In this document: one piece after another, positions 1 through 64,000 of the stretch
How positions within the stretch are numbered: the first letter of the stretch is position 1
How the letters are laid out: each line of letters begins with the position of its first letter
Assembly (NCBI GenBank): GCA_964017235.1
Contig: OZ024929.1
Coordinates: 107,741,793-107,805,792 of the forward strand
Source of the DNA: Sabellastarte sp. h YS-2021
Lineage: Eukaryota; Annelida; Polychaeta; Sabellida; Sabellidae
Direction: 5' to 3'
Length of the DNA stretch: 64,000 bases
The notes under the pieces: model-generated
The model's input: the letters and a program-made list of their open reading frames with translations, nothing else
Database searches by the model: none
What the model was told of the DNA's origin: nothing
Program-made: the position numbers and the translations under genes

Positions 1-189
1 GAAAGTGCTGTACAGAAGTACAGTAAATGGTAATTGAACAGCATGTTCAAAAGAAATTCTGAACCTGACAGAAGAAAAGGAGAAAAAAGTTGTGCCCTGC
101 AAATGGTATTATGAAGGAAAGTAACAAGGTAACTGTTTAAGTGTAAAGAGTAGGTTAAAACATATTTAAAGAAATACTGCCAATGCAGT
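1..189 (-). mobile_element. Left body of A/B-type Helitron-like element (cut by window edge)
   Basis: This stretch matches 52915-53104 and 55850-56030, the part of the A elements between their hairpin-bearing 3' terminus and the first 147-bp repeat. The terminus itself would lie just left of the window. Orientation is taken from A1 and A2, whose hairpin ends read as 3' ends on the minus strand. No coding potential is visible. Confidence 0.7.
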
Positions 190-352
190 ATCCTCGTACG
201 ACCTTGAAGAAGGGGTCCAAGGTCAAATCCAACCACACAAAAATATTCCCAGCCCATGATTTCCTATAGGTTGGTTTACCATCCCAAACCTCTAGGACCA
301 ATAATAAGCGAGTTATAAGCACTTTTAAGTTTGGCTGTCCTTATTTGACCTT

Positions 353-1125
353 CCAATTCCAATTCAACTTTTATAGCGCTTAATCTCTGTCAAAGTGACA
401 GACTCTAAGGCGCAACATCATAAGCATAGCCACAAAAATCATTGTCCTTATCCATAGCAATGGTCGACATCACGGAGAACGCCATATGAGGTGGAAAATA
501 CTAAGGAGGATAAGCTTGGCAGAATAGGTATGCCTTAAGTTTTTTTCTGAAGGAAGCAATAGAAGTGGCAGATCGTACATCATCCGGGAGTTCATTCCAT
601 ATTTTGGGAGCATCATATGCAAACCTTAGACCAAACTGCTTTGTGGATTTGTAAATAGATGGTTGGTATTGAGGAACATGTAGAATTATACCATCAGATT
701 GTCTAACTTGAGAAATGGGCTGAAATATTTTGGACAGTTAGTATGTAGGTATTTGTATACCAGCAAGGCAGTCTTTAAGATGCAACGGTGCCTTATGGGT
801 AGCCAATGAAGGGCTTTTCTTAGTGGAGTGGTATGAGAAAGACATGTGGCTCTACAAACAATTCTGGCCAGACTGTTTTGAATGCATTGTAGCTTGCATA
901 GGTTAGAAACAGATAGACCCCTAAACAAGGAGTTACAGTAGTCAAGTCTACTCCCCACAAGTGCATTTGCAGCCATAAGAGCAGCATCACGAGTCAAGTA
1001 CTGTCGAATTTGTCTAAGATCCCTCATCTGGATGAAACAAACTTTACATACATTTTTAACATGTTTGGTGAAGGAAAAGTCTGAGTCAAACCAGACACCC
1101 AAATTCTTAACGGCATCTGAAGGTA
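353..1125 (-). mobile_element. 5'-truncated CR1-like LINE inserted in a satellite A monomer
   Basis: The insert sits between TTGACCTT (345-352) and GAAGGAGGGG (from about 1127), which are continuous in intact A monomers. Its 3' end on the minus strand is a short (TTGGAA)-type tail, typical of CR1/L2-like LINEs. Only the end of the reverse transcriptase region remains, so this is a 5'-truncated copy made by target-primed reverse transcription. No clear target duplication is visible. Confidence 0.8.
501..1120 (-). pseudogene. CR1-like LINE reverse transcriptase, C-terminal part, frameshifted
   Basis: The minus strand encodes the thumb and connection region of a non-LTR reverse transcriptase. 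Landmarks are NLGVWFDSDFSF, then ALVGSRLDYCNSL, KLQCIQNSLARIV and ALHWLPIRHR. The first frame stops at 686-688. A second frame carries on directly with HVPQYQPS, then GLRFAYDAPKIWNELPDDVR and FRKKLKAYLF, ending in TAG at 501-503. These are the usual closing motifs of CR1-like ORF2. One frameshift near 690-710 therefore separates the two parts. The catalytic palm and the endonuclease domain are absent through 5' truncation, so the copy is dead. Confidence 0.85.
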
Positions 1126-1695
1126 TGAAGGAGGGGTCCAAAGGTCAAATCTGACCACACCAAAAGATTCCCAGCCCATGATTTCCTATAGGATGGTTTA
1201 CGATCCCAAACCTCTGGAACCAATAATAAGCGAGTTATAGGCACTTTTAAGTTTCGCTATCTTTGTTTGACCTTGAAGGAGGGGTCCAAGGTCAAATCCA
1301 ACCACACCAAATGATTCCCAGCCCATGATTTCCTGTAGGTTGGTTTACCATCCCAAACCTGCAGGACCAATAACAAGCGAGTTATAAGCAATTTTAAGTT
1401 TGGCTATCCTCAACTGACCTTGAAGGAGGGGTCCAAGGTCAGATCTGACCACACCAAAAGAATCCCAGCCCATGATTTCCTATATGTTGGTTTACCATCC
1501 CAAACCTCTAAGACCAATAATAAGCGAGTTATAAGCACTTTTAAGTTTGGCTATCCTCGTTTGATCTTGAAGGAGGGGTCAAAGGTCAAATCTGACCACA
1601 CCAAAAGATTCCCAGCCCATGATTTCCTACAGGTTGGTTTACCATCCCAAACCTCTAGGACCAATAATAAGGAAGATATAAGCACTTTTCATGAC

Positions 1696-2014
1696 TGACA
1701 AAGAAACACCTGTGGCGGCCATCTTGTTTTTCAAAATGAGGCCAAAAATATTCCCAGTCAAGATTTTATAATGAGGAACATATCCTGCGAATTTGAGATC
1801 TCTACCTATAATACCCTTTGCTCTTGAGGACCAACAAAAGTCCTTGTTTAAAGTTGAATAAACGTCCCTGGCGGCCATCTTGTTTTTCAAAATGAGGCCA
1901 AAAATATTCCCAGGCCACATTTTATGGTTATTAATATATTCTGCAAACTTGTGAAGGCTAGCTATAATATTTTTTTCATTAGAGCGGTAATGGTGAAATC
2001 TCTTTACACACTGC
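1696..2014 (+). repeat. Module C linker between satellites A and B
   Basis: Two related copies of a roughly 140-bp unit start near GGCGGCCATCTTG and run through AAAATGAGGCCAAAAATATT. The same module lies between A and its right neighbour at 17591-17910 and, in a single shorter copy, at 53691-53860. It is an internal, non-coding part of the A-type mobile element. Confidence 0.75.
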
Positions 2015-3188
2015 GGCTATCCAGTGGATACAATGATTTACTCAATAGTGAGAACCTGAAAGTAGCTATTGCTCAGCTATGCCATGACATAGAGGTCTGC
2101 AATTTCACTATGATATAACTGACCCAAAATTATGTGAATAACATATTTAAACAAAATAGTGTAAATGTAATAGTTTTCAAGTTACAACTGATTTACTCAA
2201 CAGTGATAACCTCAAAGTAGCTATTACTCAGCTATGCAATGAGCTACATGTCTGAATTTTTACTATATTATAGCTGACCCAAAAGTCGGTGAACAACATA
2301 TTTAAGCAAAATACTGTAAATGCAATAGTTTTCAAGTTACAACTGATTTACTCAATAGTGAGAACCTGAAAGTAGCTATTGCTCAGCTATGCCATGACAT
2401 AGAGGTCTGCAATTTCACTATGATATAACTGACCCAAAATTATGTGAATAACATATTTAAACAAAATACTGTAAATGTAATAGTTTTCAAGTTACAACTG
2501 ATTTACTCAACAGTGATAACCTCAAAGTAGCTATTACTCAGCTATGCAATGAGCTACATGTCTGAATTTTTACTATATTATAGCTGACCCAAAAGTAGGT
2601 GAACAACATATTTTAACAAAATACTCCAAATGCAATATTTTTCAAGTTACAACTGATTTACTCAACAGTCAGTACCTGAAAATAGCTATTGCTCAGTTGT
2701 GCCACGAGCTACTGGTCTGTAATTTCACTATGTTATAGCTGACCCAAAAGTAGCTGAATAACGTATTTACACAAATTTCTGTAAATGCAATAGTTTTCAA
2801 GTTATAAATGATTTACTCAACAGTGATAACCTCAAAGTAGCTATTACTCAGCTATGCAATGAGCTACAGGTTTGAAATTTTACTATGTTATAGCTGACCC
2901 CAAAATAGGTGAATAACATATTGGGAAAAAAATACTCTAAATGCAATAGTTTTCAAGTTATAAGTGATTTACTCAACAGTGATAACCTAAAAGAAGCTAT
3001 TACTCAGCTATGCCATGAGCTACAGGTCTGAACTTTTACTATGTTATAGCTCACCCAAAAGTAGGTGAACAACATATTTAAGAAAAATACTGTAAATGCA
3101 ATAGTTTTCAAGTTACAACTGATTTACTCAATAGTGAGAACCTGAAAATAGCTATTGCTAAGCTATGCCATGAGCTACTGGTCTGTAA
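2015..3188 (+). repeat. 155-bp satellite B array
   Basis: Monomers beginning AACTGATTTACTCAA recur at 2186, 2341 and 2496, exactly 155 bases apart. Each has a TAGCTATT...CTCAGCTATG...ATGAGCTA inverted motif and a TGTTATAGCTGACCC stretch. The array is interrupted at 3188 by Helitron F and resumes at 9339. Confidence 0.9.
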
Positions 3189-3401
3189 TTAAGCGTCCCT
3201 GAAAGGGCGCTTATTTGTTTTCACCTCAGTTTCCTCGCCGCTGTATTATGGTCTCCCTTGAATATCTCCCTTATCATTAGAAGGTTTCAAACCATATTTG
3301 GCAGTTATATACCTTAGGCGTGGGAAAATTTTTCTGCATGCTTAAATTTGACCTTTGACCCTTATGAAGGTCACATGATCAAAAACTATTTTTTGAAGTA
3401 C

Positions 3402-3402
<1 letters not shown>

Positions 3403-3432
<30 letters not shown>
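3403..3432. repeat. Poly-C tract of 30 bases
   Basis: An uninterrupted run of C within the left part of Helitron F. It may be length-polymorphic and is prone to sequencing error. Confidence 0.95.
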
Positions 3433-3433
<1 letters not shown>

Positions 3434-3599
3434 TCATCACAGTTCAGGAAAAACTACTTGCTACAGAGCCTTATAATTTGACACACCTGTTCATACTATC
3501 GAAAACGCGAGCTGATTAGATTTTGGGAGCAATCCCTTGAAAAATGTCTCATTTATGAGTGATTTTCTGACACCTTCCAATCTGAAAGCCTTAAATTTA

Positions 3600-4921
3600 G
3601 GCCAACCCCCCTATTATCTTCTTAAGTATTGCATTTAGAGCTATAAAATGTACTGGGAGGTAATAGGAAACCATATGTGGAGAGTCTAAATAGCCGGTCA
3701 GTTTTACCCCACGGCCCCCCTTATGGGTCAAACTGGGGTCATAAAATAGCTGATTTTAAGTTTTTGCCTTATATCTCCTTTATTGTTGCTTTTATAGCTT
3801 CAGAATGTATTAAGAGGTATTGGGAAAGCATATATGGAGAGTCTAAATAGCCAGTCAGTTTTACCCCCCGACCCCCCCCCCTTATGGGTCAAACTGGGGT
3901 CATAAAATAGCCGATTTTGAGTTTTTGCCTTTATCTCCTTTATTGTTGCTTTTATAGCTTCAGAATATATTAAGAGGTATTGGGAAAGCATATATGGAGA
4001 GTCTAAATAGCCGGTCAGTTTTACCCCCAATCCCCCCTTATGGGTCAAACTGGGGTCATAAAATAGCCGATTTTGAGTTTTTGCCTTTATCTTCTTTATT
4101 GTTGCTTTTATAGCTTCAGAATGTATTAAGAGGTATTGGGAAAGCATATATGGAGAGTCTAAATAGCCAGTCAGTTTTACCCCCCGACCCCCCCCCCCTT
4201 ATGGGTCAAACTGGGGTCATAAAATAGCCGATTTTGAGTTTTTGCCTTTATCTCCTTTATTGTTGCTTTTATAGCTTCAGAATATATTAAGAGGTATTGG
4301 GAAAGCATATATGGAGAGTCTAAATAGCCGGTCAGTTTTACCCCCAATCCCCCCTTATGGGTCAAACTGGGGTCATAAAATAGCCGATTTTGAGTTTTTG
4401 CCTTTATCTTCTTTATTGTTGCTTTTATAGCTTCAGAATATATTAAGAGGTATTGGGAAAGCATATGTGGAGAGTCTAAATAGCCGGTCAGTTTTACCCC
4501 CCGACCCCCCATTATAGGTCAAACTGGGGTCATAAAATAGCCGATTTAGAGTTTTTGCATTATATCTCCTTTATTGTTGCTTTTATAGCTTCAGAATGTA
4601 TTAAGAGGTATTGGGAAAGCATATATTGAGAGTCTAAATAGCCGGTCAGTTTTACCGCCCCCCCCCCCTCCTTATGGGTCAAACTGGGGTCATAAAATAG
4701 CCGATTTTGAGTTTTTGCCTTTATCTCCTTTATTGTTGCTTTTATAGCTTCAGAATATATTAAGAGGTATTGGGAAAGCATATGTGAAGAGTCTAAATAG
4801 CTGGTCAGTTTTACCCCCTGGCCCCCCCGTATGGGTCAAACTAGGGTCATAAAGTAGCTGATTTCGAGTTTTTGCCTTATATCTCGTTTATTGTTGCTTT
4901 TATAGCTTCAGAATGTATTAA
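3600..4921 (+). repeat. Satellite H array, left part (about 156-161 bp)
   Basis: Monomers carry TATATCTCCTTTATTGTTGC, then AAGAGGTATTGGGAAAGCAT, then a C-rich GTCAGTTTTACCCCC stretch. Starts at 3811, 3971, 4127, 4288 and 4444 alternate 160/156/161/156, so a dimer of about 317 bp was duplicated. Minus-strand ORFs of 70-115 codons here only follow the repeat. The array continues at 8263-9230 after the nested transposon. Confidence 0.9.
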
Positions 4922-7900
4922 CAGTCCTACATACAAGGGACCCCTGAATTTCTTGCCTTTCAACCACACCACAAATTTGGTTTTCTTCACCCTAACTTAA
5001 AAATCTAAAAGACTGGGATAGGATTTAAGTTGAAAAACATGTGGCTCTAAGAGAAGACACAAACCACAGAAAGGTTGTAAAAACAAACATGCAGGGAGGA
5101 GATCCTCATATGTGATGAAGAGAACTTGTTCACATTCTAATGCAGTGAGGGTTTGTGAGCATTTGAAATGTAGCATTAGAATTCATATCACTTTTAATTT
5201 GTTTCCCTCTATAGTCCATTGCACACTAGTGCGGCGCGGCTAAATAACATAGAAATGAAGGAAATAGTTCACTGCTTATACATATGTACAGTGCAGTAGC
5301 TAGCAGTGCGGTGCTGATTTTTCTATTTAGAAAATTTTCTATTTTTTAAGAAAAAGCGTGGCTTTTTTCTGTTTTGCCCAAGTTTAGATATTTGGATTTC
5401 CCACATGTTAAAAGTGGTAGTATATCACACAACTATACAGAAATATATTAATTACAAAACAAAATGCAAAACAGACAGGCTCATTGTGAAGGGATTAACT
5501 ACTGGGAGACAGATGACAAAATGTGATGTGTGTCCACATAGACACATAAAAAGGTTTAACTGAATGAGGATTGCAATTACCAGTTATTCTAAAAGGGACA
5601 CACAGGATGAGGGTCTTGTTTGTAGATGGATTAAGTTCTTATAATGGAGAAAGGGATGCCAGGTTAGGTGTGTGACAACATATGTAGACATAACACAACC
5701 AGAAGTTAATTAATTGAAAGGGGTGTAATCACCAGTATTTTTAAGTGTGGGGTCTTAGATATTTAATTATATGTCATTGAATTAACCATTCTAGGCACTT
5801 TAACTGTAATTTACAAATATTTCATCAATTTACTGGAAAAACGCTGGGAAAAGTGGCCCAAATGTGAAAGGTAAAAAAAATTCCCTGCTTAGCATGTAGT
5901 ATAAATCGTACCGTGCCACACTGCGTCGCATATATGTGCAAGAGCCTTAAGTGTTTCAAACTATTTATCTGGGTAATAATATCAGATAAATTTTGCATTA
6001 AAATGTGTTGTGTTAATGTTTTAAAAAGTAGGTATACAAATATAAAATATATTACTTAACATACATTATTGCACAGATGATAAAGTTATCAATTTTGAAT
6101 TTTAAAGCCTAAGTAAACCCTCAAAACACATTTAGAATACAGTATGGGGGGAGGCTGTCTAATGTGATGTTTCCATAATACTGATTTTAAAGTCAGGACC
6201 AGAATTTCAGCAACAGTATTTTTAAGTAAATAAAATCCAGAAAATTGACAAAAGTCAGACGAAAAAAATCAGGGATTTTGCTGTGTGACTAACAGAGTTG
6301 GGATTTAGAGCCAGACACATATTAATGTCATCAAATATAATTGTAATGTTCCGGATGCACTTCATTCAGATCCTACCACACATATGACTGATCAGTCATA
6401 TTAAAATCATATACATCACAGACTTTCTTGACTTTCATTTTCATTGCCAACATATCCAGAGGGTAGAAGATCTGAACCTGTCCAAGCAAATGTGTCTCAT
6501 CATATTAAAATTGTGCAGGTTGGGTCAAAAGTCCTTGACATTCAAGATTTGGTTGGGATTGGTCAGACAGGTTTTTTGATTAATTGGTAGTTCCAGGTTA
6601 GAATGCAGGATAGTTTTTGATAAATTTTGGAATTTTTCACCCTAACTTGCCAATTTTTAAGCTGAACAAATCTTGTATTTGTTAACCTGATCCCCAGGGT
6701 AGAGATGCATTTAAATTTTCTGGCCTGTTTTGGTAAAGTTTAGCATTTTTCAACCATGAGTTGCTGATTTTAAAGTTTGAGTCACCATCTGGGCAGTCCA
6801 TGAATATGGAACCAGGCCTTAACTGTCAATACAAACTCAACTGACTCCTACAATATCCAGTGTTATATTAAGTGGTGGTTCCATATTACCAACTATGGTC
6901 CTACTATGCAAAATTTTAAGTCAGGACCAAAGTTTCTCTGCTCATATATGTCAGGAAGTAATTTCATGGATGGCGGCAAAATTTGGGAGAATATAAAACA
7001 TGTTAGATATTTTGGGGGCAAAAAATGGGTGAATTTGAGACCCCCAAAAGGCAGGGTTTACAGCCCAACTTATGTTGATGCCATTAAATCAAATTGCAAT
7101 GTTTAGGACCCACGCCATTCAGATCTTACCACCAATAAGTTTAATTGTATTGTTCTTACAATCAACTATATTAAAATCATACAGGTTAGAGACTTACTGG
7201 CCCAAGTTTTGACCAAAATGATTACATGGAATGGCCATGTGCTTGTCATCCCCTATCACTTTTATTGCTGACTGGCATAATTAACTAATACTAAGGTAGC
7301 TCTTTAACTATGGCAATTGGATTGTATATGTGGTCCCCAATTGGAAACATTGAGATTGGTTGAGATCCACAGAAGAAGAGGGGCTGAAAAATAACAGTTT
7401 CTGAGAAATGTTACAACTTGTAATTAAAAGCTTCTCATTGATTCCTGAAAACCATTTCTGATTGGTTCTCAAAATTTTCCAACTTGGATACGAACATTAC
7501 AAAAGTCTATAGATGATTATAGCAATTGACTTCAAATGATCAAAAGAATTGCTGTAAGAATGTTAAGCTGGCTTTCAGATTGAATTCCTGAATGGTATAT
7601 CTGATAAGGGTCATTGTAGTTTATGAAAAATTCAGACAGATTGAATTTATCGAGAAGATATGCTATTCACTCCTGAATGCTCCTAAAGTTTGACAGTCAG
7701 TCCCAGGCCCTTCCTAAACAGCAAGATCATGATTTACTAACACCCCAAATGAAAAGAGTTCCTCCCAACACTCCTATTTGATGATTGTTTAAGATTGTAG
7801 CCCAATCAAGGGGGGACATTCACCACAGGGGGAACATGGCCCTAAGTTTTTTATTTTCTAGTTTGATAATCCAAGAAAATTAAAAAAGCTTCAAAATTGT

Positions 7901-8262
7901 ATCCAGTCCACAAACTATGCACAAAAACATAGCTTTAAACAGGTTCACAAAAAAGAAATCCACAAAAGATTTCTGTAATATCCAGTATTATTCCACAGCT
8001 GATGTTGATAAAGCAGTTACTTGTATTCCTTTATAAAATTAGATAGAAGAGTGTATGCAATGTATATTGAGATTACCTTTCACTAGAATGACAACAGACC
8101 ACAGTTTATTTGTTTTAGCTGGGATGCAGTACTACTGCACACATGTAGTGTAAGCAGCAACTTAAGCCACTCTTACATAGAGGAGGGATAATTGTAAAAA
8201 ACATGCAGAGAGATTGTGGTTGCTCAAAACGAGCAGGTCTACCTCGCTTGTATGTAGGACTG
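4922..8262. mobile_element. TTAA-flanked DNA transposon (Kolobok-like or piggyBac-like), no transposase
   Basis: Both ends carry the 16-bp inverted repeat CAGTCCTACATACAAG. TTAA lies directly outside each end (4918-4921 and 8263-8266). Removing the element plus one TTAA restores satellite H perfectly (GAATGTATTAAGAGGTATT). TTAA target duplication is known for piggyBac, Kolobok and Sola3; the CAG-type terminus fits Kolobok better than the CCC of piggyBac. The 3.34-kb interior is AT-rich, has no ORF above 66 codons and no recognisable transposase, so it is a non-autonomous or decayed copy. Confidence 0.85.
5212..5945. repeat. Possible degenerate inverted-repeat insertion
   Basis: A left end around CATTGCACACTAGTGCGG and a right end whose reverse complement reads CTTGCACATATATGCGACG are imperfectly related. 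They are much more GC-rich than the surrounding DNA. This may be an old MITE nested in the TTAA transposon. No target duplication was found. Confidence 0.3.
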
Positions 8263-9230
8263 TTAAGAGGTATTGGGAAAGTATATATGGAGAGTCTAAA
8301 TAGCCAGTCAGTTTTACCCCCCGACCCCCCCTTGTGGGTCAAACTGGGGTCATAAAATAGCCGATTTGGAGTTTTTGCCTTATATCTCCTTTATTGTTGC
8401 TTTTATAGCTTCAGAATATATTAAGAGGTATTGGGAAAGCATATGTGGAGAGTCTAAATAGCCGGTCAGTTTTACCCCCCGATCCCCCCCTTATGGGCCA
8501 AACTGGGGTCATAAATAGCTGCTTTGGAGTTTTTGCCTTATATCTCCTTTATTGTTGCTTTTATAGCTTCAGAATGTATGAAGAGGTATTGGGAAAGCAT
8601 ATGTGGAGAATCTAAATAGCCGGTCAGTTTTATCCCCCAACCCCCCCTTATGGGTCAAACTGGGGTCATAAAATAGTTGCTTTGGAGTTTTGCCTTATAT
8701 CTCCTTTATTGTTGCTTTTATACCTTCAAAATGTATTAAGAGATATTGGGAAAGCATATGTGGAGAGTCTAAATAGCCGGTCAGTTTTACCCCCTGCTCC
8801 CCCCCTATGGGTCAAACTGGGGTCATAAAATAGTTGCTTTGGAGTTTTGCCTTATATCTCCTTTATTGTTGCTTTTATACCTTCAAAATGTATTAAGAGA
8901 TATTGGGAAAGCATATGTGGAGAGTCTAAATAGCCGGTCAGTTTTACCCCCTGCTCCCCCCCTATGGGTCAAACTGGGGTCATAAAATAGCTGATTTGGA
9001 GTTTTTGCCTTATATCTCCTTTATCGTTGCTTTTATAGCTTCAGAATGTATTAAGAGGTATTGAGAAAGCATATGTGGAGAATCTAAATAGCCGGTCAGT
9101 TTTACCCCCCCGACCCTCCCTTATGGGCCAAAGTGGGGTCATAAATAGCTGCTTTGGAGTTTTTGCCTTATATCTCCTTTATTGTTGGTTTTATAGCTTC
9201 AGAATGTATTAAGAGGTATTGGGAAAGCAT
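8263..9230 (+). repeat. Satellite H array, right part
   Basis: About six further monomers of the same roughly 156-bp unit, in phase with the left part once the TTAA transposon is removed. The C-rich segment varies in length between monomers. Confidence 0.9.
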
Positions 9231-9338
9231 ACGGTGCAGCTTTGTGCATTCTTAGGTTTACAGCATGCTTATTAAAACCACAAAGCATTTTAAACTTTAA
9301 GGGACGCTTCACTTTTGTTAGCAAAAGCATTCCTCTAG

Positions 9339-9550
9339 TTTCACTATGTTATAGCTGACCCAAAAGTAGGTGAACAACATATTTTAACAAAATACTCCAA
9401 ATGCAATATTTTTCAAGTTACAACTGATTTACTCAGCTATGCCATGAGCTACAGGTATGAAATTTTACTATGTTATAGCTGACCCCAAAATTATGTGAAT
9501 AACATAGGAAACCAAATACTCTAAACGGAATAGTTTTCAACTTATAAGTG
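9339..9550 (+). repeat. Satellite B, remainder after Helitron F
   Basis: Just over one 155-bp B monomer resumes exactly at TTTCACTATGTTATAGCTGA, the phase at which the array stopped at 3188. Homology is lost near 9550. Confidence 0.85.
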
Positions 9551-9679
9551 TCAGTCAGTCAGCTGACATAAAAAGTGACATGCTTCCTTCCTTCCCTCCC
9601 AACCAGCCCCGCTATCAGCTTACTAGGGGTCTAAGTAAGGGCATTTAGACAACAAAAAAGATGCTAAGACATCACTCTG

Positions 9680-9834
9680 TCTAGACAGGAAGGAAGTATG
9701 ATATGCCACCTGGCGAATGCACAGTACTACGCCGGCCCAGCTGGTGGAAACACAGGACGTTTTTTTCTGTCCTTTGGAGGGCCAGTCTGCACCGACCGGA
9801 TTAGCAATTGTCCATTAGATAGGGTATTTAGTTA
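9680..9834 (+). repeat. Partial copy of stem-loop MITE J
   Basis: This matches the interior and right arm of the MITE at 50362-50557: GGCGAATGCACAG, then TTTTTTCTGTCCTTTGG and a right arm with CGGATTAGCAATTGTCCATT. The left arm is missing. Helitron G1 begins at its right edge. Confidence 0.65.
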
Positions 9835-11193
9835 TTGTATCCCCGGACGAAAGACGGGGATACTTAGGATTCAGTACGGTCAAGCTGCCGCCGCCGCAGA
9901 GATTTCCTTTTGGACGCGATAACTTAAAAAATATTTTAGAACTTTCAAATTTGGTATGTGGGTATATATGGGCAATGCCACGAACGCTATTGTTTCGTGA
10001 CCTTGACCTTCAATCTCAGGGTCACTGGTGGCCACTTAAAGGTCAAATTTTGGCCATTTTTTCACCTTTTGGCACAGTTCTCATATACAGAAAGTTAGAT
10101 CATCCTATGGCTGGTATATATAATACCTATATATGTCCTCTGTAAGCATGGGGAAATTTGACCTTGAAGTTCTTCACTGAAGGTCATCCACTGACCGCCA
10201 AAGTACCTGACCGAGGGTCATTTTTGGCCTTTTTCGAGATATTTTCACACTTAACGCTGACTATATTGCATGGAAACTATTAAAAATGGCTTTGGAGGTT
10301 GAGTACATGATGGACTTCTACCATCCAGGCTTACTGGTTACAGATCTTCATTTAAGGTCATCCACTGGCCGCCAAAGTACTGACCAAAGGTCATTTTTGG
10401 CATATTTGGAGATATTTTCACACTTAATGCTGACTACATTGCGTGGAAACTATTGAAAATGGCTTTGGAGGTTGAGTACATGATGGAGTACCAGCATCCA
10501 GGCTTATCGGTTACAGATCTTCATTGAAGGTCATCCACTGACCGCCAAAGTACCTGACCCAGGGTCATTTTTGGCCCTCTATTTGTTTGTTTGTGAACAT
10601 AATAACTCAAAAACTGACGGACGGATTTTGATAAAATTTTCAGGATATGTCCAAAATGGTAAAAGGAAGATATGATTAAATTTTGGGAGTGATCCGGATA
10701 GCTGTCTGGATCTTCTGGATCCATGAAATTTAATTTTTAAAGACAGACAACTCAAAAACTTATAGGTGCATTTTGATGAAATTTTCAGGAAATGTCCTTA
10801 TTGGGACAAGGAACAAGTGATTAGATTTTGGGAGTGATCTGGATCAATGTCTGGATCATCTGGATCCAGGCTGCCAGATGTGTTTGTGTACAATATAGCT
10901 CAAAAACTTATGGACAGATTTTGATGAAATTTTCAGGATATGTCTGAAAAGGTAAAAGGATGAAATCGTTGAATTTTGGAAGTGATCCGGATCACTATAT
11001 GGATCTTCTGGATCCATGAAATGTAATTTTTAAAGACAGATATAAGTGAAACAACTAGTGATTAGCTTTTGGAAGTAATCTGATACTATGGAGAATCCTG
11101 ACCTGGTGCTCTAGGAAACAGGCTCAAGCCCGACATATTCACGCCTTAACTATGTCCCATCCGGGATACACTGCGTCGAGATGCAATGTCTAG
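9835..11193 (+). mobile_element. Helitron/Helentron-like element G1 (complete, non-autonomous)
   Basis: The 5' end TTGTATCCCCGG opens a hairpin with TATCCCC/GGGGATA arms. The 3' end has CCGGGATA (11161-11168), the inverse of the 5' STIR, then a short TGCG/TGCA hairpin and CTAG (11190-11193). The flanks are A on the left and T on the right. The body has no ORF above 74 codons. It contains repeats around CGCCAAAGTACCTGACC and others around GATCC...AAATTTTCAGGA. Other copies are G2 (51127-52830), G3 (40836-44087) and a fragment ending at 18289. Confidence 0.8.
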
Positions 11194-11214
11194 TTAAAAA
11201 TTAATGTGCTTATT

Positions 11215-12389
11215 AAATTTGCAAATTGCTCAGCTATACAATGACCTAAAAGCTCACAATTTCACAATGTTATAGGTGACCCATTAGTGGGTGAATAACA
11301 TATTTAAACAAAACTCTCTAAATGCAATAGTTTTTAAAGTTACAACTGATTTACTTAACAGTGAGAACCTGAAAGTAGCTATTGCTCAACTGTGCCATGA
11401 GCTACAGGTCTACAATGTCACTAAGTTATAGCTGACCCACAAGTAGGTGAATAACATATTCAAACTTAATTCTCTAAAAGCAATAGTTTTCAAGTTACAA
11501 CCGATTTACTCAACAGTGAGAACCTGAAAGTAGCTGTTGCTCAGTTATGCGATGAGCTATAGGTCTACAATTTTACTATTTTATAGCCGATTCAAAACTA
11601 CATGAATAACATATTGCAATAAATTCTCTAAATGCAACAGTTTTCAAGATAGATCTGATTTACTCAATAGTGAATATTTCAAAGTAGCTTTTGCTCGGTT
11701 ATGCAATGAGCTACAGGTCTGGAAATTTATTATGTTATAGCTAATTAAAAAGTAGGTGAATAACATATGTAAACAAAAAACTCTAAATACAATTATAGTT
11801 TTCAAGTAAGAACTGATTTATGCAACAGCAATACTCTGAAAGTAGCTGTAGCTGAACTATGCAATGGGCTATAGACCTGCAATTTTACTAAGTTATAGCT
11901 AATTCAAAAGTACATGAATAACATATTTAAACAAAATTTTCCAAATGCAATAGTTTTCACGATACAACTCACTTAGCAGTGGGAACCTCAAAGTAGCTAT
12001 TGCTCAGCTAAGTAATGAGCTACAGGTCTGCAAATTTTCTATGTTCTAGCTGACCAAAAATTAAATAACATATTTAAACAATATTCTAGATGGAATAGTT
12101 TTCAAGTTACAACTGATTTACTCAACAGCTATATTCTTAAAGTAGCTATTGCTCAAATCTGCAATGAGCTACAAGTCTGCAAATGCACTATGTTATAGCT
12201 GACAGAAAAGTAGGTGAATAACATATTCAAATAAATACTGTAAATGCAATAGTTTTTAAGTTACAACTGTTTTACCCAACAGTGAAAACCTGAAAGTAAC
12301 TATTGCTCAGCTATGCCATGAGCTACAGGTCTACAATTTCACTATGTTATAGCTGATTCAAAAGTACATGAATAACATATTAAACAAAA
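11215..12389 (+). repeat. Satellite B array (diverged)
   Basis: About seven and a half B monomers, more diverged than those at 2015-3188. They keep the AACTGATTTACTCAACAG and GCTCAGCTATG landmarks. The array ends abruptly at 12389, where D1 begins. Confidence 0.85.
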
Positions 12390-13365
12390 CTAGATTATTG
12401 CTTCGCAAGAGAAAAAGAAATTGTTTTGAATAGAAAATTGATTTACGCAGAAATTGAAGATGGCCACCAAGAATTGCGGGAAAATTTTGTCGAAATCGCT
12501 GTATCTTGCACTATTTCCGAGAATTTTCGAATTTTTCGCCAAATTTACAAAACACAAAAATGCTTACATCTCCAAAACCGTGCTAGATAGAGGAATTTCG
12601 ATGAAATTTTTGAGCCACAGGCTATATCTGCAGAGTAGTCATCCCAATCTTTAAAAAAATTTTTGTCTCGCAAAAAATGACAGCCATTTGGAATTTTTTA
12701 ATTTTTTCGCAAAAATTGCAAAACACAAAAATGCTTATATCTCGTAAACCGTGCTAGATAGAGTGATTTCGGCAACATTTTTGACCCACAGGGTATCTAC
12801 GGACAGTAGTTATCCTAACTTTACAAAAAAACTTTGTCTCGCCAAAAATGGCGGCCATTTTGAATTTTCGAATTTTTGGCAAAAATTGCAAAAGACAAAA
12901 TTCTTATATCTCGAAAACCATGCTAGATAGAGGAATTTTGAAAAAAAAATTTGACCCACAGAGTATGTCTGCAGAGTCGCTATGCCAGTTTTTTAAAAAA
13001 TTTTGTCTCGCCAAAAATTGCAAAACACAAAAATGCTTCTATCTCAAAAACCGTGCTAGATAGAGCGATTTCGGCAAAATTTTTGACCCACAGGGTATCT
13101 ATGGACAGTAGCTATCCTAACTTTACAAAAAACTTTTGTCTCGCCAAAAATGGCGGCCATTTTGAATTTTCAAATTTTTGGGCAAATATTGCAACACACG
13201 AAAATGCTTATATCTTGAAAACCGTGCTAGATAGAGCAGACTACGCTAACTTTGGTTGCCACAACAATATAAGGCTAGAAGCAGAGCATTTTCTTAATAC
13301 TTTAGCACTCACCTTTATATCCTTTTCGGGACCATTATCTTTTTTTTTTGCAAGCGATTCTCTGG
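12390..13365 (+). mobile_element. Helitron-like element D1 with 168-bp satellite, 3' hairpin deleted
   Basis: The body is four to five monomers of the GCCATTTTGAATTTT / TCTCGAAAACCGTGCTAGATAG satellite, inverted relative to D2. From 13240 to 13365 it matches the 3' end of D2 and D3, ending CTGG, but about 23 bases holding the GCTT of the STIR and the TTTTTGC hairpin are missing. The left edge is set by loss of satellite B homology at CTAGATTATTGC. Open frames such as 12951-13469 are satellite-driven. Confidence 0.7.
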
Positions 13366-13490
13366 TTTGTCTTGGAATGTACCAGTACAGATATCTGGTG
13401 TTATTAAAGGACAAGGAATCACACCACGGAAACGGTTTTTGTTTACATGCTCTTTTCACAGCCTTGTAGGGTTTTGTTTGAGCTTTCAGA

Positions 13491-14575
13491 CAGGGTGTAT
13501 CCACTAAATTTCAATATTTTTCCATGACTTCTCCATTACCATTACCATGCTTTGTGGCATGAAAGAGACATATACCGAGGCCATGAGGGAAGATGCAACA
13601 GGCAGGTTTTGCCTTTGAAAACCACGCACAAGGTTCCAGTCACAGTACAGGAAGATGTGGAAGATACCAAAATTTGATCTGATTACATAAACGTATCCTT
13701 GTATTGACATGCTGGATGAAAGAAAGAAACAACACTGTTTCGTGAGAGGATGCCTTTCAATTTCCATGACTTTTTATGAATTTTCCAAAACCTGGGGTCA
13801 TAGTCATAAAGACATCTTAAGTCTGAGACAAAAAATAGTCTCAGCTTTGAGATTTGGTCTCAGCTGAGACCAAGTCTCAACTTTGTATTCACAAATAGGT
13901 TCTCAGCTGAAAGCAAGCTGAGACCAGTCTCGAGTCTTCCCAATGTAAACAAATCATTAACTTGCAAATATATCCAACATTTTTTAAAGATCAATAGTTG
14001 TTGTGTGTTTTAATTCTTAACAAAAATTATACTGTCTATTAAAATAAAAAATAAATAGAAAATTGTGTCAATTGTTTTTTATTTTGCATGTCACATAATC
14101 CACTTCCTTGTTGCTATGCAGTCAGAAAACTCTGTTGAAAATTGTCTCAAAGTAAGTCACTTTTGAAGCCAAAATTTGTGCTATCAGTTGTTACAAAAGT
14201 TTAGGCCAAGTAGTATATATGTTGTAATTATTTCTACTTTACATTAAGCCATAAAAAATAAAAATATGAATCTCAGTTAAGATGAAATAAGCTTGAGACT
14301 TTGAACAAAATATTTAAGACAACTATGTACCAGTCTTAAGTTTGAGACCAAATCTGAGACTAAATTTGGTCTCAACTGTTTTGTGAATAGCTAACAAGTT
14401 TGAGACCAAAAATGGTCTCATACTTGAGACCAAAACTTAAGACTTGAGACAAAATTTGGTCTCAGCAAGTTTTATGAATACCAGCCCTCAGGAGTCAATT
14501 TCCATGACTTTTCCAGGCTTGGAAAAAAATGGAATTTCATGACTTTTCCAGGTTTCCATGACTGGATACACCCTG
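13491..14575. mobile_element. hAT-like non-autonomous element
   Basis: The termini are perfect inverted repeats CAGGGTGTATCCA (13491-13503 and 14563-14575). They are followed inside by repeated TTTCCATGACTTTTCCA-type motifs, the usual subterminal signature of a widespread animal hAT MITE family. The 8-bp flanks do not match, so the target duplication is decayed or was lost. Another MITE is nested at 13794-14488. No transposase is encoded. Confidence 0.7.
13794..14488. mobile_element. Nested MITE with GGTCTCA-rich arms
   Basis: The left end GGGGTCATAGTCATAAAG and the reverse complement of the right end, GGGCTGGTATTCATAAAAC, form degenerate inverted repeats. Both arms are dense in GAGACCAAA/TTTGGTCTC and TCTTAAG motifs. 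This layout resembles PIF/Harbinger-type MITEs. The centre is AT-rich and non-coding. Confidence 0.6.
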
Positions 14576-15487
14576 TTAAGGCAACAATTCCTCAATAAAG
14601 TTGAAATAGAACATTTTATGCATAGAAAAACAAATATTTTACGTGTCTCCATAAATTTTAAATTTTAGAGCCATATATTTGATGGATGACAAACATATCA
14701 TTTAAGTGTAAATGTCCAGCCTGAGGGCGGACATTTTGGACTGGTGTTTGACAAAGTTTATCACTGACACATGCCAAACACACAATCTGTTTTGGAAGGC
14801 CTGATAATTTATGTTTTTCAGTGTTCACTATAATACTATTTATCCTATCTTTGTGGTATAGGAGTAAATCAAATTTTCAGTGTAACAGAAACTTAGTAGT
14901 CGATTGTTTTTTTTTGTAACTTGAAAACCATTAACTAGGTACGTTATTTGCAGATCGTGCATTTATACATTTTTTTCCTGAAATGTTTAATTTTGCTTCG
15001 CTAGAATATAGACCTATGAAGGGTGTGTCAGCTCACAAACCTGAACAGTTTCAGTTTTTAAGTCACAGAATACTTATGGTGTATGGTTTATTACACAATG
15101 AGTCACCATAAAGGGCTTTAGTCAGAAAAACTATTGTCAAGACTGTATGAATTATGTCTCTCATTTCATATTGGTTTTACAAAACATATAAAAAACCTAC
15201 ACCCTCTGTTTTATTAGCTGGAATCATTTTATAGTGCTTTTATCTGGTAATTATAATCTTCTAAATACAAATTGTAGATCCTTATACATGTGATACTATT
15301 TGACAGGGATTTTGCAATAATTTCATTGGCATGAAAATACATGTAGTTTAACCTCATTACTATAAGTGATATAATGTAAATATTCTAAAGTAAAACTTTT
15401 TAGAAATGCACAAAGCTCTCCATGCTTATCATATTTATTGGGACTCTTATTGTTGAAAAGGTAAAATACTTTTAATATGATTAATAA
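14576..15487. other. AT-rich intergenic stretch
   Basis: No gene, inverted-repeat element or satellite could be recognised here. Confidence 0.6.
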
Positions 15488-15690
15488 TTAAGTGTCCATT
15501 GAAAAGGGCGCTTATTTGTTTTCACATTGAGTTTCCCCACCGCCACTGCATTATGTTTTCCCTTGAATATCTCCCTTATTAGTGGCCAGATTTTAACCAT
15601 TTTTTGCAGTTATATATCTTAGGCATGAAAAACCTTTCCACATGCTTATTTTTGACCTTAGACATTTATCAAGGTCACATTTTCACTCAG
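15488..15690 (+). mobile_element. 5' end fragment of an F-type Helitron (F2)
   Basis: TTAAGTGTCC...AAGGGCGCTTATTTG matches the 5' hairpin end of F at 3189, and homology continues to about 15690 (GACCTT...AAGGTCACA). No 3' end with CTAG was found to the right, so this is either truncated or too diverged to follow. Confidence 0.65.
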
Positions 15691-16630
15691 AGTGCTTTAA
15701 AATGCAAAAATAAAACATTGGAAATGAGGACACTGTTAAGTATACTAGTATCACCCTTTAAAGTCATTATAAATTTTAAAACCTCTCTCCAAAGGTTAAA
15801 ATTGAGACACAGCATCACATATTGAAGGCAATGACAAGTGCCTTAATAACCTATATTCAAATTGAAGTTACAAGTAATGTATGGTGTACACAATTTAACG
15901 TGGGAGAGTGTGATGACGCAACATTACCTGAATGATTGATAGTTTAAATGTAAGATACTCGTACGATTTCTTATGAGCAAATTTTATAAATCACAAAATT
16001 CCTCTCTTAATAAATAAAGTGGTCATGTGATACTTAGGAGAGGATGTTTTAACCTTTAGCAAAATTGAAATCTCTATAGTTTTATATTATTTAAAAACTT
16101 TCACAATAACAACCCGAATTATGTCTTGAATTCAACAATGTTATCATGGCAACTATAACAGAGGATAGCAAAAACACCTATTACATAACAGGTTAAAGTT
16201 TTCCAACAATCATTAGTTGGACCACAAGGACTTTTCAAAGCTTAATAATAATTTAATTTTGAGATTATAACTGTCTGTATTAATTTTCTTTCATTTTTGG
16301 TACAGCAAGGTAGTCAAAACAACAGCAATATCATTAGCATGTTGATGTGTATTAATTCAACGTCTAGCATACTTTAGTGAGAGGTGATTTCAAGCCAATG
16401 TTATCATCCTATATTCAAATTCAAACATGGACAGGACATGGTTGAAACGTGACACACAGAGTATTATGTTTGCTGGATGGGACATGATGGACCTTATATA
16501 CATTATGTACTTACAGTAGATTCCCTCTATTTTACACCACTAGTATAAGATTCAGGGTACAGGATTTCGTGTAAGATGTCTTGACATGTTAAAGCTGTAG
16601 TTACAATAATAAGGAGATCTCAGCTATTGT
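15691..16630. other. AT-rich stretch without recognisable features
   Basis: No ORF of note, satellite or inverted-repeat element was seen. It may be a diverged interior of F2. Confidence 0.5.
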
Positions 16631-16639
16631 AAGTGTGAA

Positions 16640-17590
16640 AGGCCATATTCAACCCTGAAGAAGGGACCCAAGGGCAAATTTGACCCCACTGAAAGATTTG
16701 GGGCACATAATTTCTTATATGTTGTCTTCACATCTCAAATGTCTAAGACCACAAATAAGGGAAACATAGGCCATTCTACCGTAAGTATGAAGGACCACAT
16801 TCAAGCTCGAATGAGGGGGTCACCATGACAATGACCCTACCAAAAGATTCGAAGCACACAATTTCCTATAAGTTGTCTTCACAACCAAAAAAGCTACAAT
16901 CTATTATAAGTGAGACACAGGCCACTATAGATATCAGGGATTAAATGCAACTTTCAAGGAGGGGTCAAAGCTCAAATTATAGAGTTATAAGCACTTTTAG
17001 ATTTGACTATCCTTGTTTGACCTTGAAGAAGGAGCCCAAGGTCAAATCCAACCACACCAAGAGATTCCCAGCCCATGATTTCCTATAGGTTGGTTTACCA
17101 TCCCAAACCTCTAGGATCAATAATAAGCGAGTTATAAACACTTTTAAGTTTGGCTATCCTTATTTGACCTTGAAGGAGGGGTCCAAGGTCAAATCTGACC
17201 ACACCAGAAGATTTCCAGCCCATGATTTCCTATAAGTTGGTTTACCATCCCAAACCTGTTCGACCAATACTAAGCGAATTATAAGCACTTTTAAGTTTGG
17301 CTATCTTCATTTGACCTTGAAGGAGGGGTCCAAGGTCAAATCAGACCACACCAGAAGATTCCCAGCCCATGATTTCCTATATGTTGGTTTACCATCCCAA
17401 ACCTGTACGACCAATAATAAGCGAATTATAAGCACTTTTAAGTTTGGCTATCTTCATTTGACCTTGAAGGAGGGGTCCAAGGTCAAATCTGACCACACCA
17501 GAAGATTCCCAGCTCATGATTTCCTATAGGTTGGTTTACCATCCCAAACCTCTAGGACCAATAATAAGGGAGATATAAGCACTTTTCATG
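16640..17590 (+). repeat. Satellite A array, left copies diverged
   Basis: The first copies (16640-16980) are clearly decayed relatives, followed by well-kept 147-bp monomers with starts at 17165, 17312 and 17459. The gradient of decay from left to right suggests expansion of the array at its right side. Confidence 0.85.
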
Positions 17591-17910
17591 ACTGACAAAG
17601 AAATGCCTGTGGTGGCCATCTTGTTTTCAAAATGAGGCCAAAAATATTCCCAGTCAAGAGTTTGTAATGAGGAATATATCCTGCAAATTTGAGATGTCTA
17701 CCTGTAATACCCTTTGCTCTAGAGGGCAAACAAAAGTCCTTGCTGAAAGTAAAAAAAAAAGCCTGTGGTGGCCATCTTGTTTTTCAAAATGAAGCCAAAA
17801 ATATTCCCAGGCAAGATTTTATGGTTATGAATACATCCTGCAAATTTGAGAAGGCTAGCTATAATATTTTGTTTTCGTTAGAGCAGTAACGGTGAAATCC
17901 CTCTGCACAC
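17591..17910 (+). repeat. Module C copy
   Basis: Two C units (GTGGCCATCTTGTTTTCAAA and a second with TTCAAAATGAAGCC) follow satellite A as at 1696. Instead of satellite B, the sequence switches near 17911 to Helitron G. Confidence 0.75.
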
Positions 17911-18289
17911 AGGCCAAAAATGGCCTCAGTGAGGTACTTTGGCGGTCTGTGGATGAGCTTCAAGGTCAAATTTCTGCATGCTTATAGAGGACATATATAT
18001 GTATTATATATATATCACCCATAGGATGATCTAACTTTCTGGATATGAGAACTGGCCCAAATTGTGAAAAATGGCCAAAATCTGACCTTTAAGAGGCCAC
18101 CAGTGACCTTGAATGTGAAGGTCAAGGTCACAAAACAACAGCGTTCGTGGCATTGCTCATATATACCAACATACCAAATTTGAAAGGTCTAACTAAAATA
18201 TTTTTTATCGTGTCCGAAAGGAAATCTCAGCGGCAATGGCGTGACCGTACTGAATACTAAGTATCCCTGACTTTCGTCTGGGGATGCAA
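17911..18289 (-). mobile_element. 5'-end fragment of Helitron G (G4)
   Basis: Homologous to the first part of G1 in reverse orientation. It ends with the hairpin ATCCC(T)GAC...GTCTGGGGAT at about 18262-18285, so the 5' terminus is TTGCATCCCCAG at 18289. Its left side is fused to module C, so the 3' part was lost or replaced. Confidence 0.75.
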
Positions 18290-19271
18290 TAACCAGTCAG
18301 TACATTATGCTGGTACACTGTATCTAGCAAAGTAGTTTGTGAATAAAGTTGAACATCTATTATTTGAACACTTGTTATCCAATGATTCAATCATGTATGA
18401 TTGTTTAATAACCAATAACCACTTCTTCAGACATATTAACCAATCAAAATCTTTATCTCCCCACATGTCTGGGAGGTTCCATCTTACATATTGGAAAATA
18501 AAAAGTGAAGCAAACTGATGAAGTAACTGATTCTTTGATTTCACAAGGCTGAACACTACAGTTTTGACCACACCAGTAAGGAGGAACACAACCGTACTTC
18601 AAAATGAGTAATTCAACAACATTAAATATCAGAATGTTGACTATTGCAGAAACCTCCCCTTCAAGGTGAAGTAACTACTAGGAAAGCTATGTATCACACA
18701 TTGCAGAAACTGTTGTTGCCTAAGATCTCTATTTCCTTTATTTGAATCATTGATAAAATTCCTGGATTAATGTATTTTCAATATTTAGATACACTTGAAT
18801 GAAATTACATGAAGCAACAACCCAAATCACTAGGTGATGAAAAGCAATAGCGAACCACAAAACCATTTAAATGGGACACTCAATTCTTTGTTATCACATA
18901 TGTTCAATGGGTGGTCAGTCATGAATAAGAGTTTTACATGTCATAGTAATACACCCAATAACAAATCAAAAACTCAACTTCATGCAGATAAATGTCTGAC
19001 ACAAGTAGTTAACTTATTCTGTTCAACGCAGAATAATAAGATTAAGGGATAAAGTGTCTTGTAAATAACTCTGCACATAATGAGTCATGTCTGTTTGCTT
19101 GTTAGACTAAAGATATTCAGATCTCATCAAAAAAGGCTTTACACTTATTATTTCCTTGTGTAAAGTAGGCATGTTTACAGACACTTTTGTACTTAGCTGA
19201 TAAGACACATAAAACTTATCAACTGAGATTGAACAAAAAACACTAACTCAGTTTGACATGATTCATACGCA
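18290..19271. other. 3' flank of the CABIT gene
   Basis: AT-rich DNA with no recognised element. It should contain the 3' UTR of the minus-strand gene at 19272-21629. Confidence 0.5.
18737..18742 (-). terminator. Candidate poly(A) signal AATAAA
   Basis: AATAAA on the minus strand about 530 bases downstream of the CABIT gene stop codon. Position and strand are suitable, but AT-rich DNA gives chance matches. Confidence 0.35.
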
Positions 19272-21629
19272 TCACAAGTACATGCTAGCTAGTTTTCTCC
19301 TGGCATGGTCACTATTTGTTCTTTGCAACTGCCTGCCATTTGTGTATTTCTCATCATAACCATCCCCAACTCTTGCCACTGCAACATATGGTGGGTGTGC
19401 CATCGCTTGTGTTGGTGATGCTACTGATAGTCTACTGGGTCCAACAACTACTGGAGAAGTACCAGGGCCCTCAATATGCACCATGGTTGGCATACCTCTT
19501 GGCAGATGCTTTTGGGATGATCTTCGGTGATAGTCTGGTGTATCAGAATCATGTACATTTGCTACAGCTGCCGAAGTTGGCAAAATAAGTCTGTTGTTCA
19601 TCAGACTAATACTGTTTGTTTTGGGTTTTGTTTGAGGTTTTTGATGCGATAATGAGACTTTTGGTTGAGATGGGACATGGTCTGAATCACTGGAGTGGGA
19701 ATGTTTGGACTGGTCTGACGGTGGATCTGTTTCTGTGAAATTTTTAGGAGGGACAGGTGGTGGAGGATGGTTCTCTGGATTATCCTCATAGTCTGGTTGT
19801 GGGATATCCATGGTTTGATTGTCCTCATAGTCTGGTTTTGGTATCCTCATCCCTTGATCAACAATGTCTTCTGTAACTGAACGTGATGACTTTACCTTCT
19901 TTGGCTTGCTTTTTTTTGAAGCTGGGGAATCTTTTGCCTTATCCAGTGAACCTTGACTTCCAGATGATGCGTGTCCACTGTCATGTACTGAATGTTGTTT
20001 GTAAACTTGTCTCAGGTTTTGAACAGCTGGATCTGGTGGAAGATTGATGGATGGTTCCATTTTTTTTCTGACATCTGTTTTAAGTGGTATTGCTTCTGTG
20101 GAAGAAGGGAAGTTCTCAGTTGGATCTGAGAGCAATTCGGGAGATTTATCAAGCTTAAACTCCTGTTGTTTGGCCTGCAACTTTTTCTGATTACGTATTT
20201 TATCTAAAGGTTCATAAATCGGTTCAATCCAATCCCATTTTGTATTACCTGGTTTATCCTTGTCAGTCCCATTATCATCAGCTGGTATGTTTTTATACTC
20301 TACAGCATTCTCCGGGCTATCACTTGGTACTGCTGATTGCTCTACAGAATGACTTTCTACTTCTTTTGGCTTTGTCTTTTCATCTTTTGGAGGTGGTGTA
20401 CTTCTATTATTAGAACTAAATCTGTTGGCAAATGATTTTCCTAAGAAAGCAAGTTTTGATTTCGTACTCGATTTCTTATCAGGTAAAGGTGGTACCCTAT
20501 TTTTCTGTGGTCTTGGTCTCGGTGCTGGAGGTGTGGGTCCTCCATCCCTGACATACTGGTAAATATCCTCCACCTCATCAAAAAGAATGTCTTCTTCTTC
20601 TTCATCCAGTGAAACTTTAGCCTCTTTCTTTGGTTCTATTTTATCCACTGTGGCTATGGGATCAGGTTCGGGAACACTAAACAGTAGGTGGATGCTATTC
20701 ATGAAACTGTTGTACATATTGTCACATCTCTCATGAATTTCATCAAATTCTGACATAGTTTTGATTTCTTCAAAGTTGTTTGCTGCAACCAACTTCAAGG
20801 GCTCTCTGGTTGACACTGGTACCATTTTGGAGTCTTTTTTGAATGGGTACATAAAAGCTGTTTCATCACTATAGATATTCAGTAATCTAAACACACCAGT
20901 GAAATGTTTTTCTAGCTTTGTGGGAATGATTCCATGAACAAGCCTCACTGTGATAGGTAATCTGAATTTTTGCAATATTGCATGGATGGTATGGACACCA
21001 GAAATATTCTGTTGTCCAGCCACTGGACTAAACAGACCCTTCTGTTCAAAATCAAGGTAAATGGTCTCACCATTTTTATTCAAACAAGACATAAACTTCC
21101 GTTGGATTATACCTTTTCCAGTCTTTTGTGTCATCCGAATTTCTCCAACAACTGAGATGATATCACCACCAGTGATCACAATAGTATATTCACTTGAAAG
21201 GTCAGTCCCTTCACTCTGAAGAAAGGCCTTTATGTTCTCTCGGACTAAGTAACTTGCATTCTTTGTGAACTGAAAGACATTTGCAAGCTCTTTTACACTC
21301 TCTATAGCTTTCACAGCTTTCCCGTCCTCAGACAGCACTTCAAACCAGCCCTGGTAAGTCAGTGGTATGGCATACTTGTGATCTGATAACACTGCCCTTT
21401 TGCCTTCTTTCAGTTTGACACTTTCTGCCAAGATTTTTCTGCCGGTTGATAAAGAATACAAGTACAAGTGATTGCATACTTGCTTGGCAAATCCTATGTT
21501 CCTGTACTGACCTTTGGTCACTTTGACTATATTTGGAACTGGAAACTTTCCCAAAAATTCCTTCAGTTGTGTAGACTGGTCACCCCATTCTACTGCTTCC
21601 AGAATCTTGGTTTCAGGATTATTTGCCAT
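19272..21629 (-). CDS. GAREM-like CABIT-domain signalling adaptor
   Basis: A 785-codon uninterrupted gene. Start: the open frame begins with a TTG two codons after an in-frame TAA. The first ATG, nine codons later (MANNPETK), has a strong Kozak context (AAGATGG) and is taken as the start. Residues about 22-290 form a CABIT domain, marked by PNIVKVTKGQYRNIG, RKILAESVKL, IPLTYQGWFEVLSEDG and a matching second half. Next comes an acidic cluster with EDIYQYV (about 355), then a long disordered tail. The tail has SH3-type proline motifs (VPPLPDK, PPPPVPPK), a GRB2 SH2-type YKN (about 445) and two PDYEDN repeats (about 600-617). GAREM proteins link receptor tyrosine kinases to GRB2/SHP2 and ERK; THEMIS is the other CABIT family. 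The C-terminal SAM domain of vertebrate GAREM is not visible. An adaptor role is inferred from domain layout. Confidence 0.85.
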   Translation of the reverse strand: MANNPETKILEAVEWGDQSTQLKEFLGKFPVPNIVKVTKGQYRNIGFAKQVCNHLYLYSLSTGRKILAESVKLKEGKRAVLSDHKYAIPLTYQGWFEVLSEDGKAVKAIESVKELANVFQFTKNASYLVRENIKAFLQSEGTDLSSEYTIVITGGDIISVVGEIRMTQKTGKGIIQRKFMSCLNKNGETIYLDFEQKGLFSPVAGQQNISGVHTIHAILQKFRLPITVRLVHGIIPTKLEKHFTGVFRLLNIYSDETAFMYPFKKDSKMVPVSTREPLKLVAANNFEEIKTMSEFDEIHERCDNMYNSFMNSIHLLFSVPEPDPIATVDKIEPKKEAKVSLDEEEEDILFDEVEDIYQYVRDGGPTPPAPRPRPQKNRVPPLPDKKSSTKSKLAFLGKSFANRFSSNNRSTPPPKDEKTKPKEVESHSVEQSAVPSDSPENAVEYKNIPADDNGTDKDKPGNTKWDWIEPIYEPLDKIRNQKKLQAKQQEFKLDKSPELLSDPTENFPSSTEAIPLKTDVRKKMEPSINLPPDPAVQNLRQVYKQHSVHDSGHASSGSQGSLDKAKDSPASKKSKPKKVKSSRSVTEDIVDQGMRIPKPDYEDNQTMDIPQPDYEDNPENHPPPPVPPKNFTETDPPSDQSKHSHSSDSDHVPSQPKVSLSHQKPQTKPKTNSISLMNNRLILPTSAAVANVHDSDTPDYHRRSSQKHLPRGMPTMVHIEGPGTSPVVVGPSRLSVASPTQAMAHPPYVAVARVGDGYDEKYTNGRQLQRTNSDHARRKLASMYL

Positions 21630-22777
21630 CTTCAATAATACTTTTCCATTTAACAAGTATTATCCCTTGTCAGTTTCACAGTCACCAACATATCAATGTA
21701 ATTGTAATCTCAAGAATTTTTGAACATACAGAATCCGCGCATCTGAATATACAAGACGTATTCCCGTGAAATAAACACTGAATTTATACGGCTGTTCTCT
21801 ATTCAGGTAATAAATATTATCTTGTTTATTCTTCCGTCAGTATAGATCAGGTTTGCCAGCATATATAATTGATTATGCAAATGAGTCACAGGGTGGTTCA
21901 CTTAACAGGACTTGAAGATATCCAATGTTTCAGTTTTTATTATAACTATAACGTCCACGATACCTGTTCAACAATCAACGTGTGTACAGAAATGTATAGT
22001 AGTAATCTTTATCCCAGTTGAAGAAGACTTATCAACAGAATATCAGGAATGTAGATTGAGAAACTGGTACTTATTTCCTTGTTAAGAAAGTCTCACGCAT
22101 AAGGTTTATTATTCAGAATGGCCTGTGGGCTGAACCATTTTGCAAGTACAACTCGTTTTATGAAACCCAAATATGGAGCCAGTGGCCTGGAACAGCTGGG
22201 GAAGACTTGTATAAGGCCAGGCAAACAAACATCTTGGGTTGTGGCCTTCAGGGTTCACTAAAAAATAAAAATGATTGAAACAATTAGAAAATAATAAAAT
22301 CATGACGTTTAGAATTAATTTTAGAGAGGTTTAGTGTTACGTTTTGGCCATCAAAACCTTAAACGCAAACGTATTTACGTCAGCATTAGATGTGTATCAG
22401 ATGACTTTTAAGGTTTGGGGGGTCAATTACGTACGTTAGGTTTTATACGTAAAGGCTGGTTTATTTACGTTCACTCACCCCTATCTATTTTATTTAAAAA
22501 CTACACACTACAAATAAATATCCCACAACCCCATAGGCAGATAAATATGTACACCATGTTTTGGTTAGGTTTCAGTTCACTATATTTTCCCATATGAATG
22601 CCAGAGGTCTGTTTACAAACGATGCTTCTTTTTTATCACATCAAAGAAACTACGTTGACCTGCACTCTTTCATATGGACGTATTGCTAAACCCTTATTTT
22701 ACAAACGCATCCACTTCAAACCTAACGTATCTCTTACGGAAATTATTTTACGTTAGGTAGCTGTCAAACGTATGACT
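21630..22777. other. 5' flank of the CABIT gene
   Basis: Presumed 5' UTR and promoter region on the minus strand. No TATA box or other site stands out. From about 22330 to 22770 the sequence is enriched in ACGT/TACGT words and may be the decayed arm of another inverted-repeat element, but no matching partner was found. Confidence 0.4.
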
Positions 22778-23718
22778 AGCTTAAAACTCACTAGACTTGC
22801 GTATGCGTTGGCGTACGCGTAAGCGTACATAACCTTGCGTATGCGTCGGCGTTCAGTATAAACTCATCTGTTTTGGTTCTGCACAGATAAGTTGTGGTGA
22901 AAGATTTATTACGACATTTAGCCAGAAGTATAAAACACCTGTAAAGTTCTAAAAAGGAGGGGAAACTTTAGGGAAAAAAACAACATTTGACATAAAACGG
23001 CAATAGTCAGTGACTTCACACAATATACACTAGCTCTTTGTATACTAATAACCTCTTACTAGGCGTGTTTTATCCCAGCCAAACTTTGAATAAGAATAAA
23101 AATTTCTTATTTTTGTGACTTGAGATTATGCTTCACAATATATACAAAAGAAAACTTTAAGATTTCCTCCCAGCCCTTGTGTGCTTATAGGTCACTTTTC
23201 ATATTACATACAAGTACAACTATATATGTATATATATATATATCAATACAGATATATTACAATCTGAATAAAACAATTAAGTTGCAACTTAAACAGATAA
23301 ATTATATACTTTTAGAGTCCTAGAAGCTTTGTGTAGAAAATATTTTGTACATAAACACCAAATATGCGGCTGAGAAAGATTAACAATCAATATGGGGGAA
23401 TTTTTTTATCCTCACACATTTACATCAACTTCTTAGTAATCAGTATTTTAAGTGCATGTGACCAATACTGGTGAATATTATAATGCGATAGGTATCCTGA
23501 AAAGTTGTCTGGAAATCAATGCTACGCATTGCGTATGCGTAAAAAAGCCCCCCTGTAGCTTTCATACGCAACGCAATGCGTCGAGAATTCACGCAACGCA
23601 AGGCAATATACGCAACGCATATAGTGAGTTTATGTACTGGCATTTACATTGAAAGCTTTTCTTGCGTATACGCACACGCATACGCCTACGCATACGCAAG
23701 TCTAGTGAGTTTTAAGCT
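22778..23718. mobile_element. TIR element with GCGTATGCGT-rich arms
   Basis: Both ends share AGCTTAAAACTCACTAGACT followed by TGCGTATGCGT as inverted repeats. Each arm continues with more GCGTA-type words and a second TAAACTCA. The arms are strikingly CpG-rich in an AT-rich setting. CACTAG inside the TIR resembles CACTA/EnSpm ends, but no clear target duplication was seen. The interior has no transposase. Confidence 0.6.
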
Positions 23719-23758
23719 TAAACCTCTCTTTTGTTTCTTTTTTTTTTTGCGTGTCTTA

Positions 23759-25317
23759 TATATGTTGTATTGAATGTAGATAACTGTTGAATGTATACAT
23801 TCAACGGGTCAAACCGTTGAATGTATAGATTCAATGGGCAAACTGTTGAATGTATACATTCAATGGCTCAGCTGTGGAATGTATAGATTCAATGGGTGAA
23901 ACTGTTGAATGTGTACATTCAATGGCTCAGGGCATGGAATGTGGAAATAATTTATAGTTGATAAGTTGATTGGAAGTATGAAGACTTATGTACACTTTAA
24001 CATACACTGAGTATTTTCTAAAATCAAATCACTATTTATAGTAGTTGTAGGGATGATCAAAAGAAAAAGTCTTCTATTGAAGTGTTAGCAGGGGCTCAAA
24101 GAAGAAGAATCTTGTAGGATTAAAGACTTTATAAACATAAAGAGTTCCCTTTAATCTACACTAGTGGGTAAATTGTTTATCGATATTGCCGATATTTATT
24201 GTTTTGGAACTGGACTCCCGATATCAAGATCTAAACATGTATTTCAATATCGCCATTTTAAGTAAAACTGTAAACTTACACTGTTAATACTCGAAATAAA
24301 GCAAAAATCTGAAGACATTGTACACTTTTATCTCACATTTTTGAAGTTTTCAATTCGTTTTTGATGAAAACTGCATTGTTTTGTTTTGATTCATTTTCGC
24401 TTCCTGTTAGCGGTTCGGGAAACACTAAAATAAAACGTTTTCAGTTTCCCGAATTCGGACTATTTGGTAGACAATATGAACCCCCCGATATCACCCGATA
24501 TTGAAATATTTTTACATTCAATATCGATACCCACAAAGCCAAACGATTTACCCCCTAATCTACACACATTAAAACAATTGCTGTGATAATCAAAGCAAAG
24601 AACAAAGAGAGACAGTTCAAGCCTGAGTAATCTTTTGATCACTGATTACAGAAAAAGTTGTCACCTGAGTACCTCTTTAATGCTCTCCAAATTTGTGTGT
24701 GATTGTTTACAGTTAATCCATGAAAGAGGATCACAGAGGTGCAATTGCAATTAGTCTTACCACACCAAGAAACACAAGAGCATTGGGGTTCATTGTGATT
24801 ATATAATTGGAAAATAGATTAATATTTCTTGTTCTTTTTTATCCTTTACAAAATATTTAAACAATAATTAAACCATGTTTTATAAATATTGAAAAAATAT
24901 TTAAGGCTATAATACACTATACTAATAAACTCATAACTACATTTAACTTTTATATTAGTAAAAATGCATCATTAATTCATACAATATAATATTAAATTAA
25001 ATAGGTTTTATAATAGTATTAACATTGCATCATTAATTTATACAATATAAATATTAAACTAAATAAGTTTTACATAAATATTAAACTGTTTAGGGACTAC
25101 TTATAAAAATCATAATATTTAAAGAACTTATACACATTCAATGATCATAACTGTTGAATGTACACATTCCACAGCCAAACTGTGGAATGTACACATTCAA
25201 TGGCTATTTGCTGTTGAATGTGTACATTCAACACCTAGGCCATTGAATGTATACATTCAACACTTGGGCCATTGAATCTATACATTCAACAGTTATCTAC
25301 ATTCAATACAACATATA
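23759..25317. mobile_element. Inverted-repeat element with palindrome-array arms
   Basis: The ends TATATGTTGTATTGAATG are inverted repeats. Each arm of about 185 bp is a small array of five near-palindromes of the form GTTGAATGTATACATTCAAC (first at 23786-23805), spaced 31-34 bp with short spacers. The right arm (25135-25317) mirrors the left. The interior is AT-rich, non-coding, and holds a hAT MITE. The family is not recognised. Confidence 0.7.
24162..24557. mobile_element. hAT MITE with intact 8-bp target duplication
   Basis: The termini TAGTGGGTAAATTGTTT and (inverted) TAGGGGGTAAATCGTTT fit hAT ends. Directly outside both ends lies the same 8-mer ATCTACAC (24154-24161 and 24558-24565), the duplication length of hAT transposases. 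Length is 396 bp. Inner arms carry repeated CCGATATC/CGATATTG words. Confidence 0.85.
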
Positions 25318-25825
25318 CATGGTTTAAACTACTTTCACTTCCAGGCATCAAGTTGCTGAACCCATGGTTAATTTGAATGGTCATATATTTTTTCGCAAAA
25401 ACAATAGTTATTATTTGTGCTTATTTTTATTTATATTACTCCTATGAAACTTGCAGTTGATGACATACAAACAGAAGGAAATTTTGCCCGAGATGTTTCA
25501 GTATTTGTTACATAACTTGCTAATTGACAGACGGATCTTTAATATGTCAACCATCTAACGTACTTGACCTAAATGAAGGGACACGCAGACATGTATTCTT
25601 ATTAATTCGCGACATCCCTCACCATGGATACTAGTATAAGCGTCACAAATGCATAAATAAGTACAGATTTCACGTAAATATTTCACCAATAATAAAAGCT
25701 ACAAATAAGTTATTTGCGCTATTAGAAAGGTAATTTTACAGAGTATCTGCTGTGTTTTTGTTGTTGTTTTTTTGTTGTTGTTGTTTTGTTTTCATTACAG
25801 AATTAATCTATGGAGAAAAAAAAAC

Positions 25826-25960
25826 AGAGAATCACAAGTTAAATGAAAAAAAACCCCCAGGGAATCACAAGTTAAATGAAAAAAAACAACAGAGAATCGC
25901 AACTTAAATGAAAAAAAAACAAAAAACAAAAAAAAAAAAAAAACAGAGAATCACAGGTTA
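25826..25960 (+). repeat. A-rich minisatellite
   Basis: Four imperfect units of GAGAATCACAAGTTAAATGA followed by a variable A run. Confidence 0.75.
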
Positions 25961-27640
25961 ACCTACATTTTATTAAAAAAAATTTTTTTTTAACTTTTTA
26001 AAATTTACAGTTCAAAGTTTAAACAAGTTCTTGGATAGCACTATTACATATAATGTTCTAATTCTAATTTATGTAAAATTTAGACGATACGAATCTTACC
26101 AAAGCCCTTACTCAAGATAACAAGATGTGTTTTGATTTGAAGTCTGGCGTGGTTAGCATCCAGTCAGGATTACTGGTTTGATAGGAAATGAGATTCCCGG
26201 GAGCACATTCGAAGTTTTGAATCTCTAAATTCATTGGTTCTTGCATTTTTGTCTTTAATTTTGATATTGTTTTATCTTTCTTATTGGTTCTTTAATTTTG
26301 ATATTGTTGTATTTTTTCTATATCATTTTCTTGTTTTTTTATAGATTTGAAAAATTTAATAAAAGATTTAATATGAACTTATATTTTCTTTTGCCCCCTT
26401 TTACCCCCCTAGACGGAGTACTTTATGCCCCTAGCTCGAAGAAAAATAATACCTAAGGGACACCTTACACCCAAGCTAAATGTATGTTTCATATTTCTAG
26501 TGTTGCCTCTCAGTAAACACAGATTCTTTTGATACGAAGTTCTAAAGTTCTATTCTCATAAACTTCCTCGGGGCTTAATACTTGACTTGACTTTCTCCCC
26601 ACTTTACTTGGGGGTTGAAAGAAATGTCGAAACACTAAAATAAAAACCAGTGACAGACCTTGTGTGGCCTTAGACGAGGAAATACACTTGTGTTTACTTG
26701 AAATTACATTTACAGCCAGTGAAGCAGAAAACGTCATATAAACACTCACTTAAATATATAGTTCGGTGCCCCATTGTATACGGACACAGTTCATTTCCCT
26801 CTTGACAAAATGGATATCAAATGTAAATCAAAATGTTTATCATCCCTTTAATTTAGGAATCTATCCAGAAAGTTGTGAGCATTGATTACCGACTTTAAAG
26901 TGTCATACTGTAATTCCCTTAAGTCCAACCTTAACTCCAATTTAAATGAATGGGGATTTTTTTTTTTTTTTTGCTTGAAAATAAAAATAATAAGAATATT
27001 TATTATTTATACCTCACCAACAATGGTTTTCCATTATGGTATTGGCTGCACCCTTTATTGTGAAAATGAAATTGACACCCCTCTTATGTGAGGTTGAATT
27101 TAGCACACATCACGACCTGAAAATGTAAGGATTGTTTTGTGACAGAATTTGCAGGACAGCAGTGGAGGGTGTTTACAATATCATGACTAGGAATTTCGCA
27201 ATAAATTATAATGGGCGGATTTATATCAAATGCAGTCGAACCTAGTTACAATGTTAATCTCAAAGGAACACGTGATAATTTCTGCTGAATTTGGAATTCT
27301 GAATAAAACCTTAAATTTCAATGCAAAAGGTTCTCTGAAATCCTGTTATTTTATTTTACCTTAAACAGGACTTATATTTTATAACGCCCCTTTAAAGGGG
27401 TGCGCATGCAAGCTATTCACTTTATTCTCTATTAGATCTTGCTCTGAGAACGATTAAAAAATAATATAACAATTTAGTAAAATTATGTGCATTTTATAGT
27501 GCACGTTTTTGTGAGCTAGTAATTTAACTTTACAATATGTACTAAAACAGTCTGTGTAATTAAAATATCAATAACAATAATTTAAAATAATTATTTGCAC
27601 TGACCTATAATACATAGAAAGATATAAGGTATATTGTGTA

Positions 27641-27655
27641 GAGAGAGAGAGAGAG
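27641..27655. repeat. (GA)n microsatellite
   Basis: Short uninterrupted GA repeat. Confidence 0.9.
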
Positions 27656-28454
27656 GAAGTTTATAACTTCCTATGATCTTTCATATTTTGTACACAAAAA
27701 TCCCAGAAGGTAGAATTATTCAAGTATTGCTACAAATATGTGACAGTACAACACCTGTGTTCACTTGTGTGGTAAGGATATGTTGAATACAGTGAAGCAT
27801 TGTTATATGCTACGAAAAACCACCGATTAGATCTGTTTGACAGATGGAGAAATATCAATTCATATGACACATTATATTGTATGAAAGGACATTTTCACTT
27901 GGCATCAATTTCAAGCTGTTTCAGCTTACGAGCTTAGATGGTGATAATTAATTCCCCAAAATTAAAATCTTAAATCCGTATCAATCACTCATGTAGAAAC
28001 TGATTGTGGGTGTAAATACATGCTGCTGAATTTCCTGAAATTTGAAAACTAAATAGACTTTCTGCCCGCTAAAATTTCAACTTACAAAAATATCTTTTGT
28101 TCAAAATTGGAAATACCCTTGGCAGAAGCTGTGCGTAATGACGATTTAGTTAGATATTACAACCTAAAAAGGCCAAGTCATAGTTCAAGAAATGTGAATT
28201 AAAGACATTAGAGATGAAATGTTCTTGTGAAGAAACCCCGTATTTCACTGCTGAAGGTATGAGACATCCTTGTTTGGACAACTTCAGATTATATGTACCA
28301 AGTAATGTGTTTCAAATTTTGTTTAATTTTTGCTTCTTAAACTGTCCCTTAGTTTATGGAGGTGTCATCACTGGAGAATTGTTCACTTGTTTCTCAATTA
28401 CAAACCATGCAATAGCCGATACTATAGTATTTACGTTTCACTGAATATGTGGTA

Positions 28455-28612
28455 CATGTCAAAGGTGGGGTTTTACGTCCCGTTCAACAGCCAGGATCAT
28501 ATTGGGACAGGTCCTCAGCACTATCACTTGTTGGACTCGAACCCACAGAGCTAGGGACAGCCTGTGATTAGATTCCAAACTTGCAAACCACAAGGCCACT
28601 GAGGACCTGCAT
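28455..28612 (-). mobile_element. tRNA-derived SINE
   Basis: On the minus strand a pol III A box (TGGCCTTGTGG, 28588-28598) is followed about 45 bases on by a perfect B box (GGTTCGAGTCC, 28533-28543). Then comes a non-tRNA body ending GGGACGTAAAACCCCACC, a 3' domain of the type common in mollusc SINEs. It lacks a tRNA 3' acceptor stem, so it is not a tRNA gene. Confidence 0.75.
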
Positions 28613-29590
28613 TTGTGGTAGATCTACATGAGACCTCTTACTTTCCACTGAGTGGTCAATATATGGGTGCATGTGAAACACGTTTTTTGACGTTCAGGTC
28701 CCCAAAACTGGAAAACATAATATGTAGAATCAACCTTTTGTCTGATCTGACAAATCTGATTTGAATATACACGGGAGGAATGGGTTATATTTTAAAATAT
28801 AAGATATATATGCTCTTATATGTACCTCTTCCAAGTATATCCATAAACCAATTTTAATCCTACTATATTCTGCAGTAAATTATCCAAGCTCAAGTAAATC
28901 TTCGCATGAGCCTATTTTCTGAATCTTCAAGTGGAATTTTACAACTCATTCACACATGTAAATACCTTCAATGCCTTGTAGAATAGGACATTTTAATGGT
29001 AGTCCTTTCCATTGTGTGTCAACAGATTGATGTAAGTTGTCCCCACTAAATTCTTTCTCTTCTGTGTGGTAGAGTATGTGAGCTTATTTGACTCTCAGGT
29101 TAACACCCACATGTGAAAATCTGAATTATACACCACTGGCTCAATGAAAAAGCTTTGCAAACCTGTTCAGGTATTTGTGTAATGCGTCAGCGTCAAGATT
29201 GGGTGTCTGCACGGTGTGTACATGTACACAGTAATTGGGGGCTTGTTTTATATGTTGCATTATTAACTTAGTCCCCTGTGGACCAACATTACTCTAAAAT
29301 TTGACCTTATGATCAATTGTAAGTTAAGACCAAAGGTCTCAAAGTGTATATTTGCATCATATCTGTATATGTTTGATGTTTATTTCTTTATTTTTAACAT
29401 AAATCACCATGTTGGTCAGTCGGTTTGTATGTTTGTTTGTATGTATGTATGTATGTATGTTTGTTAGCACGTTCCAGGCCACAATTTTGAAGCTAGGTTT
29501 CTCATTTTTCCCTACAATATTGTCAGGTGTCAGAATAGAGAAGGACTGAATTTCGACAAAATCGTGGTAGCATTTTAACATAGCTATGAC
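28613..29590. other. Intergenic stretch
   Basis: No gene or element recognised except a TATG/TTTG microsatellite at 29426-29463. Confidence 0.55.
29426..29463. repeat. (TATG)n microsatellite
   Basis: Perfect and near-perfect TATG/TTTG tetramers. Confidence 0.9.
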
Positions 29591-30183
29591 CATTTCAGCT
29601 ACTCTGAGTAAATGACTTATAACTCTGAAACTATTGCATTTAGAGCGTTTCTGTTAAACATGTTGTTCAGGTACTTTATCTTTAGCTATAAGATGGTGCA
29701 TAGTTTGGAGCTCTGTTGCATTAGCTAAGCGAGTAATGGCTACTTCCTGATTTGTAGCACAATTTAAAAATGATGTGTCCAATTTCTTTGAAAGTTTCAC
29801 ACATAGTGACTTTCTTTGAATACATAATTTACTATATTGGGGTAAGTTAGGACATAATGAAGTTGCAGACTTATAGCTCATTTCATAGCTGAGCAAACGC
29901 TACTTTCAGGATGTCACTGTTGAGTAAATCACTTGTAACATTAAAATTATTGCATTTAGAGTATTTTGTTGAAATATGTTATTCAGCTAATTTTGAATTA
30001 GCTATAACATAATAAAATTGCAGCCCTGTAGCTCATTCCATAGCTGGGTAATAGCTACTTTGAGGTTTTAACTTTTGAGCAAATCACTTGTAACCTGAAA
30101 ACTATTGCATTTAGAGAATTTTGTTGAAATATGTTATTCACTTACTTTTAGGTTAGGTGTAACATAGTAAACTTGCAGACCTG

Positions 30184-30737
30184 GGGCCGATTTCACGAAC
30201 GGACTTAAGCCTGGTTTTGGGCTTAAGTTTAAGACTTTGGTCTTAAATTCTGTCAAAAATGTGCTAAGTCAGCGGGCTTAGACTTAGTGGATTTCACAAA
30301 GGGGCTAAGTCCATGGATTTGCTAAGTCAGTGGACTTAGACTTAAGTCTGGGAGGTAGTGGGCTTAAATTTTGTAAAGAGGACTTAAATATGGCTGCCAT
30401 AAACTTTTCTCCACTTGAAAATTTGAAAGGGCTGTAAAGAAAGTATAATTACACAGAACACCTTACTGAAGTAGTCTTTGGGAAGTTTATGTGTGGCAAC
30501 AAGGTTTTTCATTTCAAAACAGCACTTATCCTTAGATAAAATGTATTAAATGAAGGATATAAAAGGTCACATGACACAGAAAACCACTGTGGTTATATGA
30601 TAAGCTTGGACTTAGCTAAGTCACCTTTGTGAAATCCATTTTAAGTCCCAGACCTAGTTAAGACCAAAGTCTTAGATTTAAGTCCCTGACTTAGCCAAAA
30701 AAGGGACTTAGTTTAAGTCCTTTAGTGAAATCGGCCC
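30184..30737. mobile_element. PIF/Harbinger-type MITE with CTG target duplication
   Basis: Inverted termini GGGCCGATTTCAC followed by GGACTTAA on both sides. CTG lies outside each end (30181-30183 and 30738-30740). Deleting the element and one CTG restores the B monomer GCAGACCTGTAGCTC. CWG triplets are a known target duplication of some animal Harbinger transposons. Arms are full of CTTAAG/TTAAGTC words. Non-coding, 554 bp. Confidence 0.85.
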
Positions 30738-30898
30738 CTGTAGCTCATTCCATAGCTGAGCAACAGCTACTTTAAGGTTCTCACTGTTGAGTAAATCGCT
30801 TGTAACTTTAAAACTATTGCATTTAGAGTATTTTGTTGAAATATGTTATTCAACTACTTTTAGGTCAGGTGTAACATAGTACAATTTCAGACCTGTAG

Positions 30899-31706
30899 CC
30901 CAGGAAACATTACAAACGTTTATAAACGTTTATAAACCTAACTATGAACGGTTTATTTAAGGTTTAAAAAGATGGGCTCCTAAACGTTCACCTATAAACG
31001 TTTATCAACGTTTAAGCATAAACGTTTATAAACGTTGAAACATAAATGTTTATAAATGTTTACGCATTTATGTTTATAAATGCTAATACATAAACATTTA
31101 TATAAAAACGTTTAGGGTACAATCATTGTAAACCTTGCATAACTATTTAAATTTGGTTTAGAAAAGTTTGTGAACGCTTATAAACGTTTATCAACCATTT
31201 GGACCTAATCAACAAAGATCAAAATTTATAAACGTTTATACACATTTGTACACCATTTAAAAATGTTTATAAACGTTTTCTACATTACACAGTGCATGAA
31301 ATTTAAGTTATAAGCAAAGATCATTTTATGAATAATTACTCAAGTTACATCAATTTAACTTTGTACAGTGCATACAATGATATAATGTACTTTTATATTT
31401 CTACTTTTAATCGTGACTTCAAACAACAGTGATACAACAAGATATACTTACAGAAATATATCTCCCATTTCTCTCAAAATGGCTGTGCTGACATCATCAT
31501 TCAAAATGAAAACAAGGTTAAGATATTCTTCACACTTTGTAAAAGTTTTAAAAACGTTTATTAAACATTTATATACCAAACTAATATTGCTCAAATGTTT
31601 ATAAAACCACAATATTGAATAATTGCCAATATTTAGGTTTATATTTGGTTTTAAAAATGTTTATAGGTTTACTAAACATTTATAAACGTTTGCGATGTTT
31701 ACTGGG
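30899..31706. mobile_element. AAACGTTT-rich inverted-repeat element, copy 1
   Basis: The ends CCCAGGAAACAT and (inverted) CCCAGTAAACAT flank an 808-bp body made largely of the palindrome AAACGTTT joined by TATA. AG lies outside both ends (30897-30898, 31707-31708), and removing the element plus one AG restores the B monomer. The superfamily is not recognised. Copy 2 is at 36690-37460. Confidence 0.8.
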
Positions 31707-31890
31707 AGCTCATTCTATAGCTGAGTAATACCTACTTTGAGGTTCTCACTGTTGAGTAAATCGCTTGTAACTTTAAAACTATTGCATTTAGAGTATTTTG
31801 TTGAAATATGTTACTTACCTACTTTTAGATCAGGTGTAGCATAGTAAAATTCCAGAACTGTAGCTCATTCCATGGCTGAGCAATAGCTAC

Positions 31891-32430
31891 TTTGAGTTGG
31901 CCAAATTTGGACCCAATGCAAAAGATGTGTAGTTGGAATCTTGTAATGCAGCAAGTTATTAGTAGATTGCAGCAAGATTTCGAAGTTACCACTCAGCTGC
32001 GGCCTGAGTGCTTGTCTCATTGTTGGCGACATTTGAAAAGAGCAAACACTATTGCCTCCCCGAACACAATACTAGAATATGATGTCAAAAGAAGGCATCC
32101 CTATCCACAAGATGAGGTTTTGCGATGTAAAAGATTAAGATAGGCTTTAAAAGATGGATTTGTGATAGGTTTACAATGGCTTCCATATGGGACTTAAAAG
32201 ATCACTTCAAAGATACACAATGGTGTATATAACCCACCCCCCCATTAATTTCATGGCAAAAATTCGAAGAGTGAAGACACTTGTTTGATCAAATACTTGT
32301 AGTTCATAGTTTTATGGGGCTTAATACTTCGCTATAGTTTGCACATCTATTGTATATTGCATTTATCAGTTTTTCCTGATTGAATTTTTATAAATTGTTT
32401 GAAAAATATAAAAAATATGCTACCAAAGAA
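31891..32430. other. Unassigned stretch between satellite B and the transposon ORF
   Basis: An open frame at 31892-32143 shows no convincing family resemblance. It could be the upstream part of the dead transposon that follows. Confidence 0.4.
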
Positions 32431-33800
32431 GAAGCAAAAGTATAGGCTATACAGGAGGCAACACAGGGGACTGGACAAGAGGCCACACAGGAGATGACAT
32501 AGGAAGCTTGTGCTGAGGAAGAGGACAAAAAGGGCAAGAGATTGAGTGCTGATGTTTTTACGGAGGAACAGGAGATGAAAATCACAGAGGTTTTGAAGGA
32601 CAATCAACTGATATATAACAAGCGACTGGTGGACTACAAGGACCCAAACAAGCGTGAGGCACTATAAAATGAGTTCTGTGTAGAGAATAACATGACAAGG
32701 CTGCCTGCAGATGGTGGTCCATTAAAGCCAAAGGACTATTTATGGGAAGCTGACATACATGAAATCTGGGTAGGACATCTGACGGACAGACCGAAGCAGT
32801 TGAACCAGAACTTGGCTTCCTCAACACCAAGATTATGCAACATTTTCCTTCCCAAACTGCTTTCAAGCCCCATGCCAGGCCAAATTTTCTAGACCACACG
32901 ATGCTAGACCATCAGAGAAGTCTGAGCAGCAAACAGCCACAGAGAGCATTTCAGTGGAGTCAATACCACTTCGTAGCGGACATGGATCAACAGAAGAGCT
33001 GATGAGATTGTGAGACACCTCCCCCACCCCTTCCCAAACCCCCCAAGCACTGAACCACATGCCACCTCACCATGAGTGGGGCTGCGTTCCAGCTGGAAGA
33101 CCAGGAAAGGCAAAAGATGTTGGAAGCACTCAAAGAGAAACTACAACGCATATCTTCCAAAAGAACCAGAAAATGAACAGACAGGTGCCTTTTATAAGTG
33201 GCTCTGCTCAACTCGAAGAACATTTCCACAGATTCTTTGAAGATTTTCAAATAGAGTCGTTGGTCCTGATGCATAACCTAAAACACAAGGACAGGTAACA
33301 ACAAGAGCAACAGAGTTTACTCTGCCAAGCCATATGCACCACATTTGGGCCCACCACCACATTCACGCAGCCAATGCTTTCACATCAGCTGATGCTAGTC
33401 CCAAAGAAGCAGCATGACCACCACAGATATTTCAGCAGCATACACTGCAGCACTAGCCCATGCAACATGCAGAGCCCATTCAACAGCACATGCTGCCACT
33501 CCAACTGACAAAACAGTGTCAGTATGACCCCCGTCCCCCCCCCCCCCCCCCCCACCAGTGCAGAGCCAACTGTCATCACAAGACGCTACAACTGTTACCA
33601 CCTTCCATAGCCTCATGCTTTCAACTCTTATGGACCCACCCTTAGTTGCCTCAGCAGACATTTATTTGGGTTACTCATCTGTACCTTGCCCCACAGCTCA
33701 GTAGAGGACATCTATGGCAACCTCAACAAGCCCAGTCCCTCCTGCTAGAGGCCAGCAATAGCCGAGATCATCGTAGAGATGAGTAGCAGCAGATGACATT
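32430..33800 (+). pseudogene. Dead MADF-like DNA-binding ORF of a PIF/Harbinger-type transposon
   Basis: From 32557 one frame reads FTEEQEMKITEVLKDNQLIY then NKRLVDYKDPNKREAL and a stop. A second frame at 32726 gives SQRTIYGKLTYMKSG. The same frame later gives AQLEEHF and FQIESLVLMHNLKHK near 33200-33296, a BESS-like C-terminal segment. Together these match the MADF/SANT-type trihelix ORF of animal DNA transposons: N..LYNK..DYKD, then a W..SQRT.YGKLT..KSG block. MADF proteins are the known second ORF of insect PIF-like elements, where they bind DNA for the transposase. At least one frameshift and several stops make it non-functional. A 19-base poly-C run (33535-33553) lies further downstream in the decayed ORF. 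Confidence 0.65.
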
Positions 33801-33853
33801 AAGAAGGTGTCTGTCCAGCAGCCAGCACTCAGCTTTTAACTGGAAATTTTTAT

Positions 33854-33869
33854 GGTCCTTTTCAGGGCC
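33854..33869 (+). promoter_or_regulatory. Histone-type 3' stem-loop
   Basis: GGTCCTTTTCAGGGCC folds into a 6-bp stem with a four-base TTTC loop and fits the conserved histone mRNA 3' stem-loop (GGYYCTTTTCAGRRCC), followed by the usual CCAAA-type flank. No histone coding sequence is upstream. It may be a relic of a histone 3' UTR or a chance match. In true histone mRNAs this element binds SLBP and directs U7-dependent cleavage. Confidence 0.5.
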
Positions 33870-34014
33870 GCCAAAAAATTATTAAGCTGTGTTCTTAAAA
33901 AATATTAAAGTAAAAAAAATCACCCAAAGTCACAAACATACAAAATAACCTCAAAGAATTTCCACACAGAGAAATCTAACTTCATCCACCTTAAAGATAA
34001 ATCATATAATTAAA

Positions 34015-34150
34015 ATTAAAAAGACAAGGGAGAGATGGATGTATAACTGAGTACCATCTGCATAGAAATGGAATTTAATATCCGGATGGAGGGTGATGAT
34101 TTTGCTAAGTGGCATTGTATAAAGTGAAAACAACAGTGGACATGTGAATT
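34015..34150 (-). pseudogene. LINE reverse transcriptase palm fragment with mutated YADD
   Basis: The minus strand reads CPLLFSLYTMPLSKII and FHFYADGTQLYIHLS, the palm B/C region of a CR1-like LINE reverse transcriptase. The catalytic YADD box is YADG, so the second aspartate is lost. It is fused in frame to a HARBI1-like fragment on its upstream side. Confidence 0.75.
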
Positions 34151-34225
34151 TATAATCTGCATCCACCAGGGCTAGAAAGACCAGGGAGTGGAATCTCTTG
34201 TAGTTGCAGTATTCACTCCCCCTCA
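34150..34225 (-). pseudogene. HARBI1-like (PIF/Harbinger DDE) transposase fragment
   Basis: Residues YCNYKRFHSLVFLALVDADY on the minus strand match the conserved Y.NYK.FHS......VDADY.F block of DDE_Tnp_4 nucleases, including the first catalytic aspartate region. Only about 25-40 codons remain. It lies 400-1700 bases from the MADF-like ORF, so both may derive from one Harbinger element. Confidence 0.65.
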
Positions 34226-34289
34226 TCTTGCACATCTCATTTAGATGTGTTTTGCATCTAGGGTGCCAATTATTTGGGGTACATTCCAT

Positions 34290-36416
34290 CTGTCCCTGAA
34301 TCCCTGCTCTATCTCCTTCCAGTCCTCAGTTCAGGTGGGACTACTGCCCAGGTTAGGGAGTCTGTAACTGGTGACACAAATTTAGGTCATTTGTTGTTGA
34401 ACCTCATTGCAAACAGGTCTATTTGAGGCCAGTGCCAACTGTTGCATATCTGGAAGACCCCTGGAAGGAGGGACCACTCTGTTTCAGTGATCTGGCCTAG
34501 CCTGGATAGCTTGTCTGCTACCACATTCAGTTGGCCTGGAATGTGTCCAGCCTCGAGAATCACCTGTCTCCTGGAGCACCAGGTCAAGATTCTCCATAAC
34601 AGGCTACACAGCCGGCCAACCTCATGCCTCCTTGTTTACATAGGCAACAACTGTGGTGTTGTCTGTTGCTATTGGTACAATCTTGTTTGAACAGAGATCT
34701 TGGAACTCTTTTAGGGCCAAAAAGACAGCCTTTAGTTTCAGGTAGTTTATATGCAATTTTCTTTCTGGCAAGGACCAAGTCCCTCTTGCTGTGAAACTCC
34801 CAAGTGAACACCTCAGCCTTCTCTTGAAGCACCTATAAAGACCTGAAGAGCATAGTTGAGTTTCTGTAGTGGCTGACCTTGAAGGACATTGGTTTCATGG
34901 AGCCATCATGGGGAGACTTTGGGATTGGGATCACCTTTTTGGAGATTCTGGGATCCTCCAGTGGTTTTCAGATGCCCCTCAATTGGTCTAATATGAAGCC
35001 CACCTAGGTGGACTTGCTTCTCTGTAGCTGTCAATAGCCCTATCAGGCATACAAGCTGCCAAACACGGAAAAAGGGGTAGGCGAGAAGTTTCTTAATTTT
35101 CAAGTGTAACGTCTGCTAATGTTCCAGGATGGGTGTGACCTTGCCCTCTTTGAGATCGAAGTTGACTGGTGAGGCAGTGATTTCAAGCCAGCGGCCTGGT
35201 TTACCGATGAAAGAGGCTGATCTCTCCCATTTCCCAAGGGTTTCCTGGGAGAGAGGGTGGGAGGCCAGTGGTGTAGATGAGAGCCCCAATTGTCTGGCCA
35301 TATGGCTGTATGCAATTTTTAACTTGGCTGGCTCATTATACCAGTAAGGCATAGAGGAGCCGAGAATATCCTGTTTATCAGAGTGAATGCCATAGGACTT
35401 GCTCTATGACTGGGGAATTTTACCAAACTGGTCTTTTTGGAATTCACAAGCCTCTGAACTTCTGGAGGGGCATCCGTCGACAACAGTAATGTTCAGTTTT
35501 TCTAGCTTAGTACATAGCCATTCATTTGTACAGAACTTCAAAGATACCTTTCTGGTCAAATGAGGTCTGGCCCCAGCAAAAGGATTGTAATCAGCTGACG
35601 ATCGGGAAGCTTCAAACTCAGGGATTTGGTACCAACCCACATATGATCAGACACCCCTGACTGTTTCCTTGTAGTTTTGCTCCTCCAATAAAAGCTGGTT
35701 AGGCTCTTGTGTGGTGACATCAGCTTCTTAATCTGACAATTCACCCCCCTCTTCAAAATCATGGGTTGGTGACAAATATATGGTCTGATCCCCAGTCATG
35801 TTGGTATCCGAATCAAGCTGATAATGTTATCAGCCAATGTAGCTGACGTGGTAGGTCACACTTTCTCTAAGACAAAAACCTGGTAAGCATTAATTTGGCT
35901 GGTCAGTTGGTTGGTGGCAGAAAAGGTCAGTCACAGCTTACTGTACCAGCTGATGGCTGTTTAACAGGTGAGACCTTGACTTGTTGAAATGTAGGTTGGT
36001 CGTTCGATTGTTGCATTGCCTTGGAGAGTATCAAAGCTTCAAGACAAGATAGTCTCTCCTACCACTTCTGGTCAAGGGTTTTCAGATCTTCATTAATGCT
36101 GATACAAAGAGTTGTGCACTTCTTCTTTGCTTTAGATGGTGTTGATTTCATTTTATTATAACAGTTTTAGTTGAAGAATCACTGTGGACCTGCCCCAGGA
36201 CAGAGACTGAGCTTGTGTTGACTACGGAGGGACTATGGGCCTTTTTTTCAGCTTTCTTGTATTTCTTGATTTTGTATGATGGTGTAGAGAGCTGTGTAAC
36301 TTACTACTGTGTCAACACATTGCAAAAATTACAATCCTGCTGAGAACGCAAGGGTCTCAGCCCTGCCCTTTGTCCCTACAAAGTGGACACCTAAAATGCT
36401 GGTTAAAGGTGGCCAT
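34290..36416 (-). pseudogene. DIRS-like retroelement remnant (gag and RNase H, RT core deleted)
   Basis: On the minus strand the order is as follows. A gag-like start at 36416 has HFRCPLCRDKG and a downstream cysteine. A lysine-rich segment from 36151 (MKSTPSKAKKK) contains DLKTLDQKW. The SRSSEACEFQKDQFGK region lies near 35450. An RT thumb region with FDLKEGK and LLTATEKQVHLGGLHIRPI spans 35180-34960. The RNase H has LKLKAVFLALKEF and TDNTTVVAYVNK (about 34625-34740), HIPGQLNVVADKLSRL and QIDLFAMRFN (34387-34560), then KFVSPVTDSL. These match the pol and RNase H layout of DIRS-type (tyrosine recombinase) retrotransposons. At least four stops and several frameshifts are present. The RT fingers/palm and the recombinase are missing. 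Confidence 0.75.
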
Positions 36417-36689
36417 TAAATGTCCAAAAGCACCACATTGATGTCTTGATGATGATAAAACATATATTTCACACGTTTACATAAATATTTGCAGAAATCA
36501 AGTCTTTTAACAGAAGTATTTTATAAATTTTCCTGGAATCTCGAGAGCTTTTCAAAAAACATCTTGCACTGCATATGCACCAAATGAAAAAGATACCATA
36601 ACATCATATTTTCTAGCCAGGAAGGAAGTACTGCACACCCCCTTGCAAATGGTGATAACCTAGCCCGCCAGCTTGTGCCTGCAGTAGAG
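36417..36689. other. Unassigned spacer
   Basis: Contains nothing recognisable except a possible DIRS leader. Confidence 0.4.
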
Positions 36690-37460
36690 CCCAGTAAACA
36701 TTTTTAGGTTTTGCAAACATTTGATAGGAAACGTTTGGGAAAGGTTAAAAAATGATGGGTACGAAAACCATTTATAATAGAATGTTTTTAAAACGTTTTA
36801 TGTATACCGTTTATTAAATGTTTAATGACAAATGTTAGAAAAACGTTACAGATGAACATAATAATGTCTGAATAATAATGGGGTCAGAGGTCAAATTCAA
36901 TATCTTTTTAAGGTTGCTCACTGATGAAAATATTATTATGTCTAAAATTATAAGATAGTGGCTTAGAAATTGTGCCCCCATTCAATTCTTACTTTTAGGG
37001 ATTGCATGTGGGGCAATTTTTGACAAAATCCTCTAAAATCCCCTATCATTGCTCACCGCCATCTTTGTTTGGACATGTTTGAAGGTGAAGGTTTAAAAAT
37101 ATAGGTTTAAAAAACGTTTTTCATAGAATGTTTTTAAAACATTTGTTAAGCAATGTTGTTTAAACATTTTATGTGTACCGTTTATCAAACATTTTATGAT
37201 GAATGTTTCAAAAACATTTCATGCAAAACCTTCATTTCTTCAGGTATTTTATAAATGTTTTAAAAACATTTCCAGTCAAACCTAGCTTCTTGAGTTATTT
37301 TATAAACATTTAATAAACGTTTTCAGTAAAAATGTTTGTACAGAGAATGTTTATAAAACGTTTTTTAAACATTACAGCATAAACGTTTACTTGGAAACGT
37401 TTAGAAAACCATAAGACAGGGTTTAAATAGGTTTTAAAAACATTTCTAATGTTTACTGGG
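36690..37460. mobile_element. AAACGTTT-rich inverted-repeat element, copy 2
   Basis: The ends CCCAGTAAACATTT and (inverted) CCCAGTAAACATTA match copy 1, and AG again flanks both sides (36688-36689, 37461-37462). The body of 771 bp is a different arrangement of AAACGTTT and AAACATTT words, so the copies are not recent duplicates of each other. Confidence 0.75.
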
Positions 37461-37837
37461 AGCTTTTTAGGTAAGGTGCATTAACGCAATAAAACCTGAC
37501 TTTTCTAGTCCTATTTTTATGATTTTTATCATAGTTGTGCTGTCCAATTACATGTACGAGGGTTAAAATAAAAAAGCAGTATTTGGGTAAAATTACAGTA
37601 TGCGGATACTGAGCTGCTTTTGCAGAGGTCTGCACTCTATATGAGTATGCTTCAGCTTTCTGTATTTTTCATAGAGGAGAACGACCCATTGCCTTAATTG
37701 TTGAACATGTTGAACCCTCTCACAGAGTAAACAGGACCAGAATATACTTCTACTGAGGCACGATTTTAATACAAGGCAAATTTCATTGGAAAAGTGTAAT
37801 TACATCATTTGTATTTTGTGAACTAATTTTTAAAGAT

Positions 37838-38023
37838 GTGGTTGGATATCACTTCATCCAGCGGGACCACCATGGTATTTCCGACATAGAAATACACATT
37901 GTGGATTTCATCTATGTACATCCGGAATCCACTAAAGCTTCCAAAATATGCAGGACAATTGAGAGAAACTGTCAATACAGGATGCACTCCAAAGCACCCT
38001 CAGGCCTCAACATTCAGGACTAA
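37838..38023 (+). pseudogene. GIY-YIG endonuclease-like remnant (Penelope-type)
   Basis: An open stretch with GYHFIQRDHHGISDIEIH, then VHPESTKASK and a final APSGLNIQD. The layout H-F......H...D, later R..E......H....P.GLN is that of the C-terminal GIY-YIG endonuclease of Penelope-like retroelements. The usual tryptophan before the last block is a cysteine. No reverse transcriptase is adjacent. A fragment only. Confidence 0.5.
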
Positions 38024-38755
38024 CCTGGAGTGTGCAACTTGTCACTTGCCACATTCAAAAAAGTTTTATATTACAAGATAAAGCACACTCAGTCATCCTG
38101 ATCCACATCATAAGATCAGTTCCACCAGTAACTAAGAATAACAGGCCCTTGGGTCTGTGGCATGCCTGATGACATAACCCCTGTATGCACATACAAGGAA
38201 TACAGGTGGAACCCACACCAAGTTAAGTGAAATTAGCAACTGCAAGTTGCAAACAGTACCCCAATAACTACCCATTGGGATCTGTGGAAATACCCCATTT
38301 TTCCATTTAACCCACCAACTCACATACAATGCCAAACAACTTACATTCACACACACTAAAGCATCTCTATTAGCATCTGATGAGCCTCTCCGGCAAAACT
38401 GTACTCACAACCACACACAAACACAGTTGTGATGTCAGAGCCTTAGGACGTCATAATGACATCACATAGTCTCCATAGTGATGCCCTTTTACCTTAGATT
38501 TCCTGCAAATCAATTGGTCAATCAGGCAAAATCACCTTAGTTACCAAAACTTGACCATTCAAAGTCATAATAAGCACAGTCATGCACCAGGATGTCCTAT
38601 TGGGAGTCGTAGTGATAATTTGGCATGTTCCACTTACTTCTTGTATTTTGTGAACTAAGCGGCCAATAAACTAGATACTTTTTGTCAAAATCAAAAATAC
38701 CGTTTTCTTGGAAATTTTAAGATGGACAATCATTATTTTGTAAAATTATTTATAA
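38024..38755. other. Unassigned stretch left of Helitron D2
   Basis: No gene or repeat recognised. Confidence 0.5.
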
Positions 38756-38925
38756 CTAGAGGATCGCTCGCAAAAAAAAAGATAATGTTTTTGCATAGCA
38801 AAAACAAAGCGTCCCGAAAAGGATATAAAGGTGAGTGCTAAAGTATTAAGAAAATGCTTCGTTTCTAGCCTTATACTGTTGTGGCAACCAAAGTCAGCGC
38901 AGTCTGCTCTATCTAGCACAGTTTT

Positions 38926-39180
38926 CAAGATATAAGCATTTTTGAGTTTTGCAAAAAATTCGAAAATTCAAAATGTCCGCTATATTTGGCCAGACAAAAA
39001 TATTTTGAAAATTGGCATGGCTACTCTGCAGAGATACCCAGCAGGTCAAAAATTTTGTTGAGTTCGCTCCATCTAGCACGGTTTTCGAGATATAAGCATT
39101 TTTGTGTTTTGCAAAAACTTTGAAAATTCAAAATGGCCACCATTTTTGGGGAGACAAAAATTTTTGACAAGACCACTGCC
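38926..39180 (+). repeat. Satellite D monomers (about 168 bp), left
   Basis: Units read CTCTATCTAGCACGGTTTTC, GAGATATAAGCATTTTTGTG, AAAATGGCCGCCATTTTTGG. The last 18-mer contains a palindromic core (AAAATGGC..GCCATTTT). They recur at 40200-40820. Confidence 0.8.
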
Positions 39181-39229
39181 GCGGTGTGTATCTCCCGCCG
39201 AGCATTAAAGGAGAAGAAATAGCTTTTCC

Positions 39230-40195
39230 GAGATATTCACAATTGTTCATTTTCATGTGTGAAAGGTCTTCCAAAAGTAGGTGAATGAGTTATTTGAGAA
39301 AAATTGGCTATCTGCAATACTATTAAGAGATAATTCACATTTACTCCTTTTGAGTAGGTGAGTAATTACCTACGGGTCTGGAACTTCACCAAGTGAAAGT
39401 TCTCCCAAAAGTAGATGAATGAGTATTTGATAAAAATTGGGTATCTGCAATACTTTTACAGATAATTAGCATTTACTCATTTTGAGTAGGTGAATAATTA
39501 GCTATGGGTCTGAAACTTCACGGAGTGAAAGCTCTCCCAAAAGTACATGAATGAGTTATTTGATAAAAATTGGGTATCCGCAATAGTTTTTGAGATAATT
39601 AGCATTTACTCATTTTGAGTAGGTGAGTAATTAGCTACGGGTCTGAAACTTCACCAAGTGAAAGCTCTCCCAAAAGTAGGTGAATGAGTTATTTGAGAAA
39701 AATTGGCTATCTGCAATAGTTTTTGAGATAATTAGCATTTACTCATTTTGAGTAGGTGAGTAATTAGCTACGGGTCTGAAACTTCACCAAGTGAAAGCTC
39801 TCCCAAAAGTAGGTGAATGAGTTATTTGAGAAAAATTGGCTATCTGCAATACTTTTAGAGGTAATTCGCATTTACTCATTTTGAGTACGTGAATAATTAG
39901 CTATGGCTCTGAAACTTCACCATGTGAAAGCTCTTCCAAAAGTAGATGAATGAGTTATTTGAGAAAAATTGGCTATCGGCAATACTTTTAAGAGATAATT
40001 CGCATTTACTCATTTTGAGTAGGTGAGTAATTATCTACGGGTCTCAAACTTCACCATGTGAAAGCTCTCCCAAAAGTAGATGAATGAGTTATTTGATAAA
40101 AATTGGGTATCCGCAATAGTTTGAGATAATTAGCATTTACTCATTTTGAGTAGGTGAATAATTAGCTACTGGTCTGAAACTTCACCGAGTGAAAG
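39230..40195 (+). repeat. Satellite E array, 7-8 copies (about 133 bp)
   Basis: Monomers with TTTACTCATTTTGAGTAGG, GTCTGAAACTTCACCAAGTG and GAAAGCTCTCCCAAAAGTAG. The same unit has expanded to more than 50 copies in D3 (56640 to the window end). Confidence 0.9.
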
Positions 40196-40199
40196 CTCT

Positions 40200-40830
40200 T
40201 TGGGATAGCTGCTCTGCAGAGATACCCTGAAGATCAAAAATTTCATCGAAATCGCTCTATGTAGTACGATTTTCGAGATATTAGCATTTTTGTGTTTTGC
40301 AATTTTTGCGCAAAAATTCGAAAATTCAAAATGGCCGCCATTTTTTTGTGAGACAAAATTTTTTTGAAAATTGGCATGGCTACTCTTCCGAGATACCCTG
40401 TAAGTCAAAAATTTTGTCAAAATCGCTCTATCTAGCAGGGTTTTTGAGATATAAGCATTTTTATGTTTTGCAATTTTTGCAAAAAATTCGAAAATTCAAA
40501 ATGGCCGCCATTTTTGGCGAGACAAAATTTTTTTGAAAATAGGCATGGCTACTCTGCAGAGATACCCTGTGGGTCAAAACTTTCGTCGAAATCGCTCTAT
40601 CTAGTACGGTTTTCGAGAAATAAGCATTTTTATGTTTTGCAATTTTTGCAAAAAATTCGAAAATTCAAAATGGCCGCCATTTTTGGCGAGACAAAAATTT
40701 TTTGAAAATTGGGATAACTACTCTGCAGAGATACCCTGTGGGTCAAAAATTTCGTCGAAATCGCTCTATCTAGCACGGTTTTCGAGATATAAGCATTTTT
40801 CTGTTTTCCTTATTTGGAAAATTCATAATG
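40200..40830 (+). repeat. Satellite D array, right
   Basis: Four units with starts 166-169 bp apart, closely similar to one another. Open frames of about 80 codons follow this period. Confidence 0.85.
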
Positions 40831-40835
40831 ATTAA

Positions 40836-43800
40836 CTAGATTGGGCCAACTCGGCGCCAACATATCCCCAGACAGGTCATCACTCACGCCACAAGTTTTG
40901 ATCGGGAATTTTTTAAAACATAATTACCCATTATTATATGAACTTCAGCACATCAATCTACTCTGTTTATATCTTCCCAAGGAAGATGGTGTATCCCCAG
41001 ACGCCGAATACATAACTCAAATTATATTTTCAATCTTCCTGCAATGATAACTCTAAACCTATTTTCAAAGTATTTAAATGATTGATGATTGAATGTCCAT
41101 TCTAAAATAATAATCCCAATAGAGCATATCTGTTTCTATATTTGTTGACAAATAAAATATTATTTTTAACTCAACTCATCATATTTTTCAATCTTCCTTC
41201 AAAGTATTTAAATGATTGATGATTCAATGTCCATTCTAAAATTCATAATCCCAAAAGCGCATATCTGTTTCTATATTTGTTCACAAATAAAATATTATTT
41301 AAAAAAAAATTATTTATATTATTATTTTATTATATTATTTTTAGAATTTGCAAATTGTTTTCAGTTATTCATTTCCTCTATACCTATATATGTGGTCCAT
41401 ATATATGCAACCTAAATATGTGACACAATCTCAGTTCTGACTCCCCTTTGTGTTATATGTAATGAAGCCCACCACCTCCCACCCCCACCCCTCTCCCCTT
41501 CTCCACACCTCTCTCACTATTACACAAGATCTGCAACCCCATTGAGTTCTTTGTTTCTCATCTGATATCATTAAATACCTTTGTTTATTTAGTGTCACTC
41601 AATATAGCTGGAGGTCCCAGAGGTGGGTGGGGGGAATCCGGGTGGGGGATGTGGGTTGAGCATAAATGGTAAACAAACAATCTATATAAAAGGGGTACTC
41701 AAATACAAAAAGAATTGAGAATTTTATCAACTGAAATGAGTTCATAACTGTAGGAGCTGTGCCAAAATTAACTGAGGCAAGTTGAATAAACCTGGGCTAG
41801 TTGGGGGTTAAAAATCCCCTAGTTTTACTACATAAGGATATAATTTCATTAATATTGGGACTTAAAGCTCACTTAAAGTGTCCATTTTGTCTACTTGAAT
41901 ATGTTTAACCAGTTTCATTTTAAAAAGTTAAAAACTCAGCAAGCAGAGGTATAACACACAAAAATAAGTTCTTAAAAGACTAAGATAGCCATAACATTAT
42001 TAATATTCAAAATTTAAATAGACAGGCATTTCCTTTTAAAAATTCAAAGATTTCAGCTCTATAACCCACATAGTTTGACAGTTACTGGGCTTTAAAGTGG
42101 CATAATATCCATAAATTGGGTTTCTGTGGGCATTTTACAATTGTTAAAGAGACCTTAGCAATTAAACTACAGATCTGAAACTTTTTGGGGGACATACATA
42201 ACAAACAAAAATTATATATAATACAGTTTAAGACTTGTCACACTAAGCATTTCCAAATAACAGGGCAAAATACAGAAAAAATGTCAAAAAAGGCACTTGG
42301 GCGAGTGTCTATGGCCCTCATACACAGGTTAAATGTCTACTGAAAACCTTGATTTTCGGCATATGTAAAAAGGACATAATAATGCATTCCCAGATGGGAT
42401 TTCAGCTCCATCAATCACATAGTTTAACAGTTACAGGGCTTAAAGGTGGTAAAAAGTCCAAATATTGGGTCATTGTGGGCCTTTTAGAGATCTTGATGTG
42501 GCTTTCAAATTAAAGCTTCAGACTTAAAATTTGTTACATACTAAGATTACACATAGAATATGTATCTAATAAAGTATGAAACTTCTCAGACTTACCATTT
42601 CCAAGTTACAGAGCAAAATATGTGAAAAATGTCTTAAAAGGGTCACTCAGGTGGGTGTTTAAGGTCCTCATACACAGGTTAAATGTCCACTTGAAGCCTT
42701 GATTTTTGGCACATGTAAAAAGAACATAATAATGTATTCCCAGATGAGATTTCAGCTCTATCAGTCACATAGTTTAACAGTCACAGGCCTTAAAATTGGC
42801 AAAAAGTCCAAATACTGGGTCTTTATGGGGCCTTCTAGAGACCTAAATGTGGCCTTCAAATTAAAGCTTCAGACTTAAAATTTGTCACATACTAAGATTA
42901 CACATAGAATATGCATCTAATACAGTTTGAAACTTCTTAGACTTACCATTTCCAAGTTACAGGGAAAATATGTGAAAAATGTCTAAAAATGGTCACTCGG
43001 GTGGGGATTTATGGTCCTCATACACAGGTTAAATGTCTTCTTAAAGCCTTAATTTTTGGCACATATAAAAATAACATACTAATATCTTCTCAGATAGGAT
43101 TTGAGCTCTATCAGTCACATAGTTTGACAGTCACAGGGCTTAAAAGTAGCAAAAAGTCCAAATATTGGGTCTTTGGGAGCCTTTTAGAGACCTCAATTTG
43201 ACCTTCAAAATTAAAGCTTCAGACTTAAAATCTGTTACATACTAAGATTACACACAGAATATATATCTAATACAGTTTGAAACTTCTCAGACTTACCATT
43301 TCCAAGTTACAGGGAAAAAGATGTGAAAAATGTCTTATAAGGGTCACTCGGGTGGGTGTTTATGGTCCTGATACACAGGTTAACTGTCTATTAAAGGCCT
43401 AAATGTTGGGGCACATATAAGAAAACACATAGATATATTCCCAGATGATATTTAACTTAGATGAGAGACATAGTTTGAAAGCTACAGTGCTTGAAAGTGG
43501 CAAAAAGTGCATAAATTGGGTCTCTGTGGGCACTTTTGAGACCTTAAGTCGACCCCTTTGGGTACACCTACAGCCCTAAAATTTTCTACAGACAAGGATT
43601 ACATATCAAAGTTATACTTAGCGCAGTTTGAGACTCATCAGAATTATCACTTCCAAATTATAGGGCAAAATATGTGAAAAGTATAGCAAAAAATCCCTAA
43701 GTGGGGGTATTTATGGGCCTCAAACACACTTTTCTCCTCAACTTAAAGTCATGATTTTCGGCACATGTACTAAGAACATATTAATGTGTTGTCAGGTAAA

Positions 43801-44087
43801 ATTTCAGCCAGCTGAGCATCATAGTTTGTGACCTACAGGGCTCTAAGTGGCCAAAAGTCCAATTTCTGACCTTAAGGTGGCCATAAGTTCTTTTTTACTG
43901 GGAGTTTAAGGTCACCTTAAAATAGGGATCTTCCTTTGGGCACCCTTAACATGTGTATCAAGTTTGAAAAAAATATATTAATTTGTTTTTGAGTTATCGC
44001 GTCCACAAGGAAATTTCTACGGCGGCGGCGGTGGCGGCGCGACGGACCTGAATCCAATATATCCCCGACTTTCGTCTGGGGATATAA
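40836..44087 (-). mobile_element. Helitron/Helentron-like element G3 inside D2
   Basis: On the minus strand the 5' terminus is TTATATCCCCAGAC at 44087, with a hairpin at 44060-44084 (TATCCCC/GGGGATA arms plus GAC/GTC). The 3' end at 40836 has CTAG, an imperfect TTGGGCC/GCGCCAA hairpin and a TATCCCCAGAC STIR at about 40859. The flanks join as GATTAA/TTAATC, again A to T. The body carries 350-bp tandem repeats and a GGCGGCGGCGGTGG stretch next to the 5' hairpin. Confidence 0.8.
41960..43900 (+). repeat. 350-bp tandem repeat (satellite I), about 5.5 copies
   Basis: TACACAGGTTAAATGTC recurs at 42321, 42671, 43021 and 43372, a steady 350-351 bases. Each unit also has TTTCCAAGTTACAGGG and CACATAGTTT. 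The outer units are more diverged. Confidence 0.9.
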
Positions 44088-44447
44088 TTAATCATTAACT
44101 ACTCGGCCATTTCTTAACCAATCAATGCCAAAATCTAATGATTTCCAGATTTTAATAGAATGAATGTATTTGCCAAGTTTCAGGTGAATTGATAAAATTC
44201 CTTTCAAGTTATCATCCGGACAAGCTTCCCCATCGAAAAAAGACATTTTTGGTCATGTGACCTCTCTGATTGGTTGAAATGTCACTGCAGCATATTCAAA
44301 AAAATTCCCCAAGGCTACTGCCTAAACCTGCCAAATTTGAAAAGAATCCGCCTAACGGTTACAGAGTTATTAGGAAAACAAAATGCGGAGCCGGCGGAGC
44401 CTGAAGGTCTCCCATACACAAACAAGCGTCCCTTGCGGGACGCTTAA

Positions 44448-46990
44448 TAAATATCATGACAACTATGTGAAAGTGAGGAATCATGAAAAAACAATTGAGT
44501 CAAATTAATTTATTTGCATAAACTTTAAAAACATGATTGCAATCAATAGGAACAAAATCCAATTATTTAAAATAAACCTTTTGTCAATACAACCAATTCC
44601 CTTCACTTCATAACAAGTACAGGAATGACACTTTATAATTTAGCATATAAGAAGACAAAAATAAAGCTTGTCCCACAGATTATGTGGATGCATACGGAGT
44701 GAATTTTGTAAGGAAAAATACACACTATACATTGACACACAAATAATTTTACTACATAGGAGCACGTTGGCAAGAATATTATATTATAAATAACTTAAAT
44801 CATTTAAACTGAATACATGTACATTAATACGTCATTCATTATCACAGATTTCATAAATACATTAAAACATATCTCTCTCCACTAGATTTCTGCCGGGCAT
44901 TTTCATCAATAATGTTCCTTTTGTTTCCCTTGAAAATTTGGCTTCCTTTGTAATAGTAATAGTTTTTTTCTCTCTTTAGAGTATAAAATTTGTTAAATCA
45001 TTTGAATTAAGCACAGACAAAGGTTCCATTGTATCTACATGAACCTCAAGTAATGTTAAATAAAAAATCTCTATGAAAAACATGTTATAAAGAATACACA
45101 AGTTTTTGACAATTCATCAAACACTTCATTTTTACCTCAGTTTCAACACATCATATGAGAACTGAATTAGTCAACATTTTTACCTCAAAGTTTCAACACA
45201 TCATATGAGTACTGAATTAGTCAACACAATACATTTTCCATATATAAGAGTACTGCGAAGGGCATGAACTTTTAACCAAAGAAAATCACACACAAGCACA
45301 TGCAAACATCTGAATCTCAAAAAACAGAAGGTCATTAAAATGTCTAAAATCATCAGAATCCACATCGAAAAAGGATATCAGAGATAAAATCAGCAACATT
45401 ACCTCACATATGGAACTTGTGGAGTTAACTTGAAGCAGATTTTTGGTTCATCTGTCACTGATAAATTTTATAATTACAGGCCTAAGACGAGGGGATAGTT
45501 TGTATACAAAGTAAGTTTTGTAGAACTTGTCAACATCTGCCATTCACAACTGTTTTCTGGTGGTGGATGCTAGAATTTTTCTTACATTTTGCCACATGTA
45601 CCCGTGCAGCGGAACTTTTGTTACTCAACCTTCTATCAGAGTATTTCATTGTATGACCTTTTTCCACTCAGCAACAAATTACTTAGGTTTCTGCCATTGT
45701 TTATAGGAACAAAGTAAGTGTAAGCCACAACATTCAATAATAAGTTGTATACACCACAGTCAAACTGTTATCATCTGCTCTTTTCCAATGAAATTAAATA
45801 GATCAGAACTGACATCAATATGATCAAGAAACACTGAACTTGTATTATTTCAACTTATTTTAGTTGCTTCCAGTTTCACAAACAACATGACATTTTTTTG
45901 TGTTTAATAAGGAAAGTTAAATATGTATTTTGCTGTACACTCAATGTTATTATGCTTATGATGGCCATGAGTAACAAATGCAATGTTTGTATATTTCTGC
46001 ATTAACATTCCATTGTTCCTTACTTTTTATGTTGGACACATTTCTAGGATTATACATCAAGTATGAATGCATGTGATATTAATCAACTAAAATGAGACTT
46101 CCCTGGTTTGTAGATTAATGGGATTAAACCTATTTAGGAGTCTAATAGCTGGATGAAAGCAATTTACAAATAAAACATCAGCATATTTATTTTCCTAATT
46201 TTTATGTTTATTGTAGTTTGAAAGGCCATCAATATGGCATCACAAGTGCACTGTAAACCTCTCCTTTATCATTAGTTTTGCCAAGTAGTTTTTATTACTT
46301 GCACATTATATAATACTAAAAAAGTGGAAAGTTTAGCTGGAAAACAATTTCAAAAATTTTCAAATTTAAAGAGAGTCATCATTATTCACTGATGATTCAT
46401 TTGCTAATGACATTAATATAGATCTAAAATTTTATCAAGAATTAACTCTCCTTGTAATTCTTTTTAAATGATTTGAAAAACTCTTTAGAGGAAAACAGAG
46501 ATACACAGAGTAAGTTAAAGATTGATGTTTTTCAACAATTTTAAATAAATAAGCACAATGTAAGTGTTAACATTTTCTGTAAGAGAAAATCACAATGACT
46601 TCTGACCATTGTCCCACACGGAAGTAGCACTTTCAAGAAGGCGTGTCAAAGACACGCTGTGTCTGTACTGCATATTCTGAACCAATGAGACCTCTCCACA
46701 AAAGTGTGAACTCCTGCACTATTGTCTTCACATTCCTCTTATTTGTCTCCCTGTTACAAACATATCACAATAGCATCAGAGATGCCCGTAATAATAAAAT
46801 GACAGCACTTATCAGTAAACCAAAAATGGCCGAATTATGGTTTGGATGTTTTGAATATTACCCATGCATACAGAAGTGGCAATACATTCAATGAATGCTT
46901 ATGTGTGGTGTTGGAGAAAAGCCTGTGGCTCACTTGATGAAATTCCATCTCTTACAATGGGAACTTGCAAAAGGAAATTCTTAATGAATT
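44448..46990. other. AT-rich stretch, possibly 3' part of the importin-13 gene
   Basis: No recognisable feature. The last coding exon and 3' UTR of the minus-strand importin-13-like gene should lie in or left of this region, but I could not identify them. Open frames at 46643-47172 have no family resemblance. Confidence 0.4.
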
Positions 46991-47044
46991 CTAATATGAC
47001 TTTAACAGTGCTTAATCTGCATCAACAGACAGACCCAAAGGTGC

Positions 47045-47995
47045 AACAAGATTTTAAAGGTCAATACAGCAAGGTCAAAGGTCAATCAGTGTCACACCAT
47101 GACATGGCACACCTAAAACCCTCAACCAATGTCCCTACCAAGTATAAACCTCATACACCTTACAGTCTCTGAGATATAGCCTGGACAAGATTTTATAGGT
47201 CAAGGTCACTACAGCAAGGTCAAATCAAGGTCAGACCATGACGTTGCACACCTACACCCCCAACCAATGTCCCTACCAAGTATCAACTTCCTACACCTTA
47301 CAGTTTCTGAGATATAGCCCGGACAAGATTTTATAGGTCAAGGTCACTACGGCAAGGTCAAAGGTCAAATTGAGGTCAGACCATGACATTGCACACCTAC
47401 AACCCCTAACTAATGTCCCTGCCAAGTATCAACTTCCTACACCTTATGGTTGGCGAGATATAGCCCGGACAAGATTTTCAAACTCAAGGTCACTACGGCA
47501 AGGTCAAAGGTCAAATCGAGGTCAGACCATGACATTGCACACCTACAACCCCTAACTAATGTCCCTGCCAAGTATCAACTTCCTACACCTTATGGTTGGC
47601 GAGATATAGCCCGGACAAGATTTTCAAACTCAAGGTCACTACGGCAAGGTCAAAGGTCAAATCGAGGTCAGACCATGACATTGCACACCTACAACCCCTA
47701 ACTAATGTCCCTGCCAAGTATCAACTTCCTACACCTTATGGTTGGCGAGATATAGCCCGGACAAGATTTTCAAACTCAAGGTCACTACGGCAAGGTCAAA
47801 GGTCAAATCAAGGTCAGACCATGACGTTGCACACCTACACCCCCCAACCAATATCCCTGCCAAGTATGAACTTCCTACACCTTACAGTTTCTGAGATACA
47901 GCCCGGACAAACTATTTCCCGCCGCCCGCCCGCCCATCCGGACACCATGGGTGAAAACAATACCCCGACAGCCCTTAAGGGCTGTGGGGTAAAAA
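47045..47995 (-). mobile_element. Helitron-like element K with 146-bp satellite
   Basis: Six monomers of 146 bp (GGCAAGGTCAAAGGTCAAAT ... GAGATATAGCCCGGACAAG) run to 47915. A GC-rich stretch follows, then a long hairpin at 47961-47991 (TACCCC-ACAGCCC arms around TTAA, one bulge), then TAAAAA. This mirrors the 5' ends of F, D and G on the minus strand. No CTAG-type 3' end was found to the left, so its left limit is open. ORFs up to 145 codons here only follow the repeat. Confidence 0.65.
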
Positions 47996-48142
47996 TCATT
48001 ATGAATGTAGAGGAGTACGACACAGAGGCATAATCTATACTCTAAGAGTTGTATGCAAATTATACATATTGATTAATGCCAATAGCACGTGGGTATTCCA
48101 CGTACATAAACAAATATTTTCTTCTGTGTAAGTTGGCGATAC

Positions 48143-51074
48143 TTAGGATTTTACTACTAACTTTAAGAGTCGTTTGGCAAATTGCTCCTTATGTTGCTGG
48201 GTGGTCCTGGTGTTTGGGAAATTCTCCCTCTGTATGACTGAGTCCAGGCACTCTCTAAGGACATCAAACTGGTGCTTATTGAGGGCCAGAAATACATCTC
48301 CCATTGTGTCCACTACTGACCGTGGAGAGTCACCTCCGATAGCCTGCCACATAAAATATTTAAAATATTTGGAAAGGAATACATTAACAAGAGCATCCTC
48401 TAAGGTGTTGATGCCCAGTATAGGAAAATCTAAATCTCAAGAAAATGGGTCATCACTAAAAATACACCCAATTTCCATAATTGTTTACAATTAAGAATAT
48501 AATACTGATATTTTTTTTTTATTTTGCATTTTAATTTTTATTTTAATCACATCTAAAACCCAATACAAGACAAATATTCGATATATACCTTAAATAATGT
48601 GAATTCCTTTCTGGTCACATTTTTCACACACAGATAATAAACAAGAAAGTTTGGAATTTTATATAAATCAAATGAACAGGTCAAAAATCATTTCATTTTT
48701 TCAATTTCATTTTCACTTTGGTTTGGACAAAATTTATGCTCCAGTGAAAAACTCTGGGTGTGAAATATACCCTCATCAGTGCATCCACTAAGGTCTGACT
48801 CTGACTTTTCACAACAGCAGCCATCTCTGTGATACGTTCACTCAAACTGATGAATTCAACCTAAACACAAATAGTTTTAAGTCATTCTGCATGACTAGCC
48901 AGGGCATATTGTTTCAAAAACACCACAATTAAATCTCTTTATGTAGAAGTCTGACAAGAATAGTCTTAAGTATACATAAAAATCTTGTTCACTAAAATTT
49001 TCTGAAATTCCTTTGAATAGGTTGAAGTATTTTTCTAGTTAAAATTATACTTAATAATGGGGCTCAACTAGTTCAACAAGCCAGTCTGTTGGATGTGAAA
49101 CAATGTGTTTAACAATGTTTTGCACTTAATTTATCATAAGATTAAGTTACGTTAAACAAAATACAGTATCTTTAGTACAAAATCTCTGAAAATGGTACAC
49201 ACAAACATTTCCATTAATCTTCCTGACAAAAAATAAATAAACACAATCTAAAACTTCATTTGTGCTGAACAGCTTAAAGTTGTTTCCTAGGTTTTTCACA
49301 AAATTAATAAAAGAATACTAATCTATGTGTTTTGAGAGTACAAAATTATACATTTTTGTCACGCGTACCAGGAACTGACAGGAACATTTGACAGTTGGGC
49401 CTTCAGCCATACTCAAACCGATGATACCTGCTTGAAATAGGCCACTGTATGGTACAGATTCACACAATAAGTTATTGTTCTTCTTGGAAATCTGTGAAAT
49501 CACACAAATATTTCAGACATATTGAACACTATATGGTCAAGTATAATGTACAACTCTCTTAAACAGAATTCCTTAAATGCATAGTGTGAATTTCCCACTT
49601 CTACTGGGGGACACTCTTTTAGAAAATGAACTAAAAATAAAAATTTATGCCCATTTTGCATCTTGAGAGATTTGAAGCTCAATGCAGTCACAAATGTTTG
49701 AAGAGTTTCACACCAGTCAAAATAGACAAGGGGGTTTTCTCACTGGGAAATTTCATATACTATGATGGATTTCACATTTCTTACTCTATATGAATAAATG
49801 AGATTTGTCAGTGACAAAAAGTACTAGTATTGAACTCAGAATGTACTCATGAGTAGAATCAATTTTTGAATGTACTTGAGTATGAGTACATTTACTCATG
49901 AGTACAAGTACATCATGAGTACAAGAAAAAATGTACTCAAGTACACGAGTACAATGTTCTCTGACCCCAAACCTGTTTGTCACTATCTTTTCTAATTTTT
50001 TTAGACATATATAATGACTGAGTCACTCACAGAATGAGTACTAGTCAATAATCACTGGTCAGATGACCAGCTTAATAGGCTGATTTGCCAAGAAAATTGA
50101 AAATGTTGGACATTAATTAGATCCTTTTGACAATGGACAGCAGATATTACCAAGAAATCTATATGTAAACAACAAATTAAGGGAGTTTTAATTGAATGTA
50201 TTTTTGTGCATCCTAATGCCACCTGTTATTGATATTCATTACTTTTACTATTGATGTTAAGACTGTAAGACCACTAAATAATTTACCCAATTTGTGCTTT
50301 TCATCTGTAAAAGCAGACCACAGGAAATTGCAAATTTAATAAGTAAATTAAATTTTTATAAGTTAATACCCTATCCAATGGACAATTGCTAATCTGGTCG
50401 GCACAGACCGGCCCGCCAAACTTTAGGCGAGTGCACAGTGGGACCGGCCAGCTTCAGAGGGCATTATGCACTCTTATAAGGCGACTTTTTCTGTCGTTTG
50501 GCGGGCCGGTCTGCGCCAACCGGATTAGCAATTGTCCATTGGATAGGATGTATTAACGCAATAAAACTTATAATTTTTTTAAAAATTTAAATCAATAATC
50601 TAAAGCATTCTATGGGTTATAAAAAGATATAAACAATGTCCTTTAATAAAAAGAGCTAAAAGACTTATATATATATTTGTAACCACTATTATTATAAACA
50701 TAAAGCTTAGTTTTGAGAAGATTAAGTCTCTCCACACTAGAAGTTTAATATTTTTACTGAAAGTTCATGTAAAACAAATACCTATCAATGATTTATACTA
50801 AAGAATTTACAAGATGCAATGTAAACCATTTATAGCAATCACCATTCAAACTCTTACAGGACAAAAGCAACATAAAGCTATTTTTATAAATTACTGTAAC
50901 TTTCATGCTCATTTTACACACCTGAGAAAGGAAGCTCATGAAGGTTTCCATTAGGTCAGGATGGTCTTTGATGGATCCGTTCTCAAACAAAGTGAGTGTC
51001 TGGACACACAGACTGTTGAATAGAGACTTGGATAGGGCTTTGTGGTCCTCATCTTGTGCAAACAACACCAGCAG
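48143..51074 (-). CDS. IPO13: Importin-13-like nuclear transport receptor, C-terminal exons
   Basis: Four minus-strand exons join in phase. Exon 51074-50922 (51 codons) contains QTLTLFENG and KDHPDLMETFMSFLSQ. Exon 49491-49369 (41 codons) contains LFQAGIIGLSMAEGPTVK. Exon 48860-48771 (30 codons) contains FISLSERITEMAAVV. The exon from 48343 contains AIGGDSPRSVVDTMGDVFLA and LALNKHQF. Each has AG before and GT after. The order and spacing follow the last HEAT repeats of importin-13, a RanGTP-dependent karyopherin that moves cargo both ways through nuclear pores. The last exon reads to TAA at 48143, or splices at 48162 (GTTAGT) to an unseen final exon for the usual basic tail. The first three quarters of the protein must lie right of 64000. 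Confidence 0.8.
50362..50557. mobile_element. Stem-loop MITE J in an importin-13 intron
   Basis: The arms are inverted copies of about 52 bp (CCTATCCAATGGACAATTGC onward to GGCCCGCCAAAC) with three mismatches. Outer GTTAATAC/GTATTAAC extend them. The short loop region carries CTTATAAGGCGAC. No coding. A partial copy lies at 9680-9834. Target duplication unclear. Confidence 0.8.
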
Positions 51075-51126
51075 CTGATTTAGTACATGGAAATAGTCAT
51101 TTAGTCACCATAGATAACTACATAAA

Positions 51127-52830
51127 CTAGAGATTGCGTGTCGACGCAGTGTATCCCCGGACGGGACATAGTTAAGGCGTGAATGTGTTCGTCTTGAGCC
51201 TGTTTCCTGGAGCACCAGGTCAGGATTCTCCATAGAACCAGATTACTCCCAAAAGCTAATCACTAGTTCTTTCACTTATATCTGTCTTTAAAAATTACAT
51301 TTCATGGATCCAGAAGATCCATATAGTGATCCGGATCACTTCCAAAATTCAATCTTTTCATCCTTTTACCTTTTCAGACATATTCTAAAAATTTCATCAA
51401 AATCCGTCCATAAATTTTTGAGTTATCTTGTATACAAACAGATCTGGCAGCCTGGATCTACATGATCCAGACAGTGATCCAGATCACTCCCAAAAACTAA
51501 TCACTTGTTCTTTGTCTCATTTAAGACATTTCCTGAAAATTTCATCAAAATTCACCCATGACTTTTTGAGCTATTTGTCTTTAAAATTATATTTCATGGA
51601 TCCAGAAGATCCAGATAGTGGTCCAGATCACTTTCAAAATTGAATCATTTCTTCCTTTTACCATTTCTTCCTTTTACCATTTGTAACATATCCTAAAACT
51701 ATCACAAGATTCATCCTAAAATTCTTTTGCAGCCTGGATCCAGATGATCCAGATCACTCCAAAAATGTAATCACTTGTTCCTTGTACCATTTAGGTCATT
51801 TGATGAAAATGTCATCATAATCCATCCATAACTTTTTGAAGTATCTGTCTTTAAAAATTACATTTCATGGTTCCAGAAGATCCATATAGTGATCCGGATC
51901 ACTTCTAAAATTCAATCATTTCATCCTTTTACCTTTTCAGACATATCCTGAAAAATTCATCAAAATCCATCCATAACTTTTTGAGCTATACTGTACACAA
52001 ACACATCTGGCAGCCTGGATCCGGATGGTCCAGACAGTGATCCAGATCACTCCCAAAATCTAATCACTTGTTCCTCGTCTCATTAAGGACATTTCCTGAA
52101 AAATTCATCAAAATGTACCCATAAGTTTTTGAGTTATCTGTCTTTAAAAATTAAATTTCATGGATCCAGAAGATCCAGACAGTGATCCGGATAACTCCCA
52201 AAATTTAATCATATCTTCCTTTTACCATTTTGGACATATCCTGAAAATTTCATCAAAATCCATCTGTCAGTTTTTGAGTTATCTTGTTCACAAACAAACA
52301 AACAAATAGAGGACCAAAAATGACCCTCGGTCAGGTAATTTGGCGGTCAGTGGATGACCTTAAATGAAGATCTGTAACCGGTAAGCCTGGATGCGGGTAC
52401 TCCATCATGTACTATACCTCCAAAGCCATTTTCATTAGTTTCCAAGAAATGTAGTCAGCATTAAAGGTAAAACTATCTCCAAATATGCCAAAAATGACCC
52501 TCGGTCAGGTACTTTGGCGGTCAGTGGATGACCTGAAATGAAGAGCTTCAAGGTCAAATTTGTGCATGCTTACAGAGGACATATATATGTATTAAAAATA
52601 CCAGCCATAGGATGATCTGACTTTCTGTATATGAGTTAAGTGTGAAAATATCTCCAAAAAGGCCAAAAATGACCCTCGGTCAGGTACTTTGGCGGTCAGT
52701 GGATGACCTTCAATGAAGAGCTTCAAGGTCAAATTTGTGCATGCTTACAGAGGACATATATATGTATTATATATACCAGCCATAGGATGATCTGACTTTC
52801 TGTATATGAGAACTGGGCCAAAAAGTGAAA
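51127..52830 (-). mobile_element. Helitron-like element G2, cut by A1
   Basis: The 3' end on the minus strand is CTAG (51127-51130), then the GCGTGTCGACGC hairpin (51136-51147) and the STIR TATCCCCGG (51152-51160). The body has repeats around GGATCCAGAAGATCC and AAATTTCATCAAAATCC, matching G1. At 52830 homology to G1 stops mid-element (GTGAAA), where A1 begins. Its 5' 230 bases are not found in the window and should lie right of 64000. Confidence 0.8.
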
Positions 52831-53109
52831 CAAGAGGAGAGTGCCCGTGGACGGGCACTGTGTCAGCTGACTGAGTGTTTTTGATTTGTGAAGGTGATTA
52901 GAGGACAGAATAATTATCAGGAAAAGGGCTGTACAGAAATACAGTAAATGGTAACTGAACAGCAAGTTCGAAAGAAATTCCGAACCTGACAGAAGAAAAG
53001 GATAAAAAAGTTGTGCCCTGTAAATGGTATTATGAAGGAAAATAACAAGGTAATTGTTTAAGTGTAAAAAATAGGTTAAAACATATTTAAAGAAATACTA
53101 CTAATGCAA

Positions 53110-53690
53110 TATCCTCGTTCGACCTTGAAGAAGGGGTCCAAGGTCAAATCTAACCACACAAATACATTCCCAGCCCATGATTTCCTATGGTTTACCATTC
53201 CAAACCTCTAGGACCAATTATAAATGAGTTATAAGCACTTTTAAGCTTGGCTGTCCTCATTTGACCTTGAAGGAGGGGTCCAAAGGTCAAATCTGACCAT
53301 ACCAAAAGATTCCGAGCCAATGATTTCCTATGGGATGGTTTACCATCCCAAATCTCTGTCACCAATAATAAGCGAGTTGTAGGCACTTTCAATTTTCGCT
53401 ATCCTCATTTGACCTTGAAGGAGGGTTCCAAGGTCAAATCGGACCATATCAACAGATTCACAGCCCATGATTTCCTGTCTGTTTACCATCCCAAACCTCT
53501 GGGACCAATAATAAGCGAGTTATAAGCACTTTTAAGTTTGGCTATCCTTGTTTGACCTTGAAGGAGGGGTCATTGAAGGTCAAATCTGACCACACCAAAA
53601 GATTCCCACCCCATGATTTCCTACAGGTTGGTTTATCATCCCAAACCTCTAGGATCAATAATAAGGGAGATATAAGCACTTTTCATGACT
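53110..53690 (+). repeat. Satellite A array in A1
   Basis: Four A monomers, shorter and more diverged than those at 1128-1695, with indels between them. Confidence 0.85.
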
Positions 53691-53869
53691 GACAAAAAAC
53701 ACCTGTGGCGGCCATCTTGTTTCTCAAAATGAGGCCAAAAATATTCCCAGACAACATTTTATGGTTATTAATATATACTGCAAACTTAAGAAAGCTAGCT
53801 ATAATATTTTTTTTCATCAGAGCAGTAATGGTGAAATCTCTCTCTACACACTGCGGCTATCTAGTGGAT

Positions 53870-55450
53870 ACAATGATTTACTCAACAGTGAGAACCTAAA
53901 AGTAGCTATTGCTCAGCTATGCCATGACATAGAGGTCTGCAATTTCACTATGTTATAGCTGACCAAAAATTCTGTGAATAACATATTTAACAAATTACTC
54001 TAAATGTAATAGTTTTCAAGTTACAACTGATTTACTCAACAGTGAGAACCTCAAAGGAACTATTACTCAGCTATGCAATGAGCTACATGTCTGAAATTTT
54101 ACTATGTTATAGCTAACCCAAAAGTAGGTGAACAACATATTTAAGCAAACGACTGTAAATGCAATAGTTTTCAAGCTACAACTGATTTACTCAATAGTGA
54201 GAACCTGAAAATAGCTATTGCTCCGCTATGCCATGAGCTATAGGTCTGTAATTTCTCTATGTTATAGCTGACCCAAAAGAGGTTGACAATATATTTTAAC
54301 AAAATACTCCAAATGCAATATTTTTCAAGTTATAGCTGATTTACTCAACAGTCAGTACCTGAGAATAGCTATTGCTCAGTTGTGCCATGAGCTATAGGTC
54401 TATAATTTCACTATGTTATAGCTGACCCAAAAGTAGCTGAATAACATATTTGCACAAATTTCTGTAAATGCAACACTTTTCAAGTTATAAGTGATTTACT
54501 CAACAGTGATAACCTAAAAGTAGCTATTACTCAGCTATGCCATGAGCTACAGGTCTGAAACTTCACTATGTTATAGCTGACCCCAAAATAGGTGAATAAC
54601 ATATTGAAACAAAATACTCTAAATGCAATAGTTTTCAAGTTATAAGTGATTTACTCAACAGTGATAACCTAAAAGTAGCTATTACTCAGCTATGCCATGA
54701 GCTACAGGTCTGAAATTTTACTATGTTATAGCTGGCCCAAAAGTAGCTGAATAACATATTTATACGAAATTCTCTAAATGCAATAGTTTTTAAGTTACAA
54801 GTGATTTTACTCATGATGGAAGTTACTGAAAAGCCCAAAAGTAGCTATAACTCACTTAGCTATTGAGACAGACACCCAACTTACTCACCATATTGTAGCT
54901 ATGAAAAAAGTAGCTGAATAACATATTTTAACAAAATGCTCTAAATGCAACACTTTTCAAGTTATAAGTGATTTACTCAACAGTGATAACCTAAAAGTAG
55001 CTATTACTCAGCTATGCCATGAGCTACAGGTCTGAAATTTTACTATGTTATAGCTGACCCAAAAGTAGCTGAATAACATATTTATACGAAATTCTCTAAA
55101 TGCAATAGTTTTCAAGTTATAAGTGATTTACTCAACAGTGATAACCTAAAAGTAGCTATTACTCAGCTATGCCATGAGCTACAGGTCTGAAATTTTACTA
55201 TGTTATAGCTGGCCCAAAAGTAGCTGAATAACATATTTATACGAAATTCTCTAAATGCAATAGTTTTTAAGTTACAAGTGATTTTACTCATAATGGAAGT
55301 TACTGAAAAGCCCAAAAGTAGCTATTACTCACTTAGCTATTGAGACAGACACCCAACTTACTCACCATATTGTAGCTATGAAAAAAGTAGCTGAACAACA
55401 TATTTTCACAAAATGCTGTAAATGCAACACTTTTCAAGTTATAAGTGATT
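53870..55450 (+). repeat. Satellite B array in A1
   Basis: About ten B monomers. Two 300-bp blocks (about 54630-54910 and 55110-55395) are near-identical, including an unusual monomer with GAAGTTACTGAAAAGCCC and CAGACACCCAACTTACTC, so a multi-monomer block was duplicated recently. Confidence 0.85.
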
Positions 55451-55752
55451 TAGTGCATGATTTCATGAATTTTAATGCATTAAAAATTATTAAAAAAATT
55501 TATTAAAAAAAAAGTAAGACAGATCCAGGTCTCATACTCACACAAGAGAATCTACCTCTGGCCTAGTACATATATGCAAGATATGAGAGAAATCCCTGCA
55601 ATAGTCACTGAGAAAATTGTGATAAAAAGTTGAAATTTTCACACTTTTGGTGGGGGTACCCCCCTTGTAATGTCTCTAGCAAACAGACGAACAGACAGAT
55701 TTGCATGCCTTGAACAATTTTTCATCCTCGATAGATAAGGTATCTTTTAAAA

Positions 55753-56145
55753 CAAGAGGAGAGTGCCCGTGAACGGGCACTGTGTCAGCTGACTGAGTGT
55801 TTTTGACTTGTGAAGGTGATTAGAGGACAGAATAATTATCAGGAAAAGGGCTGTACAGAAATACAGTAAATGGTAACTGAACAGCAAGTTCGAAAGAAAT
55901 TCCGAAGCTGACAGAAGAAAAGGATAAAAAAGTTGTGCCCTGTAAATGGTATTATGAAGGAAAATAACAAGGTAATTGTTTAAGTGTAAAAAATAGGTTA
56001 AACATATTTAAAGAAATAGTACAAATGCAATATCCTCGTTCGACCTTGAAGAAGGGGTCCAAGGTCAAGTCTAACCACACAAATACATTCCCAGCCCATG
56101 ATTTCCTATGGTTTACCATTCCAAACCTCTAGGACCAATTATAAA
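55753..56145 (-). mobile_element. Helitron-like element A2, left part, cut by D3
   Basis: Nearly identical to the first 390 bases of A1 (same hairpin end, same first A monomer). It stops at AATTATAAA within the A monomer, where D3 starts with CTAG. Head-to-tail with A1 without spacer. Confidence 0.75.
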
Positions 56146-59100
56146 CTAGAGGATTGCTCGCAAAAAAAAAAGATAATGTTTTTGCATAGCAAAAACAAAG
56201 CGTCCCGAAAAGGATATAAAGGTGAGTGCTAAAGTATTAAGAAAATGCTTCGTTTCTAGCCTTATACTGTTGTGGCAACCAAAGTCAGCGCAGTCTGCTC
56301 TATCTAGCACGGTTTTCATGATATAAGCATTTTTGTGTTTTGCAAAAAATAAAAAATTTTAAAATGTCCGCTATATTTGGTGAGACAAAAATATTTTGAA
56401 AATTGGCATGGCTACTCTGCAGAGATACCCAGCAGGTCCAAAATTTTGTTGAGTTCGCTCCATATAGCACAGTTTTCGAGATATAAGCATTTTTGTGTTT
56501 TGCAAAAACTTTGAAAATTCAAAATGGCCACCATTTTTGGGGAGACAAAAAATTTTGTCAAGACCACTGCCGTGGTGTGTATCTCCCGCCGAGCATTAAA
56601 GCACAAGAAATAGCTTTTCTGAGATATTCACAATTTTTCATTTTCGTGTGTGAAAGGTCTTCCAAAAGTAGGTGAATGAGTTATTTGAGAAAAATTGGCT
56701 ATCTGCAATACTATTAAGAGATAATTCACATTTACTCATTTTGAGTAGGTGAATAATTATCTATGCGTCTGAAACTTCACCAAGTGAAAGTTCTCCCAAA
56801 AGTAGGTGAATGAGTTATTTGAGAAAAATTGGCTATCTGCAATACTTTTAGAGATAATTCGCATTTACTCATTTTGAGTAGGTGAGTAATTAGCTATGGG
56901 TCTGAAACTTCACCATGTGAAAGCTCTCCCACAAGTAGATGAATGAGTATTTGATAAAAATTGGGTATCCGCAATACTTTTACAGATAATTAGCATTTAC
57001 TCATTTTGAGTAGGTGAGTAATTAGCTATGGGTCTGAAACTTCACCAAGTGAAAGCTCTCCCAAAAGTAGGTGAATGAGTTATTTGAGAAAAATTGGCTA
57101 TCTGCAATACTTTTAGAGATAATTCGCATTTACTCATTTCGAGTAGACGAGTAATTAGCTATGGGTCTGAAACTTCACCAAGTGAAAGCTCTCCCAAAAG
57201 TAGGTGAATGATTAATTTGAGAAAAATTGGCTATCTGCAATACTTTTAGAGATAATTCGCATTTACTCATTTTGAGTAGGTGAGTAATTAGCTATGGGTC
57301 TGAAACTTCACGAAGTGAAAGCTCTCCCAAAAGTAGGTGAATGAGTTATTTGAGAAAAATTGGCTATCTGCAATACTTTTACAGATAATTCGCATTTACT
57401 CATTTTGGGTAGGTGAGTAATTAGCTATGGGTCTGAAACTTCACAGAGTGAAAGCTCTCCCAAAAGTAGGTGAATGAGTTATTTGAGAAAAATTGGCTAT
57501 CTGCAATACTTTATGAGATAATTCGCATTTACTCATTTTGAGTAGGTGAGTAATTACCTATAGGTCTGAAACTTCACCAAGTGAAAGCTCTCCCAAAACT
57601 AGGTGAATGAGTTATTTGAAAAAAATTGGCTATCTGCAATACTTTTAGAGATAATTCGCATTTACTCATTTTGAGTAGGTGAGTAATTAGCTATGGGTCT
57701 GAAACTTCACCATGTGAAAGCTCTCCCAAAAGTAGGTGAATGAGTTATTTGAGAAAAATTGGCTATCTGCAATACTTTTACAGATAATTCGCATTTACTC
57801 ATTTTGAGTAGGTGAGTAATTAGCTATGGGTCTGAAACTTCACAGAGTGAAAGCTCTCCCAAAAGTAGGTGAATGAGTTATTTGAGAAAAATTGGCTATC
57901 TGCAATACTTTTAGAGATAATTCGCATTTACTCATTTTGAGTAGGTGAGTAATTAGCTATGGGTCTGAAACTTCACCAAGTGAAAGCTCTCCCAAAAGTA
58001 GGTGAATGATTAATTTGACAAAAATTGGCTATCCGCAATACTTTATGAGATAATTCGCATTTACTCATTTTGAGTAGGTGAGTAATTAGCTATGGGTCTG
58101 AAACTTCACCAAGTGAAAGCTCTCCCAAAAGTAGGTGAAGGAGTTATTTGAGAAAAATTGGCTATCTGCAATACTTTTAGAGATAATTCGCATTTACTCA
58201 TTTTGAGTAGGTGAGTAATTAGCTATGGGTCTGAAACTTCACCAAGTGAAAGCTCTCCCCAAAGTAAGTGAATGAGTTATTTGAGAAAAATTGGCTATCT
58301 GCAATACTTTTAGAGATAATTCGCATTTACTCATTTTGAGTAGGTAAATAATTAGCTATGGGTCTGAAACTTCACCATGTGAAAGCTCTCCCAAAAGTAG
58401 GTGAATGAGTTATTTGAGAAAAATTGGCTATCTGCAATACTTTTAGAGATAATTCGCATTTACTCATTTTGAGTAGACGAGTAATTAGCTATGGGTCTGA
58501 AACTTCACCAAGTGAAAGCTCTCCCAAAAGTAGGTGAATGATTAATTTGAGAAAAATTGGCTATCTGCAATACTTTTAGAGATAATTCGCATTTACTCAT
58601 TTTGAGTAGGTGAGTAATTAGCTATGGGTCTGAAACTTCACCAAGTGAAAGCTCTCCCAAAAGTAGGTGAATGAGTTATTTGAGAAAAATTGGCTATCTG
58701 CAATACTTTTAGAGATAATTCGCATTTACTCATTTCGAGTAGACGAGTAATTAGCTATGGGTCTGAAACTTCACCAAGTGAAAGCTCTCCCAAAAGTAGG
58801 TGAATGATTAATTTGAGAAAAATTGGCTATCTGCAATACTTTTAGAGATAATTCGCATTTACTCATTTTGAGTAGGTGAGTAATTAGCTATGGGTCTGAA
58901 ACTTCACAGAGTGAAAGCTCTCCCAAAAGTAGGTGAATGAGTTATTTGAGAAAAATTGGCTATCTGCAATACTTTTACAGATAATTCGCATTTACTCATT
59001 TTGGGTAGGTGAGTAATTAGCTATGGGTCTGAAACTTCACAGAGTGAAAGCTCTCCCAAAAGTAGGTGAATGAGTTATTTGAGAAAAATTGGCTATCTGC

Positions 59101-62100
59101 AATACTTTTAGAGATAATTCGCATTTACTCATTTTGAGTAGGTGAGTAATTAGCTATGGGTCTGAAACTTCACCAAGTGAAAGCTCTCCCAAAAGTAGGT
59201 GAATGATTAATTTGACAAAAATTGGCTATCTGCAATACTTTATGAGATAATTCGCATTTACTCATTTTGAGTAGGTGAGTAATTACCTATAGGTCTGAAA
59301 CTTCACCAAGTGAAAGCTCTCCCAAAAGTAGGTGAATGAGTTATTTGAAAAAAATTGGCTATCTGCAATACTTTTAGAGATAATTCGCATTTACTCATTT
59401 TGAGTAGGTGAGTAATTAGCTATGGGTCTGAAACTTCAAGTGAAAGCTCTCCCAAAAGTAGGTGAATCAGTTATTTGAGAAAAATTGGCTATCTGCAATA
59501 CTTTTAGAGATAATTCGCATTTACTCATTTTGAGTAGGTGAGTAATTAGCTATGGGTCTGAAACTTCACCAAGTGAAAGCTCTCCCAAAAGTAGGTGAAT
59601 GAGTTATTTGAGAAAAATTGGCTATCTGCAATACTTTTAGAGATAATTCGCATTTACTCATTTCGAGTAGACGAGTAATTAGCTATGGGTCTGAAACTTC
59701 ACCAAGTGAAAGCTCTCCCAAAAGTAGGTGAATGATTAATTTGAGAAAAATTGGCTATCTGCAATACCTTTAGAGATAATTCGCATTTACTCATTTTGAG
59801 TAGGTGAGTAATTAGCTATGGGTCTGAAACTTCACAGAGTGAAAGCTCTCCCAAAAGTAGGTGAATGAGTTATTTGAGAAAAATTGGCTATCTGCAATAC
59901 TTTTAGAGATAATTCGCATTTACTCATTTTGAGTAGGTGAGTAATTAGCTATGGGTCTGAAACTTCACCAAGTGAAAGCTCTCCCAAAAGTAGGTGAATG
60001 ATTAATTTGACAAAAATTGGCTATCTGCAATACTTTATGAGATAATTCGCATTTACTCATTTTGAGTAGGTGAGTAATTACCTATAGGTCTGAAACTTCA
60101 CCAAGTGAAAGCTCTCCCAAAAGTAGGTGAATGATTAATTTGAGAAAAATTGGCTATCTGCAATACTTTTAGAGATAATTCGCATTTACTCATTTTGAGT
60201 AGGTGAGTAATTAGCTATGGGTCTGAAACTTCACGAAGTGAAAGCTCTCCCAAAAGTAGGTGAATGAGTTATTTGAGAAAAATTGGCTATCTGCAATACT
60301 TTTACAGATAATTCGCATTTACTCATTTTGGGTAGGTGAGTAATTAGCTATGGGTCTGAAACTTCACAGAGTGAAAGCTCTCCCAAAAGTAGGTGAATGA
60401 GTTATTTGAGAAAAATTGGCTATCTGCAATACTTTTAGAGATAATTCGCATTTACTCATTTTGAGTAGGTGAGTAATTAGCTATGGGTCTGAAACTTCAC
60501 CAAGTGAAAGCTCTCCCAAAAGTAGGTGAATGATTAATTTGACAAAAATTGGCTATCTGCAATACTTTATGAGATAATTCGCATTTACTCATTTTGAGTA
60601 GGTGAGTAATTACCTATAGGTCTGAAACTTCACCAAGTGAAAGCTCTCCCAAAAGTAGGTGAATGAGTTATTTGAAAAAAATTGGCTATCTGCAATACTT
60701 TTAGAGATAATTCGCATTTACTCATTTTGAGTAGGTGAGTAATTAGCTATGGGTCTGAAACTTCAAGTGAAAGCTCTCCCAAAAGTAGGTGAATGAGTTA
60801 TTTGAGAAAAATTGGCTATCTGCAATACTTTTAGAGATAATTCGCATTTACTCATTTTGAGTAGGTGAGTAATTAGCTATGGGTCTGAAACTTCACAGAG
60901 TGAAAGCTCTCCCAAAAGTAGGTGAATGAGTTATTTGAGAAAAATTGGCTATCTGCAATACTTTTAGAGATAATTCGCATTTACTCATTTTGAGTAGGTG
61001 AGTAATTAGCTATGGGTCTGAAACTTCACCAAGTGAAAGCTCTCCCAAAAGTAGGTGAATGATTAATTTGACAAAAATTGGCTATCCGCAATACTTTATG
61101 AGATAATTCGCATTTACTCATTTTGAGTAGGTGAGTAATTAGCTATGGGTCTGAAACTTCACCAAGTGAAAGCTCTCCCAAAAGTAGGTGAATGAGTTAT
61201 TTGAGAAAAATTGGCTATCTGCAATACTTTTAGAGATAATTCGCATTTACTCATTTTGAGTAGGTGAGTAATTAGCTATGGGTCTGAAACTTCACCAAGT
61301 GAAAGCTCTCCCCAAAGTAAGTGAATGAGTTATTTGACAAAAATTGGCTATCTGCAATACTTTTAGAGATAATTCGCATTTACTCATTTTGAGTAGGTAA
61401 ATAATTAGCTATGGGTCTGAAACTTCACCATGTGAAAGCTCTCCCAAAAGTAGGTGAATGAGTTATTTGAGAAAAATTGGCTATCTGCAATACTTTTAGA
61501 GATAATTCGCATTTACTCATTTTGAGTAGACGAGTAATTAGCTATGGGTCTGAAACTTCACCAAGTGAAAGCTCTCCCAAAAGTAGGTGAATGATTAATT
61601 TGAGAAAAATTGGCTATCTGCAATACTTTTAGAGATAATTCGCATTTACTCATTTTGAGTAGGTGAGTAATTAGCTATGGGTCTGAAACTTCACCAAGTG
61701 AAAGCTCTCCCAAAAGTAGGTGAATGAGTTATTTGAGAAAAATTGGCTATCTGCAATACTTTTAGAGATAATTCGCATTTACTCATTTCGAGTAGACGAG
61801 TAATTAGCTATGGGTCTGAAACTTCACCAAGTGAAAGCTCTCCCAAAAGTAGGTGAATGATTAATTTGAGAAAAATTGGCTATCTGCAATACTTTTAGAG
61901 ATAATTCGCATTTACTCATTTCGAGTAGGTGAGTAATTAGCTATGGGTCTGAAACTTCACAGAGTGAAAGCTCTCCCAAAAGTAGGTGAATGAGTTATTT
62001 GAGAAAAATTGGCTATCTGCAATACTTTTAGAGATAATTCGCATTTACTCATTTTGAGTAGGTGAGTAATTAGCTATGGGTCTGAAACTTCACCAAGTGA

Positions 62101-64000
62101 AAGCTCTCCCAAAAGTAGGTGAATGATTAATTTGACAAAAATTGGCTATCTGCAATACTTTATGAGATAATTCGCATTTACTCATTTTGAGTAGGTGAGT
62201 AATTACCTATAGGTCTGAAACTTCACCAAGTGAAAGCTCTCCCAAAAGTAGGTGAATGAGTTATTTGAAAAAAATTGGCTATCTGCAATACTTTTAGAGA
62301 TAATTCGCATTTACTCATTTTGAGTAGGTGAGTAATTAGCTATGGGTCTGAAACTTCAAGTGAAAGCTCTCCCAAAAGTAGGTGAATGAGTTATTTGAGA
62401 AAAATTGGCTATCTGCAATACTTTTAGAGATAATTCGCATTTACTCATTTTGAGTAGGTGAGTAATTAGCTATGGGTCTGAAACTTCACAGAGTGAAAGC
62501 TCTCCCAAAAGTAGGTGAATGAGTTATTTGAGAAAAATTGGCTATCTGCAATACTTTTAGAGATAATTCGCATTTACTCATTTTGAGTAGGTGAGTAATT
62601 AGCTATGGGTCTGAAACTTCACCAAGTGAAAGCTCTCCCAAAAGTAGGTGAATGATTAATTTGACAAAAATTGGCTATCCGCAATACTTTATGAGATAAT
62701 TCGCATTTACTCATTTTGAGTAGGTGAGTAATTAGCTATGGGTCTGAAACTTCACCAAGTGAAAGCTCTCCCAAAAGTAGGTGAATGAGTTATTTGAGAA
62801 AAATTGGCTATCTGCAATACTTTTAGAGATAATTCGCATTTACTCATTTTGAGTAGGTGAGTAATTAGCTATGGGTCTGAAACTTCACCAAGTGAAAGCT
62901 CTCCCCAAAGTAAGTGAATGAGTTATTTGACAAAAATTGGCTATCTGCAATACTTTTAGAGATAATTCGCATTTACTCATTTTGAGTAGGTAAATAATTA
63001 GCTATGGGTCTGAAACTTCACCATGTGAAAGCTCTCCCAAAAGTAGGTGAATGAGTTATTTGAGAAAAATTGGCTATCTGCAATACTTTTAGAGATAATT
63101 CGCATTTACTCATTTTGAGTAGACGAGTAATTAGCTATGGGTCTGAAACTTCACCAAGTGAAAGCTCTCCCAAAAGTAGGTGAATGATTAATTTGAGAAA
63201 AATTGGCTATCTGCAATACTTTTAGAGATAATTCGCATTTACTCATTTCGAGTAGACGAGTAATTAGCTATGGGTCTGAAACTTCACCAAGTGAAAGCTC
63301 TCCCAAAAGTAGGTGAATGATTAATTTGAGAAAAATTGGCTATCTGCAATACTTTTAGAGATAATTCGCATTTACTCATTTCGAGTAGGTGAGTAATTAG
63401 CTATGGGTCTGAAACTTCACAGAGTGAAAGCTCTCCCAAAAGTAGGTGAATGAGTTATTTGAGAAAAATTGGCTATCTGCAATACTTTTAGAGATAATTC
63501 GCATTTACTCATTTTGAGTAGGTGAGTAATTAGCTATGGGTCTGAAACTTCACCAAGTGAAAGCTCTCCCAAAAGTAGGTGAATGATTAATTTGACAAAA
63601 ATTGGCTATCTGCAATACTTTATGAGATAATTCGCATTTACTCATTTTGAGTAGGTGAGTAATTACCTATAGGTCTGAAACTTCACCAAGTGAAAGCTCT
63701 CCCAAAAGTAGGTGAATGAGTTATTTGAAAAAAATTGGCTATCTGCAATACTTTTAGAGATAATTCGCATTTACTCATTTTGAGTAGGTGAGTAATTAGC
63801 TATGGGTCTGAAACTTCAAGTGAAAGCTCTCCCAAAAGTAGGTGAATGAGTTATTTGAGAAAAATTGGCTATCTGCAATACTTTTAGAGATAATTCGCAT
63901 TTACTCATTTTGAGTAGGTGAGTAATTAGCTATGGGTCTGAAACTTCACAGAGTGAAAGCTCTCCCAAAAGTAGGTGAATGAGTTATTTGAGAAAAATTG
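56146..64000 (-). mobile_element. Helitron-like element D3 (runs off the window)
   Basis: The 3' end on the minus strand has CTAG at 56146-56149, then the TTTTTGC hairpin and GGGACGCTT STIR as in D2, with long near-identity to D2 through 56640. It interrupts satellite A of A2 between A and T (ATAAA/TGAG). Satellite D occupies about 56290-56540 and satellite E the rest. The 5' end is outside the window. Confidence 0.8.
56640..64000 (+). repeat. Satellite E array, about 55 copies of 133 bp, with higher-order repeats
   Basis: The unit TTTACTCATTTTGAGTAGGT...GAGATAATTCGCA repeats every 132-133 bases with few indels. Variant monomers recur at fixed distances. The short GAAACTTCAAGTG form is at 59431, 60758, 62351 and 63811; TTTTGGGTAGG is at 57401, 58997 and 60324; TAGGTAAATAATTAG is at 58341, 61394 and 62987. 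Steps of 1327, 1460 and 1593 bases equal 10, 11 and 12 monomers. Contiguous monomers with no unique spacers rule out CRISPR. Confidence 0.95.

Follow-up and report, generated by a model that had tools for sequence, protein, structure and literature searches.

Families of putative non-autonomous Helentron-type transposons in Sabellastarte sp. share a terminal plan and a TNATT target

Introduction

The closest described relatives of the elements analyzed here are Helitron2, Helentrons and their non-autonomous derivatives. The definition of Helitron2 (Bao and Jurka 2013, PMC3627910) includes the rule that an arm of the 5' hairpin is also the STIR. In the passages of that paper on Helitron2, as in our elements, the 5' ATIR pairs with downstream bases as a 5' hairpin, the 3' ATIR lies directly upstream of a 3' hairpin, the first base is T, and there are compensatory changes. 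Unlike ours, the examples from Chlamydomonas have TTTT on one side of the insertion and T/C on the other, in some cases with duplications, and those passages do not state the CTAG end and TNATT site found here. For Helentrons and HINEs (Thomas 2014, PMC4067079), the hairpin-arm repeat is printed as palindromic subTIRs, 12-15 bp long, one close to the 5' end and one in a subterminal position at the 3' end. The parts describing them also give a 3' palindrome, unassignable T's at both borders and internal tandem repeats, all as here, and an endonuclease-type Helentron frame of the kind present in this genome. The 3' copy is about 38-60 nt from the end there and 23-52 nt here; relative to that description, the CTAG 3' end and the five-base TNATT site are features of our elements.

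Several animal and fungal examples are closer in single respects, as far as the relevant sections of each paper describe them. Cg_HINE of the Pacific oyster (PMC7492417) is alike in layout (subTIR, IR, microsatellite, satellite-like array, 3' subTIR, palindrome), has a TT target and likewise has an unmatched autonomous partner; this likeness is by description and not by terminal sequence. Pacific oyster Helitrons (PMC7992393) share CTAG, a 3' hairpin and, in 86%, an A^T target; they carry subTIRs in 257/751 and were termed possible intermediates. They differ in having 5' TC where ours have TT, and TNATT is unstated in the section on them. Lepidopteran Hel-2 (PMC4344730) has a 5' IR, a subterminal inverted repeat, a 3' stem-loop, CTAG and A/T flanks as here, but 5' TC. 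In FoHeli1/2 of Fusarium (PMC5148889), the 5' hairpin arm is inverted again near the 3' end, the target starts TNAT (the next base is T in the legend and A in the text), and the border T is likewise unresolvable; the 3' end, ATTTT, is different. HLE2-type literature held nothing on point, judged by its listing, and among the matches listed when the end sequences were searched in published paper text, none looked related by title.

We analyzed a 64,000-nt stretch of Sabellastarte sp. h YS-2021 DNA (the window; GCA_964017235.1, contig OZ024929.1, 107,741,793-107,805,792, forward strand). Our main reading, to which we give a probability of roughly 0.88, is that its F, D and G elements represent non-autonomous rolling-circle transposons of the Helentron/Helitron2 type (HINEs) that carry satellite-like arrays internally. 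They are abundant HINE-type families and further examples of an already described layout; the plan itself is not new. The initial annotation had suggested that a mixture of Helentron and canonical Helitron features, plus the hairpin-arm rule, might define a distinct non-autonomous group, but the passages cited above from PMC3627910, PMC4067079 and PMC5148889 already contain the rule, and the mixture of subTIRs, CTAG and A/T flanks had been printed for Pacific oyster and Hel-2. What is sharper here than in the published layout is that different-looking families hit one five-base target, TNATT.

Results and Discussion

Elements in the window

The plan begins with TT and a 5' hairpin. The opening 10-14 nt of that hairpin recur, inverted, close to the 3' end, where another hairpin and then CTAG follow. 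It is full in four complete elements (F, D3, G1, G3) and partial in four one-ended ones. The proposal that several families share one terminal grammar was borne out, with complementarity specific to each family and a common target; D2 and G2, initially grouped with the others, contribute 5' ends only. The features of element F are as follows.

3189..9338, + strand: element F, TT...CTAG, complete, within a 155-bp satellite array (joined flanks compared with satellite copies)
3191..3212, + strand: 5' hairpin of F, whose opening 10 nt form the 5' ATIR
3403..3432, + strand: (C)30 run, upstream of the tandem array
3614..4921, + strand: central tandem array of F, part 1, 156-bp unit
8263..9231, + strand: central tandem array of F, part 2, 158-bp unit
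9300..9309, + strand: 3' ATIR (STIR) of F, AGGGACGCTT
9312..9327, + strand: 3' hairpin of F, with CTAG 7 nt downstream

Joined together, the flanks of F match uninterrupted satellite across the junction: identity is 92.5% with 54192-54310 (120 columns) and 89% with 2508-2627, compared at equal length. The array of F is interrupted by a DNA transposon (about 4921-8263), and its C-run lies where oyster HINEs carry a microsatellite. Central tandem arrays, present in F and D3, are in keeping with HINEs. Complete copies of F elsewhere in the genome (n = 18, two of them at one already counted site) measure 624-3256 bp.

The G family has a different terminal sequence; pairwise scores between F/D and G 5' ends were below the cut-off used.

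9835..11193, + strand: element G1, complete; its own 3' STIR is decayed
9837..9863, + strand: 5' hairpin of G1
11172..11185, + strand: 3' hairpin of G1, with one G-T pair
17907..18289, - strand: G2, G-family 5' end alone, inner limit by eye (86.6% to G1 over 350 positions)
40836..44087, - strand: element G3, complete, nested inside D3
40862..40873, - strand: 3' ATIR of G3, GTCTGGGGATAT, 12/12 to the G3 5' end
51127..52838, - strand: G4, G-family 3' end, STIR and hairpin intact (92.3% to G1 over 362 positions)

Homology between G4 and G1 stops 2 nt past CTAG, and the 5' side of G4 stops at another repeat (limit by eye). Similarity to the D-family repeat picks up again no more than 5-14 nt from the 3' end of G3.

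13240..13371, + strand: D1, decayed D-family 3' end, CTGG, STIR and hairpin partly gone
15488..15680, + strand: D2, F-family 5' end alone, degraded hairpin
38756..44447, - strand: element D3, complete, with G3 inside
44424..44445, - strand: 5' hairpin of D3, 9-bp stem perfect
39259..40199, - strand: central array of D3, 133-bp unit
40200..40807, - strand: central array of D3, 169-bp unit
38807..38816, - strand: 3' ATIR of D3, CGGGACGCTT
38786..38806, - strand: 3' hairpin of D3, with CTAG 26 nt downstream
56146..64000, - strand: D4, D-family 3' end, then a 133-bp array up to the window end (95.6% to D3)

D2 can be aligned with F over 198 positions at 80%, and no 3' end was found for it. The right flank of D4 is 97% identical to an uninterrupted copy at 53074-53224. 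None of the 18 open reading frames of at least 100 aa in the window matched Rep or helicase (matches up to E 0.01); together with the plan, this agrees with the initial view of the elements as Helitron/Helentron-like and non-autonomous.

Inverted repeats and hairpins

We compared the first 17 nt of each 5' end with the 80 nt preceding the 3' end. The longest exact inverted matches were 10 nt in F, 10 nt in D3 and 12 nt in G3. The 5' end of G1 matched the 3' end of G4 over 14 nt, and its own decayed 3' end over 8. The comparison set of 206 other CTAG ends might include an element's own 5' arm; in it, matches as high were found 0 times for F, once for D3, 0 times for G1 (14 nt) and once for G3. 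The ATIRs change in step at the two ends, T/A to G/C in D3 and G/C to A/T in G1-G4 and G3. The 5' end of D2 had an inverted match of just 4-5 nt to the 3' ends of F, D3 and D4. As first annotated, an arm of the 5' hairpin recurs in inverted form towards the 3' end; this rule stands for F, D3, G3 and G1-G4 and fails for D2, and it needs widening, in that the inverted repeat extends beyond the arm into the loop.

A 5' TT with a hairpin built from the 5' ATIR is present in F, D3, G1 and G3; the hairpin is broken in D2 and weak in G2. The 3' copy lies 23-52 nt from the element end and is followed by a different hairpin, which has a perfect stem in F, D3, D4 and G4. In G1 and G3 this second hairpin, also noted initially, is imperfect, without a perfect 5-bp stem.

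Blind scans for the plan were tried as proof and dropped, given their poor specificity against shuffles. A loose scan gave 29 matches (mean 7.2 and maximum 14 in 60 shuffles), about 21 of which had arms from a single internal tandem repeat. A scan requiring 10 exact nt gave 9 matches, three of them F, D3 and G3 (mean 1.8 and maximum 10 in 82 shuffles). Some 7-bp hairpin was present at 1,155 of 12,915 TT positions (8.9%). The F/D 5' hairpin pattern had no match in viral and prokaryote collections.

Copies in the genome and the target site

The genome copies that we read were the best-scoring ones and not a random sample. The 5' border was the same in 28/28 F loci, and that of the window F was identical at 25 other sites. 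A 3' end was visible in 18 of these loci, with CTAG in 16 and a decayed end in 2; further reading gave CTAG in 20/20 F ends, and G ends had CTAG in 20/20. The 3' ATIR AGGGACGCTT was unchanged in 20/20 other F 3' ends. Copies ending elsewhere, which would have spoken against the annotated termini, were not what we saw: those read share the same terminal positions.

In the left flank, T occupied -3 at every F (26/26) and G (20/20) site, 46/46 together. At -1, A was present in 25/26 F and 16/20 G sites (41/46), which makes it the most variable of the four defined letters. The right flank began with TT in 56/56 sites, comprising two sets of F sites (16/16 and 20/20) and one of G sites (20/20). From these frequencies we take the target to be TNA^TT, to which the ends in the window conform (6/6 and 6/6). 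Exact D-type 5' hairpins numbered 6,926 with loops of 3-6 nt; TNA preceded 5,031 of them, counted with 4-nt loops only, and the other 1,895 have another flank or another loop length. For G-type 3' ends of one sequence, TT came next in 771 of 829 and other bases in 58. Reversed-pattern controls gave 0.

Empty sites were found for the window F and for 3 of 16 further F sites compared: one within a tandem array (L037), one at 84% with 5 gaps (L047) and one over just 67 bp (L051). The other 13 had no empty-site match in the sequence compared. Insertion between A and T, as first annotated, fits the flanks of most copies, within a site that is longer. The absence of target duplication holds beyond TT at the empty sites seen, and a TT duplication fits both borders. 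Since TT stands at the element start and at the right flank, the cut position and a TT duplication are undecidable from sequence.

TT on both sides wherever both were read makes a TT duplication formally possible, as it would be if these were MITE-like cut-and-paste elements with TT duplicated around a hairpin...CTAG unit. We consider such elements highly improbable: they would have to be without terminal inverted repeats, with the 3' copy well inside and a different hairpin after it, and this asymmetry of the ends is maintained across families. Chance convergence of the F/D and G ends in an A+T-rich genome, with no shared machinery, gains something from the weak specificity of the blind scans; we regard it as exceedingly improbable, given one target in F copies, G copies and most D-type hairpins, and ends exactly conserved in hundreds to thousands of copies.

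The CTAG of F and G conforms to the 3' end of Helitron1 (CTRR) and counts against the HINE reading. It would suit canonical Helitron1 elements that had gained subterminal inverted repeats and whose movement into an A^T target depended on a Rep/helicase of Helitron1 type, as would the frequent A at -1 and the filing of such oyster elements, in the relevant part of PMC7992393, as Helitrons with Helentron features. This origin is unlikely. Two other Helitron1 marks, 5' TC and the lack of a 5' hairpin, speak against it: the 28 F and 20 G 5' ends that were read begin with TT, and the elements have a 5' hairpin, which with its ATIR is a Helitron2 mark in the passages of PMC3627910. T at -3 and TT at +1 and +2 are more fixed than A. 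Rep motif 2, typed after the scheme given in PMC4067079, was readable at 9 of 24 Rep loci in the genome and was RGS in 6, RGW in 3 and the Helitron-type RGL in none. The HINE reading is preferred, with a warning: "A/T, no duplication", read off single copies, may misfile such elements as canonical Helitrons.

A model for transposition

From the ends we infer an enzyme, a circle, a nick position and a pairing switch, as follows. A Rep/helicase encoded elsewhere would nick the T-rich 5' border of the element, and the nicked strand would be peeled off. Recognition of the element end might depend on the 3' hairpin and on base pairing between the 3' and 5' ATIRs, which in the published Helitron2 model opens the 5' hairpin. 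The strand or a circle could then be joined into a TNATT target. The common site and the in-step changes of the inverted repeats make that pairing model testable, and the number of exact D-type hairpins in this one genome indicates families so numerous that they form a large natural record of Helentron end and target recognition.

We tentatively suggest, at well below even odds, that F, D and G are the cargo of one machinery, a Helentron-derived lineage with 3' CTAG and TNATT, in which ATIRs may vary if the 5' arm, its hairpin partner and the 3' copy covary. If true, a single enzyme lineage would be cutting and joining families that look unrelated, and the elements would form a true intermediate linking Helitron1 with Helentron.

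Rep loci in the same genome

The proposed search for an autonomous partner returned a Helentron frame with the same plan, which supports the HINE reading. F/D/G ends were not matched in the loci examined, where no autonomous element beginning TTAAGCGTCCC... or TTGTATCCCC... and ending in CTAG was found, and this counts against it. Rep loci other than this Helentron and two further Rep families were viewed with about 1.5 kb of flank only. In the 24 loci as initially delimited, the F/D/G end motifs present were nested G-type 5' ends (L012 and L013); TCCTCTAG had two matches, on the opposite strand (L020 and L027), where TT does not come next. The L010/L016 Rep family and L009 had no resolvable ends paired with CTAG. 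An H-type hairpin upstream of L009 was rejected as its 5' end, since the interval from the ORFs to the following H-type hairpin showed no inverted copy of it.

The Helentron has an open 2245-aa frame with Rep, a PIF1 helicase and an endonuclease-like end. Its element has a 5' hairpin and a 12-nt ATIR, whose 3' copy lies 25 nt from the end; the 3' hairpin is weak, and the 3' end is CTCTTGT, not CTAG. By eye, it seemingly lies in a T-run target.

Borders and genomic copies of the F, D and G elements

The window is dense in repeats: it holds a 155-bp satellite and additional arrays, many of whose units measure 132-175 bp. We located the following copies of the rolling-circle families F, D and G, whose plan is TT, a 5' hairpin, an inverted repeat (ATIR or STIR) copied near the 3' end, a second hairpin and CTAG.

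F, 3189-9338, plus strand, complete element
G1, 9835-11193, plus strand, complete
D2, 15488, plus strand, 5' end only (80% match to F over 198 positions)
G2, 18289, minus strand, 5' end only
D3, 44447-38756, minus strand, complete
G3, 44087-40836, minus strand, complete, nested in D3
G4, 51127, minus strand, 3' end
D4, 56146, minus strand, 3' end

At left borders, homology between copies ended within 4 nt outside TT, except for a 14-15 nt overrun between G2 and G3. At right borders it ended at most 2 nt (G1-G4) or 6-7 nt (D3-D4) past CTAG. When the 60-bp flanks of F were joined, they matched uninterrupted satellite units at 92.5% over 120 columns across the junction, with a second match of 89% at equal length. 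For D4, the right flank alone was compared and was 97% identical to an uninterrupted copy. By eye, the D1 3' end (13320-13371, plus strand) lacks a block of about 23 nt present in D3, which removes the hairpin and half of the STIR, and it terminates in CTGG. G3 contains an internal 3'-like module (40940-41020, minus strand; GTCTGGGGATA plus a hairpin ATCTTCC...GGAAGAT, without CTAG) about 130 bp before its true end, which could be a bypassed terminus.

We searched the genome (1.786 Gb in 647 contigs) with the element ends. The F 5' end gave 1,087 candidates, the best 40 scored being 95-100% identical, and the 3' end gave 239, with at least 99% identity in 36 of the best 40 scored; these best-scoring sequences suggest that the F family is young. 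The G1 ends gave 546 (5') and 2,369 (3') candidates. From the best 40 F loci we read 28 (eight, including F in the window, and 20 of the other 32). All 28 had the same left border, and the 3' end lay inside the fetched stretch in 18, ending in CTAG (16), CCAG (1) or CTTA (1). Among the 16 F sites with both ends, joined flanks matched available sequence at three: L037, a tandem-array site where many units match, some gap-free; L047, about 84% with five gaps each to L025 and L003; and L051, where the match spans only 67 bp. Locus L007 has two weaker F-like 5' ends (positions 141 and 960), up to 1.4 kb upstream of the strong one, an arrangement that suggests repeated insertion or tandem 5' ends.

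Target site

Flanking bases were counted after leaving out, for F, L038 and L046 (the site of L037 again) and two weak secondary matches in L007. The 26 F left flanks had T at -3 in every case, A (23) or T (3) at -2, and A (25) or G (1) at -1; all 16 right flanks began with TT, further bases showing no strong preference. TT also followed 20 of 20 further F 3' ends (of 40 listed). For G, left flanks (20 of 40 listed 5' ends) had T at -3 in 20/20, mixed bases at -2 and A at -1 in 16/20, and right flanks (20 of 40 listed 3' ends) began with TT in 20/20. Exact patterns across the whole genome matched 6,926 D-type 5' hairpins (loop of 3-6 nt allowed), with TNA ahead of TT in 5,031 when the loop was fixed at 4 nt, the other 1,895 falling outside this count. 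They also matched a single G 3' end sequence 829 times, with TT next in 771 cases and not in the other 58; reversed-pattern controls gave no matches. The A/T target proposed in the initial annotation is part of a longer site, TNA^TT, whose A is less constant than its TT and its T at -3.

Because TT opens both the elements and the right flanks that we read, the sequence is compatible with a junction at A^TT, AT^T or ATT^, and equally with duplication of one T or of TT. Neither the A/T target nor the lack of duplication can therefore carry the earlier claim of a mixture of Helitron and Helentron traits. The same kind of border-T ambiguity is printed, in the portions available, for HINEs, non-autonomous elements of the Helentron/Helitron2 type (PMC4067079), and for FoHeli1/2 (PMC5148889), whose target likewise starts TNAT; that paper names both T and A, at different points, as the base that follows. 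Among the literature matches listed for a Helitron with TNAT or TNATT, only this FoHeli1/2 paper looks relevant, and the available parts of the Helitron/Helentron literature examined did not describe a five-base TNATT site common to animal families of different sequence.

Paired ends and proposed mechanism

For every 5' end, we compared the opening 17 nt with the 80 nt that immediately precede each 3' end. The inverted match to an element's own 3' end was 10 nt in F, 10 nt in D3 and 12 nt in G3; the G1 5' end matched the G4 3' end over 14 nt and its own decayed 3' end over 8 nt. Across families, F matched D 3' ends over 9 nt, and F or D matched any G over at most 6 nt; the D2 5' end matched all 3' ends over only 4-5 nt. 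Among 206 other CTAG ends, equal or higher values occurred zero times for F (10) and G1 (14) and once each for D3 (10) and G3 (12). The repeat exceeds the hairpin arm, extending over loop bases, and its two copies vary in step: T/A in F versus G/C in D, and two G/C in G1/G4 versus two A/T in G3. Another 20 G 3' ends were read (20 of the best 40 listed), and all of them had an intact 3' copy.

The best-supported account is that these elements would move by rolling-circle transposition, with a Helentron-type Rep/helicase acting in trans, an account in which enzyme, circle and nick are all inferred. In the available text of Bao and Jurka (PMC3627910), ATIR-ATIR pairing is proposed to open the 5' hairpin and mark the endpoint. 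The in-step changes agree with this pairing model, which predicts them, without proving it.

Relation to known elements

The terminal grammar, initially suggested as part of what may define a distinct non-autonomous group, already constitutes the published description of Helitron2 (PMC3627910). According to the accessible parts of the respective papers, the same grammar with CTAG and A/T occurs in the Pacific oyster, where the authors suggest intermediates (PMC7992393), and in lepidopteran Hel-2 (PMC4344730), and oyster HINEs with satellite arrays are known (PMC7492417). On these grounds we class F, D and G as new members of an already known kind of element.

A PF14214 profile search of the genome gave 24 matches. 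Four Rep loci (L012, L014, L015 and L017) form one family, 98.9-99.4% alike, with the motif RGSPHLH, in which S marks the Helentron type in the available portion of PMC4067079. In L015 an open frame spans 2,245 aa (the L014 frame is shorter, 1,783 aa); pieces of the L015 frame match Helitron_like_N and PIF1 helicase, and its C-terminal end matches Exo_endo_phos at 24.2 bits, slightly below the 24.5 cut-off. We placed the 3' end of this Helentron at ...CGCAACCCGCCTTTTGGGGCACCTCTGACCCTCTTGT, since similarity between L015 and L014 is lost thereafter. The 12-nt CGCAACCCGCCT lies 25 nt ahead of this end, and its inverse, AGGCGGGTTGCG, opens a 5' hairpin located some 1.3 kb upstream of L053. Another copy of this inverse, with slight changes, lies about 0.6 kb further out, adjoining F-type repeat sequence. 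The L015-type Helentron has the same plan without CTAG and sits, by eye, in a T-run of F-type repeat. It is kin to F, D and G in design, not a demonstrated partner. Similarity between L012 and L015 breaks inside the Rep frame at a G3-like 5' end, at the site TTA^TT. In L010 and L016 the C-terminal stretch looks endonuclease-like by eye; we looked for the ends of these elements and resolved none.

Satellites and other sequences

The 133-bp unit occurs in a seven-copy array in D3 (39259-40199) and in a satellite of more than 7 kb beside the D4 end (56648-64000), which fills most of the interval from 56.6 to 64 kb; this satellite may have expanded from a HINE array. Over a 74-bp part, the unit and the 155-bp satellite are about 77% alike. 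Units of 133 bp, about 90% identical to the window array, also lie downstream of the ORFs of L010/L016, a second Rep-bearing family (L120, L121).

The tandem array of F is interrupted by a 3.3-kb insertion (4921-8263) with the terminal inverted repeat (A)CAGTCCTACATACAAG; the bases on either side look like a duplication of TA or TTAA, and from its ends we take it to be Tc1/mariner-like. Another 5'-hairpin family (TTACCCCACAGCCC...GGGCTGTCGGGGTA), which carries a 146-bp array, lies at 47995 (minus strand) and at about 525 and 12025 of the joined L122+L009+L123 contig; no 3' partner was identified. A family with the hairpin GAGTGCCCGT..ACGGGCACT occurs at 52845 and 55760 (plus strand). In the copy at 52845 the hairpin is followed by a 143-147-bp array and then a 155-bp array, and D4 sits within the copy at 55760.

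An ORF at 4180-4518 (minus strand), within the F tandem array, has Ntox14 and Peptidase_U32 Pfam matches below the cut-offs, most likely by chance. The minus strand also carries two gene pieces: a CABIT domain lies in a 795-aa frame (19272-21659), and an exon matches importin-13 (48130-48360).
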